From assembly GCA_009668945.1 (NCBI GenBank), contig SBEH01000001.1:305776-369775 (forward strand): a stretch of DNA of 64,000 bases, read 5' to 3'. Origin of the DNA: Actinomycetota bacterium. Its GTDB lineage: Bacteria > Actinomycetota > Coriobacteriia > Anaerosomatales > Anaerosomataceae. A program made the translations under genes and the position numbers. The notes under the pieces were generated by a model. It ran no database searches and had not been told where the DNA came from. It saw nothing but the letters and a program-made list of their open reading frames with translations. Of this stretch, positions 1 to 64,000 are shown one piece after another. How positions within the stretch are numbered: position 1 is the stretch's first letter; the number at the start of each line of letters is the position of its first letter.

Positions 1-1475
1 GTGCCCCAGCTCTTCTCCCCGTCCTCGCTCTCGATAAGCACGCGGGTGACCGCGCCGGTGCCCTTGCTCTCGTCGAGCACGCGCACCTTGAAGTCGGAGA
101 GTTCGATTGCCGAAAGCGCCGGGTAGAACTTGCCGATCGCGATCCGGAGCGCGCCGTCGAGCGCGTTCACGGGACCGTTGCCCTCGGCGGTGGCGATGAA
201 ACGCTTGCCACCGACGTGGATCTTGACCGTCGCCTCGGTGGTGACCTTGCCGTCCTCGCGCTTCTCCATCAGGCAACGGAAGCTCTCGAGCGTGAAGAAC
301 GGCTCGTACGTGCCGAGCTCCTTCTTGAGCATCACCTCGAGTGAAGCGTCCGCCGTCTCGAACGAGTAGCCCTTGTGCTCCAGGTCCTTGATCCCGTCGA
401 GCACGCGCGCCACGGTGGCCTGGTCGCCTGCCAGATCGATGCCGAGCTCCGCGGCCTTCATCGTGAGCGACGCGCGTCCCGCCAATTCGCTCACCACGAC
501 GCGCGCGAGATTACCCACGCGCGCAGGGTCGATGTGCTCGTATGCCTCCGGAAGCCGCGCTGCAGCGCTCGCGTGCACGCCGCCCTTGTGCGCGAACGCG
601 CTCGCGCCCACGTAAGGCTGGTGCGGGTTCGGCGCGATATTCGCGGTCTCCGCGATGAAGTGCGAGACCTCTGTGAGCAGCCGCAGCTGGTCCGCCGACA
701 CGCAGTCGTCGCCCATCTTGAGCACGAGCCCGGCGATGATCGCCATGAGGTCGGCGTTGCCCGCGCGCTCGCCGTAGCCGTTCGCGGTGCCCTGCACGTG
801 CGTGCAGCCTGCGTCGATGGCCACGAGCGAGTTCGCGACCGCGCACGCGCCGTCGTTGTGCGCATGGATGCCAAGCGTCACTCCCGGGAGCGCGCCTGCG
901 ACCTCGCGTACCACGCGCGCGACGGCCTGCGGCAACGTCCCGCCGTTCGTGTCACAGAGCACCACCGCGTCCGCGCCGGCTTCGGCAGCGGCACGACACA
1001 CCGACAGCGCGTACCCGGCATTGGCGGCGTAGCCGTCGAAGAAGTGCTCGGCGTCGAAGAACACGGTGCGTCCGCCCGCTTTCAGATGCGCGACGCTGTC
1101 CCGTACCATCCGCAGGTTCTCGTCGAGCGTGGCGTGGAGTGCATCGGTGACGTGCACGTCCCAGCTCTTGCCGAAGATGCACAGCGCCTCGCAACCGGTG
1201 TCGAGCAGCGTGCGCAGCCCCTCGTCCTCGGAAGCGGCGACTCCCTTGCGGCAAGTGGTGCCGAACGCCGAGATCTTCGCGGTGGCGAGGCTGAGGCTCT
1301 TCGCGCGCTCGAAGAACTCGATGTCCTTGGGGTTGGAGCCCGGGAAGCCGCCTTCGATGTAGTGCACGCCGAGGTCGTCGAGACGGGCCGCGATTCGCAG
1401 CTTGTCGTCGACTGAAAGCGACATCCCCTCCCGCTGGGTGCCGTCGCGAAGCGTGGTGTCGTAGAGCGTGACCAT
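1..1475 (-). CDS. cimA: citramalate synthase, C-terminus cut by window edge
   Basis: DRE-TIM metallolyase of the 2-isopropylmalate/homocitrate synthase family. It condenses acetyl-CoA with pyruvate to (R)-citramalate, giving a threonine-independent route to 2-oxobutyrate and isoleucine. The first residues read MVTLYDTTLRDGTQREG, the catalytic Arg/metal motif, and HAHND follows near residue 204 as the metal-binding histidine pair. A LeuA-type regulatory dimer domain fills the C-terminal third (VNALDGALRIAIG and following). About 491 residues are visible and the frame is open at base 1. The DTTLRDGTQ form, and the separate complete leuA with a leucine leader at 55.5-57.2 kb, favour CimA over a second LeuA. 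A GGAAGGA ribosome site precedes the ATG. It follows the PBP gene by 112 nt. Confidence 0.9.
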   Translation of the reverse strand, partial: MVTLYDTTLRDGTQREGMSLSVDDKLRIAARLDDLGVHYIEGGFPGSNPKDIEFFERAKSLSLATAKISAFGTTCRKGVAASEDEGLRTLLDTGCEALCIFGKSWDVHVTDALHATLDENLRMVRDSVAHLKAGGRTVFFDAEHFFDGYAANAGYALSVCRAAAEAGADAVVLCDTNGGTLPQAVARVVREVAGALPGVTLGIHAHNDGACAVANSLVAIDAGCTHVQGTANGYGERAGNADLMAIIAGLVLKMGDDCVSADQLRLLTEVSHFIAETANIAPNPHQPYVGASAFAHKGGVHASAAARLPEAYEHIDPARVGNLARVVVSELAGRASLTMKAAELGIDLAGDQATVARVLDGIKDLEHKGYSFETADASLEVMLKKELGTYEPFFTLESFRCLMEKREDGKVTTEATVKIHVGGKRFIATAEGNGPVNALDGALRIAIGKFYPALSAIELSDFKVRVLDESKGTGAVTRVLIESEDGEKSWG

Positions 1476-1514
1476 GGTGCGGTCCTTCCGAAGCGAATCC
1501 CCTGGTAACGGTCC

Positions 1515-1520
1515 ATTGTA
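1515..1520 (-). promoter_or_regulatory. possible -10 box for cimA
   Basis: On the minus strand the hexamer TACAAT, one mismatch from TATAAT, lies 40 nt before the cimA ATG. No convincing -35 is visible at 16-18 nt, so this rests on the -10 alone. Confidence 0.35.
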
Positions 1521-1547
1521 ACCGAGACTCGAACCGACCCACCGAAT

Positions 1548-1573
1548 GAGCCATATGGCTCGGATTCTGAGCC
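1548..1573 (-). terminator. two mutually exclusive hairpins between the PBP gene and cimA
   Basis: Three complementary 5-mers lie in series: GAGCC at 1548, GGCTC at 1557 and GAGCC at 1569. The middle arm can pair with either neighbour. The first pair forms the perfect 14-bp palindrome GAGCCATATGGCTC. They start 15 nt after the PBP stop codon and precede the cimA -10 box. This could be a T-tract-less terminator or a switch; nothing in the sequence chooses between them. Confidence 0.35.
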
Positions 1574-1587
1574 AGTCGCGGCCGCCC

Positions 1588-3648
1588 CTAGTGCACCAGC
1601 TCGCAGCGCTGGGTGAGCGATCCCGCGGGGAAGACGAGTTCCATCGTCTCGGGACAGTCCGGACGCGCGATCTTGTACGACTGCGCGCAGACGGTGTAGA
1701 CCTCCATTCCGGGATCCACGCCCGGCTGGGTGGTGGGCGGCGCCACGGGCGCCACGCTCACCGATGACACCTGCATGAAGGCCTTCCATATCTGTGCCGG
1801 GAAGCTGCCGCCGGTCACGCGGATGCCATGGACGTTGTCCATCGGCACCTGAGCCTGCGGGTAGCCGACCCACACTGCGGTGCTCAGGTCGCCGGACCAT
1901 CCCACGATCCACGCGTCGCGCCACGACTGCGCGGTCCCGGTCTTCACCGCTCCCCACTGCCCGAAGTTCGCCTCCACCCCCGTGCCGCGCGTGAGTACCG
2001 CGTTCATCACGATCGCCATCGTGGTGGCGATCGGCTCGGAGATCGCCCGCGTGCCCTCGCGGTCCGGTGCGTACACGAGACTGCCTTCAGCGTCGGTCAC
2101 CTTGAGCACGCCGGATGGCTGAACCGCCGTGCCGCCATTGGCGATCGTCCCGAACGCCGAAGCCATCTCCAGCGGCGACACGCCCTTGTTCAAGCCCCCG
2201 AGCGCGATCGCGGGGTCGGGGTCGATCGGCGACGTGATGCCCATGCGGTGCGCGACGTCTACGACCTTGTCCGCACCGATCGCCGTGATGATGCGGGCGT
2301 ACACGGTGTTGATCGACCAGACAGTGGCCGTTTCGAGCGTGTACCAGCCGCCGGTGATCGAGTTCTCGTAGTTCTCGACGCGCCAGATCTCGTCCTTCAC
2401 CGGCGTCTCGAACGGAGTCGCCTCCCAGGGCGAGTCCATCGTGTAGCCCTGCTCGAGCGCGGCGGCGAGCACGAAGGGCTTGAACGCCGAGCCGGTCTGC
2501 CGCTTGCCTTGCGTGGCCAGATCGAACTGCTCGGCGTTGAAGTCCCGCCCGCCCACGATCGCCACCACCGCGCCGTCGCGCCACCGAACCGCGGCGATCG
2601 CCACCTCGGGGTCGGCCGGATCGGGCAGGATCGTCCGGGCGGCCGTTTCCGCGGCGCGCTGGGCAGCGGGGTCGAGTGTCGTGTAGATCCGCAGACCGCC
2701 CTTGTACAGCCGCTCGGAGCCGAGCCGCTCGAGCAGGTCCCGGCGCACGTACTCGACGAAGTACGGGGCGAACTGCGGCGTCGCCGTGTTGGTGGCGGCG
2801 TCTTTCAGGTTCAGCGGCTCGGCGGCCGCGAGTGCGGCCTCTTCGGCGGTGACGTACTCCTGGTCGCGCATCTCGCGCAACACGAGATTCCTGCGCTCGG
2901 TGGCGTCGGCGGGATTCGCGAACGGGTCGTAGCGCGTCGGCGACTGAATACACCCGGCCAGCAGCGCCGACTGTGCCAGGGTAAGGTCCGAGGTCGTCAC
3001 GCCGAAGAACCGCCGCGCCGCACTCTCCACGCCGTACGCGCCCCGGCCGAAGTACACGGTGTTGAGGTAGACACCGAGGACCTCGTCCTTGTCGGCACGT
3101 GTCTCGAGCTGCAGAGCGAGAAGCGCCTCCTCGATCTTGCGAGTGAGCGTGCGTTCGCCTTCGGTGAAGAGCAGCTTCACGGTCTGCTGGGTGATGGTCG
3201 AGCCGCCCTGGCGCACCTCGCCGGCCTGCGTGTTCACCGACAGCGCGCGGACGATGGCCTGCGTATCCACGCCCTTGTGCTCGTAGAAGCGCTTGTCCTC
3301 GATCGCCACGGTCGCATCCTTGAGCACCTGCGGGATGACGTCGTTCGGAACGACCGTGCGGTCCTCCGCGTCGTACCACTCGGCGAGCACCGTGCCATCG
3401 GCGGCGTAGACGATCGAGGTCTGGGCCACCTGGATGGCGTCGGGGTCGGCCTGCAGGTCAGGGAGAGTCGTGGTGAGGTGCATGAGGTACGCGCCGAAGC
3501 CGAGCAGTACCACAACGAGCACCGCGAGCGTGATCGAGACCGCTGCGAGCGCCTTGAGCAGCTTCGGCTTGATCGCCGGAGGCTGCCCGGGTTCGGGCGT
3601 GGGACGCGGCTCGCGCACGCGCGGGAGTATGCGGGTGGAGATCCTCAT
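1588..3648 (-). CDS. class A penicillin-binding protein (bifunctional GT51 transglycosylase / transpeptidase)
   Basis: Polymerises lipid II and cross-links peptidoglycan outside the membrane. The protein has 686 residues: a short basic, Pro-rich cytoplasmic tail, one membrane helix (about 31-55), then GT51 with EDKRFYEHKGVD (catalytic Glu117) and GGSTITQQ at 148-155. The transpeptidase domain carries all three signatures: S387-x-x-K390, S445-I-N447 and K569-T-G-T572. The Cys-containing tail after residue 640 (C654, C665, C682) resembles the short extracellular tails of actinobacterial PBP1/PonA. The open frame extends upstream to 4095, but ATG 3648 was chosen because it lies before the membrane helix and clear of the upstream ligase-like gene, which ends at 3686. 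Confidence 0.93.
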   Translation of the reverse strand: MRISTRILPRVREPRPTPEPGQPPAIKPKLLKALAAVSITLAVLVVVLLGFGAYLMHLTTTLPDLQADPDAIQVAQTSIVYAADGTVLAEWYDAEDRTVVPNDVIPQVLKDATVAIEDKRFYEHKGVDTQAIVRALSVNTQAGEVRQGGSTITQQTVKLLFTEGERTLTRKIEEALLALQLETRADKDEVLGVYLNTVYFGRGAYGVESAARRFFGVTTSDLTLAQSALLAGCIQSPTRYDPFANPADATERRNLVLREMRDQEYVTAEEAALAAAEPLNLKDAATNTATPQFAPYFVEYVRRDLLERLGSERLYKGGLRIYTTLDPAAQRAAETAARTILPDPADPEVAIAAVRWRDGAVVAIVGGRDFNAEQFDLATQGKRQTGSAFKPFVLAAALEQGYTMDSPWEATPFETPVKDEIWRVENYENSITGGWYTLETATVWSINTVYARIITAIGADKVVDVAHRMGITSPIDPDPAIALGGLNKGVSPLEMASAFGTIANGGTAVQPSGVLKVTDAEGSLVYAPDREGTRAISEPIATTMAIVMNAVLTRGTGVEANFGQWGAVKTGTAQSWRDAWIVGWSGDLSTAVWVGYPQAQVPMDNVHGIRVTGGSFPAQIWKAFMQVSSVSVAPVAPPTTQPGVDPGMEVYTVCAQSYKIARPDCPETMELVFPAGSLTQRCELVH

Positions 3649-3685
3649 CGGTTGCTCACGCTGCAAGCACCGTGCCTCGAGCGCT

Positions 3686-5503
3686 TCACTTGCCGGCCTC
3701 CTCGAGGATGGCCTCGGCAGCCTCGACGGCGTTCTCCCGCGTGGGCTCCGGATCATCGATGGCAGATATGAGATCCAGCTGGACTCGCGCTTCGTCGTAG
3801 CGCCCGGTCTCTGCAAGGTACTGAGCATACTCCGCGCGAGCGATCGGATACGCGGGGTATCGCTTGAAGGCTTCCGCGAACGCGGAATCCACCTCCGCCG
3901 GGGTTCCCATGAAGTACTTGACCGCCCGAGCTCGCTCAAGTGCGTAGAACGGATCCCGCCTGTCAACGCGCACGGCTCGCGTGAGGCCTTGCATGTCCGC
4001 ATCCTGCCAGCCCGCGCCGGGATCGTCAGTGGCGGCCCAGCCCGCGTGCAATGCGGAGAGGTAGGCCATCCGCGCATCGAACGGCCACAGCGCACTCATC
4101 CTCGCGGCACCTGAAGCAAGAGCCGGGGAGCGGTCCTCGCCGATGATGTCGTATGGCGCCCGGCAGACTGCGTTGAGCGCATACACCGCGCTTGCCAGTG
4201 CGACCACCGCTAGTCCGGCGGCCGCAGCCTGCTCACGCCACCCCTGGGGAAGCCTAGACAGAAGCGCTCGGTCACCGCCAGGGCGCGCGCAGAGACCCAC
4301 CATGACTGCGAGAACGGGCAGCACGTGAAGATCCAGCGGTGCGTAGAGCCCCAGTACCAGAGCGCACACGACCGATGCCCCCGCTGCCCGTGCGTCATGA
4401 TCGGATCTGTCGACCCACCAGGCACGGACGGCACTGGTGATGTACCAGAACCACAGCATCAGCCCGACAACACCCGTGGACACGAGGATCCACACCAGGA
4501 AGTTGTGCGGATCGGCCGCATTCGGACCCAGGAGAACCGAGTGCCCGGCGGCAGCCATCTCGGGCGTGCGCACCGCAGCAGACGCCGGCCAGTAGGCATC
4601 CGGCCCCCAGCCGGTCAGCGGGCGCTGCGCGGCTGCTACCAGACCCTGTGTCCACATCGCCACCCGTCCCCCGAGAGGCAGCGCGCTGTCGGCTTCCAGG
4701 AAGTGCCCTGGCAGAACGCTGAGGCCGCCTATCGCTACCAGCACGAGCACGGCGAGCGCGGCGGCCTTGCTCCTAGCGGGCGCGCGCCACCGGGTCGCCA
4801 TCGCGAGGACCGCCCATAGACCGACCACGACTAGGGCGGCCCGCGACCGTATCGCGCCAAGCGCGAACAACGCTAGCCCGGCCGAGGCGAACCGCACCAG
4901 CCTCTCAGGCCTCGTGGCCTCGTGCGCCGGTGGAACCACCCATGGGAGAAGCAGCGCGATAGCGATTCCGAGATCGGATGAGTTCGGCAGAGTGCCGCCG
5001 CGTACGGTGTCGCCGGTGACCGCGAGGTGGATGAGGGCGTAGACCGACTCGGTGGACACGACGACCCACGCGTACCGCCTCAGAAGTGGAACGACTGAGG
5101 TACGCGCCGCGGCCGAAGCCAGGGCGATCGCAGTCAGCGCGGCCAGTGTCATCCAACCTAGTCTGTTGGTAGGATCGCCACTCAGCGCCGCCCACACACG
5201 GCCCGATAGCACCGAGGCAAGCAGCGTCCAGACGAGGAAGAGCACCCAGGCCAGCGAGCCGCCGAGTCTCGGTCGCCGAGACGACCGGGTCGCCAGCAAC
5301 GCCACCGCAGCGCCCGCGCCTGCGACACCCGTCCACAGCGCTACCAAGTCCATGCGCAGGGTCTTCTCGGCAACCGCGGGAACGAACAATGCTCCGATAC
5401 CCGCGACTATCACGAAGACGGCGAGGCGCGACGGCGTTCCGGCGAGCGCAGTCGAAGCAGACTCACGGTGACTCGGTGAAGGGCCTCTCTTCTTCGCTGA
5501 CAT
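3686..5503 (-). CDS. O-antigen ligase/Wzy-like membrane protein with C-terminal repeat region (copy 1)
   Basis: A polytopic membrane protein of 605 residues with about ten hydrophobic segments in residues 28-430, followed by a soluble C-terminus of about 150 residues. The family signature is the large extracellular loop with GWGPDAYWPA, then DPHNFLVWILVSTGVVG. Relatives (Wzy_C/PF04932) polymerise or ligate lipid-linked glycans. The tail has alternating Ala/Arg/Tyr helices of TPR type (near 520-600: YPIARAEYAQYLAETGRYDEA). It lies between ilvE and the PBP gene on the same strand. The donor and acceptor cannot be told. With no LPS genes here, an LPS ligase is less likely than polymerase or transfer of another surface glycan. 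Confidence 0.82.
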   Translation of the reverse strand: MSAKKRGPSPSHRESASTALAGTPSRLAVFVIVAGIGALFVPAVAEKTLRMDLVALWTGVAGAGAAVALLATRSSRRPRLGGSLAWVLFLVWTLLASVLSGRVWAALSGDPTNRLGWMTLAALTAIALASAAARTSVVPLLRRYAWVVVSTESVYALIHLAVTGDTVRGGTLPNSSDLGIAIALLLPWVVPPAHEATRPERLVRFASAGLALFALGAIRSRAALVVVGLWAVLAMATRWRAPARSKAAALAVLVLVAIGGLSVLPGHFLEADSALPLGGRVAMWTQGLVAAAQRPLTGWGPDAYWPASAAVRTPEMAAAGHSVLLGPNAADPHNFLVWILVSTGVVGLMLWFWYITSAVRAWWVDRSDHDARAAGASVVCALVLGLYAPLDLHVLPVLAVMVGLCARPGGDRALLSRLPQGWREQAAAAGLAVVALASAVYALNAVCRAPYDIIGEDRSPALASGAARMSALWPFDARMAYLSALHAGWAATDDPGAGWQDADMQGLTRAVRVDRRDPFYALERARAVKYFMGTPAEVDSAFAEAFKRYPAYPIARAEYAQYLAETGRYDEARVQLDLISAIDDPEPTRENAVEAAEAILEEAGK

Positions 5504-5527
5504 GCACCGAATCCAATCGCCCTACAC

Positions 5528-6442
5528 CTACACCCGGTCCAGCCACTCCTCGTACTCGGCCTCTTCGCCGCGGACGATGCGCGCGTACGCCTCCTGGAGC
5601 TCGCGCGTGATCGGTCCGGGCTCGCCGAGCGAGTAGCCGTCCACCGAGCGCACCGGCACGACCTCGGCGGCCGAGCCGGTCATGAAGAACTCGTCGGCGG
5701 CGTAGAGGTCGGTGCGCACGAGCGACTCTTCGATGACGGGATAGTCGAGATTGTCCGCGATCACCATGATCGAGTCGCGGGTGATGCCCTCGAGGATGCC
5801 GTCGGAAACCGGTGGGGTGGAGATCACGCCGTCGCGCACCACGAACAGGTTCTCGCCGGTGCCCTCGCAGACCCTGCCTTCTTCGTTGAGCAGAATGGCC
5901 TCGTTGTAGCCGTGGCGGTTGGCCTCGATGCGCGCGAAGCTGCTGTTGAGGTACTGGCCCGTGGCCTTGATGGCCGGCGGCGTGGAGTTGATGCCGCGCT
6001 GGCGCCAGCTCGACACGCCCACGTCCACGCCGTGCTTGAGGCCCTCCTCGCCGAGGTACGCTTCCCACGGCCAGGCGGCGATGAACATCTGCACCGGTGC
6101 GGGGACGGGGTCGAGGCCCATCACGCCGTATCCGCGGAAGACCACCGGGCGGATGTAGCAGCTCTTGAGCTTGTTCGCGCGGATGAGCTCGCGCTTGGCC
6201 TCCATGATCTCCTCGGCCGAATACGGGAGGTCCATGTAGAGCATCTTCGCGCTGCGGAGCAGCCGTTCGGCGTGATCGCGGCTGCGGAAGATCGCGGGGC
6301 CGTCGGCGGTCTCGTAGCACCGCTCGCCCTCGAAGACGCCGCTGCCGTAGTGGAGCGCGTGGGTGAGGACATGTACCTTCGCATCGGCCCAGGGCACGAG
6401 CGACCCGTCCATCCAGATGAATTCCATCTCCGGCAGCGCCAT
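5528..6442 (-). CDS. ilvE: branched-chain amino acid aminotransferase
   Basis: Fold-type IV PLP aminotransferase that makes Val, Leu and Ile from their 2-oxo acids with glutamate, the last step for the ilv/leu genes in this window. The 304 residues include HYGSGVFEGERCYET (substrate loop), the conserved Arg in YIRPVVFRGYG, the PLP lysine in PPAIKATGQYLNS, EGTGENLFVV and GILEGITRDSI. The ATG at 6442 was chosen over upstream starts because it follows GGAGGGGAG at 9 nt and begins the usual MALPEMEFIWMDG. The next gene on this strand is the ligase-like protein at 3686-5503, 24 nt away, which suggests co-transcription. Confidence 0.95.
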   Translation of the reverse strand: MALPEMEFIWMDGSLVPWADAKVHVLTHALHYGSGVFEGERCYETADGPAIFRSRDHAERLLRSAKMLYMDLPYSAEEIMEAKRELIRANKLKSCYIRPVVFRGYGVMGLDPVPAPVQMFIAAWPWEAYLGEEGLKHGVDVGVSSWRQRGINSTPPAIKATGQYLNSSFARIEANRHGYNEAILLNEEGRVCEGTGENLFVVRDGVISTPPVSDGILEGITRDSIMVIADNLDYPVIEESLVRTDLYAADEFFMTGSAAEVVPVRSVDGYSLGEPGPITRELQEAYARIVRGEEAEYEEWLDRV

Positions 6443-6503
6443 GTGAGACTCCCCTCCGGGCACGAGCGTGTCCCAGTAGTGTACCGCAGGGAAACGGGAG
6501 CGG

Positions 6504-6848
6504 TCAGACGATGTCGGAGAGCCAGGAGCGCAGGCCGACGGAGAGCGCAGGCATAGAGTGTATGGCAATCGCCCAGATCATCTCGGCGTCGATAGTGTCG
6601 TAGCCGTGCGCGAGACGGTTGCGCATACCGATGATCTTCGACAGGTCCGGAATCCGATCGCCTGCGTCGTCGCATATCCCATCGAGAGCATTCAGTGCCT
6701 CGCCGATGATGAGCAGCTCGCGCTCCACTGACGAGCGGTGCAAGCGGCTCGCGGTGAACGTCGCCGAGTCGATCTCGGCCGTGATCGCGGAGATCGCTTC
6801 GGCCGCATCTATCGCATCGGTCAGCAGCACCTTCGCACTACGCCGCAT
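6504..6848 (-). CDS. HepT-like (HEPN, DUF86) toxin
   Basis: 114 residues, all helical in composition, with the HEPN RNase signature RNRLAHGY at 76-83. R76-x4-H81 is the catalytic pair, and Y83 is the position modified by adenylylation in characterised HepT proteins. It pairs with the nucleotidyltransferase immediately upstream: the ATG at 6848 lies inside the last codons of that gene (11-nt overlap), which implies translational coupling. By the established MntA/HepT (type VII) model, HepT cleaves RNA and its partner silences it by transferring AMP to the Tyr. Both toxin residues are intact, so it is probably functional. It sits upstream of ilvE on the same strand. Confidence 0.85.
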   Translation of the reverse strand: MRRSAKVLLTDAIDAAEAISAITAEIDSATFTASRLHRSSVERELLIIGEALNALDGICDDAGDRIPDLSKIIGMRNRLAHGYDTIDAEMIWAIAIHSMPALSVGLRSWLSDIV

Positions 6849-7311
6849 ACACCGACACCTTGCTCGCGTCGAGTTCGTCGGCAAGGTACGGGTTGGTCAC
6901 CGCGCTCACCATCACGAGGTCCACCCGGCGTCCGAGGATTGCCTCCAGTTCCTCGGCGAATGCCCAGTACGGGTGATCGAAGCCGGACTGCGGAACCGGG
7001 AGAAACTCGACCAGGAAGTCGATGTCACTGTCGGACGTGAAGTCCTCCCGAAGGGCCGAGCCGAATACATCAAGACGACTGACCGAATGGCGTGCGCACG
7101 CGGCCGTGATCTCCGTCGCATGCTGACGCAACAGTGCGCGCCCGTTCGATCGACCCCGTCCAAGCCACGCTTCCACGTCGGCCGCTCGCACACGCCACAA
7201 CCTCCCCACCTTGAGCGCGGGGAGATCGCCTGCACGCACGCGGTTGTACACGGTGCGTTCCGACACGCCCAGATACCGGGCCACGGTCTCGATGCTGAGT
7301 AGTTCCTCCAT
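6838..7311 (-). CDS. HTH (excisionase-type) + MntA-like nucleotidyltransferase fusion, probable antitoxin
   Basis: 157 residues in two domains. Residues 1-52 are a MerR/excisionase-type winged HTH (LSIETVARYLGVSERTVYNRV, then GRLWRVRAADVEAWL). Residues 60-157 are a minimal nucleotidyltransferase with G84-S85-x10-D96-x-D98 (FGSALREDFTSDSDID), the catalytic MntA signature, all residues intact. In the known pair the enzyme adenylylates HepT to neutralise it. Here the same chain also carries a DNA-binding domain, and repeats lie just upstream (7330-7353), so it probably represses its own promoter. The ATG 7311 has no ribosome site but lies 6 nt behind a -10-like box, so the message may be leaderless. 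Confidence 0.85.
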   Translation of the reverse strand: MEELLSIETVARYLGVSERTVYNRVRAGDLPALKVGRLWRVRAADVEAWLGRGRSNGRALLRQHATEITAACARHSVSRLDVFGSALREDFTSDSDIDFLVEFLPVPQSGFDHPYWAFAEELEAILGRRVDLVMVSAVTNPYLADELDASKVSVYAA

Positions 7312-7317
7312 GAGAAT

Positions 7318-7353
7318 AGAGTAGCATCAATAGGAATCTATAGGAAGTTCCTA
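7318..7353 (-). promoter_or_regulatory. promoter/operator of the MntA-HepT pair
   Basis: An AT-rich patch in GC-rich surroundings. Read on the minus strand: TTCCTA (7346-7341) as -35, a 17-nt spacer, TACTCT (7323-7318) as -10, then 6 nt to the start codon. Superimposed are two direct copies of ATAGGAA (7330-7336, 7340-7346), exactly 10 bp apart, and the inverted repeat TAGGAA-G-TTCCTA (7341-7353). The spacing of one helical turn fits cooperative repressor binding, most simply by the HTH domain of the downstream gene. Confidence 0.5.
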
Positions 7354-7366
7354 CAGCGCCGCGCGC

Positions 7367-8368
7367 CTACTCCTCCGGTGGCTCGCCGCCCAGCACACGC
7401 TTGAGCACCGCCGGACGCGAAGCCAGCGCGACCCAGCCGAGGCTGACGCTCCACCAGAGCGTCGCTACGCGCGTGACGAGTGTCGCCGCCGACGCGGCGG
7501 CCGCCGGCATTCCGGTGGCGACGAGGATGCCGGCCATCGATGCCTCGGTGAGCCCGATACCGCCTGGCAGGAACGAGAACGCACCGGCGATGGTCGCCAC
7601 CGCGTATACCGAGACACTCGCCGCCCAGCCGAGCGCGTCGAAGCCGAGCGCGCGAATGCACAGCACGAGGCCGATGCCCTCTAGCCCCCACGCGAGCAAC
7701 GAGACCGGCACCGACCACGCGAGCGTGCGCCAGTGCAGCGCTCGCGAGAGCGTTTCGGCGATCGCCTGCGCGGAGCCCTCGTGCTTGCGCGACCACTCCT
7801 GCCGGCGCACGAGCTTGAGCGCGAGCGAGTGGAACCACGGCGCCCCCGCGAGCGCGGTACCGCCCACAATCACCGCCGTCCAGGCGACGAGCACCGGGGC
7901 CGAGCCGCCGAGGGCCGCCAGACCGCCGAGTGCGAGCACGCACACCGCGATGAGATCCGCCACCCGCTCGGCGAAGACGAGCGGGATGCCGTGGCTCATC
8001 GGCATGCCGCCAACCTCGCGCGCGAGCCACGGCTTGAGGACCTCCCCCACTCTGCCGGGCGTGACGCTCATCGTCTGACCGGCGACGTGGAGGTACAGCG
8101 CGTCGCGCGTGCGCACCGGATGTCCGAGCACGCGCATGAGCGCACCCCAGCGGAGCGCACGCACGACGAAACCTGCGAGGCCGAGCAGCAGCATCCACGC
8201 AAGCGTCGGCGGCGGGAAGCCGCGGAGCGCCGATGCAACCTCCGAGCCGTCGCCGAGTACGATGAGCACCGCGTACACCACGCCGCTCATAAGCGCTGCG
8301 ATCAAGACCGCACGAATGAGGCGCCGCGGCCCAAAGATGCGCTCGCCAGAGCCGGACGCCGCGGCCAT
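7367..8368 (-). CDS. lysylphosphatidylglycerol synthase TM-region (UPF0104/AglD-like) integral membrane protein
   Basis: 333 residues with about eight hydrophobic helices and no catalytic soluble domain. It matches the flippase-like membrane module of MprF/AglD-type proteins (RALRWGALMRVLGHPV, MSVTPGRVGEVLKPWLA and FAERVADL are the usual conserved blocks, near residues 65-145). Stand-alone members are associated with lipid or polyprenyl-linked sugar translocation, but the substrate is unknown here. It begins 3 nt after the leuB stop and is probably co-transcribed with the leuB/ligase-like pair. The aminoacyl-transferase half of MprF is absent, so lysyl-PG synthesis should not be assumed. Confidence 0.75.
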   Translation of the reverse strand: MAAASGSGERIFGPRRLIRAVLIAALMSGVVYAVLIVLGDGSEVASALRGFPPPTLAWMLLLGLAGFVVRALRWGALMRVLGHPVRTRDALYLHVAGQTMSVTPGRVGEVLKPWLAREVGGMPMSHGIPLVFAERVADLIAVCVLALGGLAALGGSAPVLVAWTAVIVGGTALAGAPWFHSLALKLVRRQEWSRKHEGSAQAIAETLSRALHWRTLAWSVPVSLLAWGLEGIGLVLCIRALGFDALGWAASVSVYAVATIAGAFSFLPGGIGLTEASMAGILVATGMPAAAASAATLVTRVATLWWSVSLGWVALASRPAVLKRVLGGEPPEE

Positions 8369-8371
8369 CAG

Positions 8372-9484
8372 CTAGCCCTGCAGCCGCTCCGCCACGAGCG
8401 AGCCCATCGCGTCGGTGCCGACGGTCTTCTGCGGCAGCGTGGAGCTGTCCGCGATGTCGCGGGTGCGCCACCCCTCGGCCAGCACGTTCTCGATGGCGGC
8501 CGCAAGCGCGTCGGCGGCCTCGTGCATCGAGAAGCTGTGCCGCAGCATGAGCTCCACCGATAGCAGCATCGCGAGCGGGTTCGCGATCCCCTGCCCCGCG
8601 ATGTCGGGCGCCGAGCCGTGCGACGGCTCGTAGAGCGCGGTGCCGTCGCCGAGCGAGGCCGAGGCGAGCATGCCGAGCGAGCCCGTGAGCATCGATGCTT
8701 CGTCGGAGAGGATGTCGCCGAACATGTTCTCGGTGACCATCACGTCGAACTGCGCCGGATAGCGCACGAGCTGCATCGCCGAGTTGTCCACGAGCTGGTC
8801 GATGAGCTCCACATCCGCGTACTCCGCCGTGTGCAGGCGGTGCACGACCTCACGCCACAGCCGCGACGTCTCGAGCACGTTGGCCTTGTCCACCGAATGC
8901 ACGCGGTTCCTGCGCGTTCTCGCCGCCTCGAATGCCTTGCGGGCGATGCGCTCGATCTCGAACTCGCGGTAGTCCATCGTGTCGTACGCGCGCATGCCCG
9001 CGGCGCCGTGCGCGCCCGCGCCCTCCACGCCCGTCTCACGCGCGCGAGCGCCGAAGTACAGGCCGCCGGTGAGCTCGCGGACGATGAGCATGTCCACGCC
9101 CTCGAGGAACTCGGGCTTGAGTGAGCTCGCATCGCGCAGCGCGTCGAAGATGCGCACCGGACGCAGGTTCGCGTACAGACCGAGCGCCTTTCGGATGCCG
9201 AGCAGCCCCTGCTCCGGCCGCGGCTTCGCCGGGTCGGTGGTGTCCCACTTCGGCCCGCCGATGGCGGCGAGCAGCACCGCGTCGGAGGCGTACGCGCAGG
9301 TGAGCGTGGCCTCGGGAAGCGCCGTGCCGGTGGCGTCGATGGCCGCGCCGCCGAGGAGCGCCTGCTCGAACTCGAACGTCACGCCGCAGCGGTCGCCGAT
9401 GACGCCCAGGACCTTCAAGGCCTCGGCGGTGATCTCCGGTCCGATGCCGTCGCCCGGCAGCAGGCAGATGCGATAGGTGGTCAC
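8372..9484 (-). CDS. leuB: 3-isopropylmalate dehydrogenase
   Basis: NAD-dependent beta-decarboxylating dehydrogenase of leucine synthesis, 370 residues, full length. Signatures: [11 protein letters not shown] at 8-18, [16 protein letters not shown] (substrate-specific helix), [14 protein letters not shown], and the metal/NAD block [20 protein letters not shown] near 240-260 followed by [21 protein letters not shown] start at 9484. The start overlaps the stop of the upstream ligase-like gene as GTGA, so translation is coupled to a membrane glycan enzyme. It is separated from leuC/leuD by over 36 kb. Confidence 0.96.
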
Positions 9485-11472
9485 GAGCCTTCTCCCTCCG
9501 CTGCGGCGATGTCCGCCCTCAGCTGTTCCGCACGATCGTCGCCGGGGAAGTGCTCGTCGAGCCAGCCGAGCACGTCCCGGGCATCATCGTACCGCCCGGC
9601 ATCCATGAGCGCGTACCCGTACGTGATTCCGGGCTCAGACCATGCCGGGTCGGTGTTCCAGTCCTCCGCCAGGAAGCCGATCGCGTCGCCGTACTGGCCG
9701 AGGCGGATTGAGGCGAAGCTTGCCGCGGTGCGGGCGGCAAGTCCGTGGGAGTAGATCACGATGCCGCGGCGAGCCACGTCGAGCGCACGCTCGGAAAAGG
9801 CCTGGGAGTACGGCAGCCGAAGCAGGGTGTCCGCGAATCCCTCGTACGTCAGGTACTCGGGGGGAGCGAAGGACACGAGGCTCTCGTACTCTGCGATCGC
9901 CGCATCGATACGCGCAGTATCGCCCGTGGTGATAGCGATGCCGCCTTTCAGATTGGCGCGATGCGCGCGGCATTCGAAGATCCACGGTGCAGCGGAGACC
10001 GCCCTGTCGACACGCGCGATCGACGGATCGCCGATCACGTCCATGGACCTGGCGAACCAGTACTCGGCGACGAGGCCGCGCACGCCGACGACGCTGGCGA
10101 CTAGCGCGATCATGATAATCGCTACCGCCACGGCGCCAGGTGCTGCGCTGCCCTCGTCCCCGGCCTTCGCCCGCGCTCCGAGCATAACGCCGAACCCCAG
10201 CGCGGCGAGGACGTTGAGCGTGATGGCCGAAGGTCCGAAGATCAGGTACACGGAGTACCCCGCCATCGCGGCAAACCAGGCGGCGAAGACAGCGCGTCCC
10301 GAGCCGCTTCCACCGGCAAACGTCGTGCGTGCGGCCCGGAACATCACCAGCGCCCAGAACGCAAGCGCAACGAGCAGCGCGGGGATGCCGAGAGTCGCGC
10401 CTATCATGATGGGCGCGCTGTGGGCGTCGTCGGCGATCGTCGCGTAACCCCCCAGAGCCGCGTGATCCCCACCGCGAAACTCGTAGTGGGCGAGGCGGTA
10501 GGAGTCGGGTCCGACGCCGAGCACGGGATGCGCGGACATCGCATCGAGACCCATGTCCCAGATCTGAAGGCGTCCCGAGCCGGCTCCGGTCTGGCCCGAG
10601 AACGCTTCCTGGATCCGCCCGCCGATGCTGTCCGCCGCCGAGGCGCCCGCACCCGCCAGCACCGCGAGCGCAAACACAAGTGCCACAACATCCGCCCGCT
10701 GCAACCGAATGCGCGACCGAACCGCATGCGCGGCCAGGACAGCTAGCGCGACAGCCGCGCCGAGCCACGCGCCACGCACCTGCGCGAGCAGGAGCGCCGT
10801 CGCGGAGACACCGGCCGCACCCCACCAGAAGACCCGGAGCCACACGTGCTCCTCCTGAAGCGCGAGCCCGAGTGCGAGGGTGACGGGGAAGATCAGGTAT
10901 CCGCCCAGGTAGTCCGGGTTGCCGAGTGTCGCGAATCCGCGCGCCAGCGCCCAGTCGGGCGCGCCCCAGTACGAGGGGTCGAGGCCTGCGACCTGAACGA
11001 GCGAGTACGCGGCGACAGGGATCCCGCCGACCACGACGGCGACGGCGAGGGCACGGACCACCGAGGGACTCCGCACCATCTGCACCGCGAGCAACATGAT
11101 GCCGGCGACCACCGCCATCATCACGAAGCCCTGCCGGTACTGGTACGTGCCGAAGAACGCCGGCCAGCGATTCGGCGCGGCGACGGCCGAAACGAGAGCG
11201 AGCCCGAGAAGTGCCACTGCGAGCCACATCTCGCGCGCCCAGCGGATGCGCTCGCCTCGCGCGAAGACCCCGTAGGCCCACACGCCCGCCGCTGCGAGCA
11301 GCAGGAGTGAGACGAGCGCGGTCTTGACGTCGGAAAGGCCGTTTGCGGTGAGTGCCTGGGCCGCGCCGAGCGCGGTGAAGTTGGTGGTAGCGAGCGGGAC
11401 GAGGAGTGGGAGGAGGGCGAGGGGAAGCAACGACCAGCGTGCTCTTGCCGATGTCGACGGCGCTTCTGTCAC
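9481..11472 (-). CDS. O-antigen ligase/Wzy-like membrane protein with C-terminal TPR-like tail (copy 2)
   Basis: 663 residues with about eleven to twelve membrane helices up to residue ~450, then a soluble helical tail (TPR-like: [20 protein letters not shown] near 610-630). Family signature: [16 protein letters not shown] near 190-205, the arginine-rich cytoplasmic edge VRGAWLGA, then [14 protein letters not shown] in the catalytic external loop with [15 protein letters not shown]. Closely resembles the copy at 42437 in layout (GNPD-LGGYL, VGPDS, AYDAHN). GTG start at 11472 after GGGGAG. Divergent from the methyltransferase at 11554, and overlapping leuB by 4 nt. Confidence 0.82.
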
Positions 11473-11553
11473 GGGCGTGCTCCCCTACCAACGGCTGTGG
11501 GTGCAGGATACACTAGGCACGCCCGCACCAGCCCACGGCACGGAGAAGAGCTC
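11473..11553. promoter_or_regulatory. divergent intergenic region, probable promoters
   Basis: 81 bp between oppositely oriented starts. TACACT at about 11507-11512 could be a plus-strand -10, but no clear -35 partner is seen in either direction. Shine-Dalgarno sites border both ends: GGGGAG for the minus gene and GGAGAAGAG for the plus gene. Confidence 0.3.
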
Positions 11554-12435
11554 ATGAGCAGCCTCGATCCCGAGCTCCTTCGCTTCCACGAACAGCTTGC
11601 CCGCGAAATCCGCGAGGATCTGTCGGGTGTGGAGGAGTTCGAGCGGGCCGCCGAGCTGCATCCGTACTTCAAGGGGTACTACGCCAACTGGTCTGGCGAC
11701 GGCCTTCGTCCTAGACGCACCCGGAACGGCGCGCTGGCGCGCCGGCGACAGGTACCCGCCTTCGTCGCGCGGCTATCCGCCGAAGACGGCGAACTCCCAA
11801 CGGTGCTGGACGTCGGCTGCGGCTTCGGATCTGACTCGCTCCTACTGTCCCTACTGGGCTGCAAGGTCACCGGTGTCGACGGCAGCGAGGCGATGGCGAA
11901 AGTGGCGGCACACCGCCACGAGATGTGGCGCCCTTTCCTGGGGGAGGGGGTCCCTCGGGCAACGTTCTTGTTCGGCCGGCTCGAGGACCTGGACGCGCTT
12001 GTACCCGGCAGCTTCGACGGAGCGTTCACGTCCGAGTGCCTGCACCACTGCGAGCCGGTGGAGAACGCGCTTCTGGCGATCAGGAGCCTGGTCCGGGACG
12101 GCGCCCGGGTGCTCGTGCTCGAGAGCAACGGCAGGTGTCTCGCGAACACGGTGATGCTGAAGCGTCTGCGCCAGCAGGGTGGCAAGCGGCGGGTGCTCGG
12201 CATTGTCGACGGGCGATACCGGCTCTACGGCAACGAGAACATCCGGGGGCCACGCATGTGGAGGCGCCTGTTCCGCGATTGCGGATTCCGCGTGAACCGG
12301 ACGACCTACTCACGACACCTGGTGAGCGAGCTGATCGGCGGGTCCCCACGGCTGGATGCGATCCTGTGCCGGATGCCTGGCGCATCCTTTCTGACCATCC
12401 ACGTGGCGTTCGATCTCGTACCGGAGGCCTCCTAG
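11554..12435 (+). CDS. class I SAM-dependent methyltransferase
   Basis: 293 residues. Methyltransferase motif I is VLDVGCGFGSDSLLLSLLG (about 88-106), followed by the acidic loop VTGVDGSEAM and, further on, FDGAFTSECLHHCEPVENAL as the post-motif II region, the standard order of Methyltransf_11/25 folds. The C-terminal third (RMWRRLFRDCGF and following) is typical of methyltransferases in surface-glycan clusters, so a sugar O- or N-methylation is plausible; the substrate is not deducible. ATG 11554 follows GGAGAAGAG at 3 nt. It runs convergently into the wecB gene, the stops lying side by side. Confidence 0.8.
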   Translation: MSSLDPELLRFHEQLAREIREDLSGVEEFERAAELHPYFKGYYANWSGDGLRPRRTRNGALARRRQVPAFVARLSAEDGELPTVLDVGCGFGSDSLLLSLLGCKVTGVDGSEAMAKVAAHRHEMWRPFLGEGVPRATFLFGRLEDLDALVPGSFDGAFTSECLHHCEPVENALLAIRSLVRDGARVLVLESNGRCLANTVMLKRLRQQGGKRRVLGIVDGRYRLYGNENIRGPRMWRRLFRDCGFRVNRTTYSRHLVSELIGGSPRLDAILCRMPGASFLTIHVAFDLVPEAS

Positions 12436-13493
12436 CCCAGCCGCCCTACTGCCTCCGCGACCTTCTCCGCAGCATGCCCGTCACCGTAGACCTCGGGCCG
12501 TTCGGCCGGTCGAGACACCGCTGCCACCGCCTCGCGAATGCGCCCAGGCTCCGTTCCTGCCAGCCGGTTCCAGCCCATCTCGACCGTCTCGACCCACTCG
12601 GTCTCGTCGCGCAGCGTGACGCACGGCACGCCGAAGAAGTACGCCTCCTTCTGCATGCCGCCCGAGTCGGTGAGAAGCGCCTCGGCGCCGCGCAGAAGGG
12701 CGATCATCTCGCCGTACGGTTGTGGCTCGATCGCGCGCACGTTCCCGCCCATGCGTCCCTCTAGCCCAAACTCGTGCAGATTGCCCGCGGTTCGAGGGTG
12801 CACGGGCCACAAGACCGGCCTGTCGAGCGAGCCGAATGCCTCGACCACATTCCCGAGGCGGACGGGGTCGTCGCTTGTCGCCGCGCGATGCACGGTTGCG
12901 AGATAGTAGCCGCCCTCGTGAAGTCCGTGTGCCGAGAGCACCTCGCCAACATCCGTACGCTCAGCGAACTCCCGCGCCGTGTCGAGCATGACATCGCCGA
13001 CGAGCACGGCCCGCGAAGCCAACCCCTCTGCCGTGAGGTTCCCGATCGCCGCTGTCGTGGGGGCAAGCAGCAACGCGGACATGTGATCCACCACAACCCG
13101 GTTGATCTCCTCGGGCATGGAGCGGTTGAAGGAGCGCAGGCCCGCCTCCACGTGCGCCACCGGGATGTTCAGCTTCGCAGCGGCGAGTCCTCCGGCGAGC
13201 GTGGTGTTGGTGTCGCCATAAACGAGCACTGCGTCGGGCTCGATCTGTTGCAGCAGCTCTTCGAGCGCGGCAAGCATCTCGCCCGTCTGCCTGCCGTGAC
13301 CGCCGGAGCCGATGCCTAGATTGTGGTCGGGCGCCGGGATGCCGAGTTCATCGAAGAACACCTGCGACATACCGTGGTCGTAGTGCTGGCCCGTGTGGAT
13401 CAGCACCTCGTCATGCTCCGCCCGCAGCGCCCGGCAGACCGGGGCCGCCTTGATGAACTGGGGACGGGCACCGACTATCGAGGCGATCTTCAC
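12432..13493 (-). CDS. wecB: non-hydrolysing UDP-N-acetylglucosamine 2-epimerase family (WecB/WbpI type)
   Basis: 353 residues, GT-B-like fold. Conserved blocks: VGARPQFIKAAP at 7-18, HTGQHYD, YGDTNTTLAGGLAA, HVEAGLRSFNRSMPEEINR (catalytic Asp/Glu/His region) and LLTDSGGMQKEAYF near 285-298. WecB interconverts UDP-GlcNAc and UDP-ManNAc. Because it follows WbpB-, WbpD- and WbpE-like genes, the likely substrate here is UDP-GlcNAc(3NAc)A, giving the manno isomer as WbpI does. The GTG at 13493 was chosen because it lies 2 nt after the upstream aminotransferase stop; the frame upstream overlaps that gene. Confidence 0.88.
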   Translation of the reverse strand: MKIASIVGARPQFIKAAPVCRALRAEHDEVLIHTGQHYDHGMSQVFFDELGIPAPDHNLGIGSGGHGRQTGEMLAALEELLQQIEPDAVLVYGDTNTTLAGGLAAAKLNIPVAHVEAGLRSFNRSMPEEINRVVVDHMSALLLAPTTAAIGNLTAEGLASRAVLVGDVMLDTAREFAERTDVGEVLSAHGLHEGGYYLATVHRAATSDDPVRLGNVVEAFGSLDRPVLWPVHPRTAGNLHEFGLEGRMGGNVRAIEPQPYGEMIALLRGAEALLTDSGGMQKEAYFFGVPCVTLRDETEWVETVEMGWNRLAGTEPGRIREAVAAVSRPAERPEVYGDGHAAEKVAEAVGRLG

Positions 13494-13495
13494 GG

Positions 13496-14596
13496 CTACG
13501 ACAGCGCCTCTCGAAGCACGCGTGCGACCTCCTCCTGCTGTTCCCGCGTGATTCCCGGGAAGCACGGGATCGCAAAGGTCTCGGATTCTGCCGCTTCGGC
13601 CTCCGGCAGACTCCCCAGCGCATAGCCGAGGTCCGCGTAGACCTCCTGCAGGTGCAGCGAGCGCGGGTAGTAGATGGCGGTGCCGATACCCGCTGCCTTG
13701 AGCGCCTCCATCACGCGAGGCGCCTCGGGGGTTCGCACGATGTACAGGTGGTAGACGGGCTCTCCGTACGCCCGGCGCACCGGAACGGTGAGCGGCAAGT
13801 CGGCCAGCAGTTCGTCGTAGACTGCGGCAGCGGTCCGACGCTCCTCGTTCCAGCGGTCGAGGTGCGGCAGCTTGACCGACAGGATCGCAGCCTGAAGCGC
13901 ATCCAGCCGGCTGTTGTGGCCGAGTGCGTCGTGGAAGTACTTCTTCGCTGTACCGTGGTTGCCGAGCTTGCGCGCTCGCGCTGCCAGATCGGCATCGTCA
14001 GTGGTTAGGATGCCGCCGTCCCCGGCGCCGCCCAAGTTCTTGGACGGGAAGAAGGAGAACGCCGCCGCGTCTCCCAGCGCGCCGGCGCGCTTGTCCCGAT
14101 ACGTCGCGCCGATCGCCTGGCATGCGTCCTCGATGACCTTGAGTCCGTGCTTGCGCGCAATCGCGTTGATCGCATCCATGTCCGCGCACTGGCCAAAGAT
14201 GTGGACCGGCATGATCGCCTTGGTCCGTTCGGTGATAGCCGCTTCGACGAGCGTCGCATCGATGTTGTAGGTATCGCGCTCGATGTCCGCGAACACCGGA
14301 GTCGCTCCGACCTGGCTGATCGACTCGGCGGTGGCGAAGAACGTGAATGGCGAGGTGATGACCTCATCGCCCTCCCCGATTCCCATCGCTTCGAGGATGA
14401 GGATGAGCGCGTCGGTACCGTTCCCGCAGCCAACCGCGTGCGAGGTGCCGCAATACGCCGCAATGGCCTCTTCGAGCGCCTTGACCTTCGGCCCGCCGAT
14501 GAACCCGGCGGTCGACATCACGTCGTGCATCGCGGCGTCGATCTCGGACTGCAGCTCGCGATACTGTGCGGGCAGGTCGAGAAGCGGTACTCCCAT
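13496..14596 (-). CDS. wbpE: DegT/DnrJ/EryC1 family aminotransferase, WbpE-like
   Basis: PLP-dependent sugar aminotransferase, 366 residues. GNGTDALILILEA (58-70) binds PLP phosphate, IEDACQAIGA (155-164) stacks the ring, and SFFPSKNLGGAGDGG carries the Schiff-base Lys186. Close in motif to WbpE/WlbC, which transfers an amino group from glutamate to the 3-keto carbon of UDP-GlcNAc-uronate. The neighbours support that role: a Gfo/Idh oxidase (15379) that would make the 3-keto sugar and a left-handed beta-helix acetyltransferase (14634) that would acetylate the new amine. The next gene, wecB, starts 2 nt after the stop. Confidence 0.87.
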   Translation of the reverse strand: MGVPLLDLPAQYRELQSEIDAAMHDVMSTAGFIGGPKVKALEEAIAAYCGTSHAVGCGNGTDALILILEAMGIGEGDEVITSPFTFFATAESISQVGATPVFADIERDTYNIDATLVEAAITERTKAIMPVHIFGQCADMDAINAIARKHGLKVIEDACQAIGATYRDKRAGALGDAAAFSFFPSKNLGGAGDGGILTTDDADLAARARKLGNHGTAKKYFHDALGHNSRLDALQAAILSVKLPHLDRWNEERRTAAAVYDELLADLPLTVPVRRAYGEPVYHLYIVRTPEAPRVMEALKAAGIGTAIYYPRSLHLQEVYADLGYALGSLPEAEAAESETFAIPCFPGITREQQEEVARVLREALS

Positions 14597-14633
14597 TCGT
14601 GGCTCTCCTTGCGTGTCGTGCGCCCGGTGGGCG

Positions 14634-15377
14634 CTACTGGTTCTCGAGAAGTTCGTCGTCCGGTACGGTACGCACCACCTTCGCGGGCGAGCCCATCACG
14701 AGCGTGCGGGCTGGCACGTCACGCGTGACAACCGAAGCGGTGGCCACGAACGCTTCCTCCCCGATCTCGATGCCGGGCAAGATGTGCGCGCCGCCACCAA
14801 CACGTGCGCCGCGACGGATGGTGCAGCCCCGCATCAGCTTCAGGCGCTTCTCCGTCCGCCCCATGAAGTTGTCGTTCGTGGTGACTACCATCGGGGCGAC
14901 GAACACGTCTTCCTCGATCGTCACGTACGCGGTGATGTAGGCGCCGGTCTGGATCTTCGTGCGGGAGCCGACGGTGGTGTCGTTCTCCACCGTGACGTTG
15001 CGGCCGATCACGACGTTGTTCCCCAGTCGGCAGCGCTCACGGATACCCGCGCCATCGGCCACAACGCATAGCTCGCCGATCGCCGTGCCGGCCATCAGCA
15101 CCGTGTGGCTGCCAATCGAAGTGCCGATCCCGACGCTCAAGGGCTCCAGCGCGCCTCGCGACGCTGTGGACGTTGATGCCAGCTTCGGCGCCCTGCCGAC
15201 AACGGCGAAGTCGCCCACGCTCACCCGCGCGGCCAGGCGCGTCCCCGCGTGCACGGTCACGTGGTTGCCGATCGTCACGTCGTTCCCGAGCACCACGTCA
15301 TCCTCGATGACGGCGCATTCGCCAATCGCAACGCCCTCACCGATTCGCGCAGTGGTCGCAATCTTGGGCTCGCACAT
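14634..15377 (-). CDS. wbpD: left-handed beta-helix N-acetyltransferase, WbpD-like
   Basis: 247 residues made largely of hexapeptide repeats ([I/V]GxxxV type: VAIGECAVIEDDVVLGNDV, ADGAGIRERCRLGNNVVIG, and on), giving a trimeric acyl-CoA transferase. WbpD/WlbB acetylates the 3-amino group of UDP-GlcNAc3NA to give UDP-GlcNAc(3NAc)A. The C-terminus (VTRDVPARTLVMGSPAKVVRTV) is the usual capping helix. It is longer than many WbpD proteins, with extra N-terminal coils. The start ATG 15377 lies 2 nt after the upstream oxidoreductase stop; the two are translationally close and clearly one operon. Confidence 0.85.
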   Translation of the reverse strand: MCEPKIATTARIGEGVAIGECAVIEDDVVLGNDVTIGNHVTVHAGTRLAARVSVGDFAVVGRAPKLASTSTASRGALEPLSVGIGTSIGSHTVLMAGTAIGELCVVADGAGIRERCRLGNNVVIGRNVTVENDTTVGSRTKIQTGAYITAYVTIEEDVFVAPMVVTTNDNFMGRTEKRLKLMRGCTIRRGARVGGGAHILPGIEIGEEAFVATASVVTRDVPARTLVMGSPAKVVRTVPDDELLENQ

Positions 15378-15378
15378 C

Positions 15379-16398
15379 TCACGCCTCCAGCGAGATGTCG
15401 ACGGGGGCGCCGCCCGCGCGCATGGACGCGTCGACCGCCTCGAGGACCTGCACGACGCGAAGACCGTCGAGTCCGTCCGAGCGCGGCGTCGCTCCGGTCT
15501 GGCAGCACTCGACGAAGTGCTTCATCTCGACGAGCAGCGGCTCCTTGGCCGGAATGTGCGGCACGCGTATATCACCGAACCGCAGCATGAGGTCCTCGCC
15601 GTAGGCGAGCGCATCGGCCGGTGCCACGCCCTTGTCGTAGATCCAGACCTTGTCCGTGGCCTCCATGTCGTCGAAGACAGCCATCTTCTTCGAGCCAACG
15701 AGGGTGATGCGGCGCGTCTTGTGCGGATCGAGCCACGACACGTGGATGTTGGCGGTCTTGCCCGACGGGAAGTGCAGGTTCGCGAAGACCACGTCCTGCA
15801 CGTCTTCGTGCAGGTAGCTCGCGCCATTGGCCGAGACGCGGTCCGGCGCTTCGCCGAGCAGGAACAGCACCATCGACACATCGTGGGGTGCGAGCGACCA
15901 GAACGCATTCTCGGCGGTCCGCACCTTCCCGAGATTCAATCGCTGCGCGTAAACGTAAAGGATCTCGCCGAGCTCCCCTGAGGCGACAAGATCACGCAGG
16001 TACTCGATCGAGGCGTGGTACTCCATGAGGTGGCCGACCATCAGTGTGAGATTGCGCTGGGCAGCGAGACGGAGCAGCTCGCGCGCATCCGCCGAGGTCA
16101 GTGTGAGCGGCTTCTCGACGAAGCAGTGCTTGCCCGCCTCCAGCGCCTGACGAGCCAGGGAGTGGTGCAGCGGCGCCGGTGCCGCGATCACGACGGCATC
16201 GATGTCGTGCTCCCCGAGCATCGTGTCGAGTGAATCCACAATCGCCGCGCTGGGGTGGGCCGTTGCCGCCTTCGCGCGGTTGGCCTCACTCGCGTCGCAG
16301 ATCGCGACTAGTTCGGCGTCGGGCACGCGCGAGACGCTGCGGACAACGTTGGGGCCCCAGTAGCCGTAGCCGATGGCCCCGATTCGCACTGCATTCAC
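15379..16398 (-). CDS. wbpB: Gfo/Idh/MocA oxidoreductase, WbpB/WlbA-like
   Basis: NAD(P)-binding sugar oxidoreductase, 339 residues. Rossmann motif IGAIGYGYWGPNVVRS at 6-21, and EKPLTLTSADARELL with the catalytic Lys near residue 98. The WbpB/WlbA clade oxidises C3 of UDP-GlcNAc-uronic acid, the step before the WbpE aminotransferase found two genes downstream. UDP-GlcNAc 6-dehydrogenase (WbpA), needed for the uronate, is not in this window. The GTG at 16398 was chosen: it follows GGGAGGAG at 5 nt and starts at the Rossmann fold, whereas the ATG at 16485 adds 29 residues with no family match. Confidence 0.86.
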   Translation of the reverse strand: MNAVRIGAIGYGYWGPNVVRSVSRVPDAELVAICDASEANRAKAATAHPSAAIVDSLDTMLGEHDIDAVVIAAPAPLHHSLARQALEAGKHCFVEKPLTLTSADARELLRLAAQRNLTLMVGHLMEYHASIEYLRDLVASGELGEILYVYAQRLNLGKVRTAENAFWSLAPHDVSMVLFLLGEAPDRVSANGASYLHEDVQDVVFANLHFPSGKTANIHVSWLDPHKTRRITLVGSKKMAVFDDMEATDKVWIYDKGVAPADALAYGEDLMLRFGDIRVPHIPAKEPLLVEMKHFVECCQTGATPRSDGLDGLRVVQVLEAVDASMRAGGAPVDISLEA

Positions 16399-16499
16399 GC
16401 GGGCTCCTCCCGTAGTCGGTGGTCGCACGCCACACTCCCCCGCAAGTCCCGCTCCCGGTATGCCGGTCGCTGCACATGCGAACACTCGGACACACTACA

Positions 16500-17624
16500 T
16501 CAATCTCTGGTTCTCGTGGCTCCTGTCGTCCTCATACGCTCGACGGCATCCTCCACAATCTCCCTGCGTTGCTGGGAGCGAGCACGCCACGAGTAGCGGC
16601 TGACAGCGGCGTCCCGTCCGCGTGCGCCCATTGCACAAGCCTCGTCCGGATTCTGAGCCACCCACGCCGCAGCATTCGCGATCCCCTCCGCATCACCGGG
16701 AGTCACGAGTACTCCGCATTGATGCTCGTTGACTACTTCGGAGACTCCAATCACGTCGGAAGCCACGACCGGTACCCCGCAGGCCATCGACTCATAGAGC
16801 TTGAGAGGCGAGAACATGGTCTCCCTCTCAGGCGCGACCATGGGCACGAAGGAAACGGCCGAATGCGCCACGACCCCAGCCACCTCCGCATACGGCAGTC
16901 TGCCGAGATACACCACCTTGTCCGGCGTCTCTGCCGCAGCGGTCTCCACGGCTGCGCGCATCATGCCGTCGCCTACAAAGACCATCGGAAGTCCCTCAGG
17001 CCAGTTCGGCAAGCGAACCGCCTCAAGCAGCGTGCCGATACCCTGCCATGAGGGAAACTGACCGAAGAAGACCGCGAACTTGGGGGGTAGTCCTGCTCTT
17101 CGTGGCGCATTCGGCGAGAAGATAACCGTGTTCGCACCGTTGCCGTTGGTGACAATCCGATCGTGGCCGGTCTCCTCCCGGAGCCACTGAGAGAGCCCTT
17201 GAGCCACGGAAATGACCGCGGACGCACGTCGATACTGCCAGCGCATCATTCCCACGAACAGCGGACGGGCGAATCGAGTGATGGGCCAGGCGATGAACAG
17301 GTCCTCGTACGGTCCGTTGCACTCCTGGACCAAGGGCACGCCAGTTCGCAGAGCGCGGAATGCGGTAGGCCAGGCGAACGGATGCGCCCGGACATAGAGC
17401 GCGTCGTAGTCACGAAGGTGCCCTGCAAGCCGCCTCTGCACACGGAGCATCTCGAGTGTTCGACCGATTGCGCCCGGAGTCGCTCCCACCGGGTAGTCGA
17501 CGAAGTAGCGGTCGACGCTCCAACCGCACTCCTCAAGCCCGCGGATAATCTCAGTCACGGCGGCCCAGGTGTCCTGCCCGTCGACGACGGCCTGGAGGCT
17601 AAGGTATGCGATGCTGAAGGCCAT
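16500..17624 (-). CDS. glycosyltransferase family 4 (GT-B)
   Basis: 374 residues. The C-terminal nucleotide-sugar domain has the GT4 hallmarks GNGANTVIFSP, AVFFGQFPSWQGIGTLLEA, MVFVGDG and the E-x7-E-like block FSPLKLYESMACGVPVVASD (about 285-304). The N-terminal acceptor domain (DYDALYVRAHPFAWPTAF) is variable, so neither donor nor acceptor is predicted. ATG 17624 was preferred to the upstream start because it follows CAGGAGTC and begins at the first beta-strand. It is first in the minus-strand 17.6-12.4 kb operon and about 100 nt ahead of the WbpB-like gene. Confidence 0.85.
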   Translation of the reverse strand: MAFSIAYLSLQAVVDGQDTWAAVTEIIRGLEECGWSVDRYFVDYPVGATPGAIGRTLEMLRVQRRLAGHLRDYDALYVRAHPFAWPTAFRALRTGVPLVQECNGPYEDLFIAWPITRFARPLFVGMMRWQYRRASAVISVAQGLSQWLREETGHDRIVTNGNGANTVIFSPNAPRRAGLPPKFAVFFGQFPSWQGIGTLLEAVRLPNWPEGLPMVFVGDGMMRAAVETAAAETPDKVVYLGRLPYAEVAGVVAHSAVSFVPMVAPERETMFSPLKLYESMACGVPVVASDVIGVSEVVNEHQCGVLVTPGDAEGIANAAAWVAQNPDEACAMGARGRDAAVSRYSWRARSQQRREIVEDAVERMRTTGATRTRD

Positions 17625-17774
17625 GCCGACTCCTGGGTGGGCTTCTCGGGCGCACTCGCGATTCCACGAGCGCGGCCGATCCAGTCGCACGGATCAGCCC
17701 GCATGCGCGTGTTGTCCCATGCGCGTTGTCATATTCTACTGTCTGGCGAGCGACTATACGAAAGCGCGTGGCCA
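17625..17774. promoter_or_regulatory. divergent intergenic region of 150 bp
   Basis: Separates the minus-strand GT4 operon from the plus-strand paralogue cluster. It contains the AT-richer piece TTGTCATATTCTACTG and a later TATACG near 17756, which are candidate promoter parts for the plus strand. No spacing is good enough to name a promoter. No ribosome site precedes the GTG at 17775. Confidence 0.3.
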
Positions 17775-19070
17775 GTGAACATCCTTGTTGTCTACTTCAA
17801 TCGACACCACCCCATTCGCGCCAGCGCAGAGGACCATCTCTACTGCTTCCAGCGGGCATCTGAGCATCGATGCTACTACCTGAACGCGGCGCTCCCCTGG
17901 GTCCCGGCCTTCGTGAAGCGTTCACACTTCGACCTGGTGGTATTCCACAACATCTTCCTCTGGTGGCGCTACGAGCCGAAGCTCTTCCGACGCCTCTGTG
18001 ATCGCGTGAAGTGGACCGCTGACCTGTCGTGTCCGAAGGCCATGCTTCCGCAGGACGAGCACTTGCAGGGCGACATTCTTGAGGAGTTCATCGAGCGGTT
18101 CCGAGTCACCCACGTGCTCTCATGCGCCGACTCTACCCAATGGCCACTCCTGTATCCGAGCACCGACCGCGAGCGCGTGCTCTTCTCGACGGTGCTGCCG
18201 GGGTACCTGTCGACTCGAACACTCGAGCGGATCTCTAGAATCGGCGCCCAAGACATCGCTCGCGACCTCAACATCGGCTACCGCGCGGTGCGCCTCGGAC
18301 CCAGCCTGGGAAGCCACGCGCTTCTGAAGGTCACAATTGGAGAGGAGATTGCGCGACGAGCGGCGGACCTTGGCCTGGCTACCGACATTTCCAGCAACAT
18401 CTACGACACCTTCCTCGGGGACAAGTGGTTCGAGTTCCTTCTTCGCTGCAAGTACACGGTCGGCGTCGAGGGCGGTGCGAGTGTCCGGGACGCTGACGGA
18501 AGCGTCCTCGAGGCTGCAACGGAGTACATGAAGCTGCACCCGCGAGCGGACTTCGAGGAAGTTGAGGCAGCTGTCTTCCCCGGCCGGGACGGCGAAATCG
18601 CGTATCACGCCATCTCTCCACGCCATCTGGAGTGCTGCGCTACGAGAACGTGCCAGATTCTCGTCGAAGGCGAGTACAGCGGAATCCTCACGCCGAATGT
18701 CCACTACATCCCACTCAAGCGGGACCTGAGCAACCTGGACGAAGTGCTACAGGCAGTTGTGCGCGACGACCTGCGAACCTCTCTCGCGGAGCAAGCGTTC
18801 AAGGACATCGTCGCCAGCGAGCGATACACGTACGAGTCCTTCGTGAAGACGGTCATAGCGCGCGTCTTCAGCAACGGTGCGCCTGGACCTCACACCCAGA
18901 CCGGAACCGACAGGATCGGCTACTCCGAGGCCCGATTCTACGATTGGCTGCTGTGGGCATTTTGGGCCACGGCTTGGGCCATTCGCCGGCCAATCGAGCG
19001 AGCGTTCGGCCGAGAACGAGTGCGCGGCTGGGTCAACGCGGTTCGGCGGCGCCGCGGGGAGATTCAGTAG
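17775..19070 (+). CDS. uncharacterised glycosyltransferase-like protein, paralogue A of three
   Basis: 431 residues; function unproved. It shares a colinear set of blocks with the proteins at 19073 and 22326: an N-terminal ILVVY strand, VVFHNIFLW, PQDEH, a GYRA...GSHALLK block, WFEFLLRCKYTVGVEGGAS, then DFEEVEAAVFPG, ISPRHLE and TRTCQILVEGEYSGIL-HYIPL near the C-terminus. The last part recalls the CgeB/GT-B class (a residue-rich C-terminal half binding a nucleotide sugar), hence the tentative call. It has a C-terminal basic, amphipathic tail (RRPIERAFGRERVRGW). GTG 17775 aligns with the starts of both paralogues; the frame further upstream is antisense to the GT4 gene. Confidence 0.6.
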   Translation: MNILVVYFNRHHPIRASAEDHLYCFQRASEHRCYYLNAALPWVPAFVKRSHFDLVVFHNIFLWWRYEPKLFRRLCDRVKWTADLSCPKAMLPQDEHLQGDILEEFIERFRVTHVLSCADSTQWPLLYPSTDRERVLFSTVLPGYLSTRTLERISRIGAQDIARDLNIGYRAVRLGPSLGSHALLKVTIGEEIARRAADLGLATDISSNIYDTFLGDKWFEFLLRCKYTVGVEGGASVRDADGSVLEAATEYMKLHPRADFEEVEAAVFPGRDGEIAYHAISPRHLECCATRTCQILVEGEYSGILTPNVHYIPLKRDLSNLDEVLQAVVRDDLRTSLAEQAFKDIVASERYTYESFVKTVIARVFSNGAPGPHTQTGTDRIGYSEARFYDWLLWAFWATAWAIRRPIERAFGRERVRGWVNAVRRRRGEIQ

Positions 19071-19072
19071 AC

Positions 19073-20326
19073 ATGGCGCGCATCCTTGTCGTCCACGAGT
19101 CCTCCGCGCTGCGCCTCCATGCCACGATCGAAGACCACCTCGCGAGCTTCCGCGATCATGCGGTCGGGCACGACGTGGAGTACCTCAACGCGGCACTCCA
19201 CATCCCTCGCTCGATCCGCCGCGCCAAGTACGCACTGATCGTCTTCCACTACACGTTCCTGGCACGCCGAGTCTCACCGCGCTATTTCAACTGGCTGTGC
19301 GACCGCGTTTCGTTCCTCCGCGACAGCGCCGCAACGAAGGTGATCGTTCCGCAGGACGAGCAGAACCGCGGCGACTTGCTATGTCGCTTCATCAACGACT
19401 TCGGCGTCTCGCACGTCTTCTCGTGTGCGGGTCCCATCGATTGGCCGCGCATCTACCGCGAGATAGACGCACACCAAGTGGGGTTCGACACCGTTCTCAC
19501 CGGCTACGTCTCCGAGCGGACCGATGCCCGCATCCAGCGCATGGCGGACGACATTCGCGAACGGTCGATTGCGATCGGCTACCGCGCGCGTGACCTCCTC
19601 CCCTGCCTTGGACGACACGCACGCCTCAAGGGCGACCTGGGTAGAGCGTTCCTGGCCGAGGCGCCGCGACATGGGGTGACCGTCGACATCTCGCTGGATC
19701 CTACCGACCGCATCGATGGCGATGCCTGGTTCGCGTTTCTGCTGCGCTGTCGATACACGATCGGGGTCGAGGGTGGTGCGAGCATTCTCGACTACGACGG
19801 CTCGCTCGAGGCTGCGACGCGCGAGTACATGCAGGCCGACCCGGGAGCGAGCTTCGAGGAGATTGAAGCCGCTTGCTTCCCCGGCGCCGAAGGTTCGCTG
19901 GAGCTCAGGGCGATATCGCCGCGACACCTTGAGGCGTGTATGACTCGCACCTGCCAGGTACTGGTGGACGGCGAGTACGGTAGCGTGCTGCGGCCCCACG
20001 AGCACTACATCCCGCTCAGAGCCGACATGAGCAACATGGCGGACGTCCTGGACACCATCGCCCGTGATGACCTTCGCGAGGCGATGGTGGAACGCGCATA
20101 TCGTGATGTTGTCGAATCGGGCGAATGGTCGTACCAGCGGTTCGTGAACCTGGTCCTCGATCGTGCAGGGCTGCAGCTGCAGACAGAAGCGCCTGCCGAC
20201 ACCCGACCGATCCGTCGCCTGCTCGACTACCCGCAGCTCGCTCTGCGTGCTGTTCTTCACGGCACGCTCGACCGCCTGCTAAAGAAGCGCTGGTTCGCCA
20301 GACTGTACGCCCGCGTGCGCGGCTAG
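19073..20326 (+). CDS. uncharacterised glycosyltransferase-like protein, paralogue B of three
   Basis: 417 residues, 2 nt after paralogue A. Starts MARILVVHESSALRLH, then IVFHYTFLARR, IVPQDEQNRGD, IGYRARDLLPCLGRHARLK, WFAFLLRCRYTIGVEGGAS, FEEIEAACFPGAEG, ISPRHLEACMTRTCQVLV and EHYIPLRADMSN. The invariant GVEGG(A/T)S-x3-D-(G)S and PRH(L/F)E-x3-TRTCQ blocks are shared by all three copies and are likely catalytic or binding sites. The central EAATREYMQADPGASFEEIEAA stretch is acidic and helical. No membrane segment is seen. Its direct position ahead of asnB and the surface-sugar genes places it in glycan assembly, but no donor is assigned. Confidence 0.6.
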   Translation: MARILVVHESSALRLHATIEDHLASFRDHAVGHDVEYLNAALHIPRSIRRAKYALIVFHYTFLARRVSPRYFNWLCDRVSFLRDSAATKVIVPQDEQNRGDLLCRFINDFGVSHVFSCAGPIDWPRIYREIDAHQVGFDTVLTGYVSERTDARIQRMADDIRERSIAIGYRARDLLPCLGRHARLKGDLGRAFLAEAPRHGVTVDISLDPTDRIDGDAWFAFLLRCRYTIGVEGGASILDYDGSLEAATREYMQADPGASFEEIEAACFPGAEGSLELRAISPRHLEACMTRTCQVLVDGEYGSVLRPHEHYIPLRADMSNMADVLDTIARDDLREAMVERAYRDVVESGEWSYQRFVNLVLDRAGLQLQTEAPADTRPIRRLLDYPQLALRAVLHGTLDRLLKKRWFARLYARVRG

Positions 20327-20348
20327 CCGCCCCTGCCAAGCGTTCGTC

Positions 20349-20354
20349 TATACT
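20349..20354 (+). promoter_or_regulatory. -10 box ahead of asnB copy 1
   Basis: TATACT, 49 nt before the asnB ATG, in the 76-nt gap after paralogue B. No matching -35 is seen at 16-19 nt spacing. It may be an internal promoter of the plus-strand operon. Confidence 0.35.
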
Positions 20355-20402
20355 TGCCGCTGATACCGCAAGACCTCTCGGAAGCCGTGGTGTAGCTGCA
20401 CG

Positions 20403-22316
20403 ATGTGTGGAATCGCCGGACTCATCAGCCTGAACGACCGCCCCGTGGGCAATCCCGAGCGGCGTCTTGCGGTCATGTCCGACCTCATCCGTCACCGCGG
20501 GCCCGATGGTGAGGGTGTCTGGATCCACGAGGGCAACCGCCTCGGATTCGCACACACTCGGCTTGCGATCATCGACCTCACCACCGGCGATCAGCCGATG
20601 ACCGACGGCAGGGGCAACTGGGTCGTCTATAACGGCGAGATCTACAACTACCGCGAACTGCGCACCGAGCTCGGCGTCGAACGCTTTCGGACAGCTTCCG
20701 ACACAGAGGTGATCCTCGAGGCGTACCGCACGTGGGGCGACGACTGCGTGTCGCATCTACGCGGCATGTTCGCGTTCGCTCTCTGGGATGCGGAACGCTC
20801 TCGGCTCTTCTGTGCGCGAGATCGTTTCGGTATCAAGCCCTTCTACTACGCAGTGGCTGACGGCGTGTTCTACTTTGCGTCGGAAATCAAAGCGCTGCTC
20901 CCGTTCCTCCCGTCGATAGAGACGGACCGGGATGCCTTCAAGGACTACCTGGCCTTCCAGCTCTGCCTCGACGGCAAGACTCTCTTCGAGGGAGTTCGCG
21001 AACTCCTGCCCGGCCACGCCATCGAGATTCGCGGCTGCGACGTGCGTGTGTGGCGCTACTGGGAGATCTACTTCAACCTCGACTGGGACCACACGGACGA
21101 CTACTTCGAACACGAGGTGCGTTCCCGCCTAGAGGAATCGGTTCGGATACACACACGCGCTGACGTTCCGATTGGCGCCTACGTGAGCGGCGGCATCGAC
21201 TCAAGTGCGGTGGCTTCCATCGCTTCGAGTGCCGGCGACGACGAGTTCATCGGGTTCACTGGCACGTTCGCAGAGGGACCGCAGTACGACGAGAGCGAGT
21301 ACGCCCGCATGGTAGCGGAGACTGCAGGATTCCCGCTGCACTCGGTGGAGATCACATCGCAGGACTTCATCGACAACATCCGCAAGGTGATCTACCACCT
21401 GGACTTCCCCGTGGCAGGCCCGGGTTCGTTCCCGCAGTACATGGTGTCGCAGCTGGCCGCGAAGCATCGCAAGGTGGTGCTCGGCGGGCAGGGCGGGGAT
21501 GAGATCTTCGGGGGGTACGCGAGATACCTGGCCGCCTACTTCGAGCAGTGCATCAAGGCAGCCATCGACGGCACGATGGACAACGGGAACTTCGTGGTCA
21601 CGTACGAGTCAATCATCCCGAACCTCACTACGCTGCGTGCCTACAAGCCGATGCTCCAGGATTTCTGGCATGAAGGCCTGTTCGGGCCAATGGACGAGCG
21701 CTACTTCCGCCTGATCAACCGAACGCACACGCTGGAGGGCGAAGTGCGCTGGGAGGCGCTGGGCGACTACTCACCGTTTGAGACGTTCAAATCGATCTTC
21801 AACGCTCCAAACGTTGGACACGAGTCGTACTTCGACATGATGAGCCACTTCGATTTCAAGACCCTGCTGCCGGCGCTACTGCAGGTCGAGGACCGTGTGA
21901 GCATGGCCCACGGTCTCGAGTCGAGAGTGCCGATCCTGGATCACACGATCGTCGAGTTGGCTGCCACTATTCCCGCGAACATCAAGTTCGAGGGCGGAAC
22001 ACTCAAGCGGGTGCTGCGCCACGCGGTGCAACCGTTCATCCCGGCTGCGATAGCGGCCCGCAAGGACAAGATGGGGTTCCCTACGCCGCTCGTGGAGTGG
22101 GTCAAGGGCGAAGCTCGAGACTTCGTCCACGACGTCTTCTCGTCCCAGGCTGCCCTGAGCCGCGAGCTGGTCGACAACAGCGTCGTCTTGCGCGGAGTCG
22201 GGGCTGAGACGGCGTTCGGGCGCAAAGCCTGGGGCCTGCTCTGCCTGGAGCTCTGGCAGCAGGAGTTCCACGACAAGGCGGCGAGCTACCGCGCATTAGG
22301 CGCAGGTTGCGGCTAG
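20403..22316 (+). CDS. asnB: asparagine synthase (glutamine-hydrolysing) family protein, copy 1
   Basis: 637 residues, two domains. The N-terminal class II glutaminase has catalytic Cys2 (MCGIAGLI), RHRGPDGEG at 30-38, RLAIIDL, YNGEIYNYREL and ASDTEVILEAY. The synthetase domain has the PPi loop SGGIDSS at 262-268, and later GGQGGDEIFGGYARY. True AsnB makes asparagine, but homologues in O-antigen clusters (e.g. WbpS-like) amidate sugar uronic acids. With a second copy at 30704 and a diacetamido-uronate pathway nearby, amidation of a glycan uronate is a reasonable inference. Paralogue C begins 10 nt after the stop. Confidence 0.88.
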   Translation: MCGIAGLISLNDRPVGNPERRLAVMSDLIRHRGPDGEGVWIHEGNRLGFAHTRLAIIDLTTGDQPMTDGRGNWVVYNGEIYNYRELRTELGVERFRTASDTEVILEAYRTWGDDCVSHLRGMFAFALWDAERSRLFCARDRFGIKPFYYAVADGVFYFASEIKALLPFLPSIETDRDAFKDYLAFQLCLDGKTLFEGVRELLPGHAIEIRGCDVRVWRYWEIYFNLDWDHTDDYFEHEVRSRLEESVRIHTRADVPIGAYVSGGIDSSAVASIASSAGDDEFIGFTGTFAEGPQYDESEYARMVAETAGFPLHSVEITSQDFIDNIRKVIYHLDFPVAGPGSFPQYMVSQLAAKHRKVVLGGQGGDEIFGGYARYLAAYFEQCIKAAIDGTMDNGNFVVTYESIIPNLTTLRAYKPMLQDFWHEGLFGPMDERYFRLINRTHTLEGEVRWEALGDYSPFETFKSIFNAPNVGHESYFDMMSHFDFKTLLPALLQVEDRVSMAHGLESRVPILDHTIVELAATIPANIKFEGGTLKRVLRHAVQPFIPAAIAARKDKMGFPTPLVEWVKGEARDFVHDVFSSQAALSRELVDNSVVLRGVGAETAFGRKAWGLLCLELWQQEFHDKAASYRALGAGCG

Positions 22317-22325
22317 GCACAGCAC

Positions 22326-23660
22326 GTGGCGCGCATCCTGGTCGTCTATCATCAAGCGCCATTCATGCCGATGCGAGCCACGGTACGCAGCCACCTACAG
22401 AGCATCGAATCGTACTCGGGTCATGAGTGCGTCTACCTGAACACGGCACGACCGCGGGCACCACGGTACCTGCGTCGATTCGACCCTGACGTCGTGTTCT
22501 TCCACTACACCTTCCTCAGCATGCGATCGGCGCCGGAGGTGTTTGAACTCGCGAAGGCGGTCGTCGACTACCTAAGGGAGAGTCCCGCGCGCAAGGTCGC
22601 CGTCCCGCAGGATGAACAGACGCGCAGCGATCTGCTGTGTGAGTTCATCAACAGCTTCGGCGTGGACGTGGTGCTCACCCCCGCTCCGGCCGAGGCCTGG
22701 CCGATGATCTACGAGGGAACCGATCGCAGCAGACTCACCCTTCGCACCGTCTTGACCGGCTACGTTGATGAATCGGCCGTGCGGCGTACTGCGAAGCTTG
22801 CCCGGCGCCATCATGAGCGCCCGATCGACATAGGGTACCGCTCCTGGGACCCATATCCGTTTTACGGACGTCACGGACGGCTGAAAGGCGAGATTGGGTA
22901 TTTGTTCAGGCGGCGAGCGCCGGAGTATGGACTGCGCACCAACATCTCGAACGACTATGCCGACGCACTCTTCGGCGACGATTGGTTCAACTTCCTTCTC
23001 GACTGCAAGTACACAATCGGTGTTGAAGGCGGCACGAGCATGATCGATAGGGACGGAAGCATCGCCAGACGCACCTTGGCCTATCTGGACGAGCATCCAG
23101 ATGCCAACTTCGAGGAGGTTGAGGCAGCATGCTTCCCCGGCATCGATGGCACGTTCCCGTACTACGCACTCTCGCCTCGGCACTTCGAGGCTGTGATGAC
23201 AAGAACCTGTCAGATTCTTGTCGAGGGTCACTATGGAGGGGTACTCGAAGCCGGAAGACACTACATTCCGCTGAGGCGCGACCTGCGCAACCTGGACGAG
23301 GTGCTGACGATCGTCCGCCAGGACAACGTACGAGCCGAGCTTGTCGATGCGGCGTACGAGGACGTCGTAGCCTCCGGCGCGTGGACGTATCGACGCTTCG
23401 CGGATGAGGCGCTTGCTGCAGCACGGGTCGAACCGTTGGCCCACAGAGGCCGTGGGGCAACACGCCTCTGGAATCGGATTGACGAGGCGTTCCTGGCTCC
23501 CACGGTGGCGCTGGGTTCTCTCGTCCGCACCACCCGCGAAGGCGGCCCCCAAGCCACATGGGAGAAGACCAGACTCGTGGCCCGAAGCCGCCTCAGACGG
23601 CACGTGGTCTCATTGCGCCGACGCCTAGGCCGATCGCCCGGATGTTGGAGGAGCGACTAG
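22326..23660 (+). CDS. uncharacterised glycosyltransferase-like protein, paralogue C of three
   Basis: 444 residues from GTG 22326, 10 nt after asnB. It keeps the family blocks: ARILVVYHQ, VVFFHYTFLSMRS, VAVPQDEQTRSDLLCEFINSFG, IGYRSWDPYPFYGRHGRLK, WFNFLLDCKYTIGVEGGTS, NFEEVEAACFPGIDG, LSPRHFEAVMTRTCQILV and RHYIPLRRDLRNLDEVL. Differences from A and B are spread through the chain, so the duplications are old rather than recent. The C-terminal 60 residues are Arg-rich and hydrophobic-poor, ending near the start of the methyltransferase, whose ATG follows the stop without a gap. Confidence 0.6.
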   Translation: MARILVVYHQAPFMPMRATVRSHLQSIESYSGHECVYLNTARPRAPRYLRRFDPDVVFFHYTFLSMRSAPEVFELAKAVVDYLRESPARKVAVPQDEQTRSDLLCEFINSFGVDVVLTPAPAEAWPMIYEGTDRSRLTLRTVLTGYVDESAVRRTAKLARRHHERPIDIGYRSWDPYPFYGRHGRLKGEIGYLFRRRAPEYGLRTNISNDYADALFGDDWFNFLLDCKYTIGVEGGTSMIDRDGSIARRTLAYLDEHPDANFEEVEAACFPGIDGTFPYYALSPRHFEAVMTRTCQILVEGHYGGVLEAGRHYIPLRRDLRNLDEVLTIVRQDNVRAELVDAAYEDVVASGAWTYRRFADEALAAARVEPLAHRGRGATRLWNRIDEAFLAPTVALGSLVRTTREGGPQATWEKTRLVARSRLRRHVVSLRRRLGRSPGCWRSD

Positions 23661-24677
23661 ATGCACTTGAGATCACGTGCGTTCAGGATGATCCGCGCCG
23701 GGATTCGTCTCCTGGTTGCTCGCGTGAACCGAAGTCTCACTAGACTCCACGAAATCGTGACACTCGGCCCTCTGACTCACATTGCCGTAGAAGATGCCCG
23801 CCCCCGGAATCTCGCGCAGAACGACGTGGAACGATACTGGTCATCACATGTCGTGAATGATGAGCGGTTCGAGACCGCTCGCGCTTCCACCGAGTACCTA
23901 GCATGGCGATTCGAGCAGTATCCCTTGTTCCGTGAGTTCATGGACCTATGGGGCGAGCACGACGGTCACGTCATTCTGGACTATGGCTGCGGCCCCGGCG
24001 ACGACACCACCGGATTCCTCCTGAACACCAACGCTCTGCAGGTAGTCTCATGTGATGTAGGTCCACAGGCCCTCGAGCTGACGCGGAGCCGCCTGGCTCG
24101 CCACCGAATCGACCCCGCCCGTTCGAGGCTGCTCCTGGTCAGCGATCGGGATCCTCGAATCCCGTTGGGCAGCGGCGGGGTGGACCACGTCAACTGCGGC
24201 GGTGTGCTTCACCATACCTCGTACCCCGATGTGCTCCTTCAGGAGTTTCACCGGATCCTGAAGACTGGCGGCACGGCCAACGTCATGGTCTACGGCTACA
24301 ACAGTGTCTACATTCACCTCTTCATCGCCTATCACCTTCAGGCTTGCGAGGGGCGCTCCCCCGGAATGGAACTCCGCAAGGCTTTCGAGGCCTACGCGGA
24401 CGGCGAGGGCTGTCCAATCGCCGCATGCTATCTGCCAGACGAGTTCGCTCAGCTGTGCACCGACGCGGGATTCGAGACAGCGTTCATGGGGGGATATCTG
24501 TCGCAATCGGAGTTGCGATGGCTCAAGAACGACCTCGAGGCCGCCCTGGCGGATTCTCGCCTTCCGGAAGACAGCAGGAGGTTCCTTGGCGGCCTGCAGT
24601 ACGACGATCTGGGGCTCCCGACATACGAAGGAAGGCATGCGGGTCTGAGCTACGTCTACCGACTGATGAAGCACTAG
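23661..24677 (+). CDS. class I SAM-dependent methyltransferase (glycan cluster)
   Basis: 338 residues. An N-terminal basic helix precedes the SAM fold: ILDYGCGPGDDTTGFLL near 108-124, SCDVGPQALELTRSRL as motif II region, then GGVDHVNCGGVLHHTSYPDVL and EFHRILKTGGTANVMVYGYN. The last third (DEFAQLCTDAGFETAFMGG) and a C-terminal YVYRLMKH are common in sugar or lipid methyltransferases of polysaccharide loci. The acceptor is unknown. It starts at the very next base after paralogue C's stop, so it is translated from the same message, and it is followed by a 75-nt gap with a promoter. Confidence 0.8.
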   Translation: MHLRSRAFRMIRAGIRLLVARVNRSLTRLHEIVTLGPLTHIAVEDARPRNLAQNDVERYWSSHVVNDERFETARASTEYLAWRFEQYPLFREFMDLWGEHDGHVILDYGCGPGDDTTGFLLNTNALQVVSCDVGPQALELTRSRLARHRIDPARSRLLLVSDRDPRIPLGSGGVDHVNCGGVLHHTSYPDVLLQEFHRILKTGGTANVMVYGYNSVYIHLFIAYHLQACEGRSPGMELRKAFEAYADGEGCPIAACYLPDEFAQLCTDAGFETAFMGGYLSQSELRWLKNDLEAALADSRLPEDSRRFLGGLQYDDLGLPTYEGRHAGLSYVYRLMKH

Positions 24678-24688
24678 TCTCGGCTTGT

Positions 24689-24717
24689 TGCCTGCCGCAC
24701 GTGACCGCTTCATACTG
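24689..24717 (+). promoter_or_regulatory. promoter for the two plus-strand SDR genes
   Basis: TTGCCT (24689-24694) and CATACT (24712-24717) are 17 nt apart, each four of six to the sigma-70 consensus. A strong AGGAGG (24739-24744) lies 8 nt before the ATG at 24753. Confidence 0.45.
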
Positions 24718-24752
24718 AGTACCCAACCCCGTGGCCCCAGGAGGTCATCGCA

Positions 24753-25685
24753 ATGAGGATTCTCATCACCGGTGGTTCCGGCTTCATCGGTTCGCACCTC
24801 GCCGACCGGCTTCTTGCTCGCGGCGACGAAGTGCTAGTGATCGACAACTACGCGACCGGTCGCCGCGACAACCTCGCTCCGCAGGACCGCCTAACGGTAG
24901 TCGAGGGCACGATTGCCGACGCCGACCTCGTCACGGATACCTTCACCCGCTTCGGCCCCGACGTTGTCGTACACGCCGCAGCCTCGTACAAGGATCCCGA
25001 CAACTGGCTCGAGGACGCTCTGACAAACGTGGCTGGCGGTGCGAACGTGTGCAAGGCCACCGCTACCTCCGGTTGTCAGCGCCTCATCTACTTCCAGACC
25101 GCTCTGTGCTACGGCCTGCATCCACTCGAGCAGCCGATCACCCTCGATCACCCACTCCGCCCGTTCGAGAGCAGCTACGCGATCTCGAAGACCGCAGCCG
25201 AGGAGTACATCGCGCTGTCCGGCCTCGACTTCATCTCATTCCGGCTGGCTAATGCCTACGGTCCCCGCAACCTGTCGGGCCCGCTCCCAACGTTCTATCA
25301 GCGCCTCACCGCCGGCAAGAGCGTCTTCGCGATGGATACGCGCCGCGACTTCATCTACGTGCAGGACCTGGTGGACTGCGTGATGAAGGCGATAGACGGA
25401 ACCGGTCAGGGCTACTACCACATCTCGTCAGGCTCCGATTACAGCATCAAGGAGTTGCTCGAGGCCACGCTCAAGGCGCTCGAAATCACGCTGCCGGAGC
25501 TCGATATCCGACCGCGCGGGGCGGACGACGCCTTCACGATCCTGCTCGATCCGTCTAGAACGAACGCCGACTTCGGCTGGAAGATCACGACGCCGCTTGA
25601 GACCGGAGTTGCAGAGGCGATCGAGTACTACAGAGAGTACGGAATCGAGGAGACCTTCACCCACCTGCGACTCGAGGAGAAGTAG
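24753..25685 (+). CDS. NAD-dependent epimerase/dehydratase (extended SDR), member 1
   Basis: 310 residues. Rossmann motif GGSGFIGSHL at 7-16, a downstream acidic residue (IDNYATG) for NAD ribose, HAAASYKDPD, and the catalytic YAISK (Y-x3-K) near 147-151. The substrate-binding loop LANAYGPRNLSGP and DFIYVQDLVDCV fit UDP-sugar 4-epimerases or 4,6-dehydratases. No GalE-defining residue set is complete, so the exact sugar reaction is open. The stop (TAG) shares one base with the GTG of the next gene, implying coupled translation. Confidence 0.82.
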   Translation: MRILITGGSGFIGSHLADRLLARGDEVLVIDNYATGRRDNLAPQDRLTVVEGTIADADLVTDTFTRFGPDVVVHAAASYKDPDNWLEDALTNVAGGANVCKATATSGCQRLIYFQTALCYGLHPLEQPITLDHPLRPFESSYAISKTAAEEYIALSGLDFISFRLANAYGPRNLSGPLPTFYQRLTAGKSVFAMDTRRDFIYVQDLVDCVMKAIDGTGQGYYHISSGSDYSIKELLEATLKALEITLPELDIRPRGADDAFTILLDPSRTNADFGWKITTPLETGVAEAIEYYREYGIEETFTHLRLEEK

Positions 25686-26734
25686 TGACCGAGTTCGGCG
25701 GCACCGCCGTCCTTGTCGTCGGTGGCGCCGGCTTCGTCGGCTCCAACCTCGTCAGAATGCTGCTCGACGCGGGCGCGGCGCGCATCGTCGTGGTTGACAA
25801 TCTCCTTTCCGCCGAGCGGGAGAACCTGCCCGACGACCAGCGTGTGGACTTCCGACAGGGCTCCATTACCAACGACGCCATCTTGCAGGGCCTGTCCGAC
25901 GAGTTCGACTACGTCTTCCATCTTGCGACCTACCACGGCAACCAGTCCTCGATCGCCAACCCTCTGGCCGATCACGAGAACAACACCCTCACCACGCTCA
26001 AGCTGCTTGAGCGCATTCACGGGTTCAAGCGGGTTCAGAAGGTCGTGTATTCCTCGGCTGGATGCACGGTGGCGGAGAAGACCTTCGATGAGGCGCACGC
26101 CACCACAGAGGACGCCCCCGTCGGGTTGTATCTAGACAGCCCGTACCAGATCTCGAAGATCGTCGGCGAATTCTACGGCAACTACTACTTCCGCCAGTAC
26201 GGCGTACCCTTCGTGAAGGCTCGGTTCCAAAATGTCTACGGACCAGGAGAAGTGCTTGGCGCGGGCGAGTGGCGGGGTACCCCCGCAACCGTGTGGCGGA
26301 ACGTGACGCCCACGTTCGTCTATCGCGCGCTCAAACACATGCCGCTCGTGGTTGAGAACGGCGGCATCGCCACCCGCGACTTCATATACGTCGACGACAT
26401 CTGCAGGGGTCTGATGCTGTGCGCGCTGAAGGGCCAGGCCGGCGAGGTCTACAACCTCGCCAGCGGCGAAGAGACGTCGATACTCGAGCTCGCAAAGACC
26501 ATCAATACACTGGCGGGGAATCCCGTTCCCGTCGAGGTCGGCGAGAAGCGCTGGTGGGACCGCTCCGGCAAGCGCTTCGGCAGCCCGGACAAGGCGCGCG
26601 AGCAGCTTGGCTTCTCCTGCGAGGTCGGCCTGTCCGAAGGACTTGGACGCACTGTCGAGTGGACCCGGGCGAACCTCGACCGCATCGACCGCACGATTAC
26701 GAAGCATGCTGTGATGATGGCGAGCGCGGTCTAG
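25685..26734 (+). CDS. NAD-dependent epimerase/dehydratase (extended SDR), member 2
   Basis: 349 residues from GTG 25685, one base overlapping the previous stop. VVGGAGFVGSNLVRMLLDAG gives the nucleotide fold near 10-29; catalytic residues are in YQISK (Y-x3-K) with upstream VVYSSAGCTVAE. Further blocks: RFQNVYGPGEVLGAGEWRG and RDFIYVDDICRGLM. Resembles WcaG/GDP-fucose or UDP-glucose epimerase relatives. Last gene of the plus-strand run; its stop is 1 nt from the convergent member 3, so two opposing operons meet here. Confidence 0.82.
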   Translation: MTEFGGTAVLVVGGAGFVGSNLVRMLLDAGAARIVVVDNLLSAERENLPDDQRVDFRQGSITNDAILQGLSDEFDYVFHLATYHGNQSSIANPLADHENNTLTTLKLLERIHGFKRVQKVVYSSAGCTVAEKTFDEAHATTEDAPVGLYLDSPYQISKIVGEFYGNYYFRQYGVPFVKARFQNVYGPGEVLGAGEWRGTPATVWRNVTPTFVYRALKHMPLVVENGGIATRDFIYVDDICRGLMLCALKGQAGEVYNLASGEETSILELAKTINTLAGNPVPVEVGEKRWWDRSGKRFGSPDKAREQLGFSCEVGLSEGLGRTVEWTRANLDRIDRTITKHAVMMASAV

Positions 26735-26735
26735 G

Positions 26736-27662
26736 TCAGTCGCCAGTTGTGAAGTCGATGACCTCGGCGACGCCGGCATCCAGCGGCGTCGTAGCACGCC
26801 ATCCCAGAATCGCCTCGGCTTTCGCGCAGTCGTATCGCATTCGGGCGATATCCCCAAGCACCATCGGCTTGCGCTGCGGCTCCACGGAAACGCCCAGCTG
26901 CTCGCTTACCGAGGCGTAGAGGGCATTCATGCTCGTCTCCACACCGGTACCCAGAATCATCGTCTCATGGCGCGCCGCGTCGTTGTCCATCGCCAGCACC
27001 AGTGCAGCCACAAGGTCCTTCACGAAGATCAGGTCCCTGGTCTGATCGCCGTCCCAGTAGATGGTCGGCGCCAATCCATTGCGCAGCTTCTCGACGAACT
27101 CCACCACGACCGGTTTCCATTCGTCCGTCGTTCGCTGACGCGGGCCATAGACCGTGGCGAAGCGGAAGATGACGTAGTCGAGGTCGAAGGACCTCCCATA
27201 GATCTTGAGAAACTCCTCAGCAGTGAGCTTGTCGAGGTCGTACGGGGTCTTGGGGTCGTCGCCGGTCGCCTCACTTATCGGGATGCTACTCGTGTCGTAG
27301 ATGCCGCTGTTGCTGGAGAAGATGACTCTTGCATCACTGGCGAGCGCCAACTGGATCGCGTGAACCATTCCGATGACGTTGACCTCCACGTCGCGCTTCG
27401 GATTCGTGAAGCTCCGGCTGCGAGGCCAACAGGCGAGATTGTAGATGACGTCGAACTCCGGTGCCGGATCCGGAAACCACGTCGCCGGGGAGACTGTGAT
27501 GTCGCGCTGTACGAACCGAATCCTGTCGATTGCTCCTGACAAGTTGTCGAGAGTGCCGTTGGACAGGTCGTCCACGACAGTCACGTCGTGTCTGCGCTCT
27601 ACGAGCGCATCGACGAGATGGCTGCCCACGAACCCCGCTCCCCCTGTGACAAGTACCCTCAC
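26736..27662 (-). CDS. NAD-dependent epimerase/dehydratase (extended SDR), member 3
   Basis: 308 residues. GGAGFVGSHLVDAL at 7-20, VVDDLSNGTLDNL for cofactor ribose, NLACWPRSRSF, FSSNSGIYDTS and YDLDKLTAEE (Y-x3-K) near 148. Also FRFATVYGPRQRTTDEWKP and RDLIFVKDLVAAL, typical of UDP-glucuronate decarboxylase/epimerase relatives. Last gene of the minus-strand operon 34299-26736, 46 nt after the glycosyltransferase at 27709. The exact sugar is not predicted. Confidence 0.82.
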   Translation of the reverse strand: MRVLVTGGAGFVGSHLVDALVERRHDVTVVDDLSNGTLDNLSGAIDRIRFVQRDITVSPATWFPDPAPEFDVIYNLACWPRSRSFTNPKRDVEVNVIGMVHAIQLALASDARVIFSSNSGIYDTSSIPISEATGDDPKTPYDLDKLTAEEFLKIYGRSFDLDYVIFRFATVYGPRQRTTDEWKPVVVEFVEKLRNGLAPTIYWDGDQTRDLIFVKDLVAALVLAMDNDAARHETMILGTGVETSMNALYASVSEQLGVSVEPQRKPMVLGDIARMRYDCAKAEAILGWRATTPLDAGVAEVIDFTTGD

Positions 27663-27708
27663 GTCAACACCCTTTCGTCGTGCGCTCCGCGAGTTGAAAC
27701 GGCGGCAC

Positions 27709-28902
27709 TCACCGTGGCAAGCCGAGCAGATCGCTGTAGATCCGGTCCATGCGCTGCGCTCCCGCCTGCGAGGAGTGCCACTTGAGCGCGAACTCTCTGC
27801 TGCGTCGCCCGATGTCCGCGCGCTTGTCTGGGTCCGCGATTAGTTCCGCAAGGACTTCGTGTACCGTTTCTGGAGTCGCGCTCACGACCGGCAGCTCCTC
27901 CGCGTACTCTGGAAGCTGCTCCCTTACCTGCGCCAGCCACTCAGGCCGGATGTAGCACACGAACGGCTTCCCCAGCATCATGGCTTCTCGCCCATTCGCT
28001 CCGAACCAGCCAAACGTGAGCATGTCTGCAACGATGTCCGCCTGCAGCTGGTAGTAGCGCATCTGCCTGCTGGGCACGTCAGAGAAGAACACGAGTTCCG
28101 TGTCGAAACCCTCGTCCTTCATCCGTTGCATGAGCGGCACGTAGATATGCGTGGACTTGATGTTACGTCGGTCTTCACCGTGCGTGCGCGCGCTGTAGTT
28201 GCCCACGGAGTGGTAGACCTTGACGGTCTCTGCGGGAACGGCGAGCCGGTAGTTGGAGGGGATCAGAACCCCCGGATCCCAATGGTCCGGATCCATGCAG
28301 TAGAACTCCGGCACCTCATGCACCCGCGGATCGCTATTGAAGTCCACGCGGTTACCGCCCGTGGTGCACTGGTAGTCCGCGAGTTCGTTCCTGATTCGGC
28401 CCCATTCGGCGTTCCGCTCATCACTGCATACCGTGGGGTCGTTCTTCCAACGGCAGACGTCGCATACGGGCTCTTCGCCCCATCCGGAGAAGCCACTCTG
28501 GGTCGCCCCGTCGAGGCAACCGTTGTTGGAGTACACGATCTTCTTGCCCCTCGACTTCAGCCAGCGCACCCCCTCGGTGGGATCGTCACCCCGGCTGAAC
28601 GGCACCGTCATGCCCCACGCGTTCGAGAAGTGGACAACGTCGTAGTTGGCATCCACCCATCGGAGGAACCGCCTGAACCGAACGAGTCCGCTGGGGTTCC
28701 GTGTACGGAATCGGGTCTCCGTGAAGTCCTCCCCGTGGTAGAAGGACTGAGACTGAGGATTGGCGTCGGTATTGAGTACGTCCGCCCTCCAACCGAGCTT
28801 CCGCAATTCGCGGCTCAGATACCACGTGTGATAGAAGGAGTGGCCGCAGAAGAGAACCCGACCCTTGCCGGTGATGGGATCGGGAGTCTTCGGGAACATC
28901 AT
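27709..28902 (-). CDS. putative glycosyltransferase with Cys-rich insert
   Basis: 397 residues; no standard signature set is complete. The C-terminal half resembles a GT-B donor domain (VADMLTFGWFGANGREAMMLGKP, then an Asp/Arg-rich end FALKWHSSQAGAQRM). Unusual is a central insert near 140-170 with CDVCRWKNDPTVCSD, three cysteines in a short span, which could bind a metal. N-terminal GRVLFCGHSFYHTWYLSREL is Rossmann-like. Two adjacent ATG codons (28902, 28899) are possible starts, both with only a weak ribosome site (GGAGACG). It lies between the WbqC-like gene and SDR member 3. Confidence 0.55.
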   Translation of the reverse strand: MMFPKTPDPITGKGRVLFCGHSFYHTWYLSRELRKLGWRADVLNTDANPQSQSFYHGEDFTETRFRTRNPSGLVRFRRFLRWVDANYDVVHFSNAWGMTVPFSRGDDPTEGVRWLKSRGKKIVYSNNGCLDGATQSGFSGWGEEPVCDVCRWKNDPTVCSDERNAEWGRIRNELADYQCTTGGNRVDFNSDPRVHEVPEFYCMDPDHWDPGVLIPSNYRLAVPAETVKVYHSVGNYSARTHGEDRRNIKSTHIYVPLMQRMKDEGFDTELVFFSDVPSRQMRYYQLQADIVADMLTFGWFGANGREAMMLGKPFVCYIRPEWLAQVREQLPEYAEELPVVSATPETVHEVLAELIADPDKRADIGRRSREFALKWHSSQAGAQRMDRIYSDLLGLPR

Positions 28903-28948
28903 GTCGGTGTCGCGTCTCCGTCCCTGGCCTTCGGTCGCCGCGTCGAGT

Positions 28949-29677
28949 CTATCCGACAGAACGAGCACTTGTCTCCAGCAGCCTCGCCGTGCCCTCGAAG
29001 CCGCAGTTTGCCAGCGCATCCACTACAGAGAGACCCGGGGCGAACTCGGGTGCGCGGTACTGCGAATACACCGGATGCTCGAGCCGCTGGTAGACAAGAT
29101 CGATGCCGGCATCGGTGAACTTCGCGTCTTCCTGATACCCCTCAGCACCACCGCCGGCCAGGTACGAGTCGCCGCCCGCGGACTTCACCATGGAGATCAG
29201 GAGGTCGGTCGCTGAGGCTTCAAGGTCGTCGAGCTCGCTCCCGCGCATGATCTCTGTTCTTCCTAGACCCAGGCAACTGCGAAGGCTCTCGATGGCGGCG
29301 ATGTTGTAGTCGGCCAGCGAGTCGTCAGGATTCATCACCAGTTCATTCAGGATACCTGCGACGTCGTCGAAACAGGAGGCCTTGCCGTAGCTGACCTCGA
29401 TTGTCTTCCAGACCTTCTCGCGCCAGTTCGATGAGCCGTCAAGCCGGATATCACTGATGGCAAGCGTGCCGTGATATGAGCGATCCACCGGGGCCGTCAC
29501 CCATCTCGGCTCGCCGCCAACCATCATCTTCACGCGATTCGTCCAACACCCGCCGGTCTTCTGGAACTGGGCGTTGTCCATCAGGATGAAGACATCGGCA
29601 CGGGCAATCTTGTCGAAGAAGCCAAGCCAAGGGAAGAAGTTCGGCTGGTGTATGGCGACGAGGCGGTTACGAGACAT
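28949..29677 (-). CDS. WbqC-like family protein
   Basis: 242 residues. The WbqC family signature HQPNFFPWLGFFDKI at 9-23 is present, followed by FQKTGGCWTNRVKM, then the later conserved YLAGGGAEGYQEDAKFTDAGI. The family is repeatedly found in O-antigen and capsule loci near amino-sugar and aminotransferase genes; its reaction is not established to my knowledge. Overlaps the stop of the upstream formyltransferase by 11 nt. Together with the formyltransferase and AsnB-like gene, it suggests acyl or amide decoration of a sugar. Confidence 0.78.
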   Translation of the reverse strand: MSRNRLVAIHQPNFFPWLGFFDKIARADVFILMDNAQFQKTGGCWTNRVKMMVGGEPRWVTAPVDRSYHGTLAISDIRLDGSSNWREKVWKTIEVSYGKASCFDDVAGILNELVMNPDDSLADYNIAAIESLRSCLGLGRTEIMRGSELDDLEASATDLLISMVKSAGGDSYLAGGGAEGYQEDAKFTDAGIDLVYQRLEHPVYSQYRAPEFAPGLSVVDALANCGFEGTARLLETSARSVG

Positions 29678-30707
29678 TGCCCGGAGCCTGCATCAACTCA
29701 GACGACATGAATGCGAGAACCGACTGAGTCACCGCTTCTTGAATGTCGCCGCACGACGCCGCCAGCTCACAGACCGCTGTCGGTGAGTCTGCCCCGATCC
29801 CGGAGATCTCGCACTGTCCTAACGTATCGCCATCGCGTTCGACTTCGAAGGTCACGCCCGACGTGGAGCGCGTGTCGATGGGGTGCAAGTTGTAGTCCCC
29901 GTACTCCAACTTCTTGCTGCCACCATCCGCAGAGTACTTGAGATGGACCACGCTGGATATCGGCAGGAAGGAGTCCAGGACCACCTTCCCGCGGTCGCTC
30001 TCGTAGAACGCGCCCGGATGCGGTGCGACCAGGGCTCGAATGAGGTTGTAGGTGTAGACGGATGGCTGATCCCAATCGATTGCCCCGTCCTCCGGCGTGC
30101 GTCGCGGGTAGCATCTCGCTCTTGACGAGTCCTGCGGCAGCCGACGGTTCGTCGCGGACAAGATTGCCGGGATCTCTCTTGCAAGCATCTCGGCCGTCGC
30201 CGAAATGCAGCGCCGGTGGATGTCGCACCAAGTGTCGGTGAAGCTGATGGGCACGCGAATCTGGGCTACTACGTCGCCCGCATCGAGATCAGCCGTCATG
30301 TAGTGCATTGTGACCCCAGTCTGTCTTTCGCCGTTGAGAAGGGCCCATTGAATCGGGTTGGCGCCTCTGTACTCGGGCAGAAGCGCGCCGTGGACGTTGA
30401 TGGCGCCATAAGGGGGAATCGATAGGACATCCTCGCCCAGGAGCATCGAGTAGGAGCTGACCATGATCAGATCGGGCGCCATGCCTCGCACTTGGTCGAT
30501 CCAGCCACAGTACGCCTCAGAGGCGCGACGCGGCTGCATCAAGAACGGGATCCCAGCCTTGTCGGCCAGCTTCTTCAGCATCGCATGCGACCCCGTGCGA
30601 ATCTCCGCGGCCACAATTCCCAGGACCTCAACCGAGTGCAACGCATCTAGCAGCTGCGGTACGCCGATCTCGTCGCCGAAGATCAGTACCGAACTGACGG
30701 TGTTCAT
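29667..30707 (-). CDS. methionyl-tRNA formyltransferase-fold enzyme, probable sugar N-formyltransferase
   Basis: 346 residues. The formyltransferase core shows N104-x-H106 within GAINVHGALLPEYRGANP, and DAGD at 142-145, which together hold the N10-formyl-THF reaction centre. The C-terminal part (about 200-346) does not look like the standard Fmt OB-fold. In glycan clusters such proteins formylate amino sugars (VioF, WbtJ, ArnA-N type), consistent with neighbours. The ATG at 30707 overlaps the asnB-2 stop (ATGA). An alternative housekeeping Fmt role cannot be excluded without the genome. Confidence 0.72.
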   Translation of the reverse strand: MNTVSSVLIFGDEIGVPQLLDALHSVEVLGIVAAEIRTGSHAMLKKLADKAGIPFLMQPRRASEAYCGWIDQVRGMAPDLIMVSSYSMLLGEDVLSIPPYGAINVHGALLPEYRGANPIQWALLNGERQTGVTMHYMTADLDAGDVVAQIRVPISFTDTWCDIHRRCISATAEMLAREIPAILSATNRRLPQDSSRARCYPRRTPEDGAIDWDQPSVYTYNLIRALVAPHPGAFYESDRGKVVLDSFLPISSVVHLKYSADGGSKKLEYGDYNLHPIDTRSTSGVTFEVERDGDTLGQCEISGIGADSPTAVCELAASCGDIQEAVTQSVLAFMSSELMQAPGNVS

Positions 30708-32590
30708 GCCGATCCCAAGTTCTGGCGCAGCCACCACTCGGTATTCAGCAGCGACCAGATGAGCAGTCGATGGTTCTGCTTGCCTTCCAGATGCTCGTCG
30801 ATCGTCTCACTGACGACCCGGCGGTCCATCAGTTCGTAGATCGCGGCTCCTTCGACGGTGAGCGTGTCACGTACGTAGTCGATGCTGTCGCCCCGGAACC
30901 ACGAGGCGTCCGGTGCCGAGAATCCTTGCTTAGCTGCGCGGACGACCTCGGCCGGGATGTAGCGCTCCATCGCCTTGCGCAGCAGTATCTTCCCGTCGCC
31001 GGTGCGCTGGTAGTAGTTCGCCGTCTTGTTGCCCGGCTCATTCTCGTTGAGGCGAACGACTTCAGCGAGGTTCCTGAGCTTCAGGTTGACCGGCACCTTC
31101 ATGGCGAAGTCCACGAGGTCGTTGTCGAGGAAGGGCACCCGCGTCTCGAGTCCGTGGGCCATGCTGAGCTTGTCTTCGACCACCAACAGCCCGTGCAGGA
31201 AGGTCTTGGCCTCGAAGTAGAGCGAGAGGTTGATGCAGTCCTCTGGGCAAGTGACCGACTTCGGGTGATCGCTGAACACTCCCGCGAAGATATCGCGCGT
31301 CCAGACGTCGGCGACCTCGTCACCGATTGGAGCGAACATCTTGCGCAGCGTCGTGTTTGGCACCAGTCGCTGCCAGAAGGCGTAGTAGTTGTCTATGTAG
31401 CTCTCGAAGTCCGCGCTGGACACCGAGCGATAGTAGCGCCACGGATAGCCGCCGAAGAGCTCGTCGCCGCCCGCGCCCGAAAGGCAGACCTTCACGAACT
31501 TCGATGCTAGTTTGGCTGCATAGAAGTTCGGGTAGCTCTGCCCGACTCTGGGTTCTTCCAGGTGCCACGCGAGAGTGGGCAGCACGCGTTCCATGTCACC
31601 GCCCTTGAGCACCATCTCGTAGTGCTCTGTTTTGAAGACGTAGGACATGAACTCGGCATTCTGGCGCTCGTCGAAGGACAGCTCGAGGCCGGTCGCGGTC
31701 CTTAGATCGAAGCCGCAGGTGAACGTACTCAAGTACGGCAGTTCGCTGGCGGCGATCGCCGTGATGGAGCCTGAATCCATGCCGCCACTGAGATAGGAAC
31801 CTACAGCGACGTCACTCACGAGCTGGCGCTTCACGGCCTGGCGGAACAGTCGGTCCAGCTCCTCGAGGTACTCCTCTTCACTCGCGGGGTTGTCCGGCTC
31901 GCTGAACGCGAAGTCCCAGAAGCGCACCGGCCTGAGCGTTTGCGTCGGCTCCCCAGCAGACACACGCGCCCAGCATCCCGCCGGGAAGAGGCGAACCCCG
32001 CTGAGCAGCGTCCTGTCGGTGAAGATGTTCTGGAACGTGAAGTATTCGTAGAGCGCCGCGTGGTCGAGCTCGGCCTTGAATGAAGGGTGCGCCCGCAAGG
32101 CTTTCTGCTCCGAACCGAACACGAATTGTCCGCCGAGGAACGCGTAGTACAGCGGCTTGATCCCGTAGCGGTCACGGGCAAGGAACAGCGAGCGGGCCTG
32201 CGCATCCCACAGGGCGAAGGCGAACATACCGTTCAGACGCGTGAGGCAGGACTCGCCCCACTCTTCATAGCCGTGCAAGATGACCTCGGCATCGGAGTGC
32301 GAGGCGAAGCTGTGACCCGCTGCCTCCAGCTCCTTGCGCAGCTCCTGGAAGTTGTAGATCTCGCCGTTGAAGACCAGGCGGAGGTTGCCGTCCTCGTTGC
32401 GCATCGGTTGGGCTGCCGCGTCGGTGAGGTCGATGATCGCCAGGCGCTTGTGGCCGAGAGCGACCGGCCCGTCCTCGAACGCCCCCGAGCCGTCGGGCCC
32501 CCTGTGGGCGATGGCATCCGACATCGCGGTCACGACGCCGGGCTCGATCCGACTGGATCCAAGCGCGAGTATCCCGGCTATCCCGCACAC
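30704..32590 (-). CDS. asnB: asparagine synthase (glutamine-hydrolysing) family protein, copy 2
   Basis: 628 residues from a GTG start (GTG-TGC). Catalytic Cys2 (MCGIAGILAL), RGPDGSGAF at 30-38, FNGEIYNFQEL, SDAEVILHGYEE, ARDRYGIKPLYY, and PPi loop SGGMDSG at 268-274. The PPi loop here is SGGMDSG rather than SGGIDSS as in copy 1. Both catalytic halves are intact. It follows the deacetylase-like gene by 6 nt with only a weak ribosome site. Same two-domain layout as copy 1 at 20403, so two amidotransferases serve the same locus; glycan uronate amidation is inferred. Confidence 0.87.
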   Translation of the reverse strand: MCGIAGILALGSSRIEPGVVTAMSDAIAHRGPDGSGAFEDGPVALGHKRLAIIDLTDAAAQPMRNEDGNLRLVFNGEIYNFQELRKELEAAGHSFASHSDAEVILHGYEEWGESCLTRLNGMFAFALWDAQARSLFLARDRYGIKPLYYAFLGGQFVFGSEQKALRAHPSFKAELDHAALYEYFTFQNIFTDRTLLSGVRLFPAGCWARVSAGEPTQTLRPVRFWDFAFSEPDNPASEEEYLEELDRLFRQAVKRQLVSDVAVGSYLSGGMDSGSITAIAASELPYLSTFTCGFDLRTATGLELSFDERQNAEFMSYVFKTEHYEMVLKGGDMERVLPTLAWHLEEPRVGQSYPNFYAAKLASKFVKVCLSGAGGDELFGGYPWRYYRSVSSADFESYIDNYYAFWQRLVPNTTLRKMFAPIGDEVADVWTRDIFAGVFSDHPKSVTCPEDCINLSLYFEAKTFLHGLLVVEDKLSMAHGLETRVPFLDNDLVDFAMKVPVNLKLRNLAEVVRLNENEPGNKTANYYQRTGDGKILLRKAMERYIPAEVVRAAKQGFSAPDASWFRGDSIDYVRDTLTVEGAAIYELMDRRVVSETIDEHLEGKQNHRLLIWSLLNTEWWLRQNLGSA

Positions 32591-32596
32591 AGAGGC

Positions 32597-33367
32597 TCAC
32601 TCGTCCTTCAGGTCGAACGAGATGTCCTGGCGCCACTGGTAGGCCCGCTCGCGGGCCAACATGCTGTCCTGAGCGAGGTCGAAGTTGTGACGGAACATCA
32701 GGTTCCACTTGTCGCGGATCGGCATGTCGGTCTCGGTCCACCACTCCGGATGGATCAGGAGCTGCAGTCGCGGGTACCTCCCTGCCGAGAAGACCTCGCA
32801 CGCGCATCCTTCCCGCCAGACCGTGTTGCTGTCCGAGAGGTAGTAGAAGCCGGCGGTGTGCTCGCGGTCGTATGAGTTCAGCATCGTCGTCGAAATCCGG
32901 CCCTCAATCACGTCGGTCGACGGCTGGTGGAAGGTCACCACATCGATTGGGACTCCGAGACACTCCGATAGCAGCGCGGCCTCGGCATCTACCAGCGAGG
33001 AGACCGCGCCGACAGCGGCGTCGTGCCTGTGTTCGTCGAAGTGCAGGCCGAACCGATGCCCGAGGCTGCGAATGCGCCGGACGAGCTCCAGGTTCGGGGG
33101 CGCGAACAGGTTGTACATCGGCGAAGTGAGCATCAGGCAGTAGGTGCTGACGACTCCGAGGTCGTGCTCGATCTCGGCCATCTTGGCGGAGGCCACGAGG
33201 TCGTTATCGCAGTCGTGTCTCAGAATGCACGTTCGCACGTCGTCGCGTGCTCTCCACTCGTCGATCTCATCGAAGCCCACAAACCGGTAGCCCGAGTCGA
33301 GCCCGATCTGCAGGATCTCTCGGTAGTGCTCGTGGGTGAAGACCGAGTGTTCGTGGCCCAATGTCAT
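32597..33367 (-). CDS. polysaccharide-deacetylase-like protein
   Basis: 256 residues. LRHDCDND near 49-56 resembles the NodB-fold metal motif (x-H-D-V-D) with Cys in place of the usual Val/Ile, and GLHFDEHRHD near 112-121 could supply the second histidine pair; TFHQPSTDV and LLIHPEWWTE are further His-containing motifs of this superfamily. A metal-dependent de-N-acetylase acting on a sugar is the most likely role; remote similarity to other NodB-fold hydrolases remains possible. It overlaps the upstream methyltransferase stop by 4 nt (ATGA). Confidence 0.6.
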   Translation of the reverse strand: MTLGHEHSVFTHEHYREILQIGLDSGYRFVGFDEIDEWRARDDVRTCILRHDCDNDLVASAKMAEIEHDLGVVSTYCLMLTSPMYNLFAPPNLELVRRIRSLGHRFGLHFDEHRHDAAVGAVSSLVDAEAALLSECLGVPIDVVTFHQPSTDVIEGRISTTMLNSYDREHTAGFYYLSDSNTVWREGCACEVFSAGRYPRLQLLIHPEWWTETDMPIRDKWNLMFRHNFDLAQDSMLARERAYQWRQDISFDLKDE

Positions 33368-34299
33368 CTTCGAACCTCGTCTGCCGCACGGGGCCGCGAC
33401 CGCACGAAGACGTTGCCGTCTCCGCAGTCTGCGATCTCGTCGATCACCAAGTCGGCCCCAGAAAGGAGGTTCTCGGCCATCGGAATGTCGAGATGGAAGG
33501 CGTGGAACTGATCCATGGCACCCTCAGGGCGCTCCAGGTGCTTGAGGTACTTGGCTGAGCGGCCAGCGATGCCGATGCCCAGTCGTTCACGCGCGACGGC
33601 CCCGAGTAGCCGGAACTCACCGTTGACCAACATGCGAAGCGCAGTGTGGAGCTGCCTCCCGACACCACTGCGCTCCGCCGGTGCACAGTCGGCCTCCTCA
33701 TCGCAATGGGGCACCAGCCCGAACCAGAGGTTCACGGAGCCGGACGGCTTCGTGACGCGCCGGGCTTCTCTGAGAACCATCCCCGGTGACATGACATGGT
33801 CCAGGGACGTCGCAAACAGCACTCTGTCGAACGTCGCATCCCGGAAGGGCAGGTACTCTCCTATCGCCATGGCGAACAGGAAGTCACGCCTTGCAGAGCC
33901 GACGAGCGGGTCGATCCCGACCAGCGTGCCGGCGAAGTCTGAGCCGTAACTCGGCAGCCGTTGAGGACCACACCCGACGTCCAGAACCATGCCCTCAAGC
34001 TTGCAGAACCCCGCGAACGCCCTGGCATCAGCACGTCGGCCAATCGAGAGATTCGCCTTCGGCGCACGCGCATACGAGACCTCACCGTTCTCCTGCAATC
34101 GCTCCCAGAGGCGCCACTTCTCCGCCAGCTCCTGGTCGGGGGCCGGATTCAGTATGAGATCGGGGTGACCGGTTCGAACTGGGTAGTTGCGCCTGCAGGC
34201 CGCACATTCAACAGATGAAGCAGCTGTCCTCAACTCACCGTGACACACCGGGCAAACCAGCAGGGACATCAGGTCCGTCTCTGTGCTCGCTTGGTTCAC
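33364..34299 (-). CDS. zinc-ribbon (Trm112-like) + SAM-methyltransferase fusion protein
   Basis: 311 residues from GTG 34299, or 301 from ATG 34269. Residues 10-50 form a Trm112-type zinc ribbon: CPVC then CAAC with YPVRTGHPDLI. A class I methyltransferase follows: VLDVGCGPQRLPSYG near 104-118, VGIDPLVG, DRVLFATSLDHVMSPG and REARRVTKPSGSVNLWFGLVP. Such ribbon-methyltransferases are common first genes of glycan loci. It is first in the minus-strand operon to 26736 and divergent from the ABC exporter at 34468. Confidence 0.7.
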   Translation of the reverse strand: MNQASTETDLMSLLVCPVCHGELRTAASSVECAACRRNYPVRTGHPDLILNPAPDQELAEKWRLWERLQENGEVSYARAPKANLSIGRRADARAFAGFCKLEGMVLDVGCGPQRLPSYGSDFAGTLVGIDPLVGSARRDFLFAMAIGEYLPFRDATFDRVLFATSLDHVMSPGMVLREARRVTKPSGSVNLWFGLVPHCDEEADCAPAERSGVGRQLHTALRMLVNGEFRLLGAVARERLGIGIAGRSAKYLKHLERPEGAMDQFHAFHLDIPMAENLLSGADLVIDEIADCGDGNVFVRSRPRAADEVRR

Positions 34300-34424
34300 T
34301 GTCTATCGCCCGCGCTCATCACACATGGTCTCCTCGGCCTCGGCGGCGGTTTGCAGCCCATTATCGCGCTACTCTCGCCTCCGCGGAACGTAAGCCCGGC
34401 GCGGTACCACTTCTTCCGCATAAC

Positions 34425-34441
34425 ACGTAGATTGTCTACGT
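34425..34441. promoter_or_regulatory. inverted repeat before the ABC transporter gene
   Basis: ACGTAG-ATTGT-CTACGT, a perfect 6-bp-arm repeat with a 5-nt spacer, lies 26 nt before the GTG at 34468 and within the divergent 168-bp region. It could be an operator for one or both operons. A GGAGG ribosome site (34459-34463) follows it. Confidence 0.4.
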
Positions 34442-34467
34442 ACACCGACTCGCGCGACGGAGGTCAT

Positions 34468-36297
34468 GTGCCAACGACCATACTTCAGTGGTTCGAGCGC
34501 AACCTCAGAATCGCTGCAATCCGAGAGATGTTCTCGATGGTCGCAGTGAAACGCTCCGAAGTGTGGGGGCTGACGCTCCTAGCCTTGATCTACGCATTCA
34601 CGGAAGGCGTCGGGCTATCGGTGCTGCTGCCGGTCCTGCAGTTCGCTGAGAATGGCGAGGTCGCTTCCACCAGCGGTGGAGGGCTGTTGTGGGACTGGCC
34701 CCGGATGCTCGCTCAGACGATAGGCGTCCCACTCAACCTCTCGACCCTCCTGATCATCGCGTTCATCCCTGTGCTGCTTCGGCAGGTCACGTTCTACCTC
34801 AACAACTGGTACTCGACGTTAGTGTCCAATAGAATCTCTGCCCGCATGCGGATAGACCTTTACCGCATGATAACGGAGGCCGACCCGGACTTCATGACAT
34901 CACGTCCGCACGGCGACTTCACAGGCGCCATCCTCGGGCAGACTCATGCCGCAGGCCAGGGCGTTATTCAGGTCATGCGCCTGCTGTCGATAGCGCTCCA
35001 AGTCATCGTGTACGTGACGATGCTCGCCTACCTGTCGCTTCCTGTGACGGCGCTTGCGGTTGTCGCTGGTCTGACGGTATCGAGACTGCTGCGCACCAGC
35101 CTGACTAGAACGCGGCTTTTCGGGGCCGAAGCTACCGCAGTGGCCCAGACGTCGTATGCCGCAATCGCGGAGCGCCTCACCATCGCACGATTGGTGAAGA
35201 TGCGCGGAGAAGAGGCTTCAGAGGTCGACAACGTCGCACGGCTGACATGGCGTTGGGCGCAGGCCAACGTGGCAATCGGCCGACTTGCTGGAACGATCGA
35301 AGTGATCGGCGATCCCCTGCTGATGCTCGGAGCGTTCGGCGCACTCTACTTGGGAGTCGCGGTTATCGGCCTCAGGCTGGCCGCCATGGGCATGCTCCTG
35401 TACGTCCTCACTAGACTCAACTCAAAGGTCAAGGAGTTCAACTCGTTCCGCCAGATCCTATCGAGCAATATGGGGAGCGTCTTCCTCGTGCGAGATCTGT
35501 TTGCGGCCGCGCAGGAAGCTGACACGATAGCCGGCGGTCGTGCCGAGTTCTCCGGCGTGACCGACGGGGTCGTCATGGAGTCCGTCTCATTCATCTTCCC
35601 CGGCGCCGAGTCGCCTGTTCTGAGTGATGTCACCGCCGAGATTCTTGCCGGGTCGTTCACCGCAATCGTCGGCCGCTCTGGCGCTGGCAAGTCCACGCTT
35701 GTCGAACTGCTGCCACGCCTTCGCGAAGCGACCTCGGGCACGGTCCTCTACGACGGCACCGACATTCGCGAGTTCGATCTTCGGAGCCTGCGCCGCGGGA
35801 TCGGCTACCTCACCCAGGATCCGCTCCTCTTCAACGACTCCGTCCGAGCGAACCTGGTGTACGGCCTTGGACGCGAAGCGACGGATACGGAGATCACCGA
35901 AGCACTGGACGCCGCTCATGCGCAGTTTGCACGTGATCTCCCCGAAGGTCTGGAGACCAGGCTCGGCGACCGCGGAGTACGCCTATCCGGCGGCGAACGC
36001 CAGCGAATCGCACTGGCCCGCGTGCTGCTCGAGAAACCCTCACTCCTCATCCTCGACGAACCCACGAGCGCTCTCGACTCCGAGTCCGAGGGCTACATCC
36101 AGGAGACGCTTGCCTCCCTGCGAGGAACCACCACGATCATCGTAATCGCCCACCGCCTGGCAACGGTGGTCGCGGCCGACCAGCTGCTCGTGATGGAGGA
36201 TGGGCGGATAGTGCAACGGGGCACGCACCGCGATCTCGTTAGCGTCGACGGCCCGTACAAGCACCTCTTCGAGTCGCAGATGTTCCGAGCGGAGTAG
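34468..36297 (+). CDS. ABC transporter, fused membrane and ATPase domains (probable glycan/lipid flippase)
   Basis: 609 residues. Six hydrophobic helices in residues 25-320, an exporter-type intracellular loop pattern, then a nucleotide-binding domain: Walker A GRSGAGKS near 402, LTQDPLLFN (Q-loop), LSGGERQRIALARV near 506, Walker B SLLILDEPTSALD near 524, and the H-loop IIVIAHRLATV. Type IV half-exporters of this layout next to PglC/PglF genes include PglK and MsbA-like proteins, which flip polyprenyl-linked oligosaccharides. GTG 34468 was chosen as it is closely preceded by GGAGG; the frame open from 34240 is antisense to the neighbouring methyltransferase. The next gene follows by 4 nt. 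Confidence 0.82.
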   Translation: MPTTILQWFERNLRIAAIREMFSMVAVKRSEVWGLTLLALIYAFTEGVGLSVLLPVLQFAENGEVASTSGGGLLWDWPRMLAQTIGVPLNLSTLLIIAFIPVLLRQVTFYLNNWYSTLVSNRISARMRIDLYRMITEADPDFMTSRPHGDFTGAILGQTHAAGQGVIQVMRLLSIALQVIVYVTMLAYLSLPVTALAVVAGLTVSRLLRTSLTRTRLFGAEATAVAQTSYAAIAERLTIARLVKMRGEEASEVDNVARLTWRWAQANVAIGRLAGTIEVIGDPLLMLGAFGALYLGVAVIGLRLAAMGMLLYVLTRLNSKVKEFNSFRQILSSNMGSVFLVRDLFAAAQEADTIAGGRAEFSGVTDGVVMESVSFIFPGAESPVLSDVTAEILAGSFTAIVGRSGAGKSTLVELLPRLREATSGTVLYDGTDIREFDLRSLRRGIGYLTQDPLLFNDSVRANLVYGLGREATDTEITEALDAAHAQFARDLPEGLETRLGDRGVRLSGGERQRIALARVLLEKPSLLILDEPTSALDSESEGYIQETLASLRGTTTIIVIAHRLATVVAADQLLVMEDGRIVQRGTHRDLVSVDGPYKHLFESQMFRAE

Positions 36298-36301
36298 GCA
36301 C

Positions 36302-38116
36302 ATGCCCTCCGCCCTGTTCATCACCACCGTCGACATCACGCTCGAGGCGTTCCTGTTCCCCTTCGCCGGGCGCCTCCGCGCGCAGGGCTGGCGGTTGGAC
36401 GCGCTCGCCCACGGCGCCACTGCCAACGAGCGAATCGCGGGCTCGTTCGACGCCCGCGACGAGGCCGCCTGGACTCGCAGCCCGCTTTCGCCCGGCAGCC
36501 TCACCTCGGCCCCTCACGTGCGTCGGATGGTGCGCGAGGGCGGCTACGACGTCGTGTGGGCGCACACGCCGGTGGCGGCCATGCTCACGCGCTACGCGCT
36601 TCGCAAGCACGTGCCCGGCCACCCTGCCGTGATCTACACCGCTCACGGCTTCCACTTCTACGAGGGCGGCTCTGCCCGCACCAACAGGCTCTATCGATCG
36701 ATTGAGCGCCGCGCCGCCCGCTGGACCGACTTCCTCGTCACCATCAACCGCGAGGACTTCGACGCCGCCTGCACCTTCGGCACCATACGCGCGGACCGCG
36801 TCCGCTACATCCCAGGCATCGGCGTGGATGTGGACGCATACCGCTCCACGAGCCTCGCAGAGGCGCAGCAAGTGCGACGCGAGCTGAACGTGCCCGAGGA
36901 TGCCGTACTCGTCACCATGATCGCCGAGTTCACCGCAAACAAGCGCCACGACCTCGCGCTCGACGCCCTCGCGCGCGTGCGCGACCCGCGCGTGGTGCTC
37001 GCACTCGTTGGCGACGGTCCGCTCGAGGCACACGTGCGCGCCGAGGTGGCACGCCGCGGCCTGGAGGCTCGCGTACGCCTCGCCGGCTACCGTCGCGACC
37101 TCCCCGCCATCCTCGCTGCGAGCGATGCCCTCCTGCTCTGCTCGGAGCGCGAGGGCCTCAACCGCTCCGTCCTCGAAGCGATGGCGGCCGGCATCCCGGT
37201 GATCGGCACGGCCACGCGCGGGATCGCCGACGCCGTTTCCGACGCCGAGGGCTGGATCGTGCCGAAGGACGATCCCGTCACTCTCGCCGCCGCCATCGAC
37301 GAGGCCGCCGCCGACCCAGCCGAGCGCGACCGCCGGGGCGCCGCCGCGCACGAGCGCGCGGTGCGCGAGTTCGCGCTCGAGGGCGTGCTCGAGGCGTACG
37401 ATGCGCTCTTCGCGGAGGCCCTCACTCTCGGCGCCGACACACCGCTCCCCGCGCGCATCCCCTACGACTCCGCCAAGCGCGCGCTCGACGTCGTTTTCGC
37501 CGTACTCCTGCTCGTGCTTCTCTCCCCTGTCCTGCTCCTGACCGCCCTCGTCTCGCTGCTCACCATGGGCTCGCCCGTCCTCTTCCGGCAGCAGCGCCCT
37601 GGTCGCTACGGTCGCATCTTCACGATGCTCAAGTTCCGCACGATGCGCGAAACGCCCGGAGCCACGGACGACGTCACGGCCGTGGCCTCCGATGCCGAGC
37701 GCCTCACCGGATTCGGCAGCTTCCTCCGCGCCACGTCCCTCGACGAGCTCCCGCAGCTCTGGAACATCCTCCGCGGCGAGATGAGCTTCATCGGCCCGCG
37801 TCCGTGGCTGGTGGAGTACCTGCCGCACTACACGCCTGCGCAGGCGCGCCGGCACGAGGTGCGCCCGGGCATCACCGGATGGGCGCAGGTGAACGGCCGC
37901 AACGAGCTTTCCTGGGACGAGCGGATCGCGCTCGACGTCCACTACGTCGACAACCGCTCCTTCGGCCTCGACCTGCGCATCCTCGGCCGGACGATCCTGG
38001 CGGTCCTGAAGCGCGAGGGCATCTCCGCCGAGGGCGAGGCTACGATGCGACCGTTCGTTGAGGCTTCGGCTCTAGAAGGCGATAATCAGTCGGAATCCGA
38101 CGACGAACGGATGTGA
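36302..38116 (+). CDS. glycosyltransferase (GT4) fused to a phosphoglycosyl transferase (PglA-PglC-like)
   Basis: 604 residues in two enzymes. Residues 1-380: GT4 fold with [44 protein letters not shown] and [23 protein letters not shown] (acidic catalytic block). Residues 387-600: mono-topic phosphoglycosyl transferase with a membrane helix near 398-420, [21 protein letters not shown], catalytic D-E near 480 ([11 protein letters not shown]) and SFIGPRPWL. PglC-type enzymes move phospho-sugar from a UDP-sugar to undecaprenyl phosphate, and PglA-type enzymes add the second sugar. Fusion places priming and first elongation in one chain. It is followed by PglD 1 nt later, then PglE and PglF. Confidence 0.86.
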
Positions 38117-38117
38117 C

Positions 38118-38720
38118 ATGCGCGTCATCGTGATAGGTGCGGGTGGGCACGCCAAAGTGGTCATCGATGCGATCGAGCGCAGCGGCGACGAGGTTGTCGC
38201 CGTGATCGACGAGACCGCGCGCACGAAGTCCCTGCTCGGCTACGAGGTATCGACACGCGTTCCCTCCGATGCCGATGGCTTCGTCATCGCCATCGGCGAC
38301 AATGCGATGCGCATGGCGCGCTTCGAGCACTATCTCGCGACGGGCCTGCGGGCGGTCCCGGTGGTGCACCCGTCGGCGATCGTCGCCGACGACGTGCATC
38401 TGGGCGATGGCACCGTGGTCTTCGCGGGCGTGATCGTGAACCGCGGCACAACGGTCGGCGAGAACGTCATCCTCAACACCGGCTGCAGGATCGACCACGA
38501 CTGCCGGATCGGCGATCACGCGCATATCGCACCGGGCGTGAGCCTGTCCGGAGGCGTCGCTGTGAGCGAAGGCGCGCTCGTGGGCGTCGGCGCGTGCGCC
38601 ATCCCGGGCACCAGCATCGGCTCCTGGGCGACCGTCGGTGCCGGAGCCGCAGTGGTCGACCCCGTTCCGGACGGTGTCACGGCCGTGGGCGCTCCGGCCC
38701 GGGAGCGGCACGCCACCTAG
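38118..38720 (+). CDS. pglD: PglD-type sugar acetyltransferase (NeuD family)
   Basis: 200 residues. An N-terminal Rossmann-like region (VIVIGAGGHAKVVIDAI at 3-19) precedes a left-handed beta helix built from VIVNRGTTVGENVILNTGC, RIGDHAHIAPG, VSEGALVGVGACAIPGT and SIGSWATVGAG repeats. PglD acetylates the 4-amino group of UDP-sugars to give UDP-di-N-acetyl-bacillosamine. The aminotransferase (39393) and dehydratase (40610) of that pathway follow on the same strand, and the priming fusion precedes it by 1 nt. The catalytic His is in the CRIDHDCRIGDH block. Confidence 0.88.
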   Translation: MRVIVIGAGGHAKVVIDAIERSGDEVVAVIDETARTKSLLGYEVSTRVPSDADGFVIAIGDNAMRMARFEHYLATGLRAVPVVHPSAIVADDVHLGDGTVVFAGVIVNRGTTVGENVILNTGCRIDHDCRIGDHAHIAPGVSLSGGVAVSEGALVGVGACAIPGTSIGSWATVGAGAAVVDPVPDGVTAVGAPARERHAT

Positions 38721-38733
38721 CCATGCAATCGCG

Positions 38734-38804
38734 CCACCAAGTGGTTGCGTTTCCACCACCAAGTGGCGCATTATCCATGTATGTAGATTCATTGTAGATA
38801 CATG
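38734..38804 (+). promoter_or_regulatory. mazEF promoter and operator repeats
   Basis: AT-rich relative to the flanks. Two identical copies of CCACCAAGTGG (38734-38744, 38756-38766), each with CCAC/GTGG arms, are 22 bp apart, about two turns. A -35-like TTGCGT (38745-38750) and -10-like CATTAT (38769-38774) are 18 bp apart. Further downstream is a perfect inverted repeat CATGTAT-15 nt-ATACATG (38776-38804), ending just before the GAGGAG ribosome site. This is typical of an autoregulated toxin-antitoxin operator and unlike anything else in the local operon. Confidence 0.55.
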
Positions 38805-38815
38805 AGGAGTCAGCG

Positions 38816-39058
38816 ATGCGTACCAAAGTCCAGCGGTGGGGCAATAGCCTCGCCGTTCGCATCCCCAAGATATTCGCCGAGGAGGTCGGTCTCGCCGACG
38901 ACACCGCAATCGAGCTCCGGCTGATCAAGGGCGGTCTCGTGATCGAGCCCACCGAGACGTACGCGCCCACGCTGGCCGAGCTGCTCGATGGAGTGACCGA
39001 CGAGAACCGGCACGAGGAGATCTCCTGGGGTGAGCCGGTGGGTGACGAGCTGTGGTAG
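38816..39058 (+). CDS. mazE: MazE-type antitoxin (AbrB/SpoVT DNA-binding fold)
   Basis: 80 residues. TKVQRWGNSLAVRIPKIFAEE at the start is the swapped-hairpin AbrB/MazE DNA-binding fold, followed by LADDTAIELRLIKGGLVIEP. The acidic C-terminal half (TLAELLDGVTDENRHEE) is of the type that wraps around MazF. By analogy it binds the repeats upstream and neutralises the toxin. ATG 38816 follows GAGGAG at 6 nt. It lies between pglD and the mazF gene, whose GTG overlaps its last codons by 7 nt. Confidence 0.87.
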   Translation: MRTKVQRWGNSLAVRIPKIFAEEVGLADDTAIELRLIKGGLVIEPTETYAPTLAELLDGVTDENRHEEISWGEPVGDELW

Positions 39059-39396
39059 CCGCGCCCCGGATTCCTGATCGTGGCGACGTGATATGGCTGA
39101 CGTTCGATCCGGCACTCGGCCACGAGCAGGCAGGCCGTCGGCCTGCGCTCGTGCTCTCTCCTGACTCCTACAACGCCCGGGTGGGCCTGGTCCTCGTGTG
39201 TCCCATCACGCGCCAGGTCAAGGGCTATCCTTTTGAGGTGCAACTGCCGAAGGGACTGGATGTGCAAGGCGCAGTCATCAGCGATCAGGTCCGCTGCCTG
39301 GCGTGGCAGAAGCGGCATCCGCGGTTCGTCTGCCACGTGCCGGCCGAGACGCTCGAGGCGGTACTGCAGCGCCTGGGAACCCTGGTGACGCCGTGA
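39052..39396 (+). CDS. mazF: MazF-type endoribonuclease toxin
   Basis: 114 residues from GTG 39052. RGDVIWLTFDPALGHEQAGRRPALVLS is the SH3-like MazF/PemK core (with the conserved R/P and GHEQ), then VLVCPITRQVKGYPFEV and VISDQVRCLAWQKR, holding the expected Arg and Thr/Asp near the active site. MazF enzymes cut mRNA at short sequences. It overlaps mazE by 7 nt, and its TGA stop overlaps the GTG of pglE (GTGA, 39393-39396), so toxin and sugar aminotransferase are translationally linked. Confidence 0.88.
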   Translation: MVAAPRIPDRGDVIWLTFDPALGHEQAGRRPALVLSPDSYNARVGLVLVCPITRQVKGYPFEVQLPKGLDVQGAVISDQVRCLAWQKRHPRFVCHVPAETLEAVLQRLGTLVTP

Positions 39397-40613
39397 CCTC
39401 ACCTCTCGCCATCGACGGCGGCACGCCGCTGCGCTCCACACCCATGCCGCGTTGGCCCTCGCCGACCGAGGACGAAGTCGCGGCTGTCGAGCGGGTTCTG
39501 CGCTCCGGGAAGCTCAACTACTGGACCGGCGAGGAGTGCCGGCTCTTCGAGGCCGAGTACGCCGCCCGGCTCGGACGGAAACACGCGATCGCTCTCGCCA
39601 ACGGCACGGTCGCCATCGAGCTCGCGCTGCGGGCATTCGGTGTAGGCGCCGGGGATGAGGTGATCGTCCCCGCGCGCACGTTCGTCGCCACCGCGAGCGC
39701 GTGCGTCGCCGTCGGCGCTACGCCTGTCACCGCCGACATCGACCCCGACACGAGTTGCGTCACCCCCGATACCGTCGCCGCCGCGCTCACGTCGCGTACG
39801 CGCGCGATCATCCCCGTGCACGTGGCCGGCTGGCCGTGCGACATGCCCGCGATCATGGCACTCGCTGCCGAGCACGGTCTCCTGGTAATCGAGGACTGTG
39901 CGCAGGCCCACGGCGCGCGGTTCGCCGACCGGGAGGTAGGCTCTTTCGGGCATGCCGCCGCATTCTCGTTCTGTCAGGACAAGATCATCACCACCGGTGG
40001 CGAGGGCGGAGTGCTCATCCTCGACGACACCGACGCCCACGCGCGCGCGTGGGCGTACAAGGACCACGGCAAGTCGCTCGCGAAGGCGTCGGCACCCTTG
40101 CCCCCACCCGGCACTTCGTCGTACCGCTGGCTGCACGACTCCTTCGGCACCAACTGGCGGATGACGGAGATGCAGGCCGCGATGGGCCGTGTGGCGCTGC
40201 GGAACCTCGATGCCACCGTCGAGACACGCTCCTGCAACGCGCGCCACCTGATTGCCGCGCTCGACCGCGTGCCGGGACTCACGGTCCCCGTGCCGCCTGC
40301 GCACGTCATACCGGCGTACTATCGCCTGATGGGGCACATCGACAACGCGGCGCTCGCCAGCGGCTGGACGCGCGACCGCGTGCTCGAGGCGATCGTCGCC
40401 GAAGGCGTTTCCGTGCAGTACGGTACGTGCGCCGAGATCTACCGCGAGAGCGCGTTCGCTGATGCCGGACTCGGACCCGCAGGGCGCCTGCCTGGCGCGA
40501 TGGCCGCCCACGAGAGCTCGATCGCGTTCTTCGTGCACCCCACGCTCACCGCCCGTGACCTCGACGACACTGCCCGCGCGACGCGCAAGGTTCTGGGGGT
40601 GGCCGCGCGATGA
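39393..40613 (+). CDS. pglE: DegT/DnrJ/EryC1 aminotransferase, PglE-like
   Basis: 406 residues from GTG 39393. ALANGTVAIELALRAFG near 68-84 for PLP phosphate, VIEDCAQAHGA near 165-175, and the Schiff-base Lys197 in FSFCQDKIITTGGEGG. Predicted to aminate C4 of UDP-2-acetamido-4-keto-2,4,6-trideoxyhexose made by PglF next door. The long N-terminal segment (SPLAIDGGTPLRSTPMPRWP) is usual for this clade. The frame is open upstream to 39303 but this would run through mazF; the GTGA overlap argues for 39393. The stop overlaps the pglF ATG (ATGA). Confidence 0.82.
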   Translation: MTSPLAIDGGTPLRSTPMPRWPSPTEDEVAAVERVLRSGKLNYWTGEECRLFEAEYAARLGRKHAIALANGTVAIELALRAFGVGAGDEVIVPARTFVATASACVAVGATPVTADIDPDTSCVTPDTVAAALTSRTRAIIPVHVAGWPCDMPAIMALAAEHGLLVIEDCAQAHGARFADREVGSFGHAAAFSFCQDKIITTGGEGGVLILDDTDAHARAWAYKDHGKSLAKASAPLPPPGTSSYRWLHDSFGTNWRMTEMQAAMGRVALRNLDATVETRSCNARHLIAALDRVPGLTVPVPPAHVIPAYYRLMGHIDNAALASGWTRDRVLEAIVAEGVSVQYGTCAEIYRESAFADAGLGPAGRLPGAMAAHESSIAFFVHPTLTARDLDDTARATRKVLGVAAR

Positions 40614-42430
40614 TCGCCGACGTGCTCCGTAACTCCGCGGCCGGTCGTGGCCGACTCGCCTCCGCAGTGCTTGTCGCGCTCGATGCGGCGGTCATAGCGC
40701 TCGCGACCGTCTGCGGCTACTTCATCCGCTTCGAGGGCGCTCCGCCCGCCGAGTACGCGGCGAGGCTGCCGCTCGCGATCGCGGCGGGCGCCGCGGCGTA
40801 CCTGCTGCTCTTCGCAGCCTTCGGACTGTACCGTCAGGTGCTGCGCTACGTGGGCGTGGATACCGTGCTGCGCCTTGCCGGCGCCACCGTACTCGGAGTG
40901 GCGGCGCTGATCACCGCCGACTTCCTCTACACGCCTGACAAGCTCCGCGTGGTGCCGGTGAGCGTGCTGCTCGTGCAGTGGCTGCTCACGCTCCTCGGCG
41001 GCGCTGCGGTGCGCTTGAGCGTGCGCATCTTCGCGTACGTGGGCAGAACGCCGTCGGCCGGCCGGCGCGTGCTCATCGTCGGCGCCGGCGATGCAGGCTC
41101 GCTGCTCCTGCGCGACATCGAGGCCCAGCCCGATCTCGGCCTGCGAGTCGTCGGCTTCCTGGACGACGACCCCGCGGTGCAGCACCGCACCATCCGCAGC
41201 GTGCCGGTCGTTGGCACCACGCGCCAGCTCGCAGATGCTGTTCAGCGCCACCGCGTCGAGGAAGTCCTCGTGGCCCTCCCTAGTGCCCCCAACGAGCGCG
41301 TTCGGGACATCCTGAACGCCGCAGCCGACGCGGGGCTCAAGACTCGCGTGATGCCGCGGCTGGTCATCGAGAAGGGCGCCGTCGCCCTCTCCGACCTGCG
41401 CAAGGTCGAGATCGAGGACCTCCTCGGCCGCGAACCCGCCGCTATCGACGTAGAGCAGGTGCGCGAGACCATCGCCGGCCGAGTTGTGGCCGTCACCGGC
41501 GCCGCCGGCTCCATCGGCTCCGAACTCTGTCGCCAGGTGCTCACGCTGGGCCCGAAGCGCCTCGTGCTCATCGAGATCGACGAGAGCCGCCTCTACGAGC
41601 TCTGGATGGAACTCGAGCGCACCGCTCCCGGCGTGGCCGCGATGCACATCTGTGACATACGCGATGCCACCAAGCTGGATGCCGTCTTCGCCGCCGAAAA
41701 GCCTGAGGTCGTGCTCCACGCCGCCGCCTACAAGCATGTGCCTCTGATGGAACTCGAGCCCGACGAGGCCGTGAAGACCAACGTCCTCGGCACGCGCAAC
41801 GTGATCGAGGCCTGCGAGAAGCACGGCGCCGAGCGCTTCCTGCTCATCTCCACCGACAAGGCGGTGGCGCCGCAGAGCGTCATGGGGATGACGAAGGCTA
41901 TCGCCGAGCGGCTGATGCTCGACGCGTGCTGCCGGGGCACGCTCAAGTGCGTGGCAGTCCGCTTCGGCAACGTGCTCGGAAGCCGCGGGAGCGTCGTGCC
42001 GCTCTTCGAGGAGCAGCTCAAGCGTGGCGGCCCGATCCTGGTGACCGACGAGGAGGTCACGCGCTACTTCATGACCATCCCCGAGGCCGCGCGCCTCGTA
42101 CTGCAGGCCCAGGCCATCTCAGAGGGCGGCGACCTCTTCGTGCTGGAGATGGGCGAGCCGGTGCGCATCGTCGACCTCGCGAAGAAGATGATCGCGCTTT
42201 CGGGTGTGCCCGCCGACATCGAGATCGTGGGCCTGCGCCCCGCCGAAAAGATGCACGAGGTGCTCGTGCAGGCCTCCGAGGAACTCGTGCCCACCGGGCG
42301 GGAGAAGATCCTGCAGCTCAACGCGCTGCCGCTGCCGGCGGAAGGGTATGGCTCGCTCGTGGCAGATCTCGCGGACAAGACCGAGGCGGGACCGGAAGCG
42401 CTGCGCGAGGCCGTGCGGCGCCTGCTGTAG
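40610..42430 (+). CDS. pglF: UDP-N-acetylglucosamine 4,6-dehydratase (inverting/retaining), membrane-anchored PglF-like
   Basis: 606 residues. Four membrane helices in residues 15-130, a CoA-binding-like Rossmann region at 145-240 (VLIVGAGDAGSLLLRDI), then the SDR catalytic domain: VVAVTGAAGSIGSELC near 290, STDKAVAPQSVMGMTK near 414-429. The usual catalytic Tyr of Y-x3-K is Met425 with Lys429, as in the PglF/FlmA subfamily, which uses Asp-Glu-Lys chemistry instead. Product is the 4-keto-6-deoxy sugar for PglE. It overlaps pglE as ATGA and ends the plus-strand glycan run. The next gene, on the other strand, stops 7 nt away. Confidence 0.9.
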   Translation: MIADVLRNSAAGRGRLASAVLVALDAAVIALATVCGYFIRFEGAPPAEYAARLPLAIAAGAAAYLLLFAAFGLYRQVLRYVGVDTVLRLAGATVLGVAALITADFLYTPDKLRVVPVSVLLVQWLLTLLGGAAVRLSVRIFAYVGRTPSAGRRVLIVGAGDAGSLLLRDIEAQPDLGLRVVGFLDDDPAVQHRTIRSVPVVGTTRQLADAVQRHRVEEVLVALPSAPNERVRDILNAAADAGLKTRVMPRLVIEKGAVALSDLRKVEIEDLLGREPAAIDVEQVRETIAGRVVAVTGAAGSIGSELCRQVLTLGPKRLVLIEIDESRLYELWMELERTAPGVAAMHICDIRDATKLDAVFAAEKPEVVLHAAAYKHVPLMELEPDEAVKTNVLGTRNVIEACEKHGAERFLLISTDKAVAPQSVMGMTKAIAERLMLDACCRGTLKCVAVRFGNVLGSRGSVVPLFEEQLKRGGPILVTDEEVTRYFMTIPEAARLVLQAQAISEGGDLFVLEMGEPVRIVDLAKKMIALSGVPADIEIVGLRPAEKMHEVLVQASEELVPTGREKILQLNALPLPAEGYGSLVADLADKTEAGPEALREAVRRLL

Positions 42431-42436
42431 GCCCGG

Positions 42437-44416
42437 TCAGCGCACCTGCGAGGCGACCCACTCCACGCGCACGTCTGTCGGGAACGACTCCTCGAGTTCG
42501 GAGACGACCTGCCGGGCTTCGTCCCCCCGTCCCGACAACTGCAGCGCGTATGCGTACCATGCGCCCGGCTCGGGGTATGTCGGGTCCAGGTCCCATACGT
42601 CCGCAAGAGCTTCGGCCGCGTCCTCGGGCCGCCCGAGCGCGATGAGCGCGGCCCCCTCGGCTGCACGGGCGTGCAGTCCCGCGGGGAAGATCTCCTTCGC
42701 CTCACGGGCCACCGCGAGCGCTTCATCGGCAGCGCCGCTCCGCACGTCCGATAGTGACAGCAACACGTTCGCGTACATGACGCGCCCCTCGTACTCCAGT
42801 GGTGCCACGGCGAAGAGCGCCTCGTACGCCTCCGCCGCGCGGCTGACCGCGGATGGGGCGCTGGCGGCCCTCGAGCCTGCGGCATTGACCGCCAGAGAGC
42901 CTGCCACCTCCGCTACACGAAGGCGTGACTCACGCAGCCACGGCATGATCTCTGTCGCCTTCACGGCATGCGCAAGAGCCGCCTCCCCGGTGGTGGCCTC
43001 CGAGCGCGCCAGCTGCACGCTGCTCGCGGTAATCGCCAGCGTGAGGGCGAGACCGACCGCCGCGCACACGGCGGTTGCCGCCACGATGGTCGACCCTAGC
43101 CGTTTGGCACTACCTTCCGCGACACTCGCGCGCGGTGAGAGCAGCACGCCGAACGCTACCCACAAGAGCGTGTTCGGCGCCACGGAACCCGGCCCGAAGA
43201 AGAGGTAGCCACAGTACCCGACTAGTGCTGCGAGCCAACCGGCATACGACAGCCGGCCGGGACCTCCGCCTTCGCCGAACGCCACTTTCCCGGCCTGCAC
43301 GAGCACGGCGACCAGGAACGCGAGCGCAAAGAGCAGGCCCGGCAGACCCACCGTGACCGCCAGCATGATGAGGTAGTTGTGGGCGTCGTACGCCACGGTG
43401 GCCGCACCGCCAAGACCCGCATACTCCATCGGTCGCAGGGACATGTACGCGTACACGAACGAGTCCGGTCCGACGCCCAGAAGCCAGTGATCTGGGATGG
43501 CCCTCAGCCCCACTTCCCACAGCTGCATGCGGCCCGAGGCCGCTAGACCCTCGGCGCTGAACATCTCTCCCAGTCTCGGCAGCGCCTGGCGGGCCAGGGC
43601 GAGCGCGGCGAGAACGAGCGCGCCCCCAGCGACGGCCGGCCCCATCTTGTCCGCGCGTGCAGGCTTGAGACGCAACCTGCCCGCGGCTAACGCGAGTGTC
43701 ACGAGGCCTACCACGCCGCCGATCCACGCGCCGCGTCCGAGCGTCGCAAACAACGCGATGGCAGATAGCCCGCAGGCGACCCACGCCAGCCATTTCAACA
43801 GCGGCTTCGCCTCTGAAAGCGCGAAAGCTGCGGCCAGCACGAGTGGCCAGACGAGGTACCCTCCGAGCATGTCCGGATTGCCGATCGTTCCGACGCCGCG
43901 GGCGGCCATCCAGCCCGGCAAATCGGCGGTCAGCGCGGGGACCCCCGCAACTTGTGAGAGCGCCACGAGTGACACCGGGACGCCACCTGCAACCGCAAGC
44001 AGCTGCAGACGCCGCATGCGCTCGGGGGAGCGCACCACGTGCATGGCGACAAGCCCGGTCGCGACGCAAAGCACCATCGTGAGCAACCCCTGGCGGTCGT
44101 CACTGCCGAGCAGCGCCTGCCACCGGTCCACGCCCGCGATCGTTGTGACAGCGGCAACCCCGAGGAACCCGACAGCCCACAGATAGCGCCTGTTGAAGCG
44201 GAGCGCCTCACGGCCCCGCAGCACGCCAACGGCGAGCGCTGCACTCCCCACACAGGCCGCTAGCGCCAGTACGAGCAGCTTGGGTGTGCTCCACGGGTCG
44301 GCCAGCACGTTGATACCCGAGCCGAACCACCCGATCGCCGAAGGCCCGAGAAGCACGGCGCCCGCCACGGCTAGCCACGCAACATCTGCGGATCTGCGGG
44401 TGATCGGCTCATTCAT
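42437..44416 (-). CDS. O-antigen ligase/Wzy-like membrane protein with C-terminal TPR-like tail (copy 3)
   Basis: 659 residues. About eleven to twelve membrane helices to residue ~470; conserved external loop features GNPDMLGGYLVWPLVL, ATLGRGAWIGG, GVGPDSFVYAYMSLRPMEY and VAYDAHNYLIMLAVTVGLPG. The soluble C-terminal part has TPR-like helices (LHARAAEGAALIALGRPEDAAEAL, ALQLSGRGDEARQVVSELE). The layout is nearly the same as copy 2 at 9481. ATG 44416 was chosen, overlapping the end of copy 4 by 8 nt; the frame continues to 44587 without a better start. Convergent with pglF. Confidence 0.82.
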   Translation of the reverse strand: MNEPITRRSADVAWLAVAGAVLLGPSAIGWFGSGINVLADPWSTPKLLVLALAACVGSAALAVGVLRGREALRFNRRYLWAVGFLGVAAVTTIAGVDRWQALLGSDDRQGLLTMVLCVATGLVAMHVVRSPERMRRLQLLAVAGGVPVSLVALSQVAGVPALTADLPGWMAARGVGTIGNPDMLGGYLVWPLVLAAAFALSEAKPLLKWLAWVACGLSAIALFATLGRGAWIGGVVGLVTLALAAGRLRLKPARADKMGPAVAGGALVLAALALARQALPRLGEMFSAEGLAASGRMQLWEVGLRAIPDHWLLGVGPDSFVYAYMSLRPMEYAGLGGAATVAYDAHNYLIMLAVTVGLPGLLFALAFLVAVLVQAGKVAFGEGGGPGRLSYAGWLAALVGYCGYLFFGPGSVAPNTLLWVAFGVLLSPRASVAEGSAKRLGSTIVAATAVCAAVGLALTLAITASSVQLARSEATTGEAALAHAVKATEIMPWLRESRLRVAEVAGSLAVNAAGSRAASAPSAVSRAAEAYEALFAVAPLEYEGRVMYANVLLSLSDVRSGAADEALAVAREAKEIFPAGLHARAAEGAALIALGRPEDAAEALADVWDLDPTYPEPGAWYAYALQLSGRGDEARQVVSELEESFPTDVRVEWVASQVR

Positions 44417-46214
44417 CGAGATACGCCCGCTCCACCATGTACGCGCGGACGTTCTCGGGAAGGTCGTACGCCAGGCCGTCCTGCGCGTACTGCCGCGCCT
44501 CGGCCGCGAACCCCAGGTTCTCGGCGTAGGCGGTTCCGGTGTAGTACCACAGCCCCGTGCGCGGATCGGCCATTTCCCCTGCGGCAAGTGCCGCGCCGGC
44601 GGCGTCCCAGGAGTTGGCTGTCCCGAGCCTGATGTCTCGCACAGCCAGATCGAAGCTCGTCATGGCCGCCGTGCAGTGCCAGTCCGCATCCGTCTTGAGA
44701 CGCTCGACGACCACCGCGAAGCGCGGGTCGTCGTACGGGGTCGGTTCGCCTTCGGCGAAGCTCGTGTTCATCGAGTTCTGCACGGTCACGATGGAATACA
44801 GCGGGTCCGGCGAGTCCTGCGCCGCAGCCAGCGTGGTCTCGATCCTGGGATTGCCGTACTCCGCCAGATCCGCGCCCCAGCGGTACTCCCAGATGCCACC
44901 GGTGGCGAAGAGACCGGCTGCGATCGCAAGCGCCACGGCGGCAACGGGAACGCGCATCAACCAGGCCCCGGGACGAGACTGCGGCGAACCGTCCGCTCGG
45001 CCCGCAACCAGCGCCGCCACAATAGCGGCCGCCAGCGCAAGCGAGATCGGGGTCACCCACGAGAAGAGCAGCGACACCAGGTACCCCGCAAGTGCGCCGA
45101 CCATGCATGCCCGCGGAAGAGACGGACGGCCCTCAAGAGGGAGCAGGGCTCTCCGGGCCAGAACCGCGCAGGCGAAGAGGGCCGACCCCAGACCGACCAC
45201 CCCGCCGCATACAAGCAGGTATAGGAGCAGGTTGTGCGGGTCGAATGTGCTCGTGAAGCTCAAGCTTTGCGGCGGGACAGCACCCCAGGTCGTGAAGCCA
45301 GTGAACTGCTCGGGGCCGACGCCGAAGACGGGAGACCTCCACGCGGAGGACGCAGCGCTCTGCCAGATCGGAAAGCGATCGCTCGCTGCGGCGGCCAGCC
45401 GTTCTTGTAGCCCTTCGGGCATCGCAGGGCCGGTGATGAGCAACATCCCCGCCGGAGCGACGAGGCCTGCGACGGCCGCGCCGATTCCGGCTGAGAGCGC
45501 CCGGAGTCGGCCGGCGCGCGACACCGCGTGAACGATCGCGACCGTCACCACTCCCACTGCCAGACCCGCCCACGTGCCGAGCGAACCGATGTACGCGATG
45601 GATACGACGCACATGGCGCCGCACGCGATCGAGACCGCGCGCTGGAGCCGGGTTGGTGCCGAGAACCCCCAGGCCCCGGCGCACAGCACGCCCATCACCA
45701 GCACCTGACCGGTCGACAGCGTGTTCTCGAGCAGTCCCGCCGGTAGTGACCCGGCGGGAATCGGGCCGAAGACCGCGAAGCGGTCCGCGATAGCGGCCAG
45801 TGCTAGAACGGCCGCGAAACAAGCTGCGGCGCGTGCCGTCCTCCCTGCATCACCGCGTCGCGCGGTCCTCAGAAGGGCGGCGGCGAAGGCCGCGCACAAG
45901 ACCCACGTCGCAGCGCCCGCCCGTTGACCCGTGCTGCCGAAGAAGGACACGCCGGGATTGGATGCGAGCACGGACGAGACCGTCAGCGCCAGAGCGGGGG
46001 CCACGAGTGCCGCCAAAACGAAGCGATCGTTTGCCAATCCGTGGCTCATCGGTCGCAACAACGCGGTCAGCGCGACCGCAATGGCGATCGTGACCAACGC
46101 GGTCATCGTTGCAGCGGGGTTGGGCAGCAAGGCCATGGCAACGGCAGCGAACGCGAGCCAGATTCCTACGGGCTCGTCGGCGGCTGCGCGAGCCAGTCGC
46201 TGGGGATTCATCAT
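44409..46214 (-). CDS. O-antigen ligase/Wzy-like membrane protein (copy 4)
   Basis: 601 residues from adjacent ATG-ATG at 46214. About ten membrane helices; LGTWAGLAVGVVT near 210-222, GVGPEQFTGFTTW and DPHNLLLYLLVCGGVVG are the family loop. It has a GPEQF in place of GPDS. The C-terminal 150 residues are soluble and helical (SFDLAVRDIRL, ENLGFAAEARQYAQDGLAY) but less clearly TPR than the other copies. It starts 34 nt after the leuD stop and overlaps copy 3, so leuD-copy 4-copy 3 form one minus-strand unit. Confidence 0.78.
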   Translation of the reverse strand: MMNPQRLARAAADEPVGIWLAFAAVAMALLPNPAATMTALVTIAIAVALTALLRPMSHGLANDRFVLAALVAPALALTVSSVLASNPGVSFFGSTGQRAGAATWVLCAAFAAALLRTARRGDAGRTARAAACFAAVLALAAIADRFAVFGPIPAGSLPAGLLENTLSTGQVLVMGVLCAGAWGFSAPTRLQRAVSIACGAMCVVSIAYIGSLGTWAGLAVGVVTVAIVHAVSRAGRLRALSAGIGAAVAGLVAPAGMLLITGPAMPEGLQERLAAAASDRFPIWQSAASSAWRSPVFGVGPEQFTGFTTWGAVPPQSLSFTSTFDPHNLLLYLLVCGGVVGLGSALFACAVLARRALLPLEGRPSLPRACMVGALAGYLVSLLFSWVTPISLALAAAIVAALVAGRADGSPQSRPGAWLMRVPVAAVALAIAAGLFATGGIWEYRWGADLAEYGNPRIETTLAAAQDSPDPLYSIVTVQNSMNTSFAEGEPTPYDDPRFAVVVERLKTDADWHCTAAMTSFDLAVRDIRLGTANSWDAAGAALAAGEMADPRTGLWYYTGTAYAENLGFAAEARQYAQDGLAYDLPENVRAYMVERAYLDE

Positions 46215-46248
46215 CCCGTTCCGGAACGTCCGAGCGCCATGCGACGCC

Positions 46249-46743
46249 TCAGGAGCCCAGCTTGGCTCGCACCGACTCGACCAGACCGCCCGACTCGATG
46301 ATGTCCTTCACGAACGGCGGGAACGCCTGAGCGGTGAAAGACCGGCCGGTGGTCTCGTTGATGATGGTACCGGCATCGGCATCGACTACCACGCGATCGC
46401 CGTCGGAGATCCCGTCTACGGCCTCCGGAGCTTCCAGGATGGGCAACCCCGTGTTGATGGCATTGCGGTAGAAGATCCGTGCGAAGCTCCTCGCGATGAC
46501 CACTGAAACCCCGGCGGCCTTGATGGCGATCGGCGCGTGCTCGCGCGAGGACCCGCATCCGAAGTTCTCATCAGCCACCAGGATGTCGCCGGCGCGCACC
46601 TTGGACACGAACCCGGCGTCGAGGTCCTCCAGGCAGTGCTTGGCGAGTTCGGCCGGGTCACTCGTGTTGAGGTACCGCGCCGGGATGATGACGTCGGTGT
46701 CGATGTCGCGTCCATACTTGTGTGCCGTGCCGGCAAACCGCAT
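46249..46743 (-). CDS. leuD: 3-isopropylmalate dehydratase small subunit
   Basis: 164 residues, short HacB-like form. DTDVIIPARYLNTSDP at 15-30, then DENFGCGSSREHAPIAIKAAG (aconitase swivel-domain motif) and SVVIARSFARIFYRNAINTGLP. It combines with LeuC (52292) to isomerise 2- to 3-isopropylmalate. ATG 46743 follows AAGGAGCG. It is 13 nt after the cytochrome gene's stop codon, and 5.5 kb from its partner leuC, whereas leuC and leuD usually adjoin. Confidence 0.94.
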   Translation of the reverse strand: MRFAGTAHKYGRDIDTDVIIPARYLNTSDPAELAKHCLEDLDAGFVSKVRAGDILVADENFGCGSSREHAPIAIKAAGVSVVIARSFARIFYRNAINTGLPILEAPEAVDGISDGDRVVVDADAGTIINETTGRSFTAQAFPPFVKDIIESGGLVESVRAKLGS

Positions 46744-46756
46744 AACCGCCGCTCCT

Positions 46757-47923
46757 TCACTCTTGGTTGAAATCATGACACAAGTTGCAGATCGGCCCTT
46801 CGTGTTGGTCATGGCAGGTGTTGCAGTACGCATCCTTGGGGAGGCGCTTGTGGTCCTGCTTGAAGCTGGGGATGTGGTTGGTCCACGGAGCGTGGCACTT
46901 GTAGCAGTCCTGGTTGGTATGGCACTTCTCCAAGCAGAGCTTCTTCTTGTCGAACCCGGAGTAACGCGGGTGCGTCCGCAGGAACAGGTCCGAATGCGGC
47001 ATGCGGATGCCATGGCAGGCATCACACGACTCCATCGAGTGGCAGCCTTCGCAGTCGGTCCTGGCAATCTTCGCCTTGCCGAACACCCGCCCTTCCGCCA
47101 GTCCTGATGCCGCGCTCGTGTCCTTCGTGTGACAGGCGTCGCACTTTGCGCTAGCTACAATCGCGTTGTGGCAAAGGACGCACTTCGACATCACAGCAGG
47201 CTGCGTGATAGGCGAGTGCCCGGTGCCAAGGTGGCAGTCGTTGCATGCCCAGCCCGCATCCAGCGGCTCGCGGTGAGACATCACCACACCCGTCGTGTCG
47301 TTCGTGAGCGGCTCCACCAGGTCCTGTTCGTGACATCGCAAGCAGTTGCGACTATCGACCGACGTCGAGTACTGCGACCTGCCAAGCCCTGCCTGCGCCG
47401 CAACATCGCTCGATCGCTTGACGATGTTTGCCAGAATGTCGGCCGGGCTCTCGTGGCACGTCACGCATGAGACCGTCACATGCGCTTGGTCGGCGGGCGC
47501 TTCGGACGCGGACACGGTGACTTGCTCGTCCGCAGACGGAATCGCGCCGCCGCCAACGTGGCACGAGAGACAGTACCGATCGCTCGTTGTGAGCCCGTAA
47601 CCGGCCGCGGCGGCCGCAACCAGTGCGGCGGCGATCACGCATGAGCCTCCGCGACCCGCAACCCAGTGTCGGACACGCACTGCTCTGCGGGGACTGCGCT
47701 TTGGCGACCCGTCAGTCGCCGCGCTGGGCGCGGCGGATGCTGTCGGACGTTTGCGCGGCTTGCGAGCGGGCGCCGGTAGCAGTAGCGCCAATCCGCCAAG
47801 TAGCAGGATCAGGACGAGCAGGACCGCAGCAGCCAGGAGGAATGTCGTCGCAGTCAGGTTGCCCGCAGGGTCCGCTATGACCTGCTGGATGACGTCAAGG
47901 AGCTGCGGGATCTGTCCGATCAC
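46757..47923 (-). CDS. membrane-anchored multihaem c-type cytochrome, 11 CXXCH plus one CX3CH
   Basis: 388 residues from GTG 47923. Two membrane helices (27-49 and 94-111) frame a Lys/Arg-rich loop; the C-terminal 270 residues face the outside. Haem-binding motifs: CLSCH, CVTCH, CLRCH, CNDCH, CVLCH, CDACH, CEGCH, CDACH, CYKCH, CNTCH, CNLCH (11 CXXCH) and the atypical CLEKCH (CX3CH). No signal peptidase site is needed with this topology. Likely an electron carrier between the quinone pool and an outside acceptor. The GTG overlaps the stop of the upstream cytochrome (GTGA), so both are made together; leuD follows. Confidence 0.87.
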   Translation of the reverse strand: MIGQIPQLLDVIQQVIADPAGNLTATTFLLAAAVLLVLILLLGGLALLLPAPARKPRKRPTASAAPSAATDGSPKRSPRRAVRVRHWVAGRGGSCVIAAALVAAAAAGYGLTTSDRYCLSCHVGGGAIPSADEQVTVSASEAPADQAHVTVSCVTCHESPADILANIVKRSSDVAAQAGLGRSQYSTSVDSRNCLRCHEQDLVEPLTNDTTGVVMSHREPLDAGWACNDCHLGTGHSPITQPAVMSKCVLCHNAIVASAKCDACHTKDTSAASGLAEGRVFGKAKIARTDCEGCHSMESCDACHGIRMPHSDLFLRTHPRYSGFDKKKLCLEKCHTNQDCYKCHAPWTNHIPSFKQDHKRLPKDAYCNTCHDQHEGPICNLCHDFNQE

Positions 47924-48915
47924 TGGCCGGTCTCCCCCACCAGGTTCTTCGCGTTCCCGGGATGGACGTGACGCACATGACAGCCGATGCACTCGGCGCT
48001 GTCATGGCAGCGGACACACTCGGGTTGATCCACGCTGCTCACAATCGAAGAATGCGCCTTGAGGAACCCGTCCGGGTGCGGCATCTCGATGCCATGACAG
48101 GCGTCGCAAAGCTGGGCTTTGTCATGACATGCGGTGCAGGCGCCGAGGTCCTTCTTCGCCTCGTCGCCGTGGGTCTGCCCGAAGCCTGGCGGATGCGGTA
48201 GTGCGGTACCGTGACATCTGACGCAGTAGTCGGATGGATGGCACTCTGCACACGATCGCAGGCTTCCGAGGCCGTGAGTGCTGTTCCACTCGGCACCATG
48301 CGTCACCTGCCATGCGCTTGTTGTCAGTCGCTCGCGCTTCGTGCGCTCTGAGTGGCATGTGGCGCAATGCACGGGCGCCGCCAGGTCTCGGTGACATGCC
48401 GTGCAGTCCTCCATCGCGTAGGCCCGCGGAACACGGCTGACCTCGCCGTGGATCGAGCTGCCGTGACAAGTAACGCACCCTCGGTCCTTCGCGCACTCGC
48501 GGTGAAGCACACGGATGCCTGCCCGCTCGGTCAGCCCGCCGAGGCTCGGCAGGTGGCACGCTTCGCATCCCTCGTCCGGCGTGACGCCGGCAGGACCGGA
48601 CAACCCACTTCCGCGCAGTGTAGACGGCAGCATCTCAAACGTCATGCGGCCGGCAAGAGAGAGCCTGGAACTCGCAGACGGAGCGTGGCACCTCGAGCAG
48701 GTCTGGCTTGCGTGCGCACCGTCAGCGTACGAGTCCGAATACGGCCGCATCGCGTGACATGCCGCGCACAGCCCCGGCACGCCCTCGGTAGTGACGATGA
48801 CCGTGAGAGCCGCGAGCACGATGCACACGGCGACGAAAGACCAGGCTATCAGACGCCGTCGCGAGGTCAGGGAACTCTCCGATCCGTCAGGGTCGGCGGG
48901 GGCTTCTCCGCACAC
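47920..48915 (-). CDS. NapC/NirT-like membrane cytochrome with 12 CXXCH motifs
   Basis: 331 residues. One N-terminal membrane helix (22-42) and an external part with twelve haem motifs: CAACH, CSRCH, CEACH, CVTCH, CTACH, CATCH, CAECH, CVRCH, CTACH, CDACH, CVRCH, CIGCH. First-position CAACHAM-x-P-Y resembles NapC/NirT-type quinol oxidases, although the total is larger. A role passing electrons from menaquinol outwards is inferred. The start at GTG 48915 is uncertain; upstream in-frame starts exist up to 48996 but add a tail with no features. A GC hairpin lies upstream at 48959-48986. Confidence 0.83.
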   Translation of the reverse strand: MCGEAPADPDGSESSLTSRRRLIAWSFVAVCIVLAALTVIVTTEGVPGLCAACHAMRPYSDSYADGAHASQTCSRCHAPSASSRLSLAGRMTFEMLPSTLRGSGLSGPAGVTPDEGCEACHLPSLGGLTERAGIRVLHRECAKDRGCVTCHGSSIHGEVSRVPRAYAMEDCTACHRDLAAPVHCATCHSERTKRERLTTSAWQVTHGAEWNSTHGLGSLRSCAECHPSDYCVRCHGTALPHPPGFGQTHGDEAKKDLGACTACHDKAQLCDACHGIEMPHPDGFLKAHSSIVSSVDQPECVRCHDSAECIGCHVRHVHPGNAKNLVGETGQ

Positions 48916-48958
48916 ATAGCGAGAACGATACCACGCCCTCGGCGAGGAGCCGAACGAA

Positions 48959-48986
48959 GAAGGGCCCCGGAAGTCCGGGGCCCTTC
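48959..48986 (-). terminator. GC-rich hairpin after the 6-haem cytochrome gene
   Basis: GAAGGGCCCCGG-AAGT-CCGGGGCCCTTC, a perfect 12-bp stem (13 with the adjoining A-T pair), lies 33 nt past the stop of the gene at 49019 on the minus strand. The trailing sequence is only modestly T-rich (GTTCGG), so it could terminate weakly or attenuate, allowing partial read-through to the next cytochrome genes. Confidence 0.6.
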
Positions 48987-49018
48987 GACTCAGCATCCCA
49001 TAGAGGATACCAGCGCGC

Positions 49019-49987
49019 CTAGTAGGACATGCTCACGCCGGTAGCGGTGCTGGCGTGGCACTTGAGGCAGACGCCGTCCTCGTGATCGTACGTTGCGGCA
49101 ACGGCAGAGCCGATGCTCGCGTAGTCCGTGGCGGACTTCATGAACCGGGCGCCAACGGTGTAGTGCGGGAAGCTGTCGACACCCGTGTTGGTGACGACGG
49201 CCGCGCCAGCATCGTGGCAGCTCGTACAGTACGCCGAGCTGGCCCACGCGACCTGCTTGCCGATGGCACCACTGCCGGCGGCACCGGGGCCGTACGAGGT
49301 GTAGTCGCTCGTCATCACGTGCGAGTTGTATGTCGCGCTGTTGTACGTGATGTCCCCGCTCGAGGTCGTCAGAGCGTAGGTGTCCGTGAAGTACGCATGG
49401 CACTGCGCACAGAACGCGGTCTCCGCACCAGCTGCGCTGCCGGACGTCATATTGTAGTCGGCGTTGCTGATGGACTGGGCTCCGACCGGGCTGGAAGCAA
49501 GGTCGGCGTTGCTGCGAAGGATGTAGCCCCGCAGTGAGGTCTGCTGAATCGTATTCGCGCCGTGAACAGCGTGGCAATCGGTGCAGCCGACGTTGTGCGC
49601 CTTGTTGGACACGTCACTGCTCGTCACGTAGTAGTTCGTGGTGTCGTTGTAGTACACGTGCACGGACGCGACACCACTCGCGCTTACGTGGCAGAACACG
49701 CAGGCGTTTGCCACGGTGTCGTCCAAGAGGACTTCACCTGCCGTCGACGACTTGTGCACCGCGTGGCACACGAGGCACTTCTGAGTGTTCAGCAGATAAC
49801 CAGTATGCGGCGTCGGCGGCGTCGTGTTGTTGTTCGGGCTCGCTGACGACCAGGCGATCTGGTTGGACTCGGTGCTCGCATACGCTACAGCGGCAAACGC
49901 CGCCACGAGCGCAAGAGCGAGAAGCAGAACAAACGCGGTCTTCTTCATAGAGAATCCCTTTCTCAGAGTAATCACCTTTGTAGGCAT
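49019..49987 (-). CDS. secreted six-haem c-type cytochrome
   Basis: 322 residues. N-terminal signal: basic residues, then VLLLALALVAAFAAVAYA, with a likely cleavage after AYA. Haem motifs CLVCH, CVFCH, CTDCH, CAQCH, CTSCH and CLKCH, six in total, two of them as CxxCHAVH (doubled-CXXCH style). The mature part is Ser/Thr/Tyr-rich, unusual for a cytochrome, and suited to the exterior. ATG 49987 lies behind GGGAGGTG (49998-50005) at 8 nt; ATG 49948 (MKKTAF) is a credible alternative. It ends with a hairpin 33 nt downstream. Confidence 0.85.
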   Translation of the reverse strand: MPTKVITLRKGFSMKKTAFVLLLALALVAAFAAVAYASTESNQIAWSSASPNNNTTPPTPHTGYLLNTQKCLVCHAVHKSSTAGEVLLDDTVANACVFCHVSASGVASVHVYYNDTTNYYVTSSDVSNKAHNVGCTDCHAVHGANTIQQTSLRGYILRSNADLASSPVGAQSISNADYNMTSGSAAGAETAFCAQCHAYFTDTYALTTSSGDITYNSATYNSHVMTSDYTSYGPGAAGSGAIGKQVAWASSAYCTSCHDAGAAVVTNTGVDSFPHYTVGARFMKSATDYASIGSAVAATYDHEDGVCLKCHASTATGVSMSY

Positions 49988-50055
49988 TAAACGAATCACC
50001 TCCCATTCGCCCTGAATCTAGAACAAGCCGAAGCAATCCGGCATCACACACTCGT

Positions 50056-50091
50056 GCGCGCACATACGGCTGCGCGCAACAGCAACTGTTG
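50056..50091 (-). terminator. paired hairpins after the NHL-propeller gene
   Basis: Two perfect inverted repeats: CAACAG-CAA-CTGTTG (50077-50091) and GCGCGCA-8 nt-TGCGCGC (50056-50077), just after the stop codon of the gene at 50097. The second is strong and GC-only. A TTGACA (minus strand, 50095-50090) overlaps the first and could be a promoter element for the six-haem cytochrome gene. Confidence 0.45.
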
Positions 50092-50096
50092 TCAAT

Positions 50097-51440
50097 CTAC
50101 CATTGGGAATCAGCAGAATCAACGCCTGGGTTGAATACAAGTTCGCCCGACTCACCCTCGTCTTCGCGTTCCGCGTCCTCGTCCCTGCGTCGACGCCTGC
50201 GCATCAAGGCGACCAGAAGCGCAAGAAGCAGCAAGATGAGCGGCGCACAACATACCGCCCACGGGAAGGTAATCCCCCGGAGCGTGGTTACGGCATTCCC
50301 GCCTGACCCATCCAACCGGACGATCTGCACTCTGTGGTTTGCGGTATCGGCAACCGCAAACCAGTCACGCGCTGGATCGTAGGAGATGCCCATGGGGTAG
50401 TAGAACTGCGCATCGGCCTTCCCGTAGCCACCGTAGGTCGCGTTGATCTCTCCCGTCGCAGGGTCGGCAGCGTAGATGCAGAACCCGAACGCATCGACGA
50501 AGATGAGCCTGCCGTTCGCGTCCTGTGTCAGTCCGGCCGGAACCTGCAACTGCATCGCAAGAGCGGCCGTGGCAGTGTCCTCGGTGCTGCTCGAAACGAC
50601 ATACTCCCTCATCACGGTCTGGTCTGGGGTCGGCGCCGCGCCGGTCTCATTCCTTGTCCCTCTTGCCGAGGTGATCGGATTGGCCCATCTCGGCGACATG
50701 TCGCTGCCGGAGAATGCCTTCAACTGCGAGTTGTGGGTATCGCAGATGTAGAAGGTCCCGTCTTCGCCGATGAGTGCCCCGTTGGGCATGTCGACCTGAT
50801 TCTCATTCGAGCCGCGCGATGACCACTTCGCCACCTGTTCGCCCTGCGTGTTGAACAGGTACAGTCCGTCCGCAGCGGTCACGAGTACTCGATCGCCGCC
50901 CAACGCGATCTGAATAGGCTCAGGAACCCGCAGTACGCGGTCGATTTCACCGTCGGCGTTCCATACAAGAACCAGACCGGTGGTTGATGAGGCCACGTAG
51001 ACCTCGCCATTCTCGCTCACCGCGATTCCCGCCGGCCGGTCTAGCATCGCGGCTCCGCCAGCGTCCGCTCCTACTGTGAGTTCGCGCTCGAAGCTGCCGT
51101 CGGGATTGAAGCCTAGAACTCGGCTCGTGCCAGCATCTGTTACCCAGATCGTTCCGTCCGGCGCTATCGCCGTGTGCTCCGGAGTCTGCAGCTGGTCAGC
51201 CGCATCGGCACTCGTGCCGTAGATGGAGCGGATCCAGACCAGTCCTTCGGACTCCTTGACAGTACCGGGAGCGGACGCAGGGATGAGGAGACTGGATACG
51301 AACCCGACGATACTGAGGAGCAAGATGAACAGAACCACCAGCACGCCGACAAGCGCCCAGCGCATCCTGTTGAATCGAGCGCCCTCGTCGTCCCGCTCGT
51401 CCGGATTCTCCGAGGGCAGATTGTCCTCCGTGCCTCTCAT
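50097..51440 (-). CDS. membrane-anchored NHL-type beta-propeller protein
   Basis: 447 residues. One membrane helix at about 27-52 (WALVGVLVVLFILLLSIVGFV), then six or so NHL/blade repeats (TAIAPDGTIWVTDAGTSRVLGF, GIAVSENGEVYVAS, PMGISYDPARDWFAVADTANHRV), and a second hydrophobic segment (FPWAVCCAPLILLLLALLVAL) followed by a long Arg run and an acidic tail. The propeller therefore lies outside between two anchors. Position inside a cytochrome block suggests a scaffold; that is inference. ATG 51440 follows AGAGGTG. It starts 9 nt after the TPR gene's stop codon. Confidence 0.72.
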   Translation of the reverse strand: MRGTEDNLPSENPDERDDEGARFNRMRWALVGVLVVLFILLLSIVGFVSSLLIPASAPGTVKESEGLVWIRSIYGTSADAADQLQTPEHTAIAPDGTIWVTDAGTSRVLGFNPDGSFERELTVGADAGGAAMLDRPAGIAVSENGEVYVASSTTGLVLVWNADGEIDRVLRVPEPIQIALGGDRVLVTAADGLYLFNTQGEQVAKWSSRGSNENQVDMPNGALIGEDGTFYICDTHNSQLKAFSGSDMSPRWANPITSARGTRNETGAAPTPDQTVMREYVVSSSTEDTATAALAMQLQVPAGLTQDANGRLIFVDAFGFCIYAADPATGEINATYGGYGKADAQFYYPMGISYDPARDWFAVADTANHRVQIVRLDGSGGNAVTTLRGITFPWAVCCAPLILLLLALLVALMRRRRRRDEDAEREDEGESGELVFNPGVDSADSQW

Positions 51441-51448
51441 GTGCACCT

Positions 51449-52177
51449 CTACTTCTGCAGTCGTTCGAGCACCTGAAGCGCAGGTTCGTAGTCGGGAATG
51501 AACACGAGCGCAGCCTGGACGTCGGCGAGCGCTTCGTCTATTCGACCGAGCTTCTCCAACGCAAGAGCCCGAGCGACAAGCACGTCCGCCATCGTCGGGT
51601 CCAATTCCAGTGCTCCGGCATAGGAGTTGACAACGCCTTCGAAGTCCCCGAGCTGTTCGAGGATCTCAGCCTGCAGGATCAGCGCGTCGATCTTCGTACT
51701 CATGTCCGGGTTCGCCAGGACGGCCTTTTCCGCGTTCCGGATCTTCTCAGCCTCGATCTCAGCATCGACGATGGAGAGTGCCTCCTCAACCCCATCGCGA
51801 GCATCCTCGTAGTCCCCCGCGATGAACGCTATGCGCGCACTCGCAGTGGCAACCGGGCCGACACGCTTGCCGAAGACGGCGTCCGCCTCATCGACAGTCC
51901 GCCGCGCTGCCGCGATCCTTCCTGCCTGCGCCTGTAGGGTGATGTAATCCGCCCAGGCTACCGGACTGTCCGGATATGTCTCGACTATCGCCTGCTTCGC
52001 TCGAAGCTCGCGTTCTAGCGCTGAGCGCGGTCCGGCACGGTTGATCGCCGCCACTGTGTAGAGAGCCCAGATGACGGCAGCAAGCACCAGAGCGACCATC
52101 ACGAATATCGCTATCTGCATCCACTTGATCTGCTGAGAACTTGCCTCGGCAGATACTGGCTTGCGCGCTCGCGCCAC
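51449..52177 (-). CDS. membrane-anchored TPR protein
   Basis: 242 residues. A basic N-terminus, one membrane helix (QIAIFVMVALVLAAVIWALYTV near 23-44), then three to four TPR-like repeats (DSPVAWADYITLQAQAGRIAAA, DALILQAEILEQLGDFEGVV, ADVLVARALALEKLGRIDEAL). TPR proteins of this size in cytochrome loci often assist assembly, e.g. like CcmI/NrfG, but no Ccm gene is visible, so the role is open. GTG 52177 was chosen as it sits 5 nt after AGGAG; GTG 52183 is too near it. Confidence 0.7.
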   Translation of the reverse strand: MARARKPVSAEASSQQIKWMQIAIFVMVALVLAAVIWALYTVAAINRAGPRSALERELRAKQAIVETYPDSPVAWADYITLQAQAGRIAAARRTVDEADAVFGKRVGPVATASARIAFIAGDYEDARDGVEEALSIVDAEIEAEKIRNAEKAVLANPDMSTKIDALILQAEILEQLGDFEGVVNSYAGALELDPTMADVLVARALALEKLGRIDEALADVQAALVFIPDYEPALQVLERLQK

Positions 52178-52291
52178 TTGCACTCCTCGCTAGATAACTT
52201 CACCGGCCGGGGACCGGCCTCGACGCAGTATGCACTATCTGACCGTGACGCTCAAACGCAGAACGGAGCCCCGGTGCTTGCGCCGGTCTGG
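52178..52291 (-). other. intergenic segment with hairpins between leuC and the TPR gene
   Basis: 114 bp. Contains GGCCGG-GGA-CCGGCC (52205-52219), and, near the leuC stop, paired CCGG...CCGG arms with flanking AGCC/GGCT (about 52267-52293). Either could stop leuC transcription before the cytochrome block. No promoter box is evident. Confidence 0.35.
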
Positions 52292-53557
52292 CTACAGATC
52301 CTCGGGCAACCCGATCCTCCCGAGCACTGCTGATGCCGCTGCAACTGCCGGGCCAGTCAGGTAGACCTCACTGGTCGGGTCTCCCATGCGTCCGACGAAG
52401 TTCCGGTTGGTGGTGGCTACCGCACGCTCCCCTGCCGCCAGGATGCCCATGTGACCGCCCAGGCACGGGCCGCACGTGGGGGTGGAGACCGCCGCCCCCG
52501 CATCCAGGAAGATGTCAGTGAGACCTGAATGCATCATGTCCCGATACACCTGCTGCGTGGCCGGGATCACGATGAGCCGCACGTCCGGGTGGACCTTGCG
52601 GCCCTTGATCACCGCGGCGGCCTCGGCCATGTCCTCGTAGCGGCCGTTGGTGCAGGAGCCGATCACCACCTGGTCGATCTTCACGTCGCGCGCCTCTGCC
52701 ACCGGACGCGTGTTGCTCGGGAGGTGCGGGAAAGCGACCGTGGGCAGGATTTCGGCGGCGTCGATCTCGTACGTGCGAGCGTAGACGGCGTCTGTGTCCG
52801 AGGAGTACTCGGTCCACGGGCGCTCCGCGCGGCCGCGCATGTACTCGCGCGTGACATCGTCCACCGCGATGATGCCGCTCTTGCCGCCGGCTTCGATCGC
52901 CATGTTGCAGATCGTCATTCGGCCGGCCATGGCAAGCGACTCTATGGTGCTTCCGGTGAACTCCATCGCCTGGTAGAGAGCCCCGTCCACGCCGATCATC
53001 CCGATGACGTGCAGGATGATGTCCTTGGCGCCGACGCCGGGCTTCAACTGCCCGGTCACGTTGAACTTCAGGCTCTCGGGTACCTTGAACCACGCGCGTC
53101 CAGTCGCCATCCCCACTGCGGCGTCGGTGGAGCCCACGCCGGTTGCGAACGCGCCCAGCGCGCCGTACGTGCAGGTATGCGAGTCGGCGCCGATGATGAC
53201 GTCGCCGGCGCCCACAACTCCTTGCTCGGGCAGGAGCGCGTGCTCCACGCCCATGCAGCCGACCTCGTAGTAGTGGGTGACTTGCTGTGCGTGCGCGAAC
53301 TCGCGCACCATCTTGGCCTGCTCGGCGCTCTTGATGTCCTTGTTCGGCGTGTAGTGATCGGGAACGAGCGCGATCTTGGCCGGGTCCCACACCCGCTCCA
53401 CGCCGATCTTCGCGAACTCCTTGATGGCGATGGGCGCGGTCACATCGTTGGCCAGCACGAGGTCGAGATCGCACTCGATGAGCTGCCCCGGCACGACCTC
53501 GTCGAGGCCGGCATGAGCGGCGAGGATCTTCTCGGTGATGGTCATGGGGCGGGGCAT
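52292..53557 (-). CDS. leuC: 3-isopropylmalate dehydratase large subunit
   Basis: 421 residues, HacA-type length. Aconitase-like [4Fe-4S] enzyme. Motifs: [53 protein letters not shown] and [15 protein letters not shown], in which the cysteines for the cluster are intact. Works with LeuD, which lies 5.5 kb further along the same strand. ATG 53557 follows AAGGAG at 6 nt and is preferred to the upstream start at 53593. The preceding gene is the ligase-like copy 5 at 53627. Confidence 0.95.
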
Positions 53558-53626
53558 GAGATGCTCCTTCGAAGCTTCAGTCGGTTCGTGCATTCTACGT
53601 CATGCGCGATGCATGCGCACGACCCG

Positions 53627-55501
53627 TCACGGGAGCGCCGGAACGGATAGCGCGTCCTGGATCGCCGCTTCTGAGGTGTCTCCCGACGCCAGACGCTGAA
53701 CCTGCCACGCCGAGGAGTCGAGCGCGATGGCGCACACCGCGGCTCGCACGCCCGCAGAGCGCAGCTCGGGGTCGTTGAGACGCACGCCGACAGCGACATC
53801 AAGGGCCGCGGACCATGCGAGGGACGCGTAGTCGTGCGGCGAAGCCGCCAGGACACGCTCGTAGGCCGCCGAGGCTCCGTAGTACTGCTCGCGCGCGGTC
53901 TCAGCGTCCGAGTTTCCGAGGTTGTCGAGCACTAGCTGCGCCCGCGCCTGAGCCGCGCCTCGCAGGTACTTCACCGACAGCGGATTCATTCGGCTCGCCC
54001 GGTCCGCGAGAGCCACCGCATCGCCCTCGGCCTCTCGGTTGTACACGAGTCGGGAACGGAGGTACGTCGCATCGGCCTGTAGCGCGATGACCCCTGCTCC
54101 GAGCGATGCGAGTGCAAGTGCGATGCTCGCCGCTACCGCCGCCGACCTCGCGAAGCGCGGTACCCGGACCTGCACAGCCTCGCGGGAGCATACAAGCCCC
54201 ATGAGCAGCCAGAACGGCACTGACGAGGCTATCACGACGACGTTCAGCATCGACTGGACGGTGAAGCCCAGAAGGCTGATCCAGATGGCGGCTGTGATCA
54301 CGGACTCATAGGAGCCGCCAGCTCTCGGCCGTCCCCGGGACAGCCCCAGGATCAGCGCTGAGGCGAGCAGCAGTGCTCCGGGTATCCCGAGCGTCGCAAG
54401 GTACTGCGCGACCCAGAAGTGCGCGTTGTTGTTCGTCGACCACGACCCGAACAGGGACTCGTACTCAGTGGTGTGGTATCGCCGGAATGCCGCCAGGTAC
54501 GAATCCGGACCGTAGCCGACCAATGGACGTTCGGCCGCGGTGTCGGTTGCGATCTTGGCCAGCATCACGCGTGCGGTGGCGGTCTCCTTGAGATCGGCTC
54601 TTCCAAGGCTGGCCGCCACTATCGCGGCAGTGCCCAGGACCAGCACCAGCACGCCTACGAGCAGCGGACGCGCGAGTGTCCGCCGGGTAGGTGCGTCCGC
54701 GTTCCGCCGTCGGCTCAGCCAGAGAGCGATCGCTATCGCACCCTGAACGGTCGCGGCCAGCCACGCCCCCTGGGAGCCGGTGGTTAGCAGTGCGCAGACG
54801 CCGGCCGTGACCACAACCCATGCGACCGCGCGCTGCCAGGACCGTTCCGACCGCACTGCGCAGGCCGCGGCGATGGGAATCGCGAGCACCAGATGCGCGG
54901 CGAGGAAGTTCGGGTTGTCGAGGCTCGCGAAGGCCTGTCGCACGCCGAAGCCGGGGTTGAGCAGCGTGTAGCCGGTGGGGTCGATCCCGAACGCCTGCAG
55001 GAGTCCGTGGACCGCCAGGACCCCAGTGCCTGCCACGACCGCCCATCCGAGGATTCGCGGTGCCTTCGACATCGCGCCAAGCTGCAGCCCGAGTCCGAAC
55101 AGGAGCGCGTAGAGCGCAATCGTCACGACGCCCTCGAGCCGCTCGGACTGCCCGAGCCACACGATCGGACCCTGCTTGGAGGCGAGCGCAGACACGACGG
55201 CCCACAGCGCGAGCGCGCCTAGCAGCGCCCACGCGATGTCGACACGGAGTGGCTCGTCCGGACCACGCCGGGCCCAGGCGACAAGCGCCCAGGCCAGCAA
55301 CGTGCCCACGACCGCCACTACAAGCCTTGGCAGCGCCACTGTGTCGTAAGTCAGCGGGAACTCGCCGATGCCGAAGCCGGTGAGGTTCGTCCACACCACC
55401 TGGACGAGGAACAGCATGCCCGCAGCGACCCAGGCGGCGCCGAGCGTGCGCGCACCGCCTTCCGCCCGGACCTCGCCCTTCGCCCGGACCTCGCCCTCCA
55501 C
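53627..55501 (-). CDS. O-antigen ligase/Wzy-like membrane protein with C-terminal TPR-like tail (copy 5)
   Basis: 624 residues. About ten membrane helices to residue ~460; DNPNFLAAHLVLAIPIA, GSQGAWLAATVQG, GYGPDSYLAAFRRYHTTEY, NNNAHFWVAQYLATLGIPG. The soluble tail is rich in Ala/Arg with probable TPRs (ADRASRMNPLSVKYLRGAAQARAQL, SAAYERVLAASP). GTG 55501 follows the leuA TGA stop with no gap, so the two are almost surely co-translated. The N-terminal tandem GEVRAKGEVRAEGG reflects a short DNA duplication near 55470-55500. Start could be one repeat later. Confidence 0.8.
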   Translation of the reverse strand: MEGEVRAKGEVRAEGGARTLGAAWVAAGMLFLVQVVWTNLTGFGIGEFPLTYDTVALPRLVVAVVGTLLAWALVAWARRGPDEPLRVDIAWALLGALALWAVVSALASKQGPIVWLGQSERLEGVVTIALYALLFGLGLQLGAMSKAPRILGWAVVAGTGVLAVHGLLQAFGIDPTGYTLLNPGFGVRQAFASLDNPNFLAAHLVLAIPIAAACAVRSERSWQRAVAWVVVTAGVCALLTTGSQGAWLAATVQGAIAIALWLSRRRNADAPTRRTLARPLLVGVLVLVLGTAAIVAASLGRADLKETATARVMLAKIATDTAAERPLVGYGPDSYLAAFRRYHTTEYESLFGSWSTNNNAHFWVAQYLATLGIPGALLLASALILGLSRGRPRAGGSYESVITAAIWISLLGFTVQSMLNVVVIASSVPFWLLMGLVCSREAVQVRVPRFARSAAVAASIALALASLGAGVIALQADATYLRSRLVYNREAEGDAVALADRASRMNPLSVKYLRGAAQARAQLVLDNLGNSDAETAREQYYGASAAYERVLAASPHDYASLAWSAALDVAVGVRLNDPELRSAGVRAAVCAIALDSSAWQVQRLASGDTSEAAIQDALSVPALP

Positions 55502-57055
55502 TCAGACCTCGTCCTCCACGCTCGGCGCCTCGGCGGCCACTAGCAGCCGGTTCAGCGCATTCACGTACGCCTTGGCGCTCGACACGATGATGTCGTGATG
55601 CGCACCCCGGCCGGTGAACGTGCGGCCGTCCTCGCTCTTCACGCGGATGGTGACCTCGCCCACCGCGTCGATGCCGCGAGTAACGCTCTGCACGGAGAAC
55701 TCGGTGAGGTCGTTGGGCTTCTGCACGATGCGGTTGATGGCGCGGTACACCGCGTCGACCGGCCCGTTGCCGTGGCTGGAGTCGATGTAGCTCACGCCGT
55801 CGCGGTCGATGAGCTCGACCGTCGCCGTCGGGATGCCCGGATCGCCGCAGTTCACGTGTACCTGCTCGAGGTGGTATACCTCGCCGACCATGCGCTCGGC
55901 CTCGCCCACCAGCGCCTCGAGGTCCTCGTCGTAGACTTCCTTCTTCTTGTCAGCCAGCTCGAGGAATGCGGTGTGAATGCCCTCGAACTCCTCGTCCTCC
56001 ATCACGTAGCCGAGCTCCGCCAGACGGTGCCGGAGCGCCGCCCGGCCGCTTCGCGCGGTGAGCACGATTGAGCTCCCGCCGGCACCCACGTCGGCCGGGT
56101 CGATGATCTCGTAAGTGGAGCGCTCCTTGAGCACGCCGTCCTGGTGGATGCCGCTCGAGTGCGCGAAAGCGTTCGCGCCCACGATCGCCTTGTTCGGCTG
56201 CACGAGCATGCCGGTGATGCCCGAGACGAGTCTTGACGCGCGCACGAACTCCTTCGTGTTGATGTGCGTGTCCACGCCGAAGACGTCGGGGCGCATCTTG
56301 AGCGCCATCACGACCTCTTCCATCGCCGTGTTGCCGGCTCGTTCGCCGAGACCGTTGATCGTGCACTCGATCTGCCTCGCACCGGCTCTGACACCCGCGA
56401 GCGAGTTGGCGGTGGCCATGCCGAGGTCGTTGTGGCAGTGGACCGAAACGGTGACGTCCTCGATGCCTTTGACGTTGTCCATGAGGCCCGCGATGAGTGC
56501 GCCGAAGACCTCCGGATAGCTGTAGCCGGTGGTATCCGGAATGTTCACGACAGTTGCGCCCGCGCCTATCACCGCCTCGATCATGCGGTAGAGGAATGCG
56601 GGCTCGGCGCGGCCGGCGTCCTCGGCGTAGAACTCCACGTCCTCGACGAAGGAGCGCGCGAGCTTCACGGCCGCCACGCCGCGCTCTACGGCCTCGTCGC
56701 GGCTGATGCGCAGCTTGTCCTTGAGGTGGCTTTCGGAGACGCCGATGCCGGTGTGGATGCGCGGGCGCTTGGCGCCCTTGAGCGCTTCCGCGGCGCGCTC
56801 GATGTCGGCCGGGATGGCGCGGGAGAGGGCGCATACGACAGCCGCGTCGCCCACCTCGGCGGCGATGCGGCGCACGCTCTCGAAATCGCCGGGACTCGAT
56901 ATCGGGAAGCCGGCCTCGATGACGTCCACGCCGAGCCTGAGGAGCTGGCGGGAGATCTCGAGCTTCTCGGTGGTGTTCATGCTCGCGCCGGGACTCTGCT
57001 CCCCGTCGCGAAGCGTGGTGTCGAAGATGAAGACGCGGTCGATGGAAGTGCTCAC
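55502..57055 (-). CDS. leuA: 2-isopropylmalate synthase
   Basis: 517 residues, full length. [16 protein letters not shown] near 11-26 carries the catalytic/metal Arg-Asp, [14 protein letters not shown] near 205-218 the metal His pair, [19 protein letters not shown], then the C-terminal regulatory domain ([32 protein letters not shown]) that binds leucine for feedback. GTG start at 57055. It catalyses acetyl-CoA + 3-methyl-2-oxobutanoate to 2-isopropylmalate, the first leucine step. Preceded by a leucine-rich leader peptide at 57141-57209, and followed directly by the copy 5 membrane gene. Confidence 0.97.
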
Positions 57056-57133
57056 GGGATGCTCCTCGGGTGGTGTTGCGCGCCTCTCGGCATCGCGAAC
57101 GCGGATACGGGCGGGATACGCCGGCGCTTTGAA

Positions 57134-57149
57134 GCCGTCGCTAGACGGC
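57134..57149 (-). promoter_or_regulatory. hairpin overlapping the leuL stop (attenuator candidate)
   Basis: GCCGTC-GCTA-GACGGC, a perfect 6-bp stem with 4-nt loop; on the minus strand it includes the last codons and TAG of the leader peptide. Ribosome position at the Leu codons would decide whether it, or an alternative pairing involving nearby CCGGC/GCCGG runs, forms. No U-tract follows, so whether it acts on transcription or on leuA translation is unclear. Confidence 0.45.
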
Positions 57150-57209
57150 GGCCGGCTGGATAAGTCGCCCGCTGAGACCCAGGAGAAGCGTGTGAGCTGC
57201 CGCGTTCAT
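57141..57209 (-). CDS. leuL: leucine-rich leader peptide of leuA
   Basis: A 22-codon frame on the minus strand, ATG 57209 to TAG 57143-57141. It begins [16 protein letters not shown] and contains five Leu, including three consecutive. It lies 85 nt before leuA. A -10 box (TATACT, 57221-57216) ends 6 nt before the ATG, so transcription would begin at or next to the start codon, i.e. a leaderless message with no ribosome site. This is the classic arrangement for ribosome-mediated control of leuA by leucyl-tRNA supply, reported in other actinobacteria. Confidence 0.65.
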
Positions 57210-57215
57210 GCGCGG

Positions 57216-57236
57216 AGTATAGCGCACGAGGTGCGC
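57216..57236 (-). promoter_or_regulatory. leuL-leuA promoter with inverted repeat in the spacer
   Basis: TATACT is the -10 (57221-57216). Immediately upstream is GCGCAC-GAG-GTGCGC (57222-57236), a perfect inverted repeat filling the -10/-35 spacer, which might be an operator. The -35 is weak. Confidence 0.5.
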
Positions 57237-57259
57237 GCTCGACTACCGAACCGCCCAAC

Positions 57260-57403
57260 CTAGCGTCGTACCGACACCAGACGGACCTCAAGGATACAGC
57301 CGACGGCTTCCGCATAGCGCAGCAACGTTGAGACCGACGGAAGCAACGTGCTGTTCCCCTCGAGGCGGGAGAGGCGCGCGGCGCTGTTCGCATCTCTGCC
57401 ATC
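57260..57403 (-). pseudogene. remnant of an XRE-family HTH antitoxin gene (C-terminal tail)
   Basis: 47 codons ending at TAG 57262-57260. The translation contains AARLSRLEGN, then STLLPSVSTLLRYAEAVGC and ILEVRLV, the typical end of an XRE/HigA-like antitoxin (the recognition-helix residues, 'LRYAEA(L/V)GC', 'LEVRLV'). No start codon or N-terminal HTH half precedes it: upstream is the short repeat GGGACA-GCGGCAC (seen twice at 57417-57447) and then serA. It is read as a decayed addiction-module fragment left between serA and leuA. Confidence 0.6.
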
Positions 57404-57453
57404 CAGCGGGAAGCGAGGGACATGCGGCACCGTTGGGACACGCGGCACGTGCG

Positions 57454-57486
57454 GGGCGAGGCCACCACTCGAGGGCGGCCTCGCCC
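57454..57486 (-). terminator. terminator downstream of serA
   Basis: GGGCGAGGCC and GGCCTCGCCC form a perfect 10-bp stem around a 13-nt loop, starting 9 nt after the serA stop at 57495. There is no T-run. It separates the ilv-ser unit from the leuL-leuA unit. Confidence 0.6.
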
Positions 57487-57494
57487 GCCGCAAC

Positions 57495-59075
57495 CTACAG
57501 CTCGATGCTCCAGGCCTCCGTGACCTCGGCTTTGGCCTCCACGGCCGCAAGCAGGTCATCCGGAATCGCCGTGTCGATGTTGAGGCCCATGAGCGCCGTT
57601 CCTCCGGCCTCCGTCCGGCCCACCTGCATCGAGGCGATGTTGATGCCGGCCTCGCCGAGAGCCGTGCCGACCTTGCCCACAACGCCCGGCACGTCGGCGT
57701 ACTCGAGGAAGAGCATGTGCGCGGAAGGCGCCATGTCGATGTCGAACTCGTTGAAGAGCACCATACGCGGCTCGTTTCGCTTGCCGATCAGAGTCGCGCC
57801 CATCTTGAACTCGCGCCCGCCCGCCTTGGCCACCACGACCATCAGCGACACGTAGTCGAGCGAGTCGGCGCGCTTGACCTCGGATACCGCGATCCCGCGC
57901 TGCTCGGCGTAGTGGTTCGCGTTCACGAAGTTGATGGAGTCCTGAGTGACCACCGTGAGCAGACCCTTGAGCAGCGCGGTCTTGAGGATGCGCGTGTCCA
58001 GCCCAGCGAGGTGCCCGATGAAGTGCACCTCGATCTCGCTCACCGGCCCGCGGGCGACCTGCGCGATACCCGCGCCCAGACCTTCGGCGACTGGCATGAA
58101 CGGCCCCACGGCCTCCATCACTTCCGGCGGCACCGGCGCGATGTTCACCGCGGTCGAGACCATCTCGCCGCGAAGTCCGGCCGCCACGAACTCGGCGATC
58201 TGCTCGCCGGCGCGGTCCTGCGCCTCTTCGGTGGACGCGCCGAGGTGCGGTGTCACTATCACCTGGTCGAAGGCGAACAGCGGCGAGTCGGTGCACGGCT
58301 CGACCTCGTAGACGTCGATGCCGGCCGAAGCCACTTTGCCGCTCTCGAGCGCCTTGATGAGCGCCGCCTCCTGATAGATGCCGCCGCGTGCCGTGTTCAT
58401 CAGGCGCACGCCGTCCTTCATCTTGGCGAACTGCCCGTCGCCGAACATGCCGATGGTCTCCTTCGTCTTCGGCAGGTGCACCGTGATGAAGTCGGCCTGC
58501 GGCAGCAGCTCGTCCAGCGACGCCGCGTACCCGATGCCCAGCTGTGCCGCGCGCTCCTCGGTGATGTACGGGTCGTACGCCACGACCTTCATCCCGAGCC
58601 CTTTCGCACGCTCGGCCACGAGCGTGCCGATGCGGCCCAGGCCCACGAGTCCGAGCGTCTTGTCCAGCACCTCGGTGCCGGTGAACTTGGAGCGCTCCCA
58701 CTTGTTCGCGTGCATTGACGCGTTCGCCTGCGGGATGTTGCGCGCCTGCGCGAGCATGAGCGCGATAGTGTGCTCGGCCGCCGACACGATGTTCGAAGTC
58801 GGCGCGTTGCACACGATCACTCCGCGCTCGGTGGCCGCCACGACGTCGACGTTGTCCACGCCCACGCCCGCACGCCCGACGATCTTGAGGTTCACCCCTG
58901 CCTCGAGCACCTCGCGCGTGGCCTTGGTGGCCGAGCGCACGATGAGTCCGTCGTAGGCGGGGATCCTCGCCACCAGTTCCTCGGGCGAGAGGCCCGTGAT
59001 CACGTCGACCTCGAACTCCTTCTTGAGCAGGTCGATGCCGCTGTCGGCGATCTTCTCAGCTACCAGTACCTTCAT
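57495..59075 (-). CDS. serA: D-3-phosphoglycerate dehydrogenase
   Basis: 526 residues, the long three-domain type. NAD-binding: LGLVGLGRIGTLVAERAKGLG near 144-164, then active-site RGGIYQEAALI, the Glu near 269 and HLGASTEEAQ (His). An intervening ASB-like domain (about 320-450) and a C-terminal ACT domain (MLFLEYADVPGVVGKVGTALGEAGI near 455-480) that binds serine. Converts 3-phosphoglycerate to 3-phosphohydroxypyruvate. Overlaps nothing; the class V aminotransferase precedes it by 4 nt. Confidence 0.96.
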   Translation of the reverse strand: MKVLVAEKIADSGIDLLKKEFEVDVITGLSPEELVARIPAYDGLIVRSATKATREVLEAGVNLKIVGRAGVGVDNVDVVAATERGVIVCNAPTSNIVSAAEHTIALMLAQARNIPQANASMHANKWERSKFTGTEVLDKTLGLVGLGRIGTLVAERAKGLGMKVVAYDPYITEERAAQLGIGYAASLDELLPQADFITVHLPKTKETIGMFGDGQFAKMKDGVRLMNTARGGIYQEAALIKALESGKVASAGIDVYEVEPCTDSPLFAFDQVIVTPHLGASTEEAQDRAGEQIAEFVAAGLRGEMVSTAVNIAPVPPEVMEAVGPFMPVAEGLGAGIAQVARGPVSEIEVHFIGHLAGLDTRILKTALLKGLLTVVTQDSINFVNANHYAEQRGIAVSEVKRADSLDYVSLMVVVAKAGGREFKMGATLIGKRNEPRMVLFNEFDIDMAPSAHMLFLEYADVPGVVGKVGTALGEAGINIASMQVGRTEAGGTALMGLNIDTAIPDDLLAAVEAKAEVTEAWSIEL

Positions 59076-59079
59076 CTGT

Positions 59080-60225
59080 CTACTCCCCCATGAAGACGGC
59101 TTCGGCGGCCTTGATGCCGCTGCCGCGCTCGAACGCGTACCCCAACTCGGCGAGCGTCATCTCGAGCCCGGCGAGCGTAGTGATGATGTCGAACTCCCCG
59201 AAATAGCCGAGATGCCCCACGCGGAAGATGCGGCCCGCGTAGTCGTCCTGACCGCCGGCGATGGTGATCCCGTACTTGTTCTTGAGGATGCTCACGATCT
59301 TCTTGCCGTCCACACCTTCGGGCACCCACACGGGCGTCACGGCCGAACCCCGGCCCTCGGCGGGGGCGAACAGCTTCAGACCCAGCGCCTCGCACCCGCG
59401 ACGAGTGGCCTCCGCCAGCCGGGAGTGGCGGGCGATGGTGTTCTCCAGCCCCTCCTCGCGGATCATGCCCAGCGCCACGTTCAGCCCGAGAACGAGTGAC
59501 ACGGCCGGAGTGAACGGCGTCGTGTCGTTGGCGATGTTCTTCTTGTACTTCATGAAGTCGAAGTAGAACTTCGGCAGCGTGGAGCGCTCGTACGCGCGCC
59601 AGGCCTTCTCGGAGACGGTGCATGCGGCCAGACCCGGCGGAAGCATGAGGCCCTTCTGCGAGCCGGTCATCACGATGTCGAGACCCCACTCGTCGGTCTT
59701 GCACTCCACCGCGCCGATTCCCGTGATCGAGTCAACGATGAGCACGCACTCGGGATACTCGCGCACGATCGAACCGATAGCCTGCACGTCGTTGAGCACA
59801 CCCGAGGAAGTCTCGCTCTGCGTGACGATCACGCCGCGCACGCCCGGGTTCTCCTCAAGCGCGGCGGCCACGTCGGCGGGATCCACCACGGAGGTCCACT
59901 CGTACTTCAGGTCGATGACCGACAGCCCGTAGACCTCGGCGATGCCCTTCTGGCGGTTGCCGAACTTGCCGTTGCGGCAGACGATCACGGTGTCGCCCGC
60001 GTAGAACGAGTTCGCGATCGCGGCCTCCATCACGCCCGTGCCCGACGAGGCGAAGAGCAGTACGTCGCCTTCGGTCTGGAACACGTACTTGAGACCCTCG
60101 ATGGCCTGCTTGAAGGCCGCCGAGAAGTCCGGCGTGCGGTGGTGGATGATGGGCGCGGCCTGCGTGAGCAGGACCTCCGCCGGTACCGGGGTCGGCCCCG
60201 GCGTCATCAGGTACTTCTTCTGCAT
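59080..60225 (-). CDS. class V aminotransferase (alanine-glyoxylate/serine-pyruvate type)
   Basis: 381 residues. TPGPTPVPAEVLL at 8-20, ASSGTGVMEAAIANSF near 59-74 for PLP, VTQSETSSGVLNDV, VDSITGIGAVE and the Schiff-base Lys191 in MTGSQKGLMLPPG; AGGQDDYAGRIFRVGHLG near 340 for the substrate carboxylate. Sequence places it in the alanine-glyoxylate group, yet it is 4 nt before serA, so it may supply the phosphoserine-aminotransferase step. No SerC-type gene is in the window. ATG 60225 has GGAAGAAG just before it. Confidence 0.82.
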   Translation of the reverse strand: MQKKYLMTPGPTPVPAEVLLTQAAPIIHHRTPDFSAAFKQAIEGLKYVFQTEGDVLLFASSGTGVMEAAIANSFYAGDTVIVCRNGKFGNRQKGIAEVYGLSVIDLKYEWTSVVDPADVAAALEENPGVRGVIVTQSETSSGVLNDVQAIGSIVREYPECVLIVDSITGIGAVECKTDEWGLDIVMTGSQKGLMLPPGLAACTVSEKAWRAYERSTLPKFYFDFMKYKKNIANDTTPFTPAVSLVLGLNVALGMIREEGLENTIARHSRLAEATRRGCEALGLKLFAPAEGRGSAVTPVWVPEGVDGKKIVSILKNKYGITIAGGQDDYAGRIFRVGHLGYFGEFDIITTLAGLEMTLAELGYAFERGSGIKAAEAVFMGE

Positions 60226-60255
60226 CTTCTTCCGCTTCCTCTCAGGGGTGTCGTT

Positions 60256-60300
60256 GCGCCGGTCGCCCGGCGCCAAACCTCGCCGCCCCGGCAGGCGGCG
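60256..60300 (-). terminator. two tandem GC-rich hairpins between ilvC and the aminotransferase gene
   Basis: CGCCGCC-CCGGCA-GGCGGCG (60281-60300) and GCGCCGG-TCGC-CCGGCGC (60256-60273), both perfect 7-bp stems, in the 87-nt intercistronic space. Neither has a following T-run on the minus strand; they are candidate actinobacterial-style terminators or RNA-processing sites. Confidence 0.5.
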
Positions 60301-60312
60301 TCAGAACCTCGG

Positions 60313-61317
<1,005 letters not shown>

Positions 61318-61330
61318 CTACCTCCTCCTC

Positions 61331-61347
61331 GCGCCCCGGCGGGGCGC
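61331..61347 (-). other. hairpin between ilvN and ilvC
   Basis: GCGCCCC-GGC-GGGGCGC, a perfect 7-bp stem with a 3-nt loop. May set relative expression of ilvBN and ilvC; no T-run follows. Confidence 0.4.
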
Positions 61348-61371
61348 ATCAAACGACTTCCTCCAAGCCCC

Positions 61372-61857
61372 TTATGCGTCGCGACTGCCGCGCGCCAGGG
61401 CGATCTTGCCGGTCCGTGCGAGCTCCTTGATTCCGTATGCCCGGAGCAGGTCCTCCATGGCGGCGAGCTTGTCGCTCGTGCCGGTCGCCTCGATCGTGAG
61501 CGAGTTCTTGCCGACGTCCACGATCTTGGCCCGGAAGACGTTCGCGATCTCGATGATCTCGTGGCGCCGTTCGGGAGCGGCGTTCACCTTGTAGAGCACC
61601 AGTTCGCGGTCGATCATGTCCTTCGGGTCCAGGTCCTGGATCTTGATGACGTTGATGAGCTTGTGAAGCTGCTTGGTGATCTGCTCGATCGGCGTCTCTT
61701 CGGCCGAGACCACGATCGTCATGCGCGAGAGCGTGGGGTCCTCGGTCTCGCCCACGGCGAGCGAGTCGATGTTGAAGCCGCGGCGGGCGAAGAGTGACGC
61801 CACGCGCGTGAGCACTCCGGGCTTGTTCTCCACGAGCACTGACAGCGTGTGCTTCAT
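61372..61857 (-). CDS. ilvN: acetolactate synthase small (regulatory) subunit
   Basis: 161 residues from ATG 61857 (GTG 61860 is also possible). N-terminal ACT domain: LSVLVENKPGVLTRVASLFARRGFN, SLAVGETEDPTLSRMTIVV, and EQITKQLHKLINVIKIQDL. The C-terminal half (ELVLYKVNAAPERRHEIIEIAN) is the activation domain. Binds valine and activates IlvB. The start overlaps the ilvB stop by 1 nt, behind GGAGG. Confidence 0.95.
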   Translation of the reverse strand: MKHTLSVLVENKPGVLTRVASLFARRGFNIDSLAVGETEDPTLSRMTIVVSAEETPIEQITKQLHKLINVIKIQDLDPKDMIDRELVLYKVNAAPERRHEIIEIANVFRAKIVDVGKNSLTIEATGTSDKLAAMEDLLRAYGIKELARTGKIALARGSRDA

Positions 61858-63605
61858 CACTCCATCACCTCCTCGAAGAGCTCGTCGTCGAGCATCTCGG
61901 ACACCGGGCCACCCGGGATGCCGCCGAGCATCTCGTCGATGGAGCCGCCGGGCGCCACCATCGGGAACACGTTCTCCTCGCGCTCGACCCGCACGTCCAC
62001 GATCGCGGGCCCGTCGAAGTCGAAGGCCGCCTTGAGGGCGCGGTCAAGCTCGGACAGCTTCGTCACGCGCGCCCCGAAGGCGCCGTACGCCTCGGCGAGC
62101 TTGACGAAATCCGGGCAGTCCTGCGGCAGCGTCGAGGACGAGTACCGGTGCTCGTAGAAGAGCTCCTGCCACTGCCGCACCATGCCGAGGTAGCCGTTGT
62201 TGAGGATCACGACCTTCACCGGCAGCTTGTTGATGCTCGCCGTGGCCAGCTCCTGCGAGTTCATCTGGATCGAACCGTCGCCTGCGATGTCCACCACGAG
62301 GTAGTCGGGCCGGCCGAGCTGCGCGCCGATCGCCGCCGGCAGGCCGAAGCCCATGGTGCCGAGGCCGCCGGAGGACGCCCACGTGCGCGGCTCGCGGATC
62401 TTGAGGTACTGGCACGCCCACATCTGGTTCTGGCCCACCTCGGTGCAGTAGACTGTCGGCCGGTCCTTCGTGAGCTCGCGAACGCGCTCGACGACCTGCT
62501 GCGGCAGAATGGCGCCGTCTTGCGCGTGGTAGTGGAACGGGTAGCGCGTGCGCCAGTCGTCGATCACGCGCATCCAGGCCTCGGTACGCGGCTCGGCGTT
62601 CATCTTGCGCAGCTCAGCGGTAATGCCGGTGATCACGGCTTTCGCATCGCCCACTATCGGAAGATCTACGCGGCGGTTCTTGCCGATCTCCGCGGGATCG
62701 ATATCGGCGTGGACGACCTTCGCTTTCGTCGCGAACGTGGCGAGCTTGCCCGTCACGCGGTCGTCGAAGCGCACGCCGATGCCGAAGAGCAGGTCGGTCT
62801 CGGTGATCGCGTAGTTGGTGAACTTGCCGCCGTGCATGCCGGGCATGCCCACGAAGAGATGATGGTCCTCCGGAAACGCGCCCTTGCCCATGAGGGTCGT
62901 CACCACAGGCAGCTGCATAAGCTCAGCGAGCTCCTTGAGTTCCTTCGAGGCGTTGGCGGCCAGCACGCCGCCGCCCACGTACAGCAGCGGCTTGCGCGCC
63001 TTGGAGATGAGCGTGGCGGCGTCCTTGATCTGCTTCGCGTGGCCCTTGACGGTGGGCTTGTAGCCCGGCAGGTTCACCCGCTCGGGGTACTTGTACGCCA
63101 CCTCACCGCGCGAGATGTCCACCGGCAGGTCGATGAGCACGGGCCCCGGACGGCCGGTAGAGGCGATGTGGAACGCCTCGGCCATGATCTCGGGAATCTG
63201 CTCGGAATCATCACACAGGTAGTTGTGCTTGGTGATCGGGATCGTGATGCCGGTGATGTCGGTCTCCTGGAACGCGTCCGTGCCGAGGACGTGGGTGGCC
63301 ACCTGGCCGGTGATCACCACTAGCGGCACGGAGTCCATGTACGCGTTCGCGATGCCGGTGACGGTGTTGGCCGCCCCCGGACCGCTCGTGACGATCACGA
63401 CGCCGACCTTGCCCGTCACACGCGCGTACGCGTCGGCCGCGTGCGCCGCGCCCTGCTCGTGACGCGTGAGGATGACGCGGATGCCCTCGGTGTCGTACAG
63501 CGCGTCGAACAGTGGCAGTACCACGCCGCCGGGGTAGCCGAATACGACTTCCACTCCCTCTGCCTGGAGTGATTTCACGATGGCCTGTGCGCCGGTCACT
63601 TTCAT
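61857..63605 (-). CDS. ilvB: acetolactate synthase large (catalytic) subunit
   Basis: 582 residues, ThDP-, FAD- and Mg-dependent. VFGYPGGVVLPLFDAL near 19-34, catalytic Glu in LTRHEQGAAHAADAYAR near 46-62, TSGPGAANTVTGIANAYMDSVP near 75, and Mg/ThDP binding in DIAGDGSIQMNSQELATA and NNGYLGMVRQWQELFY near 445-490. Makes acetolactate/acetohydroxybutyrate. ATG 63605 follows AGGAGGTG at 6 nt. ilvD lies 60 nt upstream on the same strand. Confidence 0.97.
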   Translation of the reverse strand: MKVTGAQAIVKSLQAEGVEVVFGYPGGVVLPLFDALYDTEGIRVILTRHEQGAAHAADAYARVTGKVGVVIVTSGPGAANTVTGIANAYMDSVPLVVITGQVATHVLGTDAFQETDITGITIPITKHNYLCDDSEQIPEIMAEAFHIASTGRPGPVLIDLPVDISRGEVAYKYPERVNLPGYKPTVKGHAKQIKDAATLISKARKPLLYVGGGVLAANASKELKELAELMQLPVVTTLMGKGAFPEDHHLFVGMPGMHGGKFTNYAITETDLLFGIGVRFDDRVTGKLATFATKAKVVHADIDPAEIGKNRRVDLPIVGDAKAVITGITAELRKMNAEPRTEAWMRVIDDWRTRYPFHYHAQDGAILPQQVVERVRELTKDRPTVYCTEVGQNQMWACQYLKIREPRTWASSGGLGTMGFGLPAAIGAQLGRPDYLVVDIAGDGSIQMNSQELATASINKLPVKVVILNNGYLGMVRQWQELFYEHRYSSSTLPQDCPDFVKLAEAYGAFGARVTKLSELDRALKAAFDFDGPAIVDVRVEREENVFPMVAPGGSIDEMLGGIPGGPVSEMLDDELFEEVME

Positions 63606-63665
63606 GCGTTCACCTCCTGCTGGTGCCTCCGATTCCAGGGTTCGCAGAAATGCGAACCTGCGTGC

Positions 63666-64000
63666 TCACTCGAGCACTGCGCCCTTGTCGGCGCTCGTCA
63701 CGAACCGTCCGTACCGCGCGAGATAGCCGGTCTTGACCTTTGGATCGGGGGCTGTCCACTCGCGCGCGCGGACTGCGAGGAACTCGTCGGTGACCTCGAG
63801 GGTGAGCGTGCCGGCATCGATGTCGATCGAGATGGTGTCGCCCTCCTCCACGAGCGCAATCGGCCCGCCCTCGGCGGCCTCCGGGCTCACGTGCCCGATC
63901 GACGCGCCGCTCGTGGCGCCGCTGAAGCGGCCGTCGGTGATGAGCGCAACGCTCTTGGCGAGCCCCATGCCCTTCACCGACGAGGTCGGCGAGAGCATCT
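63666..64000 (-). CDS. ilvD: dihydroxy-acid dehydratase, C-terminal part (window edge)
   Basis: The last 110 residues or so are visible; the N-terminus lies beyond base 64000. [31 protein letters not shown] is the conserved C-terminal block of IlvD, and [19 protein letters not shown] is its usual end. Converts dihydroxy acids to 2-oxo acids for Val, Leu and Ile. First gene of the visible ilv operon. Confidence 0.93.

Follow-up and report, generated by a model that had tools for sequence, protein, structure and literature searches.

Probable repeated opening of a branched-chain amino acid superoperon by surface and electron-transfer modules in Anaerosomatales

In Anaerosomatales (OPB41), a little-known order of anaerobic actinobacteria, surface and electron-transfer modules have probably opened a compact branched-chain amino acid and serine superoperon repeatedly, at points downstream of serA, with the leu genes as conserved flanks between which modules are gained, lost, moved and swapped. 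The window analysed is a 64-kb stretch from this order. Pfam and NCBIfam searches confirmed the identities of all genes of the ilv/leu/ser run, and the earlier note was borne out in placing them on the minus strand in the order ilvD-B-N-C, aminotransferase-serA, leuA, leuC, leuD, leuB, ilvE, cimA (Table 1). Pathway enzymes in conserved order on one strand, as in a branched-chain biosynthesis operon, are present in the window, and gene order across relatives and outgroup loci points to an ancestral compact run ilvD-ilvB-ilvN-ilvC-aminotransferase-serA-leuA-leuC-leuD-leuB-ilvE-cimA.

Table 1. Features of the 64-kb window and the evidence for each
Feature	Position	Strand	Evidence and remarks
ilvD, C-terminal part	63666..63998	-	Pfam ILV_EDD_C; remainder beyond window, N-terminal domain at C11:370059-371009
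ilvB	61857..63605	-	Pfam TPP enzyme domains
ilvN	61372..61857	-	Pfam ALS_ss_C, ACT
ilvC	60313..61311	-	Pfam KARI_N/KARI_C
Class V aminotransferase	59080..60225	-	Pfam Aminotran_5; top NCBIfam match BhcA, below cut-off
serA	57495..59075	-	NCBIfam TIGR01327 above cut-off
leuA	55502..57055	-	TIGR00973 above cut-off
WZYe, Wzy_C membrane protein	53627..55501	-	Pfam Wzy_C
leuC	52292..53557	-	TIGR02083 above cut-off; 69-bp leader with -10-like TAGAAT
TPR, NHL and three multiheme cytochromes (6, 12, 11 CxxCH)	46757..52177	-	Pfam; CxxCH counts
leuD	46249..46743	-	Pfam Aconitase_C; NCBIfam TIGR02084 slightly under cut-off
WZYd (44409-46214) and WZYc (42437-44416), Wzy_C proteins	42437..46214	-	Pfam
31-kb glycan island	11554..42430	both	Pfam
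PglC/D/E/F-like genes, inside glycan island	36302-42430		Pfam
mazEF, inside glycan island	38816-39396		Pfam
leuB-type leader element GTGTATCCTGCNCCCACA, in front of WZYb	11496..11513	-	
WZYb, Wzy_C + TPR	9481..11472	-	Pfam
leuB	8372..9484	-	TIGR00169 above cut-off
LPG_synthase_TM membrane protein	7367..8368	-	Pfam
MNT-HepT toxin-antitoxin pair	6504..7311	-	Pfam HepT-like and NTP_transf_2
ilvE	5528..6442	-	TIGR01122 above cut-off; -10-like TACACT upstream
WZYa, Wzy_C + TPR	3686..5503	-	Pfam
Class A PBP (transglycosylase/transpeptidase)	1588..3648	-	Pfam
cimA (3' end cut by window edge)	3..1475	-	TIGR00977 above cut-off; -10-like TACAAT upstream

The order of transcription is leuA-[Wzy_C]-leuC-[TPR, NHL, three multiheme cytochromes]-leuD-[Wzy_C, Wzy_C, glycan island, Wzy_C]-leuB-[LPG_synthase_TM, MNT, HepT]-ilvE-[Wzy_C, PBP1]-cimA. 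The membrane glycan, cytochrome and 31-kb island blocks described in the earlier note were recovered between successive members of the run, and of its two toxin-antitoxin pairs only one fits: MazEF lies between pglD and pglE in the glycan cassette, and MNT-HepT is the only pair that separates amino acid genes outside the island. Five window proteins carry a Wzy_C domain over the Pfam cut-off. The structure model of WZYb (mean pLDDT of 63.9) was too weak for a ligase-fold test, and its best Foldseek matches among those listed are TPR proteins. Multiheme cytochromes beside NHL and TPR proteins, as in a putative extracellular electron transfer module, are present by sequence. The GC content is 0.63 over 11554-36297 and 0.692 over 36302-42430, versus 0.665 over ilvB-leuA. 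No integrase or transposase Pfam family was found among the window proteins at an E value of 0.001, and self-comparison revealed no repeats at the ends of the glycan island, the six matches found being all internal to it.

Gene order was compared in 29 genomes and in outgroup loci, the gene-order set excluding G026, where the leuA match runs off the contig, and G028, which has no strong leuA match. Genes were called with a caller trained on labelled genes, which replaced a first caller that misread some high-GC contigs (G010 and G030); with the trained caller gaps remained, for example in G014 and G024, and the leuA of G022 went uncalled. Inserted genes occupy 54 of the 121 readable junctions from leuA to cimA. 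By comparison, the stretch from ilvD to serA has them at none of 120 junctions, and the trp operon, which lies 24 kb away in the genome of the window, has them at 2 of 115. The opening therefore appears to be repeated in Anaerosomatales and almost confined to the leucine half of the operon, downstream of serA. The inserts comprise Wzy_C proteins, TPR-NHL-multiheme cytochrome modules, a PglC/D/E/F-like cassette with glycosyltransferases, and toxin-antitoxin pairs. An assembly error is unlikely as the cause of the whole arrangement, since the same junctions carry insertions in many genomes.

A neutral hot spot, in which this chromosome region tolerates any insertion, would agree with the lipoprotein-like gene that splits trpF/trpB in two genomes and with the 19 of 283 inserted genes that have no relative among the genes compared. 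It is nevertheless decidedly improbable, given that the ilv half of the operon and the nearby trp operon are almost untouched and that, of those 283 genes, at least 194 bear surface-glycan, membrane, cytochrome, TPR, NHL or toxin-antitoxin labels.

The proposal of the earlier note that one ancestral run was opened repeatedly at intercistronic points is supported by three observations. Two relatives, G007 and G029, have the compact run without inserts. In the outgroup loci leuC and leuD are no more than 250 bp apart in 50 of 68 cases, as are leuD and leuB in 47 of 55, and neither of these gaps is ever longer than 2 kb. When junction states were reconstructed by parsimony on a tree built from the proteins of the operon itself, which are partly mosaic, the root came out intact at four of the five junctions, leuC/leuD included; the counts at leuA/leuC and leuC/leuD are close to those from shuffled labels. 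Moreover, the order of the leu genes is kept wherever it is readable on one contig. Gene order in relatives had been proposed as a check on whether the interspersed order is itself ancestral, and the outcome was divided: the parsimony root is mostly intact, but many genomes of the order have a cytochrome block at leuC/leuD, which indicates that the opening there is old. Of 27 scored genomes (states set by hand, contig ends included), 22 have an interruption between leuC and leuD, and on the tree the compact G007 clusters with two carriers of the cytochrome block, G006 and G016. It is thus conceivable that at least this block was present in the ancestor of the order and was lost in the compact genomes. 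We consider this unlikely, because the outgroup loci are near-contiguous and the parsimony root intact at that junction, and because an ancestral leuC/leuD block alone leaves the other junctions and the difference between G005 and G015 unexplained.

Repeated opening of a compact run is also consistent with the mobility of the modules. From one relative to another, related modules occupy different junctions of the leu run or lie in a polysaccharide locus apart from it, and in the Wzy_C and NHL trees related copies fall at different junctions. The congeneric G005 and G015 share 94.6% nucleotide identity over ilvD-leuA, 94.8% over leuC and, beyond a divergent block, 92.8% from pglF to leuB; within this 20- to 22-kb block after leuC, which also holds cytochrome modules, nothing aligns at 80% over 200 bp. 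This difference looks like a cassette exchange. No such exchange was observed between G006 and G016, which are collinear with ordinary divergence (77.8% over 10.4 kb) and lack a different block between near-identical flanks, and the picture for G001 and G002 is mixed. The identity patterns of serA and ilvE conflict with those of other operon genes, as judged by comparison of the patterns. Gene orders, one block replacement, leader similarity and mosaic identity patterns can be read directly from the DNA; modules would have been swapped in at least one pair of relatives, most likely by homologous recombination within either the leu genes on the flanks or genes common to the modules, and selection may favour change at the cell surface.

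A leu gene cut off from the run would usually have its own promoter-like leader, so that the operon dissolves into several units. A -10-like element precedes 58 of 65 genes behind an insert versus 19 of 67 behind a native neighbour (uncorrected for phylogeny or for the longer gaps behind inserts), and the elements of leuC, ilvE and cimA in the window are conserved in relatives with different upstream neighbours. Strict sigma-70 scans of 1-18000 and 42001-62000 gave sites no more frequent than in shuffled sequence, and the promoter calls therefore rest on the loose -10 pattern and its conservation. Terminator-like sites in the same two regions were not above shuffled sequence either. At Rfam gathering thresholds, the only leader RNA detected across the window and 20 kb on either side was an upstream c-di-GMP-II riboswitch.

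The leuB gene of the window appears to be a special case, in which a Wzy_C gene sits between a leuB-type leader and leuB and overlaps the leuB start. Allowing at most one mismatch, the leuB-type element occurs three times in 19 whole genomes (once for a reversed control pattern): G005 and G003 have it ahead of leuB, and the window has it ahead of WZYb. The distance to the start is 32 nt in G005 (leuB) as well as in the window (WZYb).

The insertions could instead be functional, with shared transcripts that co-regulate amino acid supply with surface or respiratory output. Several tight junctions speak for this. The GTGA overlap of WZYb and leuB (9481-9484) given in the earlier note is present, leuD starts 13 bp after the cytochrome gene cytc1, and leuA abuts WZYe; an overlap had been claimed for the latter, but the TGA of leuA immediately adjoins the GTG of WZYe. 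The claimed pglE/mazF overlap (GTGA) holds provided that GTG 39393 is the pglE start codon; the protein would then have 406 aa, near the 402 to 408 aa called in G003, G005, G011, G015 and G018. Judged by sequence, coupling of leuA-WZYe, cytc1-leuD, WZYd-WZYc and WZYb-leuB is likely, and leuD, directly behind a cytochrome gene, and leuB, overlapping a Wzy_C gene, seem to be exceptions to separate units. Against a functional role for shared transcripts, partners and junctions differ among relatives, and the opposite-strand genes and the -10-like elements of leuC, ilvE and cimA speak against a single transcript of the run; simple read-through from leuD to leuB is unlikely because the 31-kb island holds opposite-strand genes. 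We regard this explanation as distinctly unlikely. The suggestion that amino acid and surface glycan genes are co-regulated is doubtful as a general rule, since most genes behind inserts have a -10-like element.

Surface polysaccharide loci such as those for capsule and O-antigen are flanked by housekeeping genes, and they resemble the present case in having a variable glycan block between conserved genes that is exchanged between close relatives. Here, in contrast, successive genes of a single amino acid operon form the flanks, insertion occurs at several junctions, and cytochrome modules are also part of what G005 and G015 appear to have exchanged. Mosaic operons, and operon break-up by insertion, likewise involve foreign genes inserted in a conserved operon; what differs here is that insertion is recurrent across an order, is confined to one operon half, and is dominated by few functional classes. 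NHL/TPR/multiheme clusters are described in Dethiobacter alkaliphilus (PMC10376724); unlike those, the module here is found within the leu operon or next to a polysaccharide locus with Wzy_C. In the same order, multiheme cytochromes of Anaerosoma tenue and Parvivirga hydrogeniphila, some of them clustered, are tied to Fe(III) reduction in PMC9686372; the words leucine, operon, NHL and O-antigen are absent from its main text, which does not describe a link to leu genes in those words. The leu-operon arrangement was not seen among the open-licence papers listed, covered mostly at the level of titles and abstract openings, which is weak evidence of novelty.

With a branched-chain operon opened again and again by surface and electron-transfer blocks, its amino acid genes would be landing sites for surface-remodelling genes. 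We tentatively entertain, as a serious possibility, that the leucine half acts as a surface-variation platform, where leu homology arms swap glycan and cytochrome cassettes together and freed leu genes capture promoters or share them with newcomers. If so, the leu homology arms would let cells change surface sugars and electron-transfer equipment in one step. The natural series from intact to insertion-dissolved operon offers a test of operon break-up and promoter appearance at new junctions, and of whether surface and electron-transfer traits travel together.

The leu region was obtained, whole or in part, for 29 of the 31 genomes searched, and its genes were called and then labelled against the window proteins; the relatives' assemblies are mostly in many contigs, the counts rest on a simple gene caller, and the statistical tests take no account of phylogeny. 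The window (G000:C11:305776-369775) is part of an assembly of 1.92 Mb, and its likely placement in the actinobacterial order Anaerosomatales (OPB41, class Coriobacteriia) follows from the nearest named leuC records, which are Actinobacteria and Anaerosomatales MAGs. Pfam and NCBIfam confirmed both its amino acid genes and its inserts. Counting only gene pairs readable on one fetched piece, none of the 120 junctions from ilvD to serA is opened, versus 54 of the 121 from leuA to cimA, with serA/leuA left out of both. The trp operon, taken as a control in 20 genomes, is opened at 2 of 115 junctions, both times by one lipoprotein-like family. Fisher tests of the junction contrasts gave p values of 5e-20 and 1e-16, uncorrected for relatedness.

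Operon junctions with inserted genes, and positions of accompanying features
Junction or feature	Location	Observation
ilvD/ilvB		inserts 0/23
ilvB/ilvN		inserts 0/24
ilvN/ilvC		inserts 0/24
ilvC/aminotransferase		inserts 0/24
aminotransferase/serA		inserts 0/25
serA/leuA		inserts 4/25
leuA/leuC		inserts 7/26
leuC/leuD		inserts 14/19
leuD/leuB		inserts 14/26
leuB/ilvE		inserts 9/25
ilvE/cimA		inserts 10/25
trpF/trpB	L187 (G001), L196 (G012)	same lipoprotein-like gene, 235-238 aa, in between
c-di-GMP-II riboswitch	L084:7531-7614 (-)	upstream of the multiheme gene below
multiheme gene upstream of ilvD	L084:3022-7428 (-)	1468-aa protein, 37 CxxCH motifs, F5/8C domain
second c-di-GMP-II riboswitch, G007	L177:17190-17273 (+)	~0.7 kb ahead of multiheme protein called from 17941
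three paralogues	window 17775-20326 and 22326-23660	no Pfam match; structure model of 19073-20326 resembles glycosyltransferases such as MshA

The stretch upstream of ilvD (L084) also holds a second leuA/leuC/leuD/leuB-like set, 34-45% identical to the window genes, which possibly serves another pathway.

The complete run from ilvD to cimA is free of inserts in two relatives, G007 and G029. Of 80 leuC loci collected, the first six were taken as the order's own and the other 74 as outgroup. In the latter, the start of leuD is no more than 250 bp from leuC in 50 of 68 loci with both genes found, the same limit holds for leuB relative to leuD in 47 of 55, and both short spacings occur together in 36. 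The widest outgroup gaps measure 1.9 kb and 1.7 kb; the locus with the former (L097) contains a Wzy_C-like gene and may itself belong to Anaerosomatales. One Thermoleophilia locus reads leuA-leuC-leuD-leuB-ilvE-cimA, its leuB match being just 34% identical. With junction states assigned by hand and a tree built from proteins of the operon itself, parsimony required 5 to 7 changes at each junction and placed the intact state at the root for four of the five; the root state of leuB/ilvE was ambiguous. Against shuffled labels, the changes are near chance at leuA/leuC (7 versus 7.8) and leuC/leuD (5 versus 6.4), and the signal is stronger at the remaining three (6 versus 8.7 to 10.3).

Between leuA and cimA, 283 inserted genes were tallied. 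The leading labels are NHL (20), TPR (15), LPG_synthase_TM (10), pglC-GT (9) and PBP1 (9), with cytochrome-like labels cytc1 (18), cytc2 (12), cytc3 (9) and cluster d8 (9); 19 genes have no relative among those compared. By hand count among the matches listed, at least 33 of 161 Wzy_C matches, in at least 20 of the 31 genomes, lie in or directly adjoin the leu cluster. Relatives of pglF (E 1e-60) number 21 copies in 18 of the 31 genomes, of which 10 have one leu-linked copy by hand count; the binomial values assumed a 3% target and ignored relatedness.

Related modules occupy different junctions. The glycan cassette lies at leuD/leuB in the window, G022 and G024, and at leuC/leuD in G005, G011 and G015; in G018 and G030 it is found upstream of leuD, in G025 it adjoins leuD, and in G003 it follows PBP1. 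Copies from different junctions cluster together in the NHL and Wzy_C trees, and in the NHL tree the leu-locus copies cluster with those of a second polysaccharide locus, where the TPR-NHL-cytochrome module sits in the compact G007 and also in G009 and G017. This conserved second locus (L177 to L181) comprises a phosphomannomutase-like gene, glycosyltransferases, Wzy_C, TPR and mostly NHL; the TPR-NHL-multiheme module is present in three of the five examples, and four carry a protein with the domain pair of Rex-type regulators. A VapBC-like pair (PIN_3; the VapB match falls under its cut-off) is inserted at leuA/leuC in five genomes and is absent there from G015 and G006, congeners of two carriers.

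In one of three congeneric pairs compared, a whole block was probably exchanged. G005 and G015 are 94.6% identical across 11.7 kb of ilvD-leuA and 94.8% across leuC, after which 22.4 kb and 20.2 kb, respectively, show no alignment at 80% over 200 bp; identity returns from pglF to leuB (10.3 kb, 92.8%). The break begins 28 bp past the leuC stop in G005, and a more sensitive search of the block yielded one reversed 1.5-kb stretch at 64.6% and 134 bp at 77.6%. Flanking proteins are mostly 90-100% identical, those of the block 25-56% or unmatched. G006 and G016 showed no exchange and are collinear, with module genes at 59-85% versus 92-97% for leu/ilv genes, and G001 versus G002 gave a mixed picture. 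In serA protein identity, the nearest relatives form two groups (86-98% within, 76-79% between), which differ from those of ilvE (window with G001 92%, with G013 88%, with others 72-80%); this conflict suggests recombination.

For leuC, leuD, leuB, ilvE and cimA, a loose pattern 20-75 bp upstream found a -10-like element before 58 of 65 genes behind an insert versus 19 of 67 behind a native neighbour, 13 of the 19 being ilvE; the background in coding sequence is 160/2187. In the window, the element occurs at leuC, ilvE and cimA and not at leuD or leuB. A strict sigma-70 scan remained at chance level in the window stretches scanned, which speaks against promoters. Where leuD and leuB are adjacent (12 of 26 readable genomes), 10 of the 12 show a 4-bp overlap between them; window leuB overlaps instead the Wzy_C gene WZYb. 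The element ahead of WZYb matches the leader that precedes leuB in G005 and G003, with no further match in the 19 genomes searched, where a reversed control pattern gave one match. Related leaders were recognized by eye ahead of leuB in G001, G002, G004, G013 and G015, and less distinctly in G010. The most probable reading is that WZYb was inserted between leuB and its leader.

Follow-up and report, generated by a model that had tools for sequence, protein, structure and literature searches.

Three homologous genes lie around an asparagine synthetase-like (AsnB) gene in the stretch of DNA analyzed here (64,000 nucleotides; the window). Which enzymes do they encode, and do these act together with the amidotransferase? 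The original prediction described an uncharacterized glycosyltransferase-like family, and its claims were followed up with alignments, profile searches, structure prediction and gene-neighborhood comparisons.

Gene layout and relationships of the three copies

All three reading frames were found, as was an intact AsnB gene, here called AsnB1:

17775..19070, + strand: P1, GT-B glycosyltransferase-like family member, 431 aa, GTG start (alignment, family profile)
19073..20326, + strand: P2, second family member, 417 aa (alignment, family profile)
20403..22316, + strand: AsnB1, glutamine-dependent amidotransferase, WbpS-like (Cys2, SGGIDSS ATP-pyrophosphatase loop)
22326..23660, + strand: P3, third family member, 444 aa, GTG start, modeled with AlphaFold2 (alignment, Foldseek)
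23661..24677, + strand: SAM methyltransferase, directly after P3; methyltransferases are also found near family members in other genomes

The operon is tight, with gaps of 2 bases (P1-P2), 76 bases (P2-AsnB1) and 9 bases (AsnB1-P3), and the methyltransferase gene starting at 23661. In the MAFFT alignment, P1 was 46% and 42% identical to the other two copies, and colinearity ran from the N-terminal ILVV to approximately residue 365. The shared blocks that had been named were all present (GVEGG(A/T)S-x2-D-x-DGS, FEE(V/I)EAA-x-FPG, SPRH(L/F)E-x3-TRTCQ, and HYIPL), together with two motifs overlooked earlier, PQDE(H/Q) and GYR...G...K. Chance likeness was excluded because the family profile, which itself includes these copies, matched each of them with E <1e-160. 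Independent relatives matched the window copies with E 1e-51 to 1e-95 (tblastn).

P1, P2, and P3 did not form a single clade in the tree, and P3 was nearer to a protein (56%) encoded in another genome than to either of the other two copies. Recent triplication was thus ruled out by the tree, which bears out the proposed old duplication. As judged from these sequences the divergence is old; such divergence does not show three distinct linkages, as had been suggested.

Searches against curated families

P1-P3 had no match at threshold in Pfam, NCBIfam, or PHROGs, in line with the earlier statement that the blocks fit no standard signature. A VpsR match of the window copies (E 0.025) was weak and judged to be chance, and matches to Rab14 and SLC37A4 from a single-sequence PDB search were regarded as noise. 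PF05686 (GT90) did not match P1-P3; the best relative reached 17 bits (E 0.0025), below the cut-off of 24, and PF05686 searches of the family-bearing genomes gave weak matches only, all within family members. PF13524 (CgeB-like; cut-off 25 bits) did not match P1-P3 either, and three relatives scored just above its cut-off (G570, 25.2 bits; G573, 28.3; G648, 25.1), which agrees with the CgeB flavor noted for the C-terminus. Searches of phages, plasmids, and viral contigs found no family relatives, and a phage or plasmid origin was therefore dropped. No description of the family was found in the part of the literature on GT90 and GT-B families that was covered.

Predicted fold and relation to GT90

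The AlphaFold model of P3 (pLDDT 85.2, pTM 0.82) had a GT-B glycosyltransferase fold, with two Rossmann-like domains and a cleft, and in Foldseek it matched numerous enzymes of the GT-B class (best match E 4e-7, probability 1.00). The predicted fold and these matches agree with the assignment to GT-B glycosyltransferases. The full-length matches were led by the retaining GT4 enzymes PimB', MshA, and BshA, at only 10-15% identity. Since the domain arrangement could blur the full-length result, the C-domain was modeled alone (pLDDT 86.7). Its top three solved matches were POGLUT1, POGLUT1, and POGLUT2 (probability 1.00, E 2.6e-3 to 4.7e-3); TM-scores of the structural matches were modest (0.43-0.49).

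Profile comparisons pointed in the same direction. The family profile matched a profile of 12 bacterial GT90 proteins with 95.5% probability (E 1.6e-8), compared with 21.6% for a CgeB-like alignment. When an extra segment of the family was removed, the GT90 match covered the whole C-domain (columns 163-314) and the CgeB profile rose to 93%. Over the comparisons with and without the segment, GT90 probabilities ranged from 95.5 to 96.3%. Against solved structures, POGLUT1 was the sole significant match of the sequence profile (E 7e-5). A GT90-like C-domain fold and donor-loop order are thus present by structure and profile, and it is the C-domain from which the affinity to GT90 derives. The suggestion of a new glycosyltransferase clade held in part: no curated family matched at threshold, but these proteins do not stand alone, since GT90 is the closest group to their C-domain. 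It appears to be a bacterial sister group, or distant relatives, of GT90, including the human Notch glucosyltransferases. What is new is a sequence family uncatalogued in Pfam, NCBIfam, and PHROGs; the fold is already known.

Conservation and distribution of the family

The conserved elements were located on P3 as follows:

22608..22616, + strand: QDE motif, residues 95-97; Asp invariant, proposed N-domain catalytic-base region
22809..23441, + strand: C-terminal (donor) domain, residues 162-372; closest solved structures GT90 POGLUT1/POGLUT2
23019..23039, + strand: GVEGGTS loop, residues 232-238; aligns with the GT90 sugar-binding segment, putative role taken from POGLUT1
23058..23171, + strand: family-specific segment with FEEVEAACFPG, residues 245-282; not aligned to GT90

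The QDE Asp was invariant in all 20 family domains, as were R165, Y171, R172, G181, W220, G232, G236, D241, P284, E288, H312, and D319. Within GVEGG, invariance across relatives was limited to the first and last glycine, with a variable middle (GVEGG, GSESG, GANSG); the alignment of this loop with the sugar-binding segment of POGLUT1 makes its predicted place in the donor site plausible. Following the GVEGG loop and preceding the SPRHxEA helix, the family-specific segment (~38 residues) is conserved; of 20 relatives, 19 had a segment of 37-39 residues and one a segment of 42. Relatives were rare, occurring in 3 of 151 genomes of one family and in 1 of 297 in the phylum of the window. They are often multi-copy and sometimes fused to GT4 domains, as in Accumulibacter.

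AsnB1 and the surrounding glycan locus

AsnB1 has both the glutaminase Cys (MCGIAG N-terminus) and the ATP-pyrophosphatase loop, and scored 454 bits against the WbpS-type model TIGR03108, far below the cut-off of 816.9. In P. gingivalis, the AsnB-type amidotransferase WbpS makes the uronamide of a Wbp-pathway sugar (PMC7468200). Orthologues of AsnB1 (54-57%) adjoin family members in four Pseudomonadota genomes: the order member-AsnB1-member of the window recurs in three (L034, L037, L039), and the fourth (L038) has AsnB1 with a downstream member. This recurring module is a new observation. Among 220 sampled genomes, an AsnB1 orthologue was found only where the family is present. In the 151 genomes of one family, AsnB proteins of at least 55% occurred in only two, both family carriers (next best 40%), and among 69 genomes of the order of the window AsnB1 was found only in the window's own genome. 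Members without a nearby AsnB1 occurred in G358, G570-G572, and G597, several of them on short contigs.

Further genes of the locus were:

12432..16485, - strand: Wbp-like nucleotide-sugar genes (WecB epimerase, PLP aminotransferase, hexapeptide acetyltransferase, Gfo/Idh 3-dehydrogenase)
27709..29677, - strand: GT4-like glycosyltransferase and WbqC-like protein
34240..42430, + strand: lipid-linked glycan assembly genes (MsbA/PglK-type ABC exporter, polyprenyl-phosphate sugar transferase fused to GT4, PglD-like acetyltransferase, aminotransferase, PglF-like dehydratase)

Homologues of the Wbp-like genes lie near family members in two other loci (L032, L035), and the GT4-like/WbqC-like pair is 55-56% and 46-48% identical to its counterparts from two Pseudomonadota loci in which the family and AsnB1 also occur. 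In G648, G597, and G571, UDP-sugar dehydrogenase genes were found in the same region as the family; in G575 they share its contig. The sole such gene found in the window's genome sits on another contig.

Proposed function and alternative explanations

P1-P3 most likely act as inverting glycosyltransferases in the assembly of a lipid-linked glycan that contains a uronamide, with donor, linkage, inversion, and amide all inferred. The C-domain would bind a nucleotide sugar, probably UDP-linked; R172, K187, and R285 would contact its diphosphate, and the GVEGG loop its sugar moiety. In the N-domain, the QDE Asp may activate the acceptor hydroxyl, and the anomeric center would be inverted on transfer, as in GT90. 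AsnB1 would amidate a uronic-acid sugar from the Wbp-type pathway, and the flanking glycosyltransferases would transfer the amidated sugar or extend from it. Chain assembly could take place in the cytoplasm, on a polyprenyl carrier, with export following. The joint product of P1-P3 and AsnB1 is probably an amidated sugar chain of the cell surface, a reading adopted because the family again adjoins a private AsnB in four distantly related genomes. As a whole, the explanation of P1-P3 as GT-B glycosyltransferases with a GT90-related donor domain, working with AsnB1 on a uronamide glycan, is considered likely.

AsnB1 might not act on the sugar moved by P1-P3, their adjacency reflecting co-travelling genes of a mobile surface-polysaccharide island. 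This is a serious possibility, although not the expected one: GC drops from ~0.67 to 0.62 across 16-36 kb, and relatives of the GT4-like gene at 27709, the WbqC-like gene, and AsnB2 also accompany the family in L038/L039, yet in three Pseudomonadota genomes, as in the window, AsnB1 is directly flanked by a member on each side despite the rearrangement of the remaining locus. As to family membership, P1-P3 could form an extreme CgeB/GT4-like GT-B branch (PF13524/PF00534), possibly retaining, with a convergent HYIPL-type C-terminal block behind the GT90 likeness. The GT4 enzymes heading the full-length matches, YkvP/CgeB-like matches in the viral library, the three relatives reaching PF13524, and the 93% CgeB probability without the extra segment speak for such a branch. 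It is nevertheless regarded as rather unlikely, as every profile comparison favors GT90 (95-96% vs 22-93%), the C-domain structure does too, and the EX7E motif of GT4 is absent (position 280, eight before E288, is Tyr in P3).

That P1-P3 are GT-B-like proteins other than glycosyltransferases, for example an epimerase, a phosphorylase, or a scaffold, is very improbable. The family has no characterized homologue and the GT-B fold is also used by epimerases such as WecB, but invariant polar residues at glycosyltransferase donor-site positions, the glycan-locus context with GT4 fusions, and a multi-copy occurrence typical of transferases argue against it. A bolder version of the preferred glycosyltransferase reading is speculative and doubtful: a GT90-sister family dedicated to uronamide sugars, in which two transferases and a private AsnB form a unit, amidation is coupled to transfer (e.g., through a lipid-linked chain or a complex), and the ~38-residue segment reads the amide.

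GT90, best known from Notch glucosylation and the fungal capsule, would gain a bacterial sister group, and with it a bacterial view of the evolution of its donor site. The order family-AsnB-family may serve as a genetic marker for probable uronamide-glycan loci of uncultured bacteria. Accumulibacter is one of these, and its extracellular glycans are important for wastewater granules.

Comparison with known systems

The GT4 enzymes PimB', MshA, and BshA share the overall two-domain GT-B architecture with the family and differ from it in the EX7E motif and in sequence. The CgeB/YkvP-like proteins of PF13524 (Glyco_trans_1_2) have the C-terminal helix-strand block in common with it, whereas the window copies do not match and the profile comparison is much weaker than with GT90. 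The uronamide-forming amidotransferases WbpS and WbqG are, like AsnB1, AsnB-type two-domain glutamine amidotransferases (PMC7468200) in loci with Wbp-type sugar genes; AsnB1 scores well below the TIGR03108 cut-off and represents a distinct subfamily, which in the sampled genomes occurred exclusively alongside the new glycosyltransferases.

GT90 (PF05686; POGLUT1, POGLUT2, Rumi, CAP10, and bacterial XpApiT) shares with the family the GT-B architecture and the fold of the C-domain. Both also have a donor loop of the form (K/R)Y(T/F)...EG, then a helix bearing R/K, and the L-x-P-x2-HYIPL-x2-D-x-S(N/D) block. The family differs in not passing PF05686 and in its extra C-domain segment, and its N-domain QDE and GY motifs were absent from the alignment of bacterial GT90 proteins; the two groups were aligned over their C-domains. 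The N-domain of POGLUT1 holds the catalytic Asp133; an invariant Asp, that of QDE, lies in the N-domain of the family and is a candidate counterpart.

Three homologous copies around an amidotransferase gene

P1, P2 and P3 belong to a real, rare and uncatalogued family of GT90-related glycosyltransferases with a conserved amidotransferase partner. In the window, the partner is AsnB1, a glutamine-dependent amidotransferase.

Reading frames of the three copies and adjoining genes
17775–19070, + strand: P1 reading frame
19073–20326, + strand: P2 reading frame
20403–22316, + strand: AsnB1, between P2 and P3
22326–23660, + strand: P3 reading frame (444 aa)
From 23661: methyltransferase, directly 3' of P3 (zero gap)

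In the alignment of the three proteins, P2 and P3 were colinear with P1 and 42–46% identical to it, and each copy was matched by the family profile at E < 1e-160. The original prediction of three colinear paralogues around an AsnB gene was borne out, and all its motifs were found in P1–P3. The family profile search of the 1.92-Mb genome returned these three copies only.

GC content was about 0.62 at 16000–36000 and about 0.67 on both flanks, which is consistent with an acquired surface-glycan island. A 256-aa protein without a Pfam match (32597–33367) was 35% identical to part of a Polaromonas reading frame (L039:13420–14835), also without a Pfam match. The 377-aa reading frame at 7338–8471 (− strand) had no Pfam or NCBIfam match and may not be a gene.

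Distribution of the family and its partner

None of P1–P3 reached any Pfam, NCBIfam or PHROG model, and searches of phage, plasmid and viral sequence sets found no family members at the sensitivity applied. A genome-contig scan yielded six relatives (record titles Gemmatimonadetes, Actinomycetota, Deltaproteobacteria, Accumulibacter [two] and Polaromonas), and whole-genome searches added others. The family is rare: counting the genome each search was centred on, it was carried by 1/297 genomes sampled from the window's phylum, 2/300 from its class and 3/151 from the family of one Accumulibacter genome.

In L034 (genome G648), L037 (G574) and L039 (G575), an AsnB1 homologue was immediately flanked on both sides by a family member, and in L038 (G573) it adjoined a downstream member. 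These four AsnB proteins were 54–57% identical to AsnB1 and 76–81% among themselves; other AsnB proteins of the compared loci shared 29–39% with the AsnB1 type. Among the 151 Accumulibacter-family genomes, only G574 and G648 had an AsnB at ≥55%, both together with the family, and the remainder had AsnB at ≤40%. No AsnB1 match at E 1e-120 or better occurred in the 68 other genomes of the window's order. A different AsnB stands beside family members in Accumulibacter (L037:14064–16232 and L038:11691–13625; 83% mutual identity, about 33% to AsnB1).

The GT4-like (GT_27709), WbqC-like and second AsnB (AsnB2) genes of the window recurred in L038 or L039. Identities to these relatives were 55–56% for the GT4-like and 46–48% for the WbqC-like gene (27709–29677), and 67% (partial) for AsnB2 (30704–32590). 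Since these loci are from Pseudomonadota, a larger share of the locus is common to distant bacteria.

Evolution of the copies

In a 20-row tree, P1 fell outside the P2/P3 branch, and P3 was sister to a protein of G358, from the same order (56% identity, support 98/96). As P1–P3 did not form one clade, the copies are old or separately acquired. One supported sub-branch held the window copies and the downstream Accumulibacter/Polaromonas copies, and another the other Accumulibacter/Polaromonas copies together with the fusions, in which GT4 domains precede or follow the family domain. The single-frame fusions, with GT4 before or after (L038:6220–8901, L038:8540–11719 and L037:16271–18958), are probably bifunctional transferases.

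Fold and relationship to GT90

The P3 model was confident (pLDDT 85.2, pTM 0.82) and was assigned by Foldseek to GT-B glycosyltransferases; CgeB/YkvP-like viral proteins were additional matches. The sole significant solved-structure match of the family sequence profile was POGLUT1 of GT90 (E 7e-5), confined to the C-terminal HYIPL block. Because domain arrangement could affect the full-length comparison, the C-domain (residues 162–372) was modelled separately (pLDDT 86.7). Its top three matches were POGLUT1 (twice) and POGLUT2 (E 2.6e-3 to 4.7e-3, probability 1.00), with Drosophila Rumi at rank 7; E-values were modest and TM-scores 0.43–0.47.

Profiles were compared with 12 bacterial GT90 proteins (alignment A3) and 11 CgeB-like PF13524 proteins (alignment A4). 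The family matched GT90 at 95.5% (E 1.6e-8) versus 21.6% for the CgeB-like profile. With P3 segment 246–279 cut out, the GT90 match stretched across the entire C-domain, aligning the KYTIGVEGG strand-loop with RYQFVVSVEG of GT90. The CgeB match also rose (93% in one setting), so the two groups belong to one wider assemblage, GT90 being consistently nearer to the family. Among 20 full-length relatives, segment 245–282 measured 37–39 residues in 19 and 42 in one; this near-constant length marks it as a family trait. The original claim of a new glycosyltransferase family held in its main point; it erred mainly in taking the family to lack recognisable relatives, the C-domain being closest to GT90 by profile and structure.

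Pathway setting and proposed donor site

Surrounding glycan genes
9481–11472: Wzy_C O-antigen-ligase-type protein with C-terminal TPR
12432–16485: WecB, aminotransferase, acetyltransferase and Gfo/Idh dehydrogenase genes, Wbp type
34240–42430: lipid-carrier sugar transferase, PglD/PglF-like genes and MsbA/PglK-type exporter

The Wzy_C protein could be a polymerase, a ligase or a protein O-oligosaccharyltransferase. All seven genomes checked carried UDP-sugar dehydrogenase genes, which lay close to family members in G648, G597 and G571. In P. gingivalis, the AsnB-type WbpS converts a Wbp-pathway uronic acid to the uronamide, and its deletion removes the amide (PMC7468200). Given the pathway genes and this precedent, AsnB1 may produce a uronamide that the flanking transferases would handle.

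In POGLUT1, backbone atoms of the 272–276 turn bind sugar hydroxyls, the phosphates are held by Arg218 and Arg279, and Asp133 acts as base (PMC5543122); POGLUT2 carries three phosphate-holding arginines, along with Asp238 (PMC13084666). By alignment with GT90, the GVEGG loop is the putative sugar turn, R285 (R in 18 and K in 2 family members) a candidate counterpart of Arg279, and R172/K187 candidates for the Arg218 side. The Asp of the N-domain QDE motif, invariant in the family, would be the best N-domain candidate for the base.
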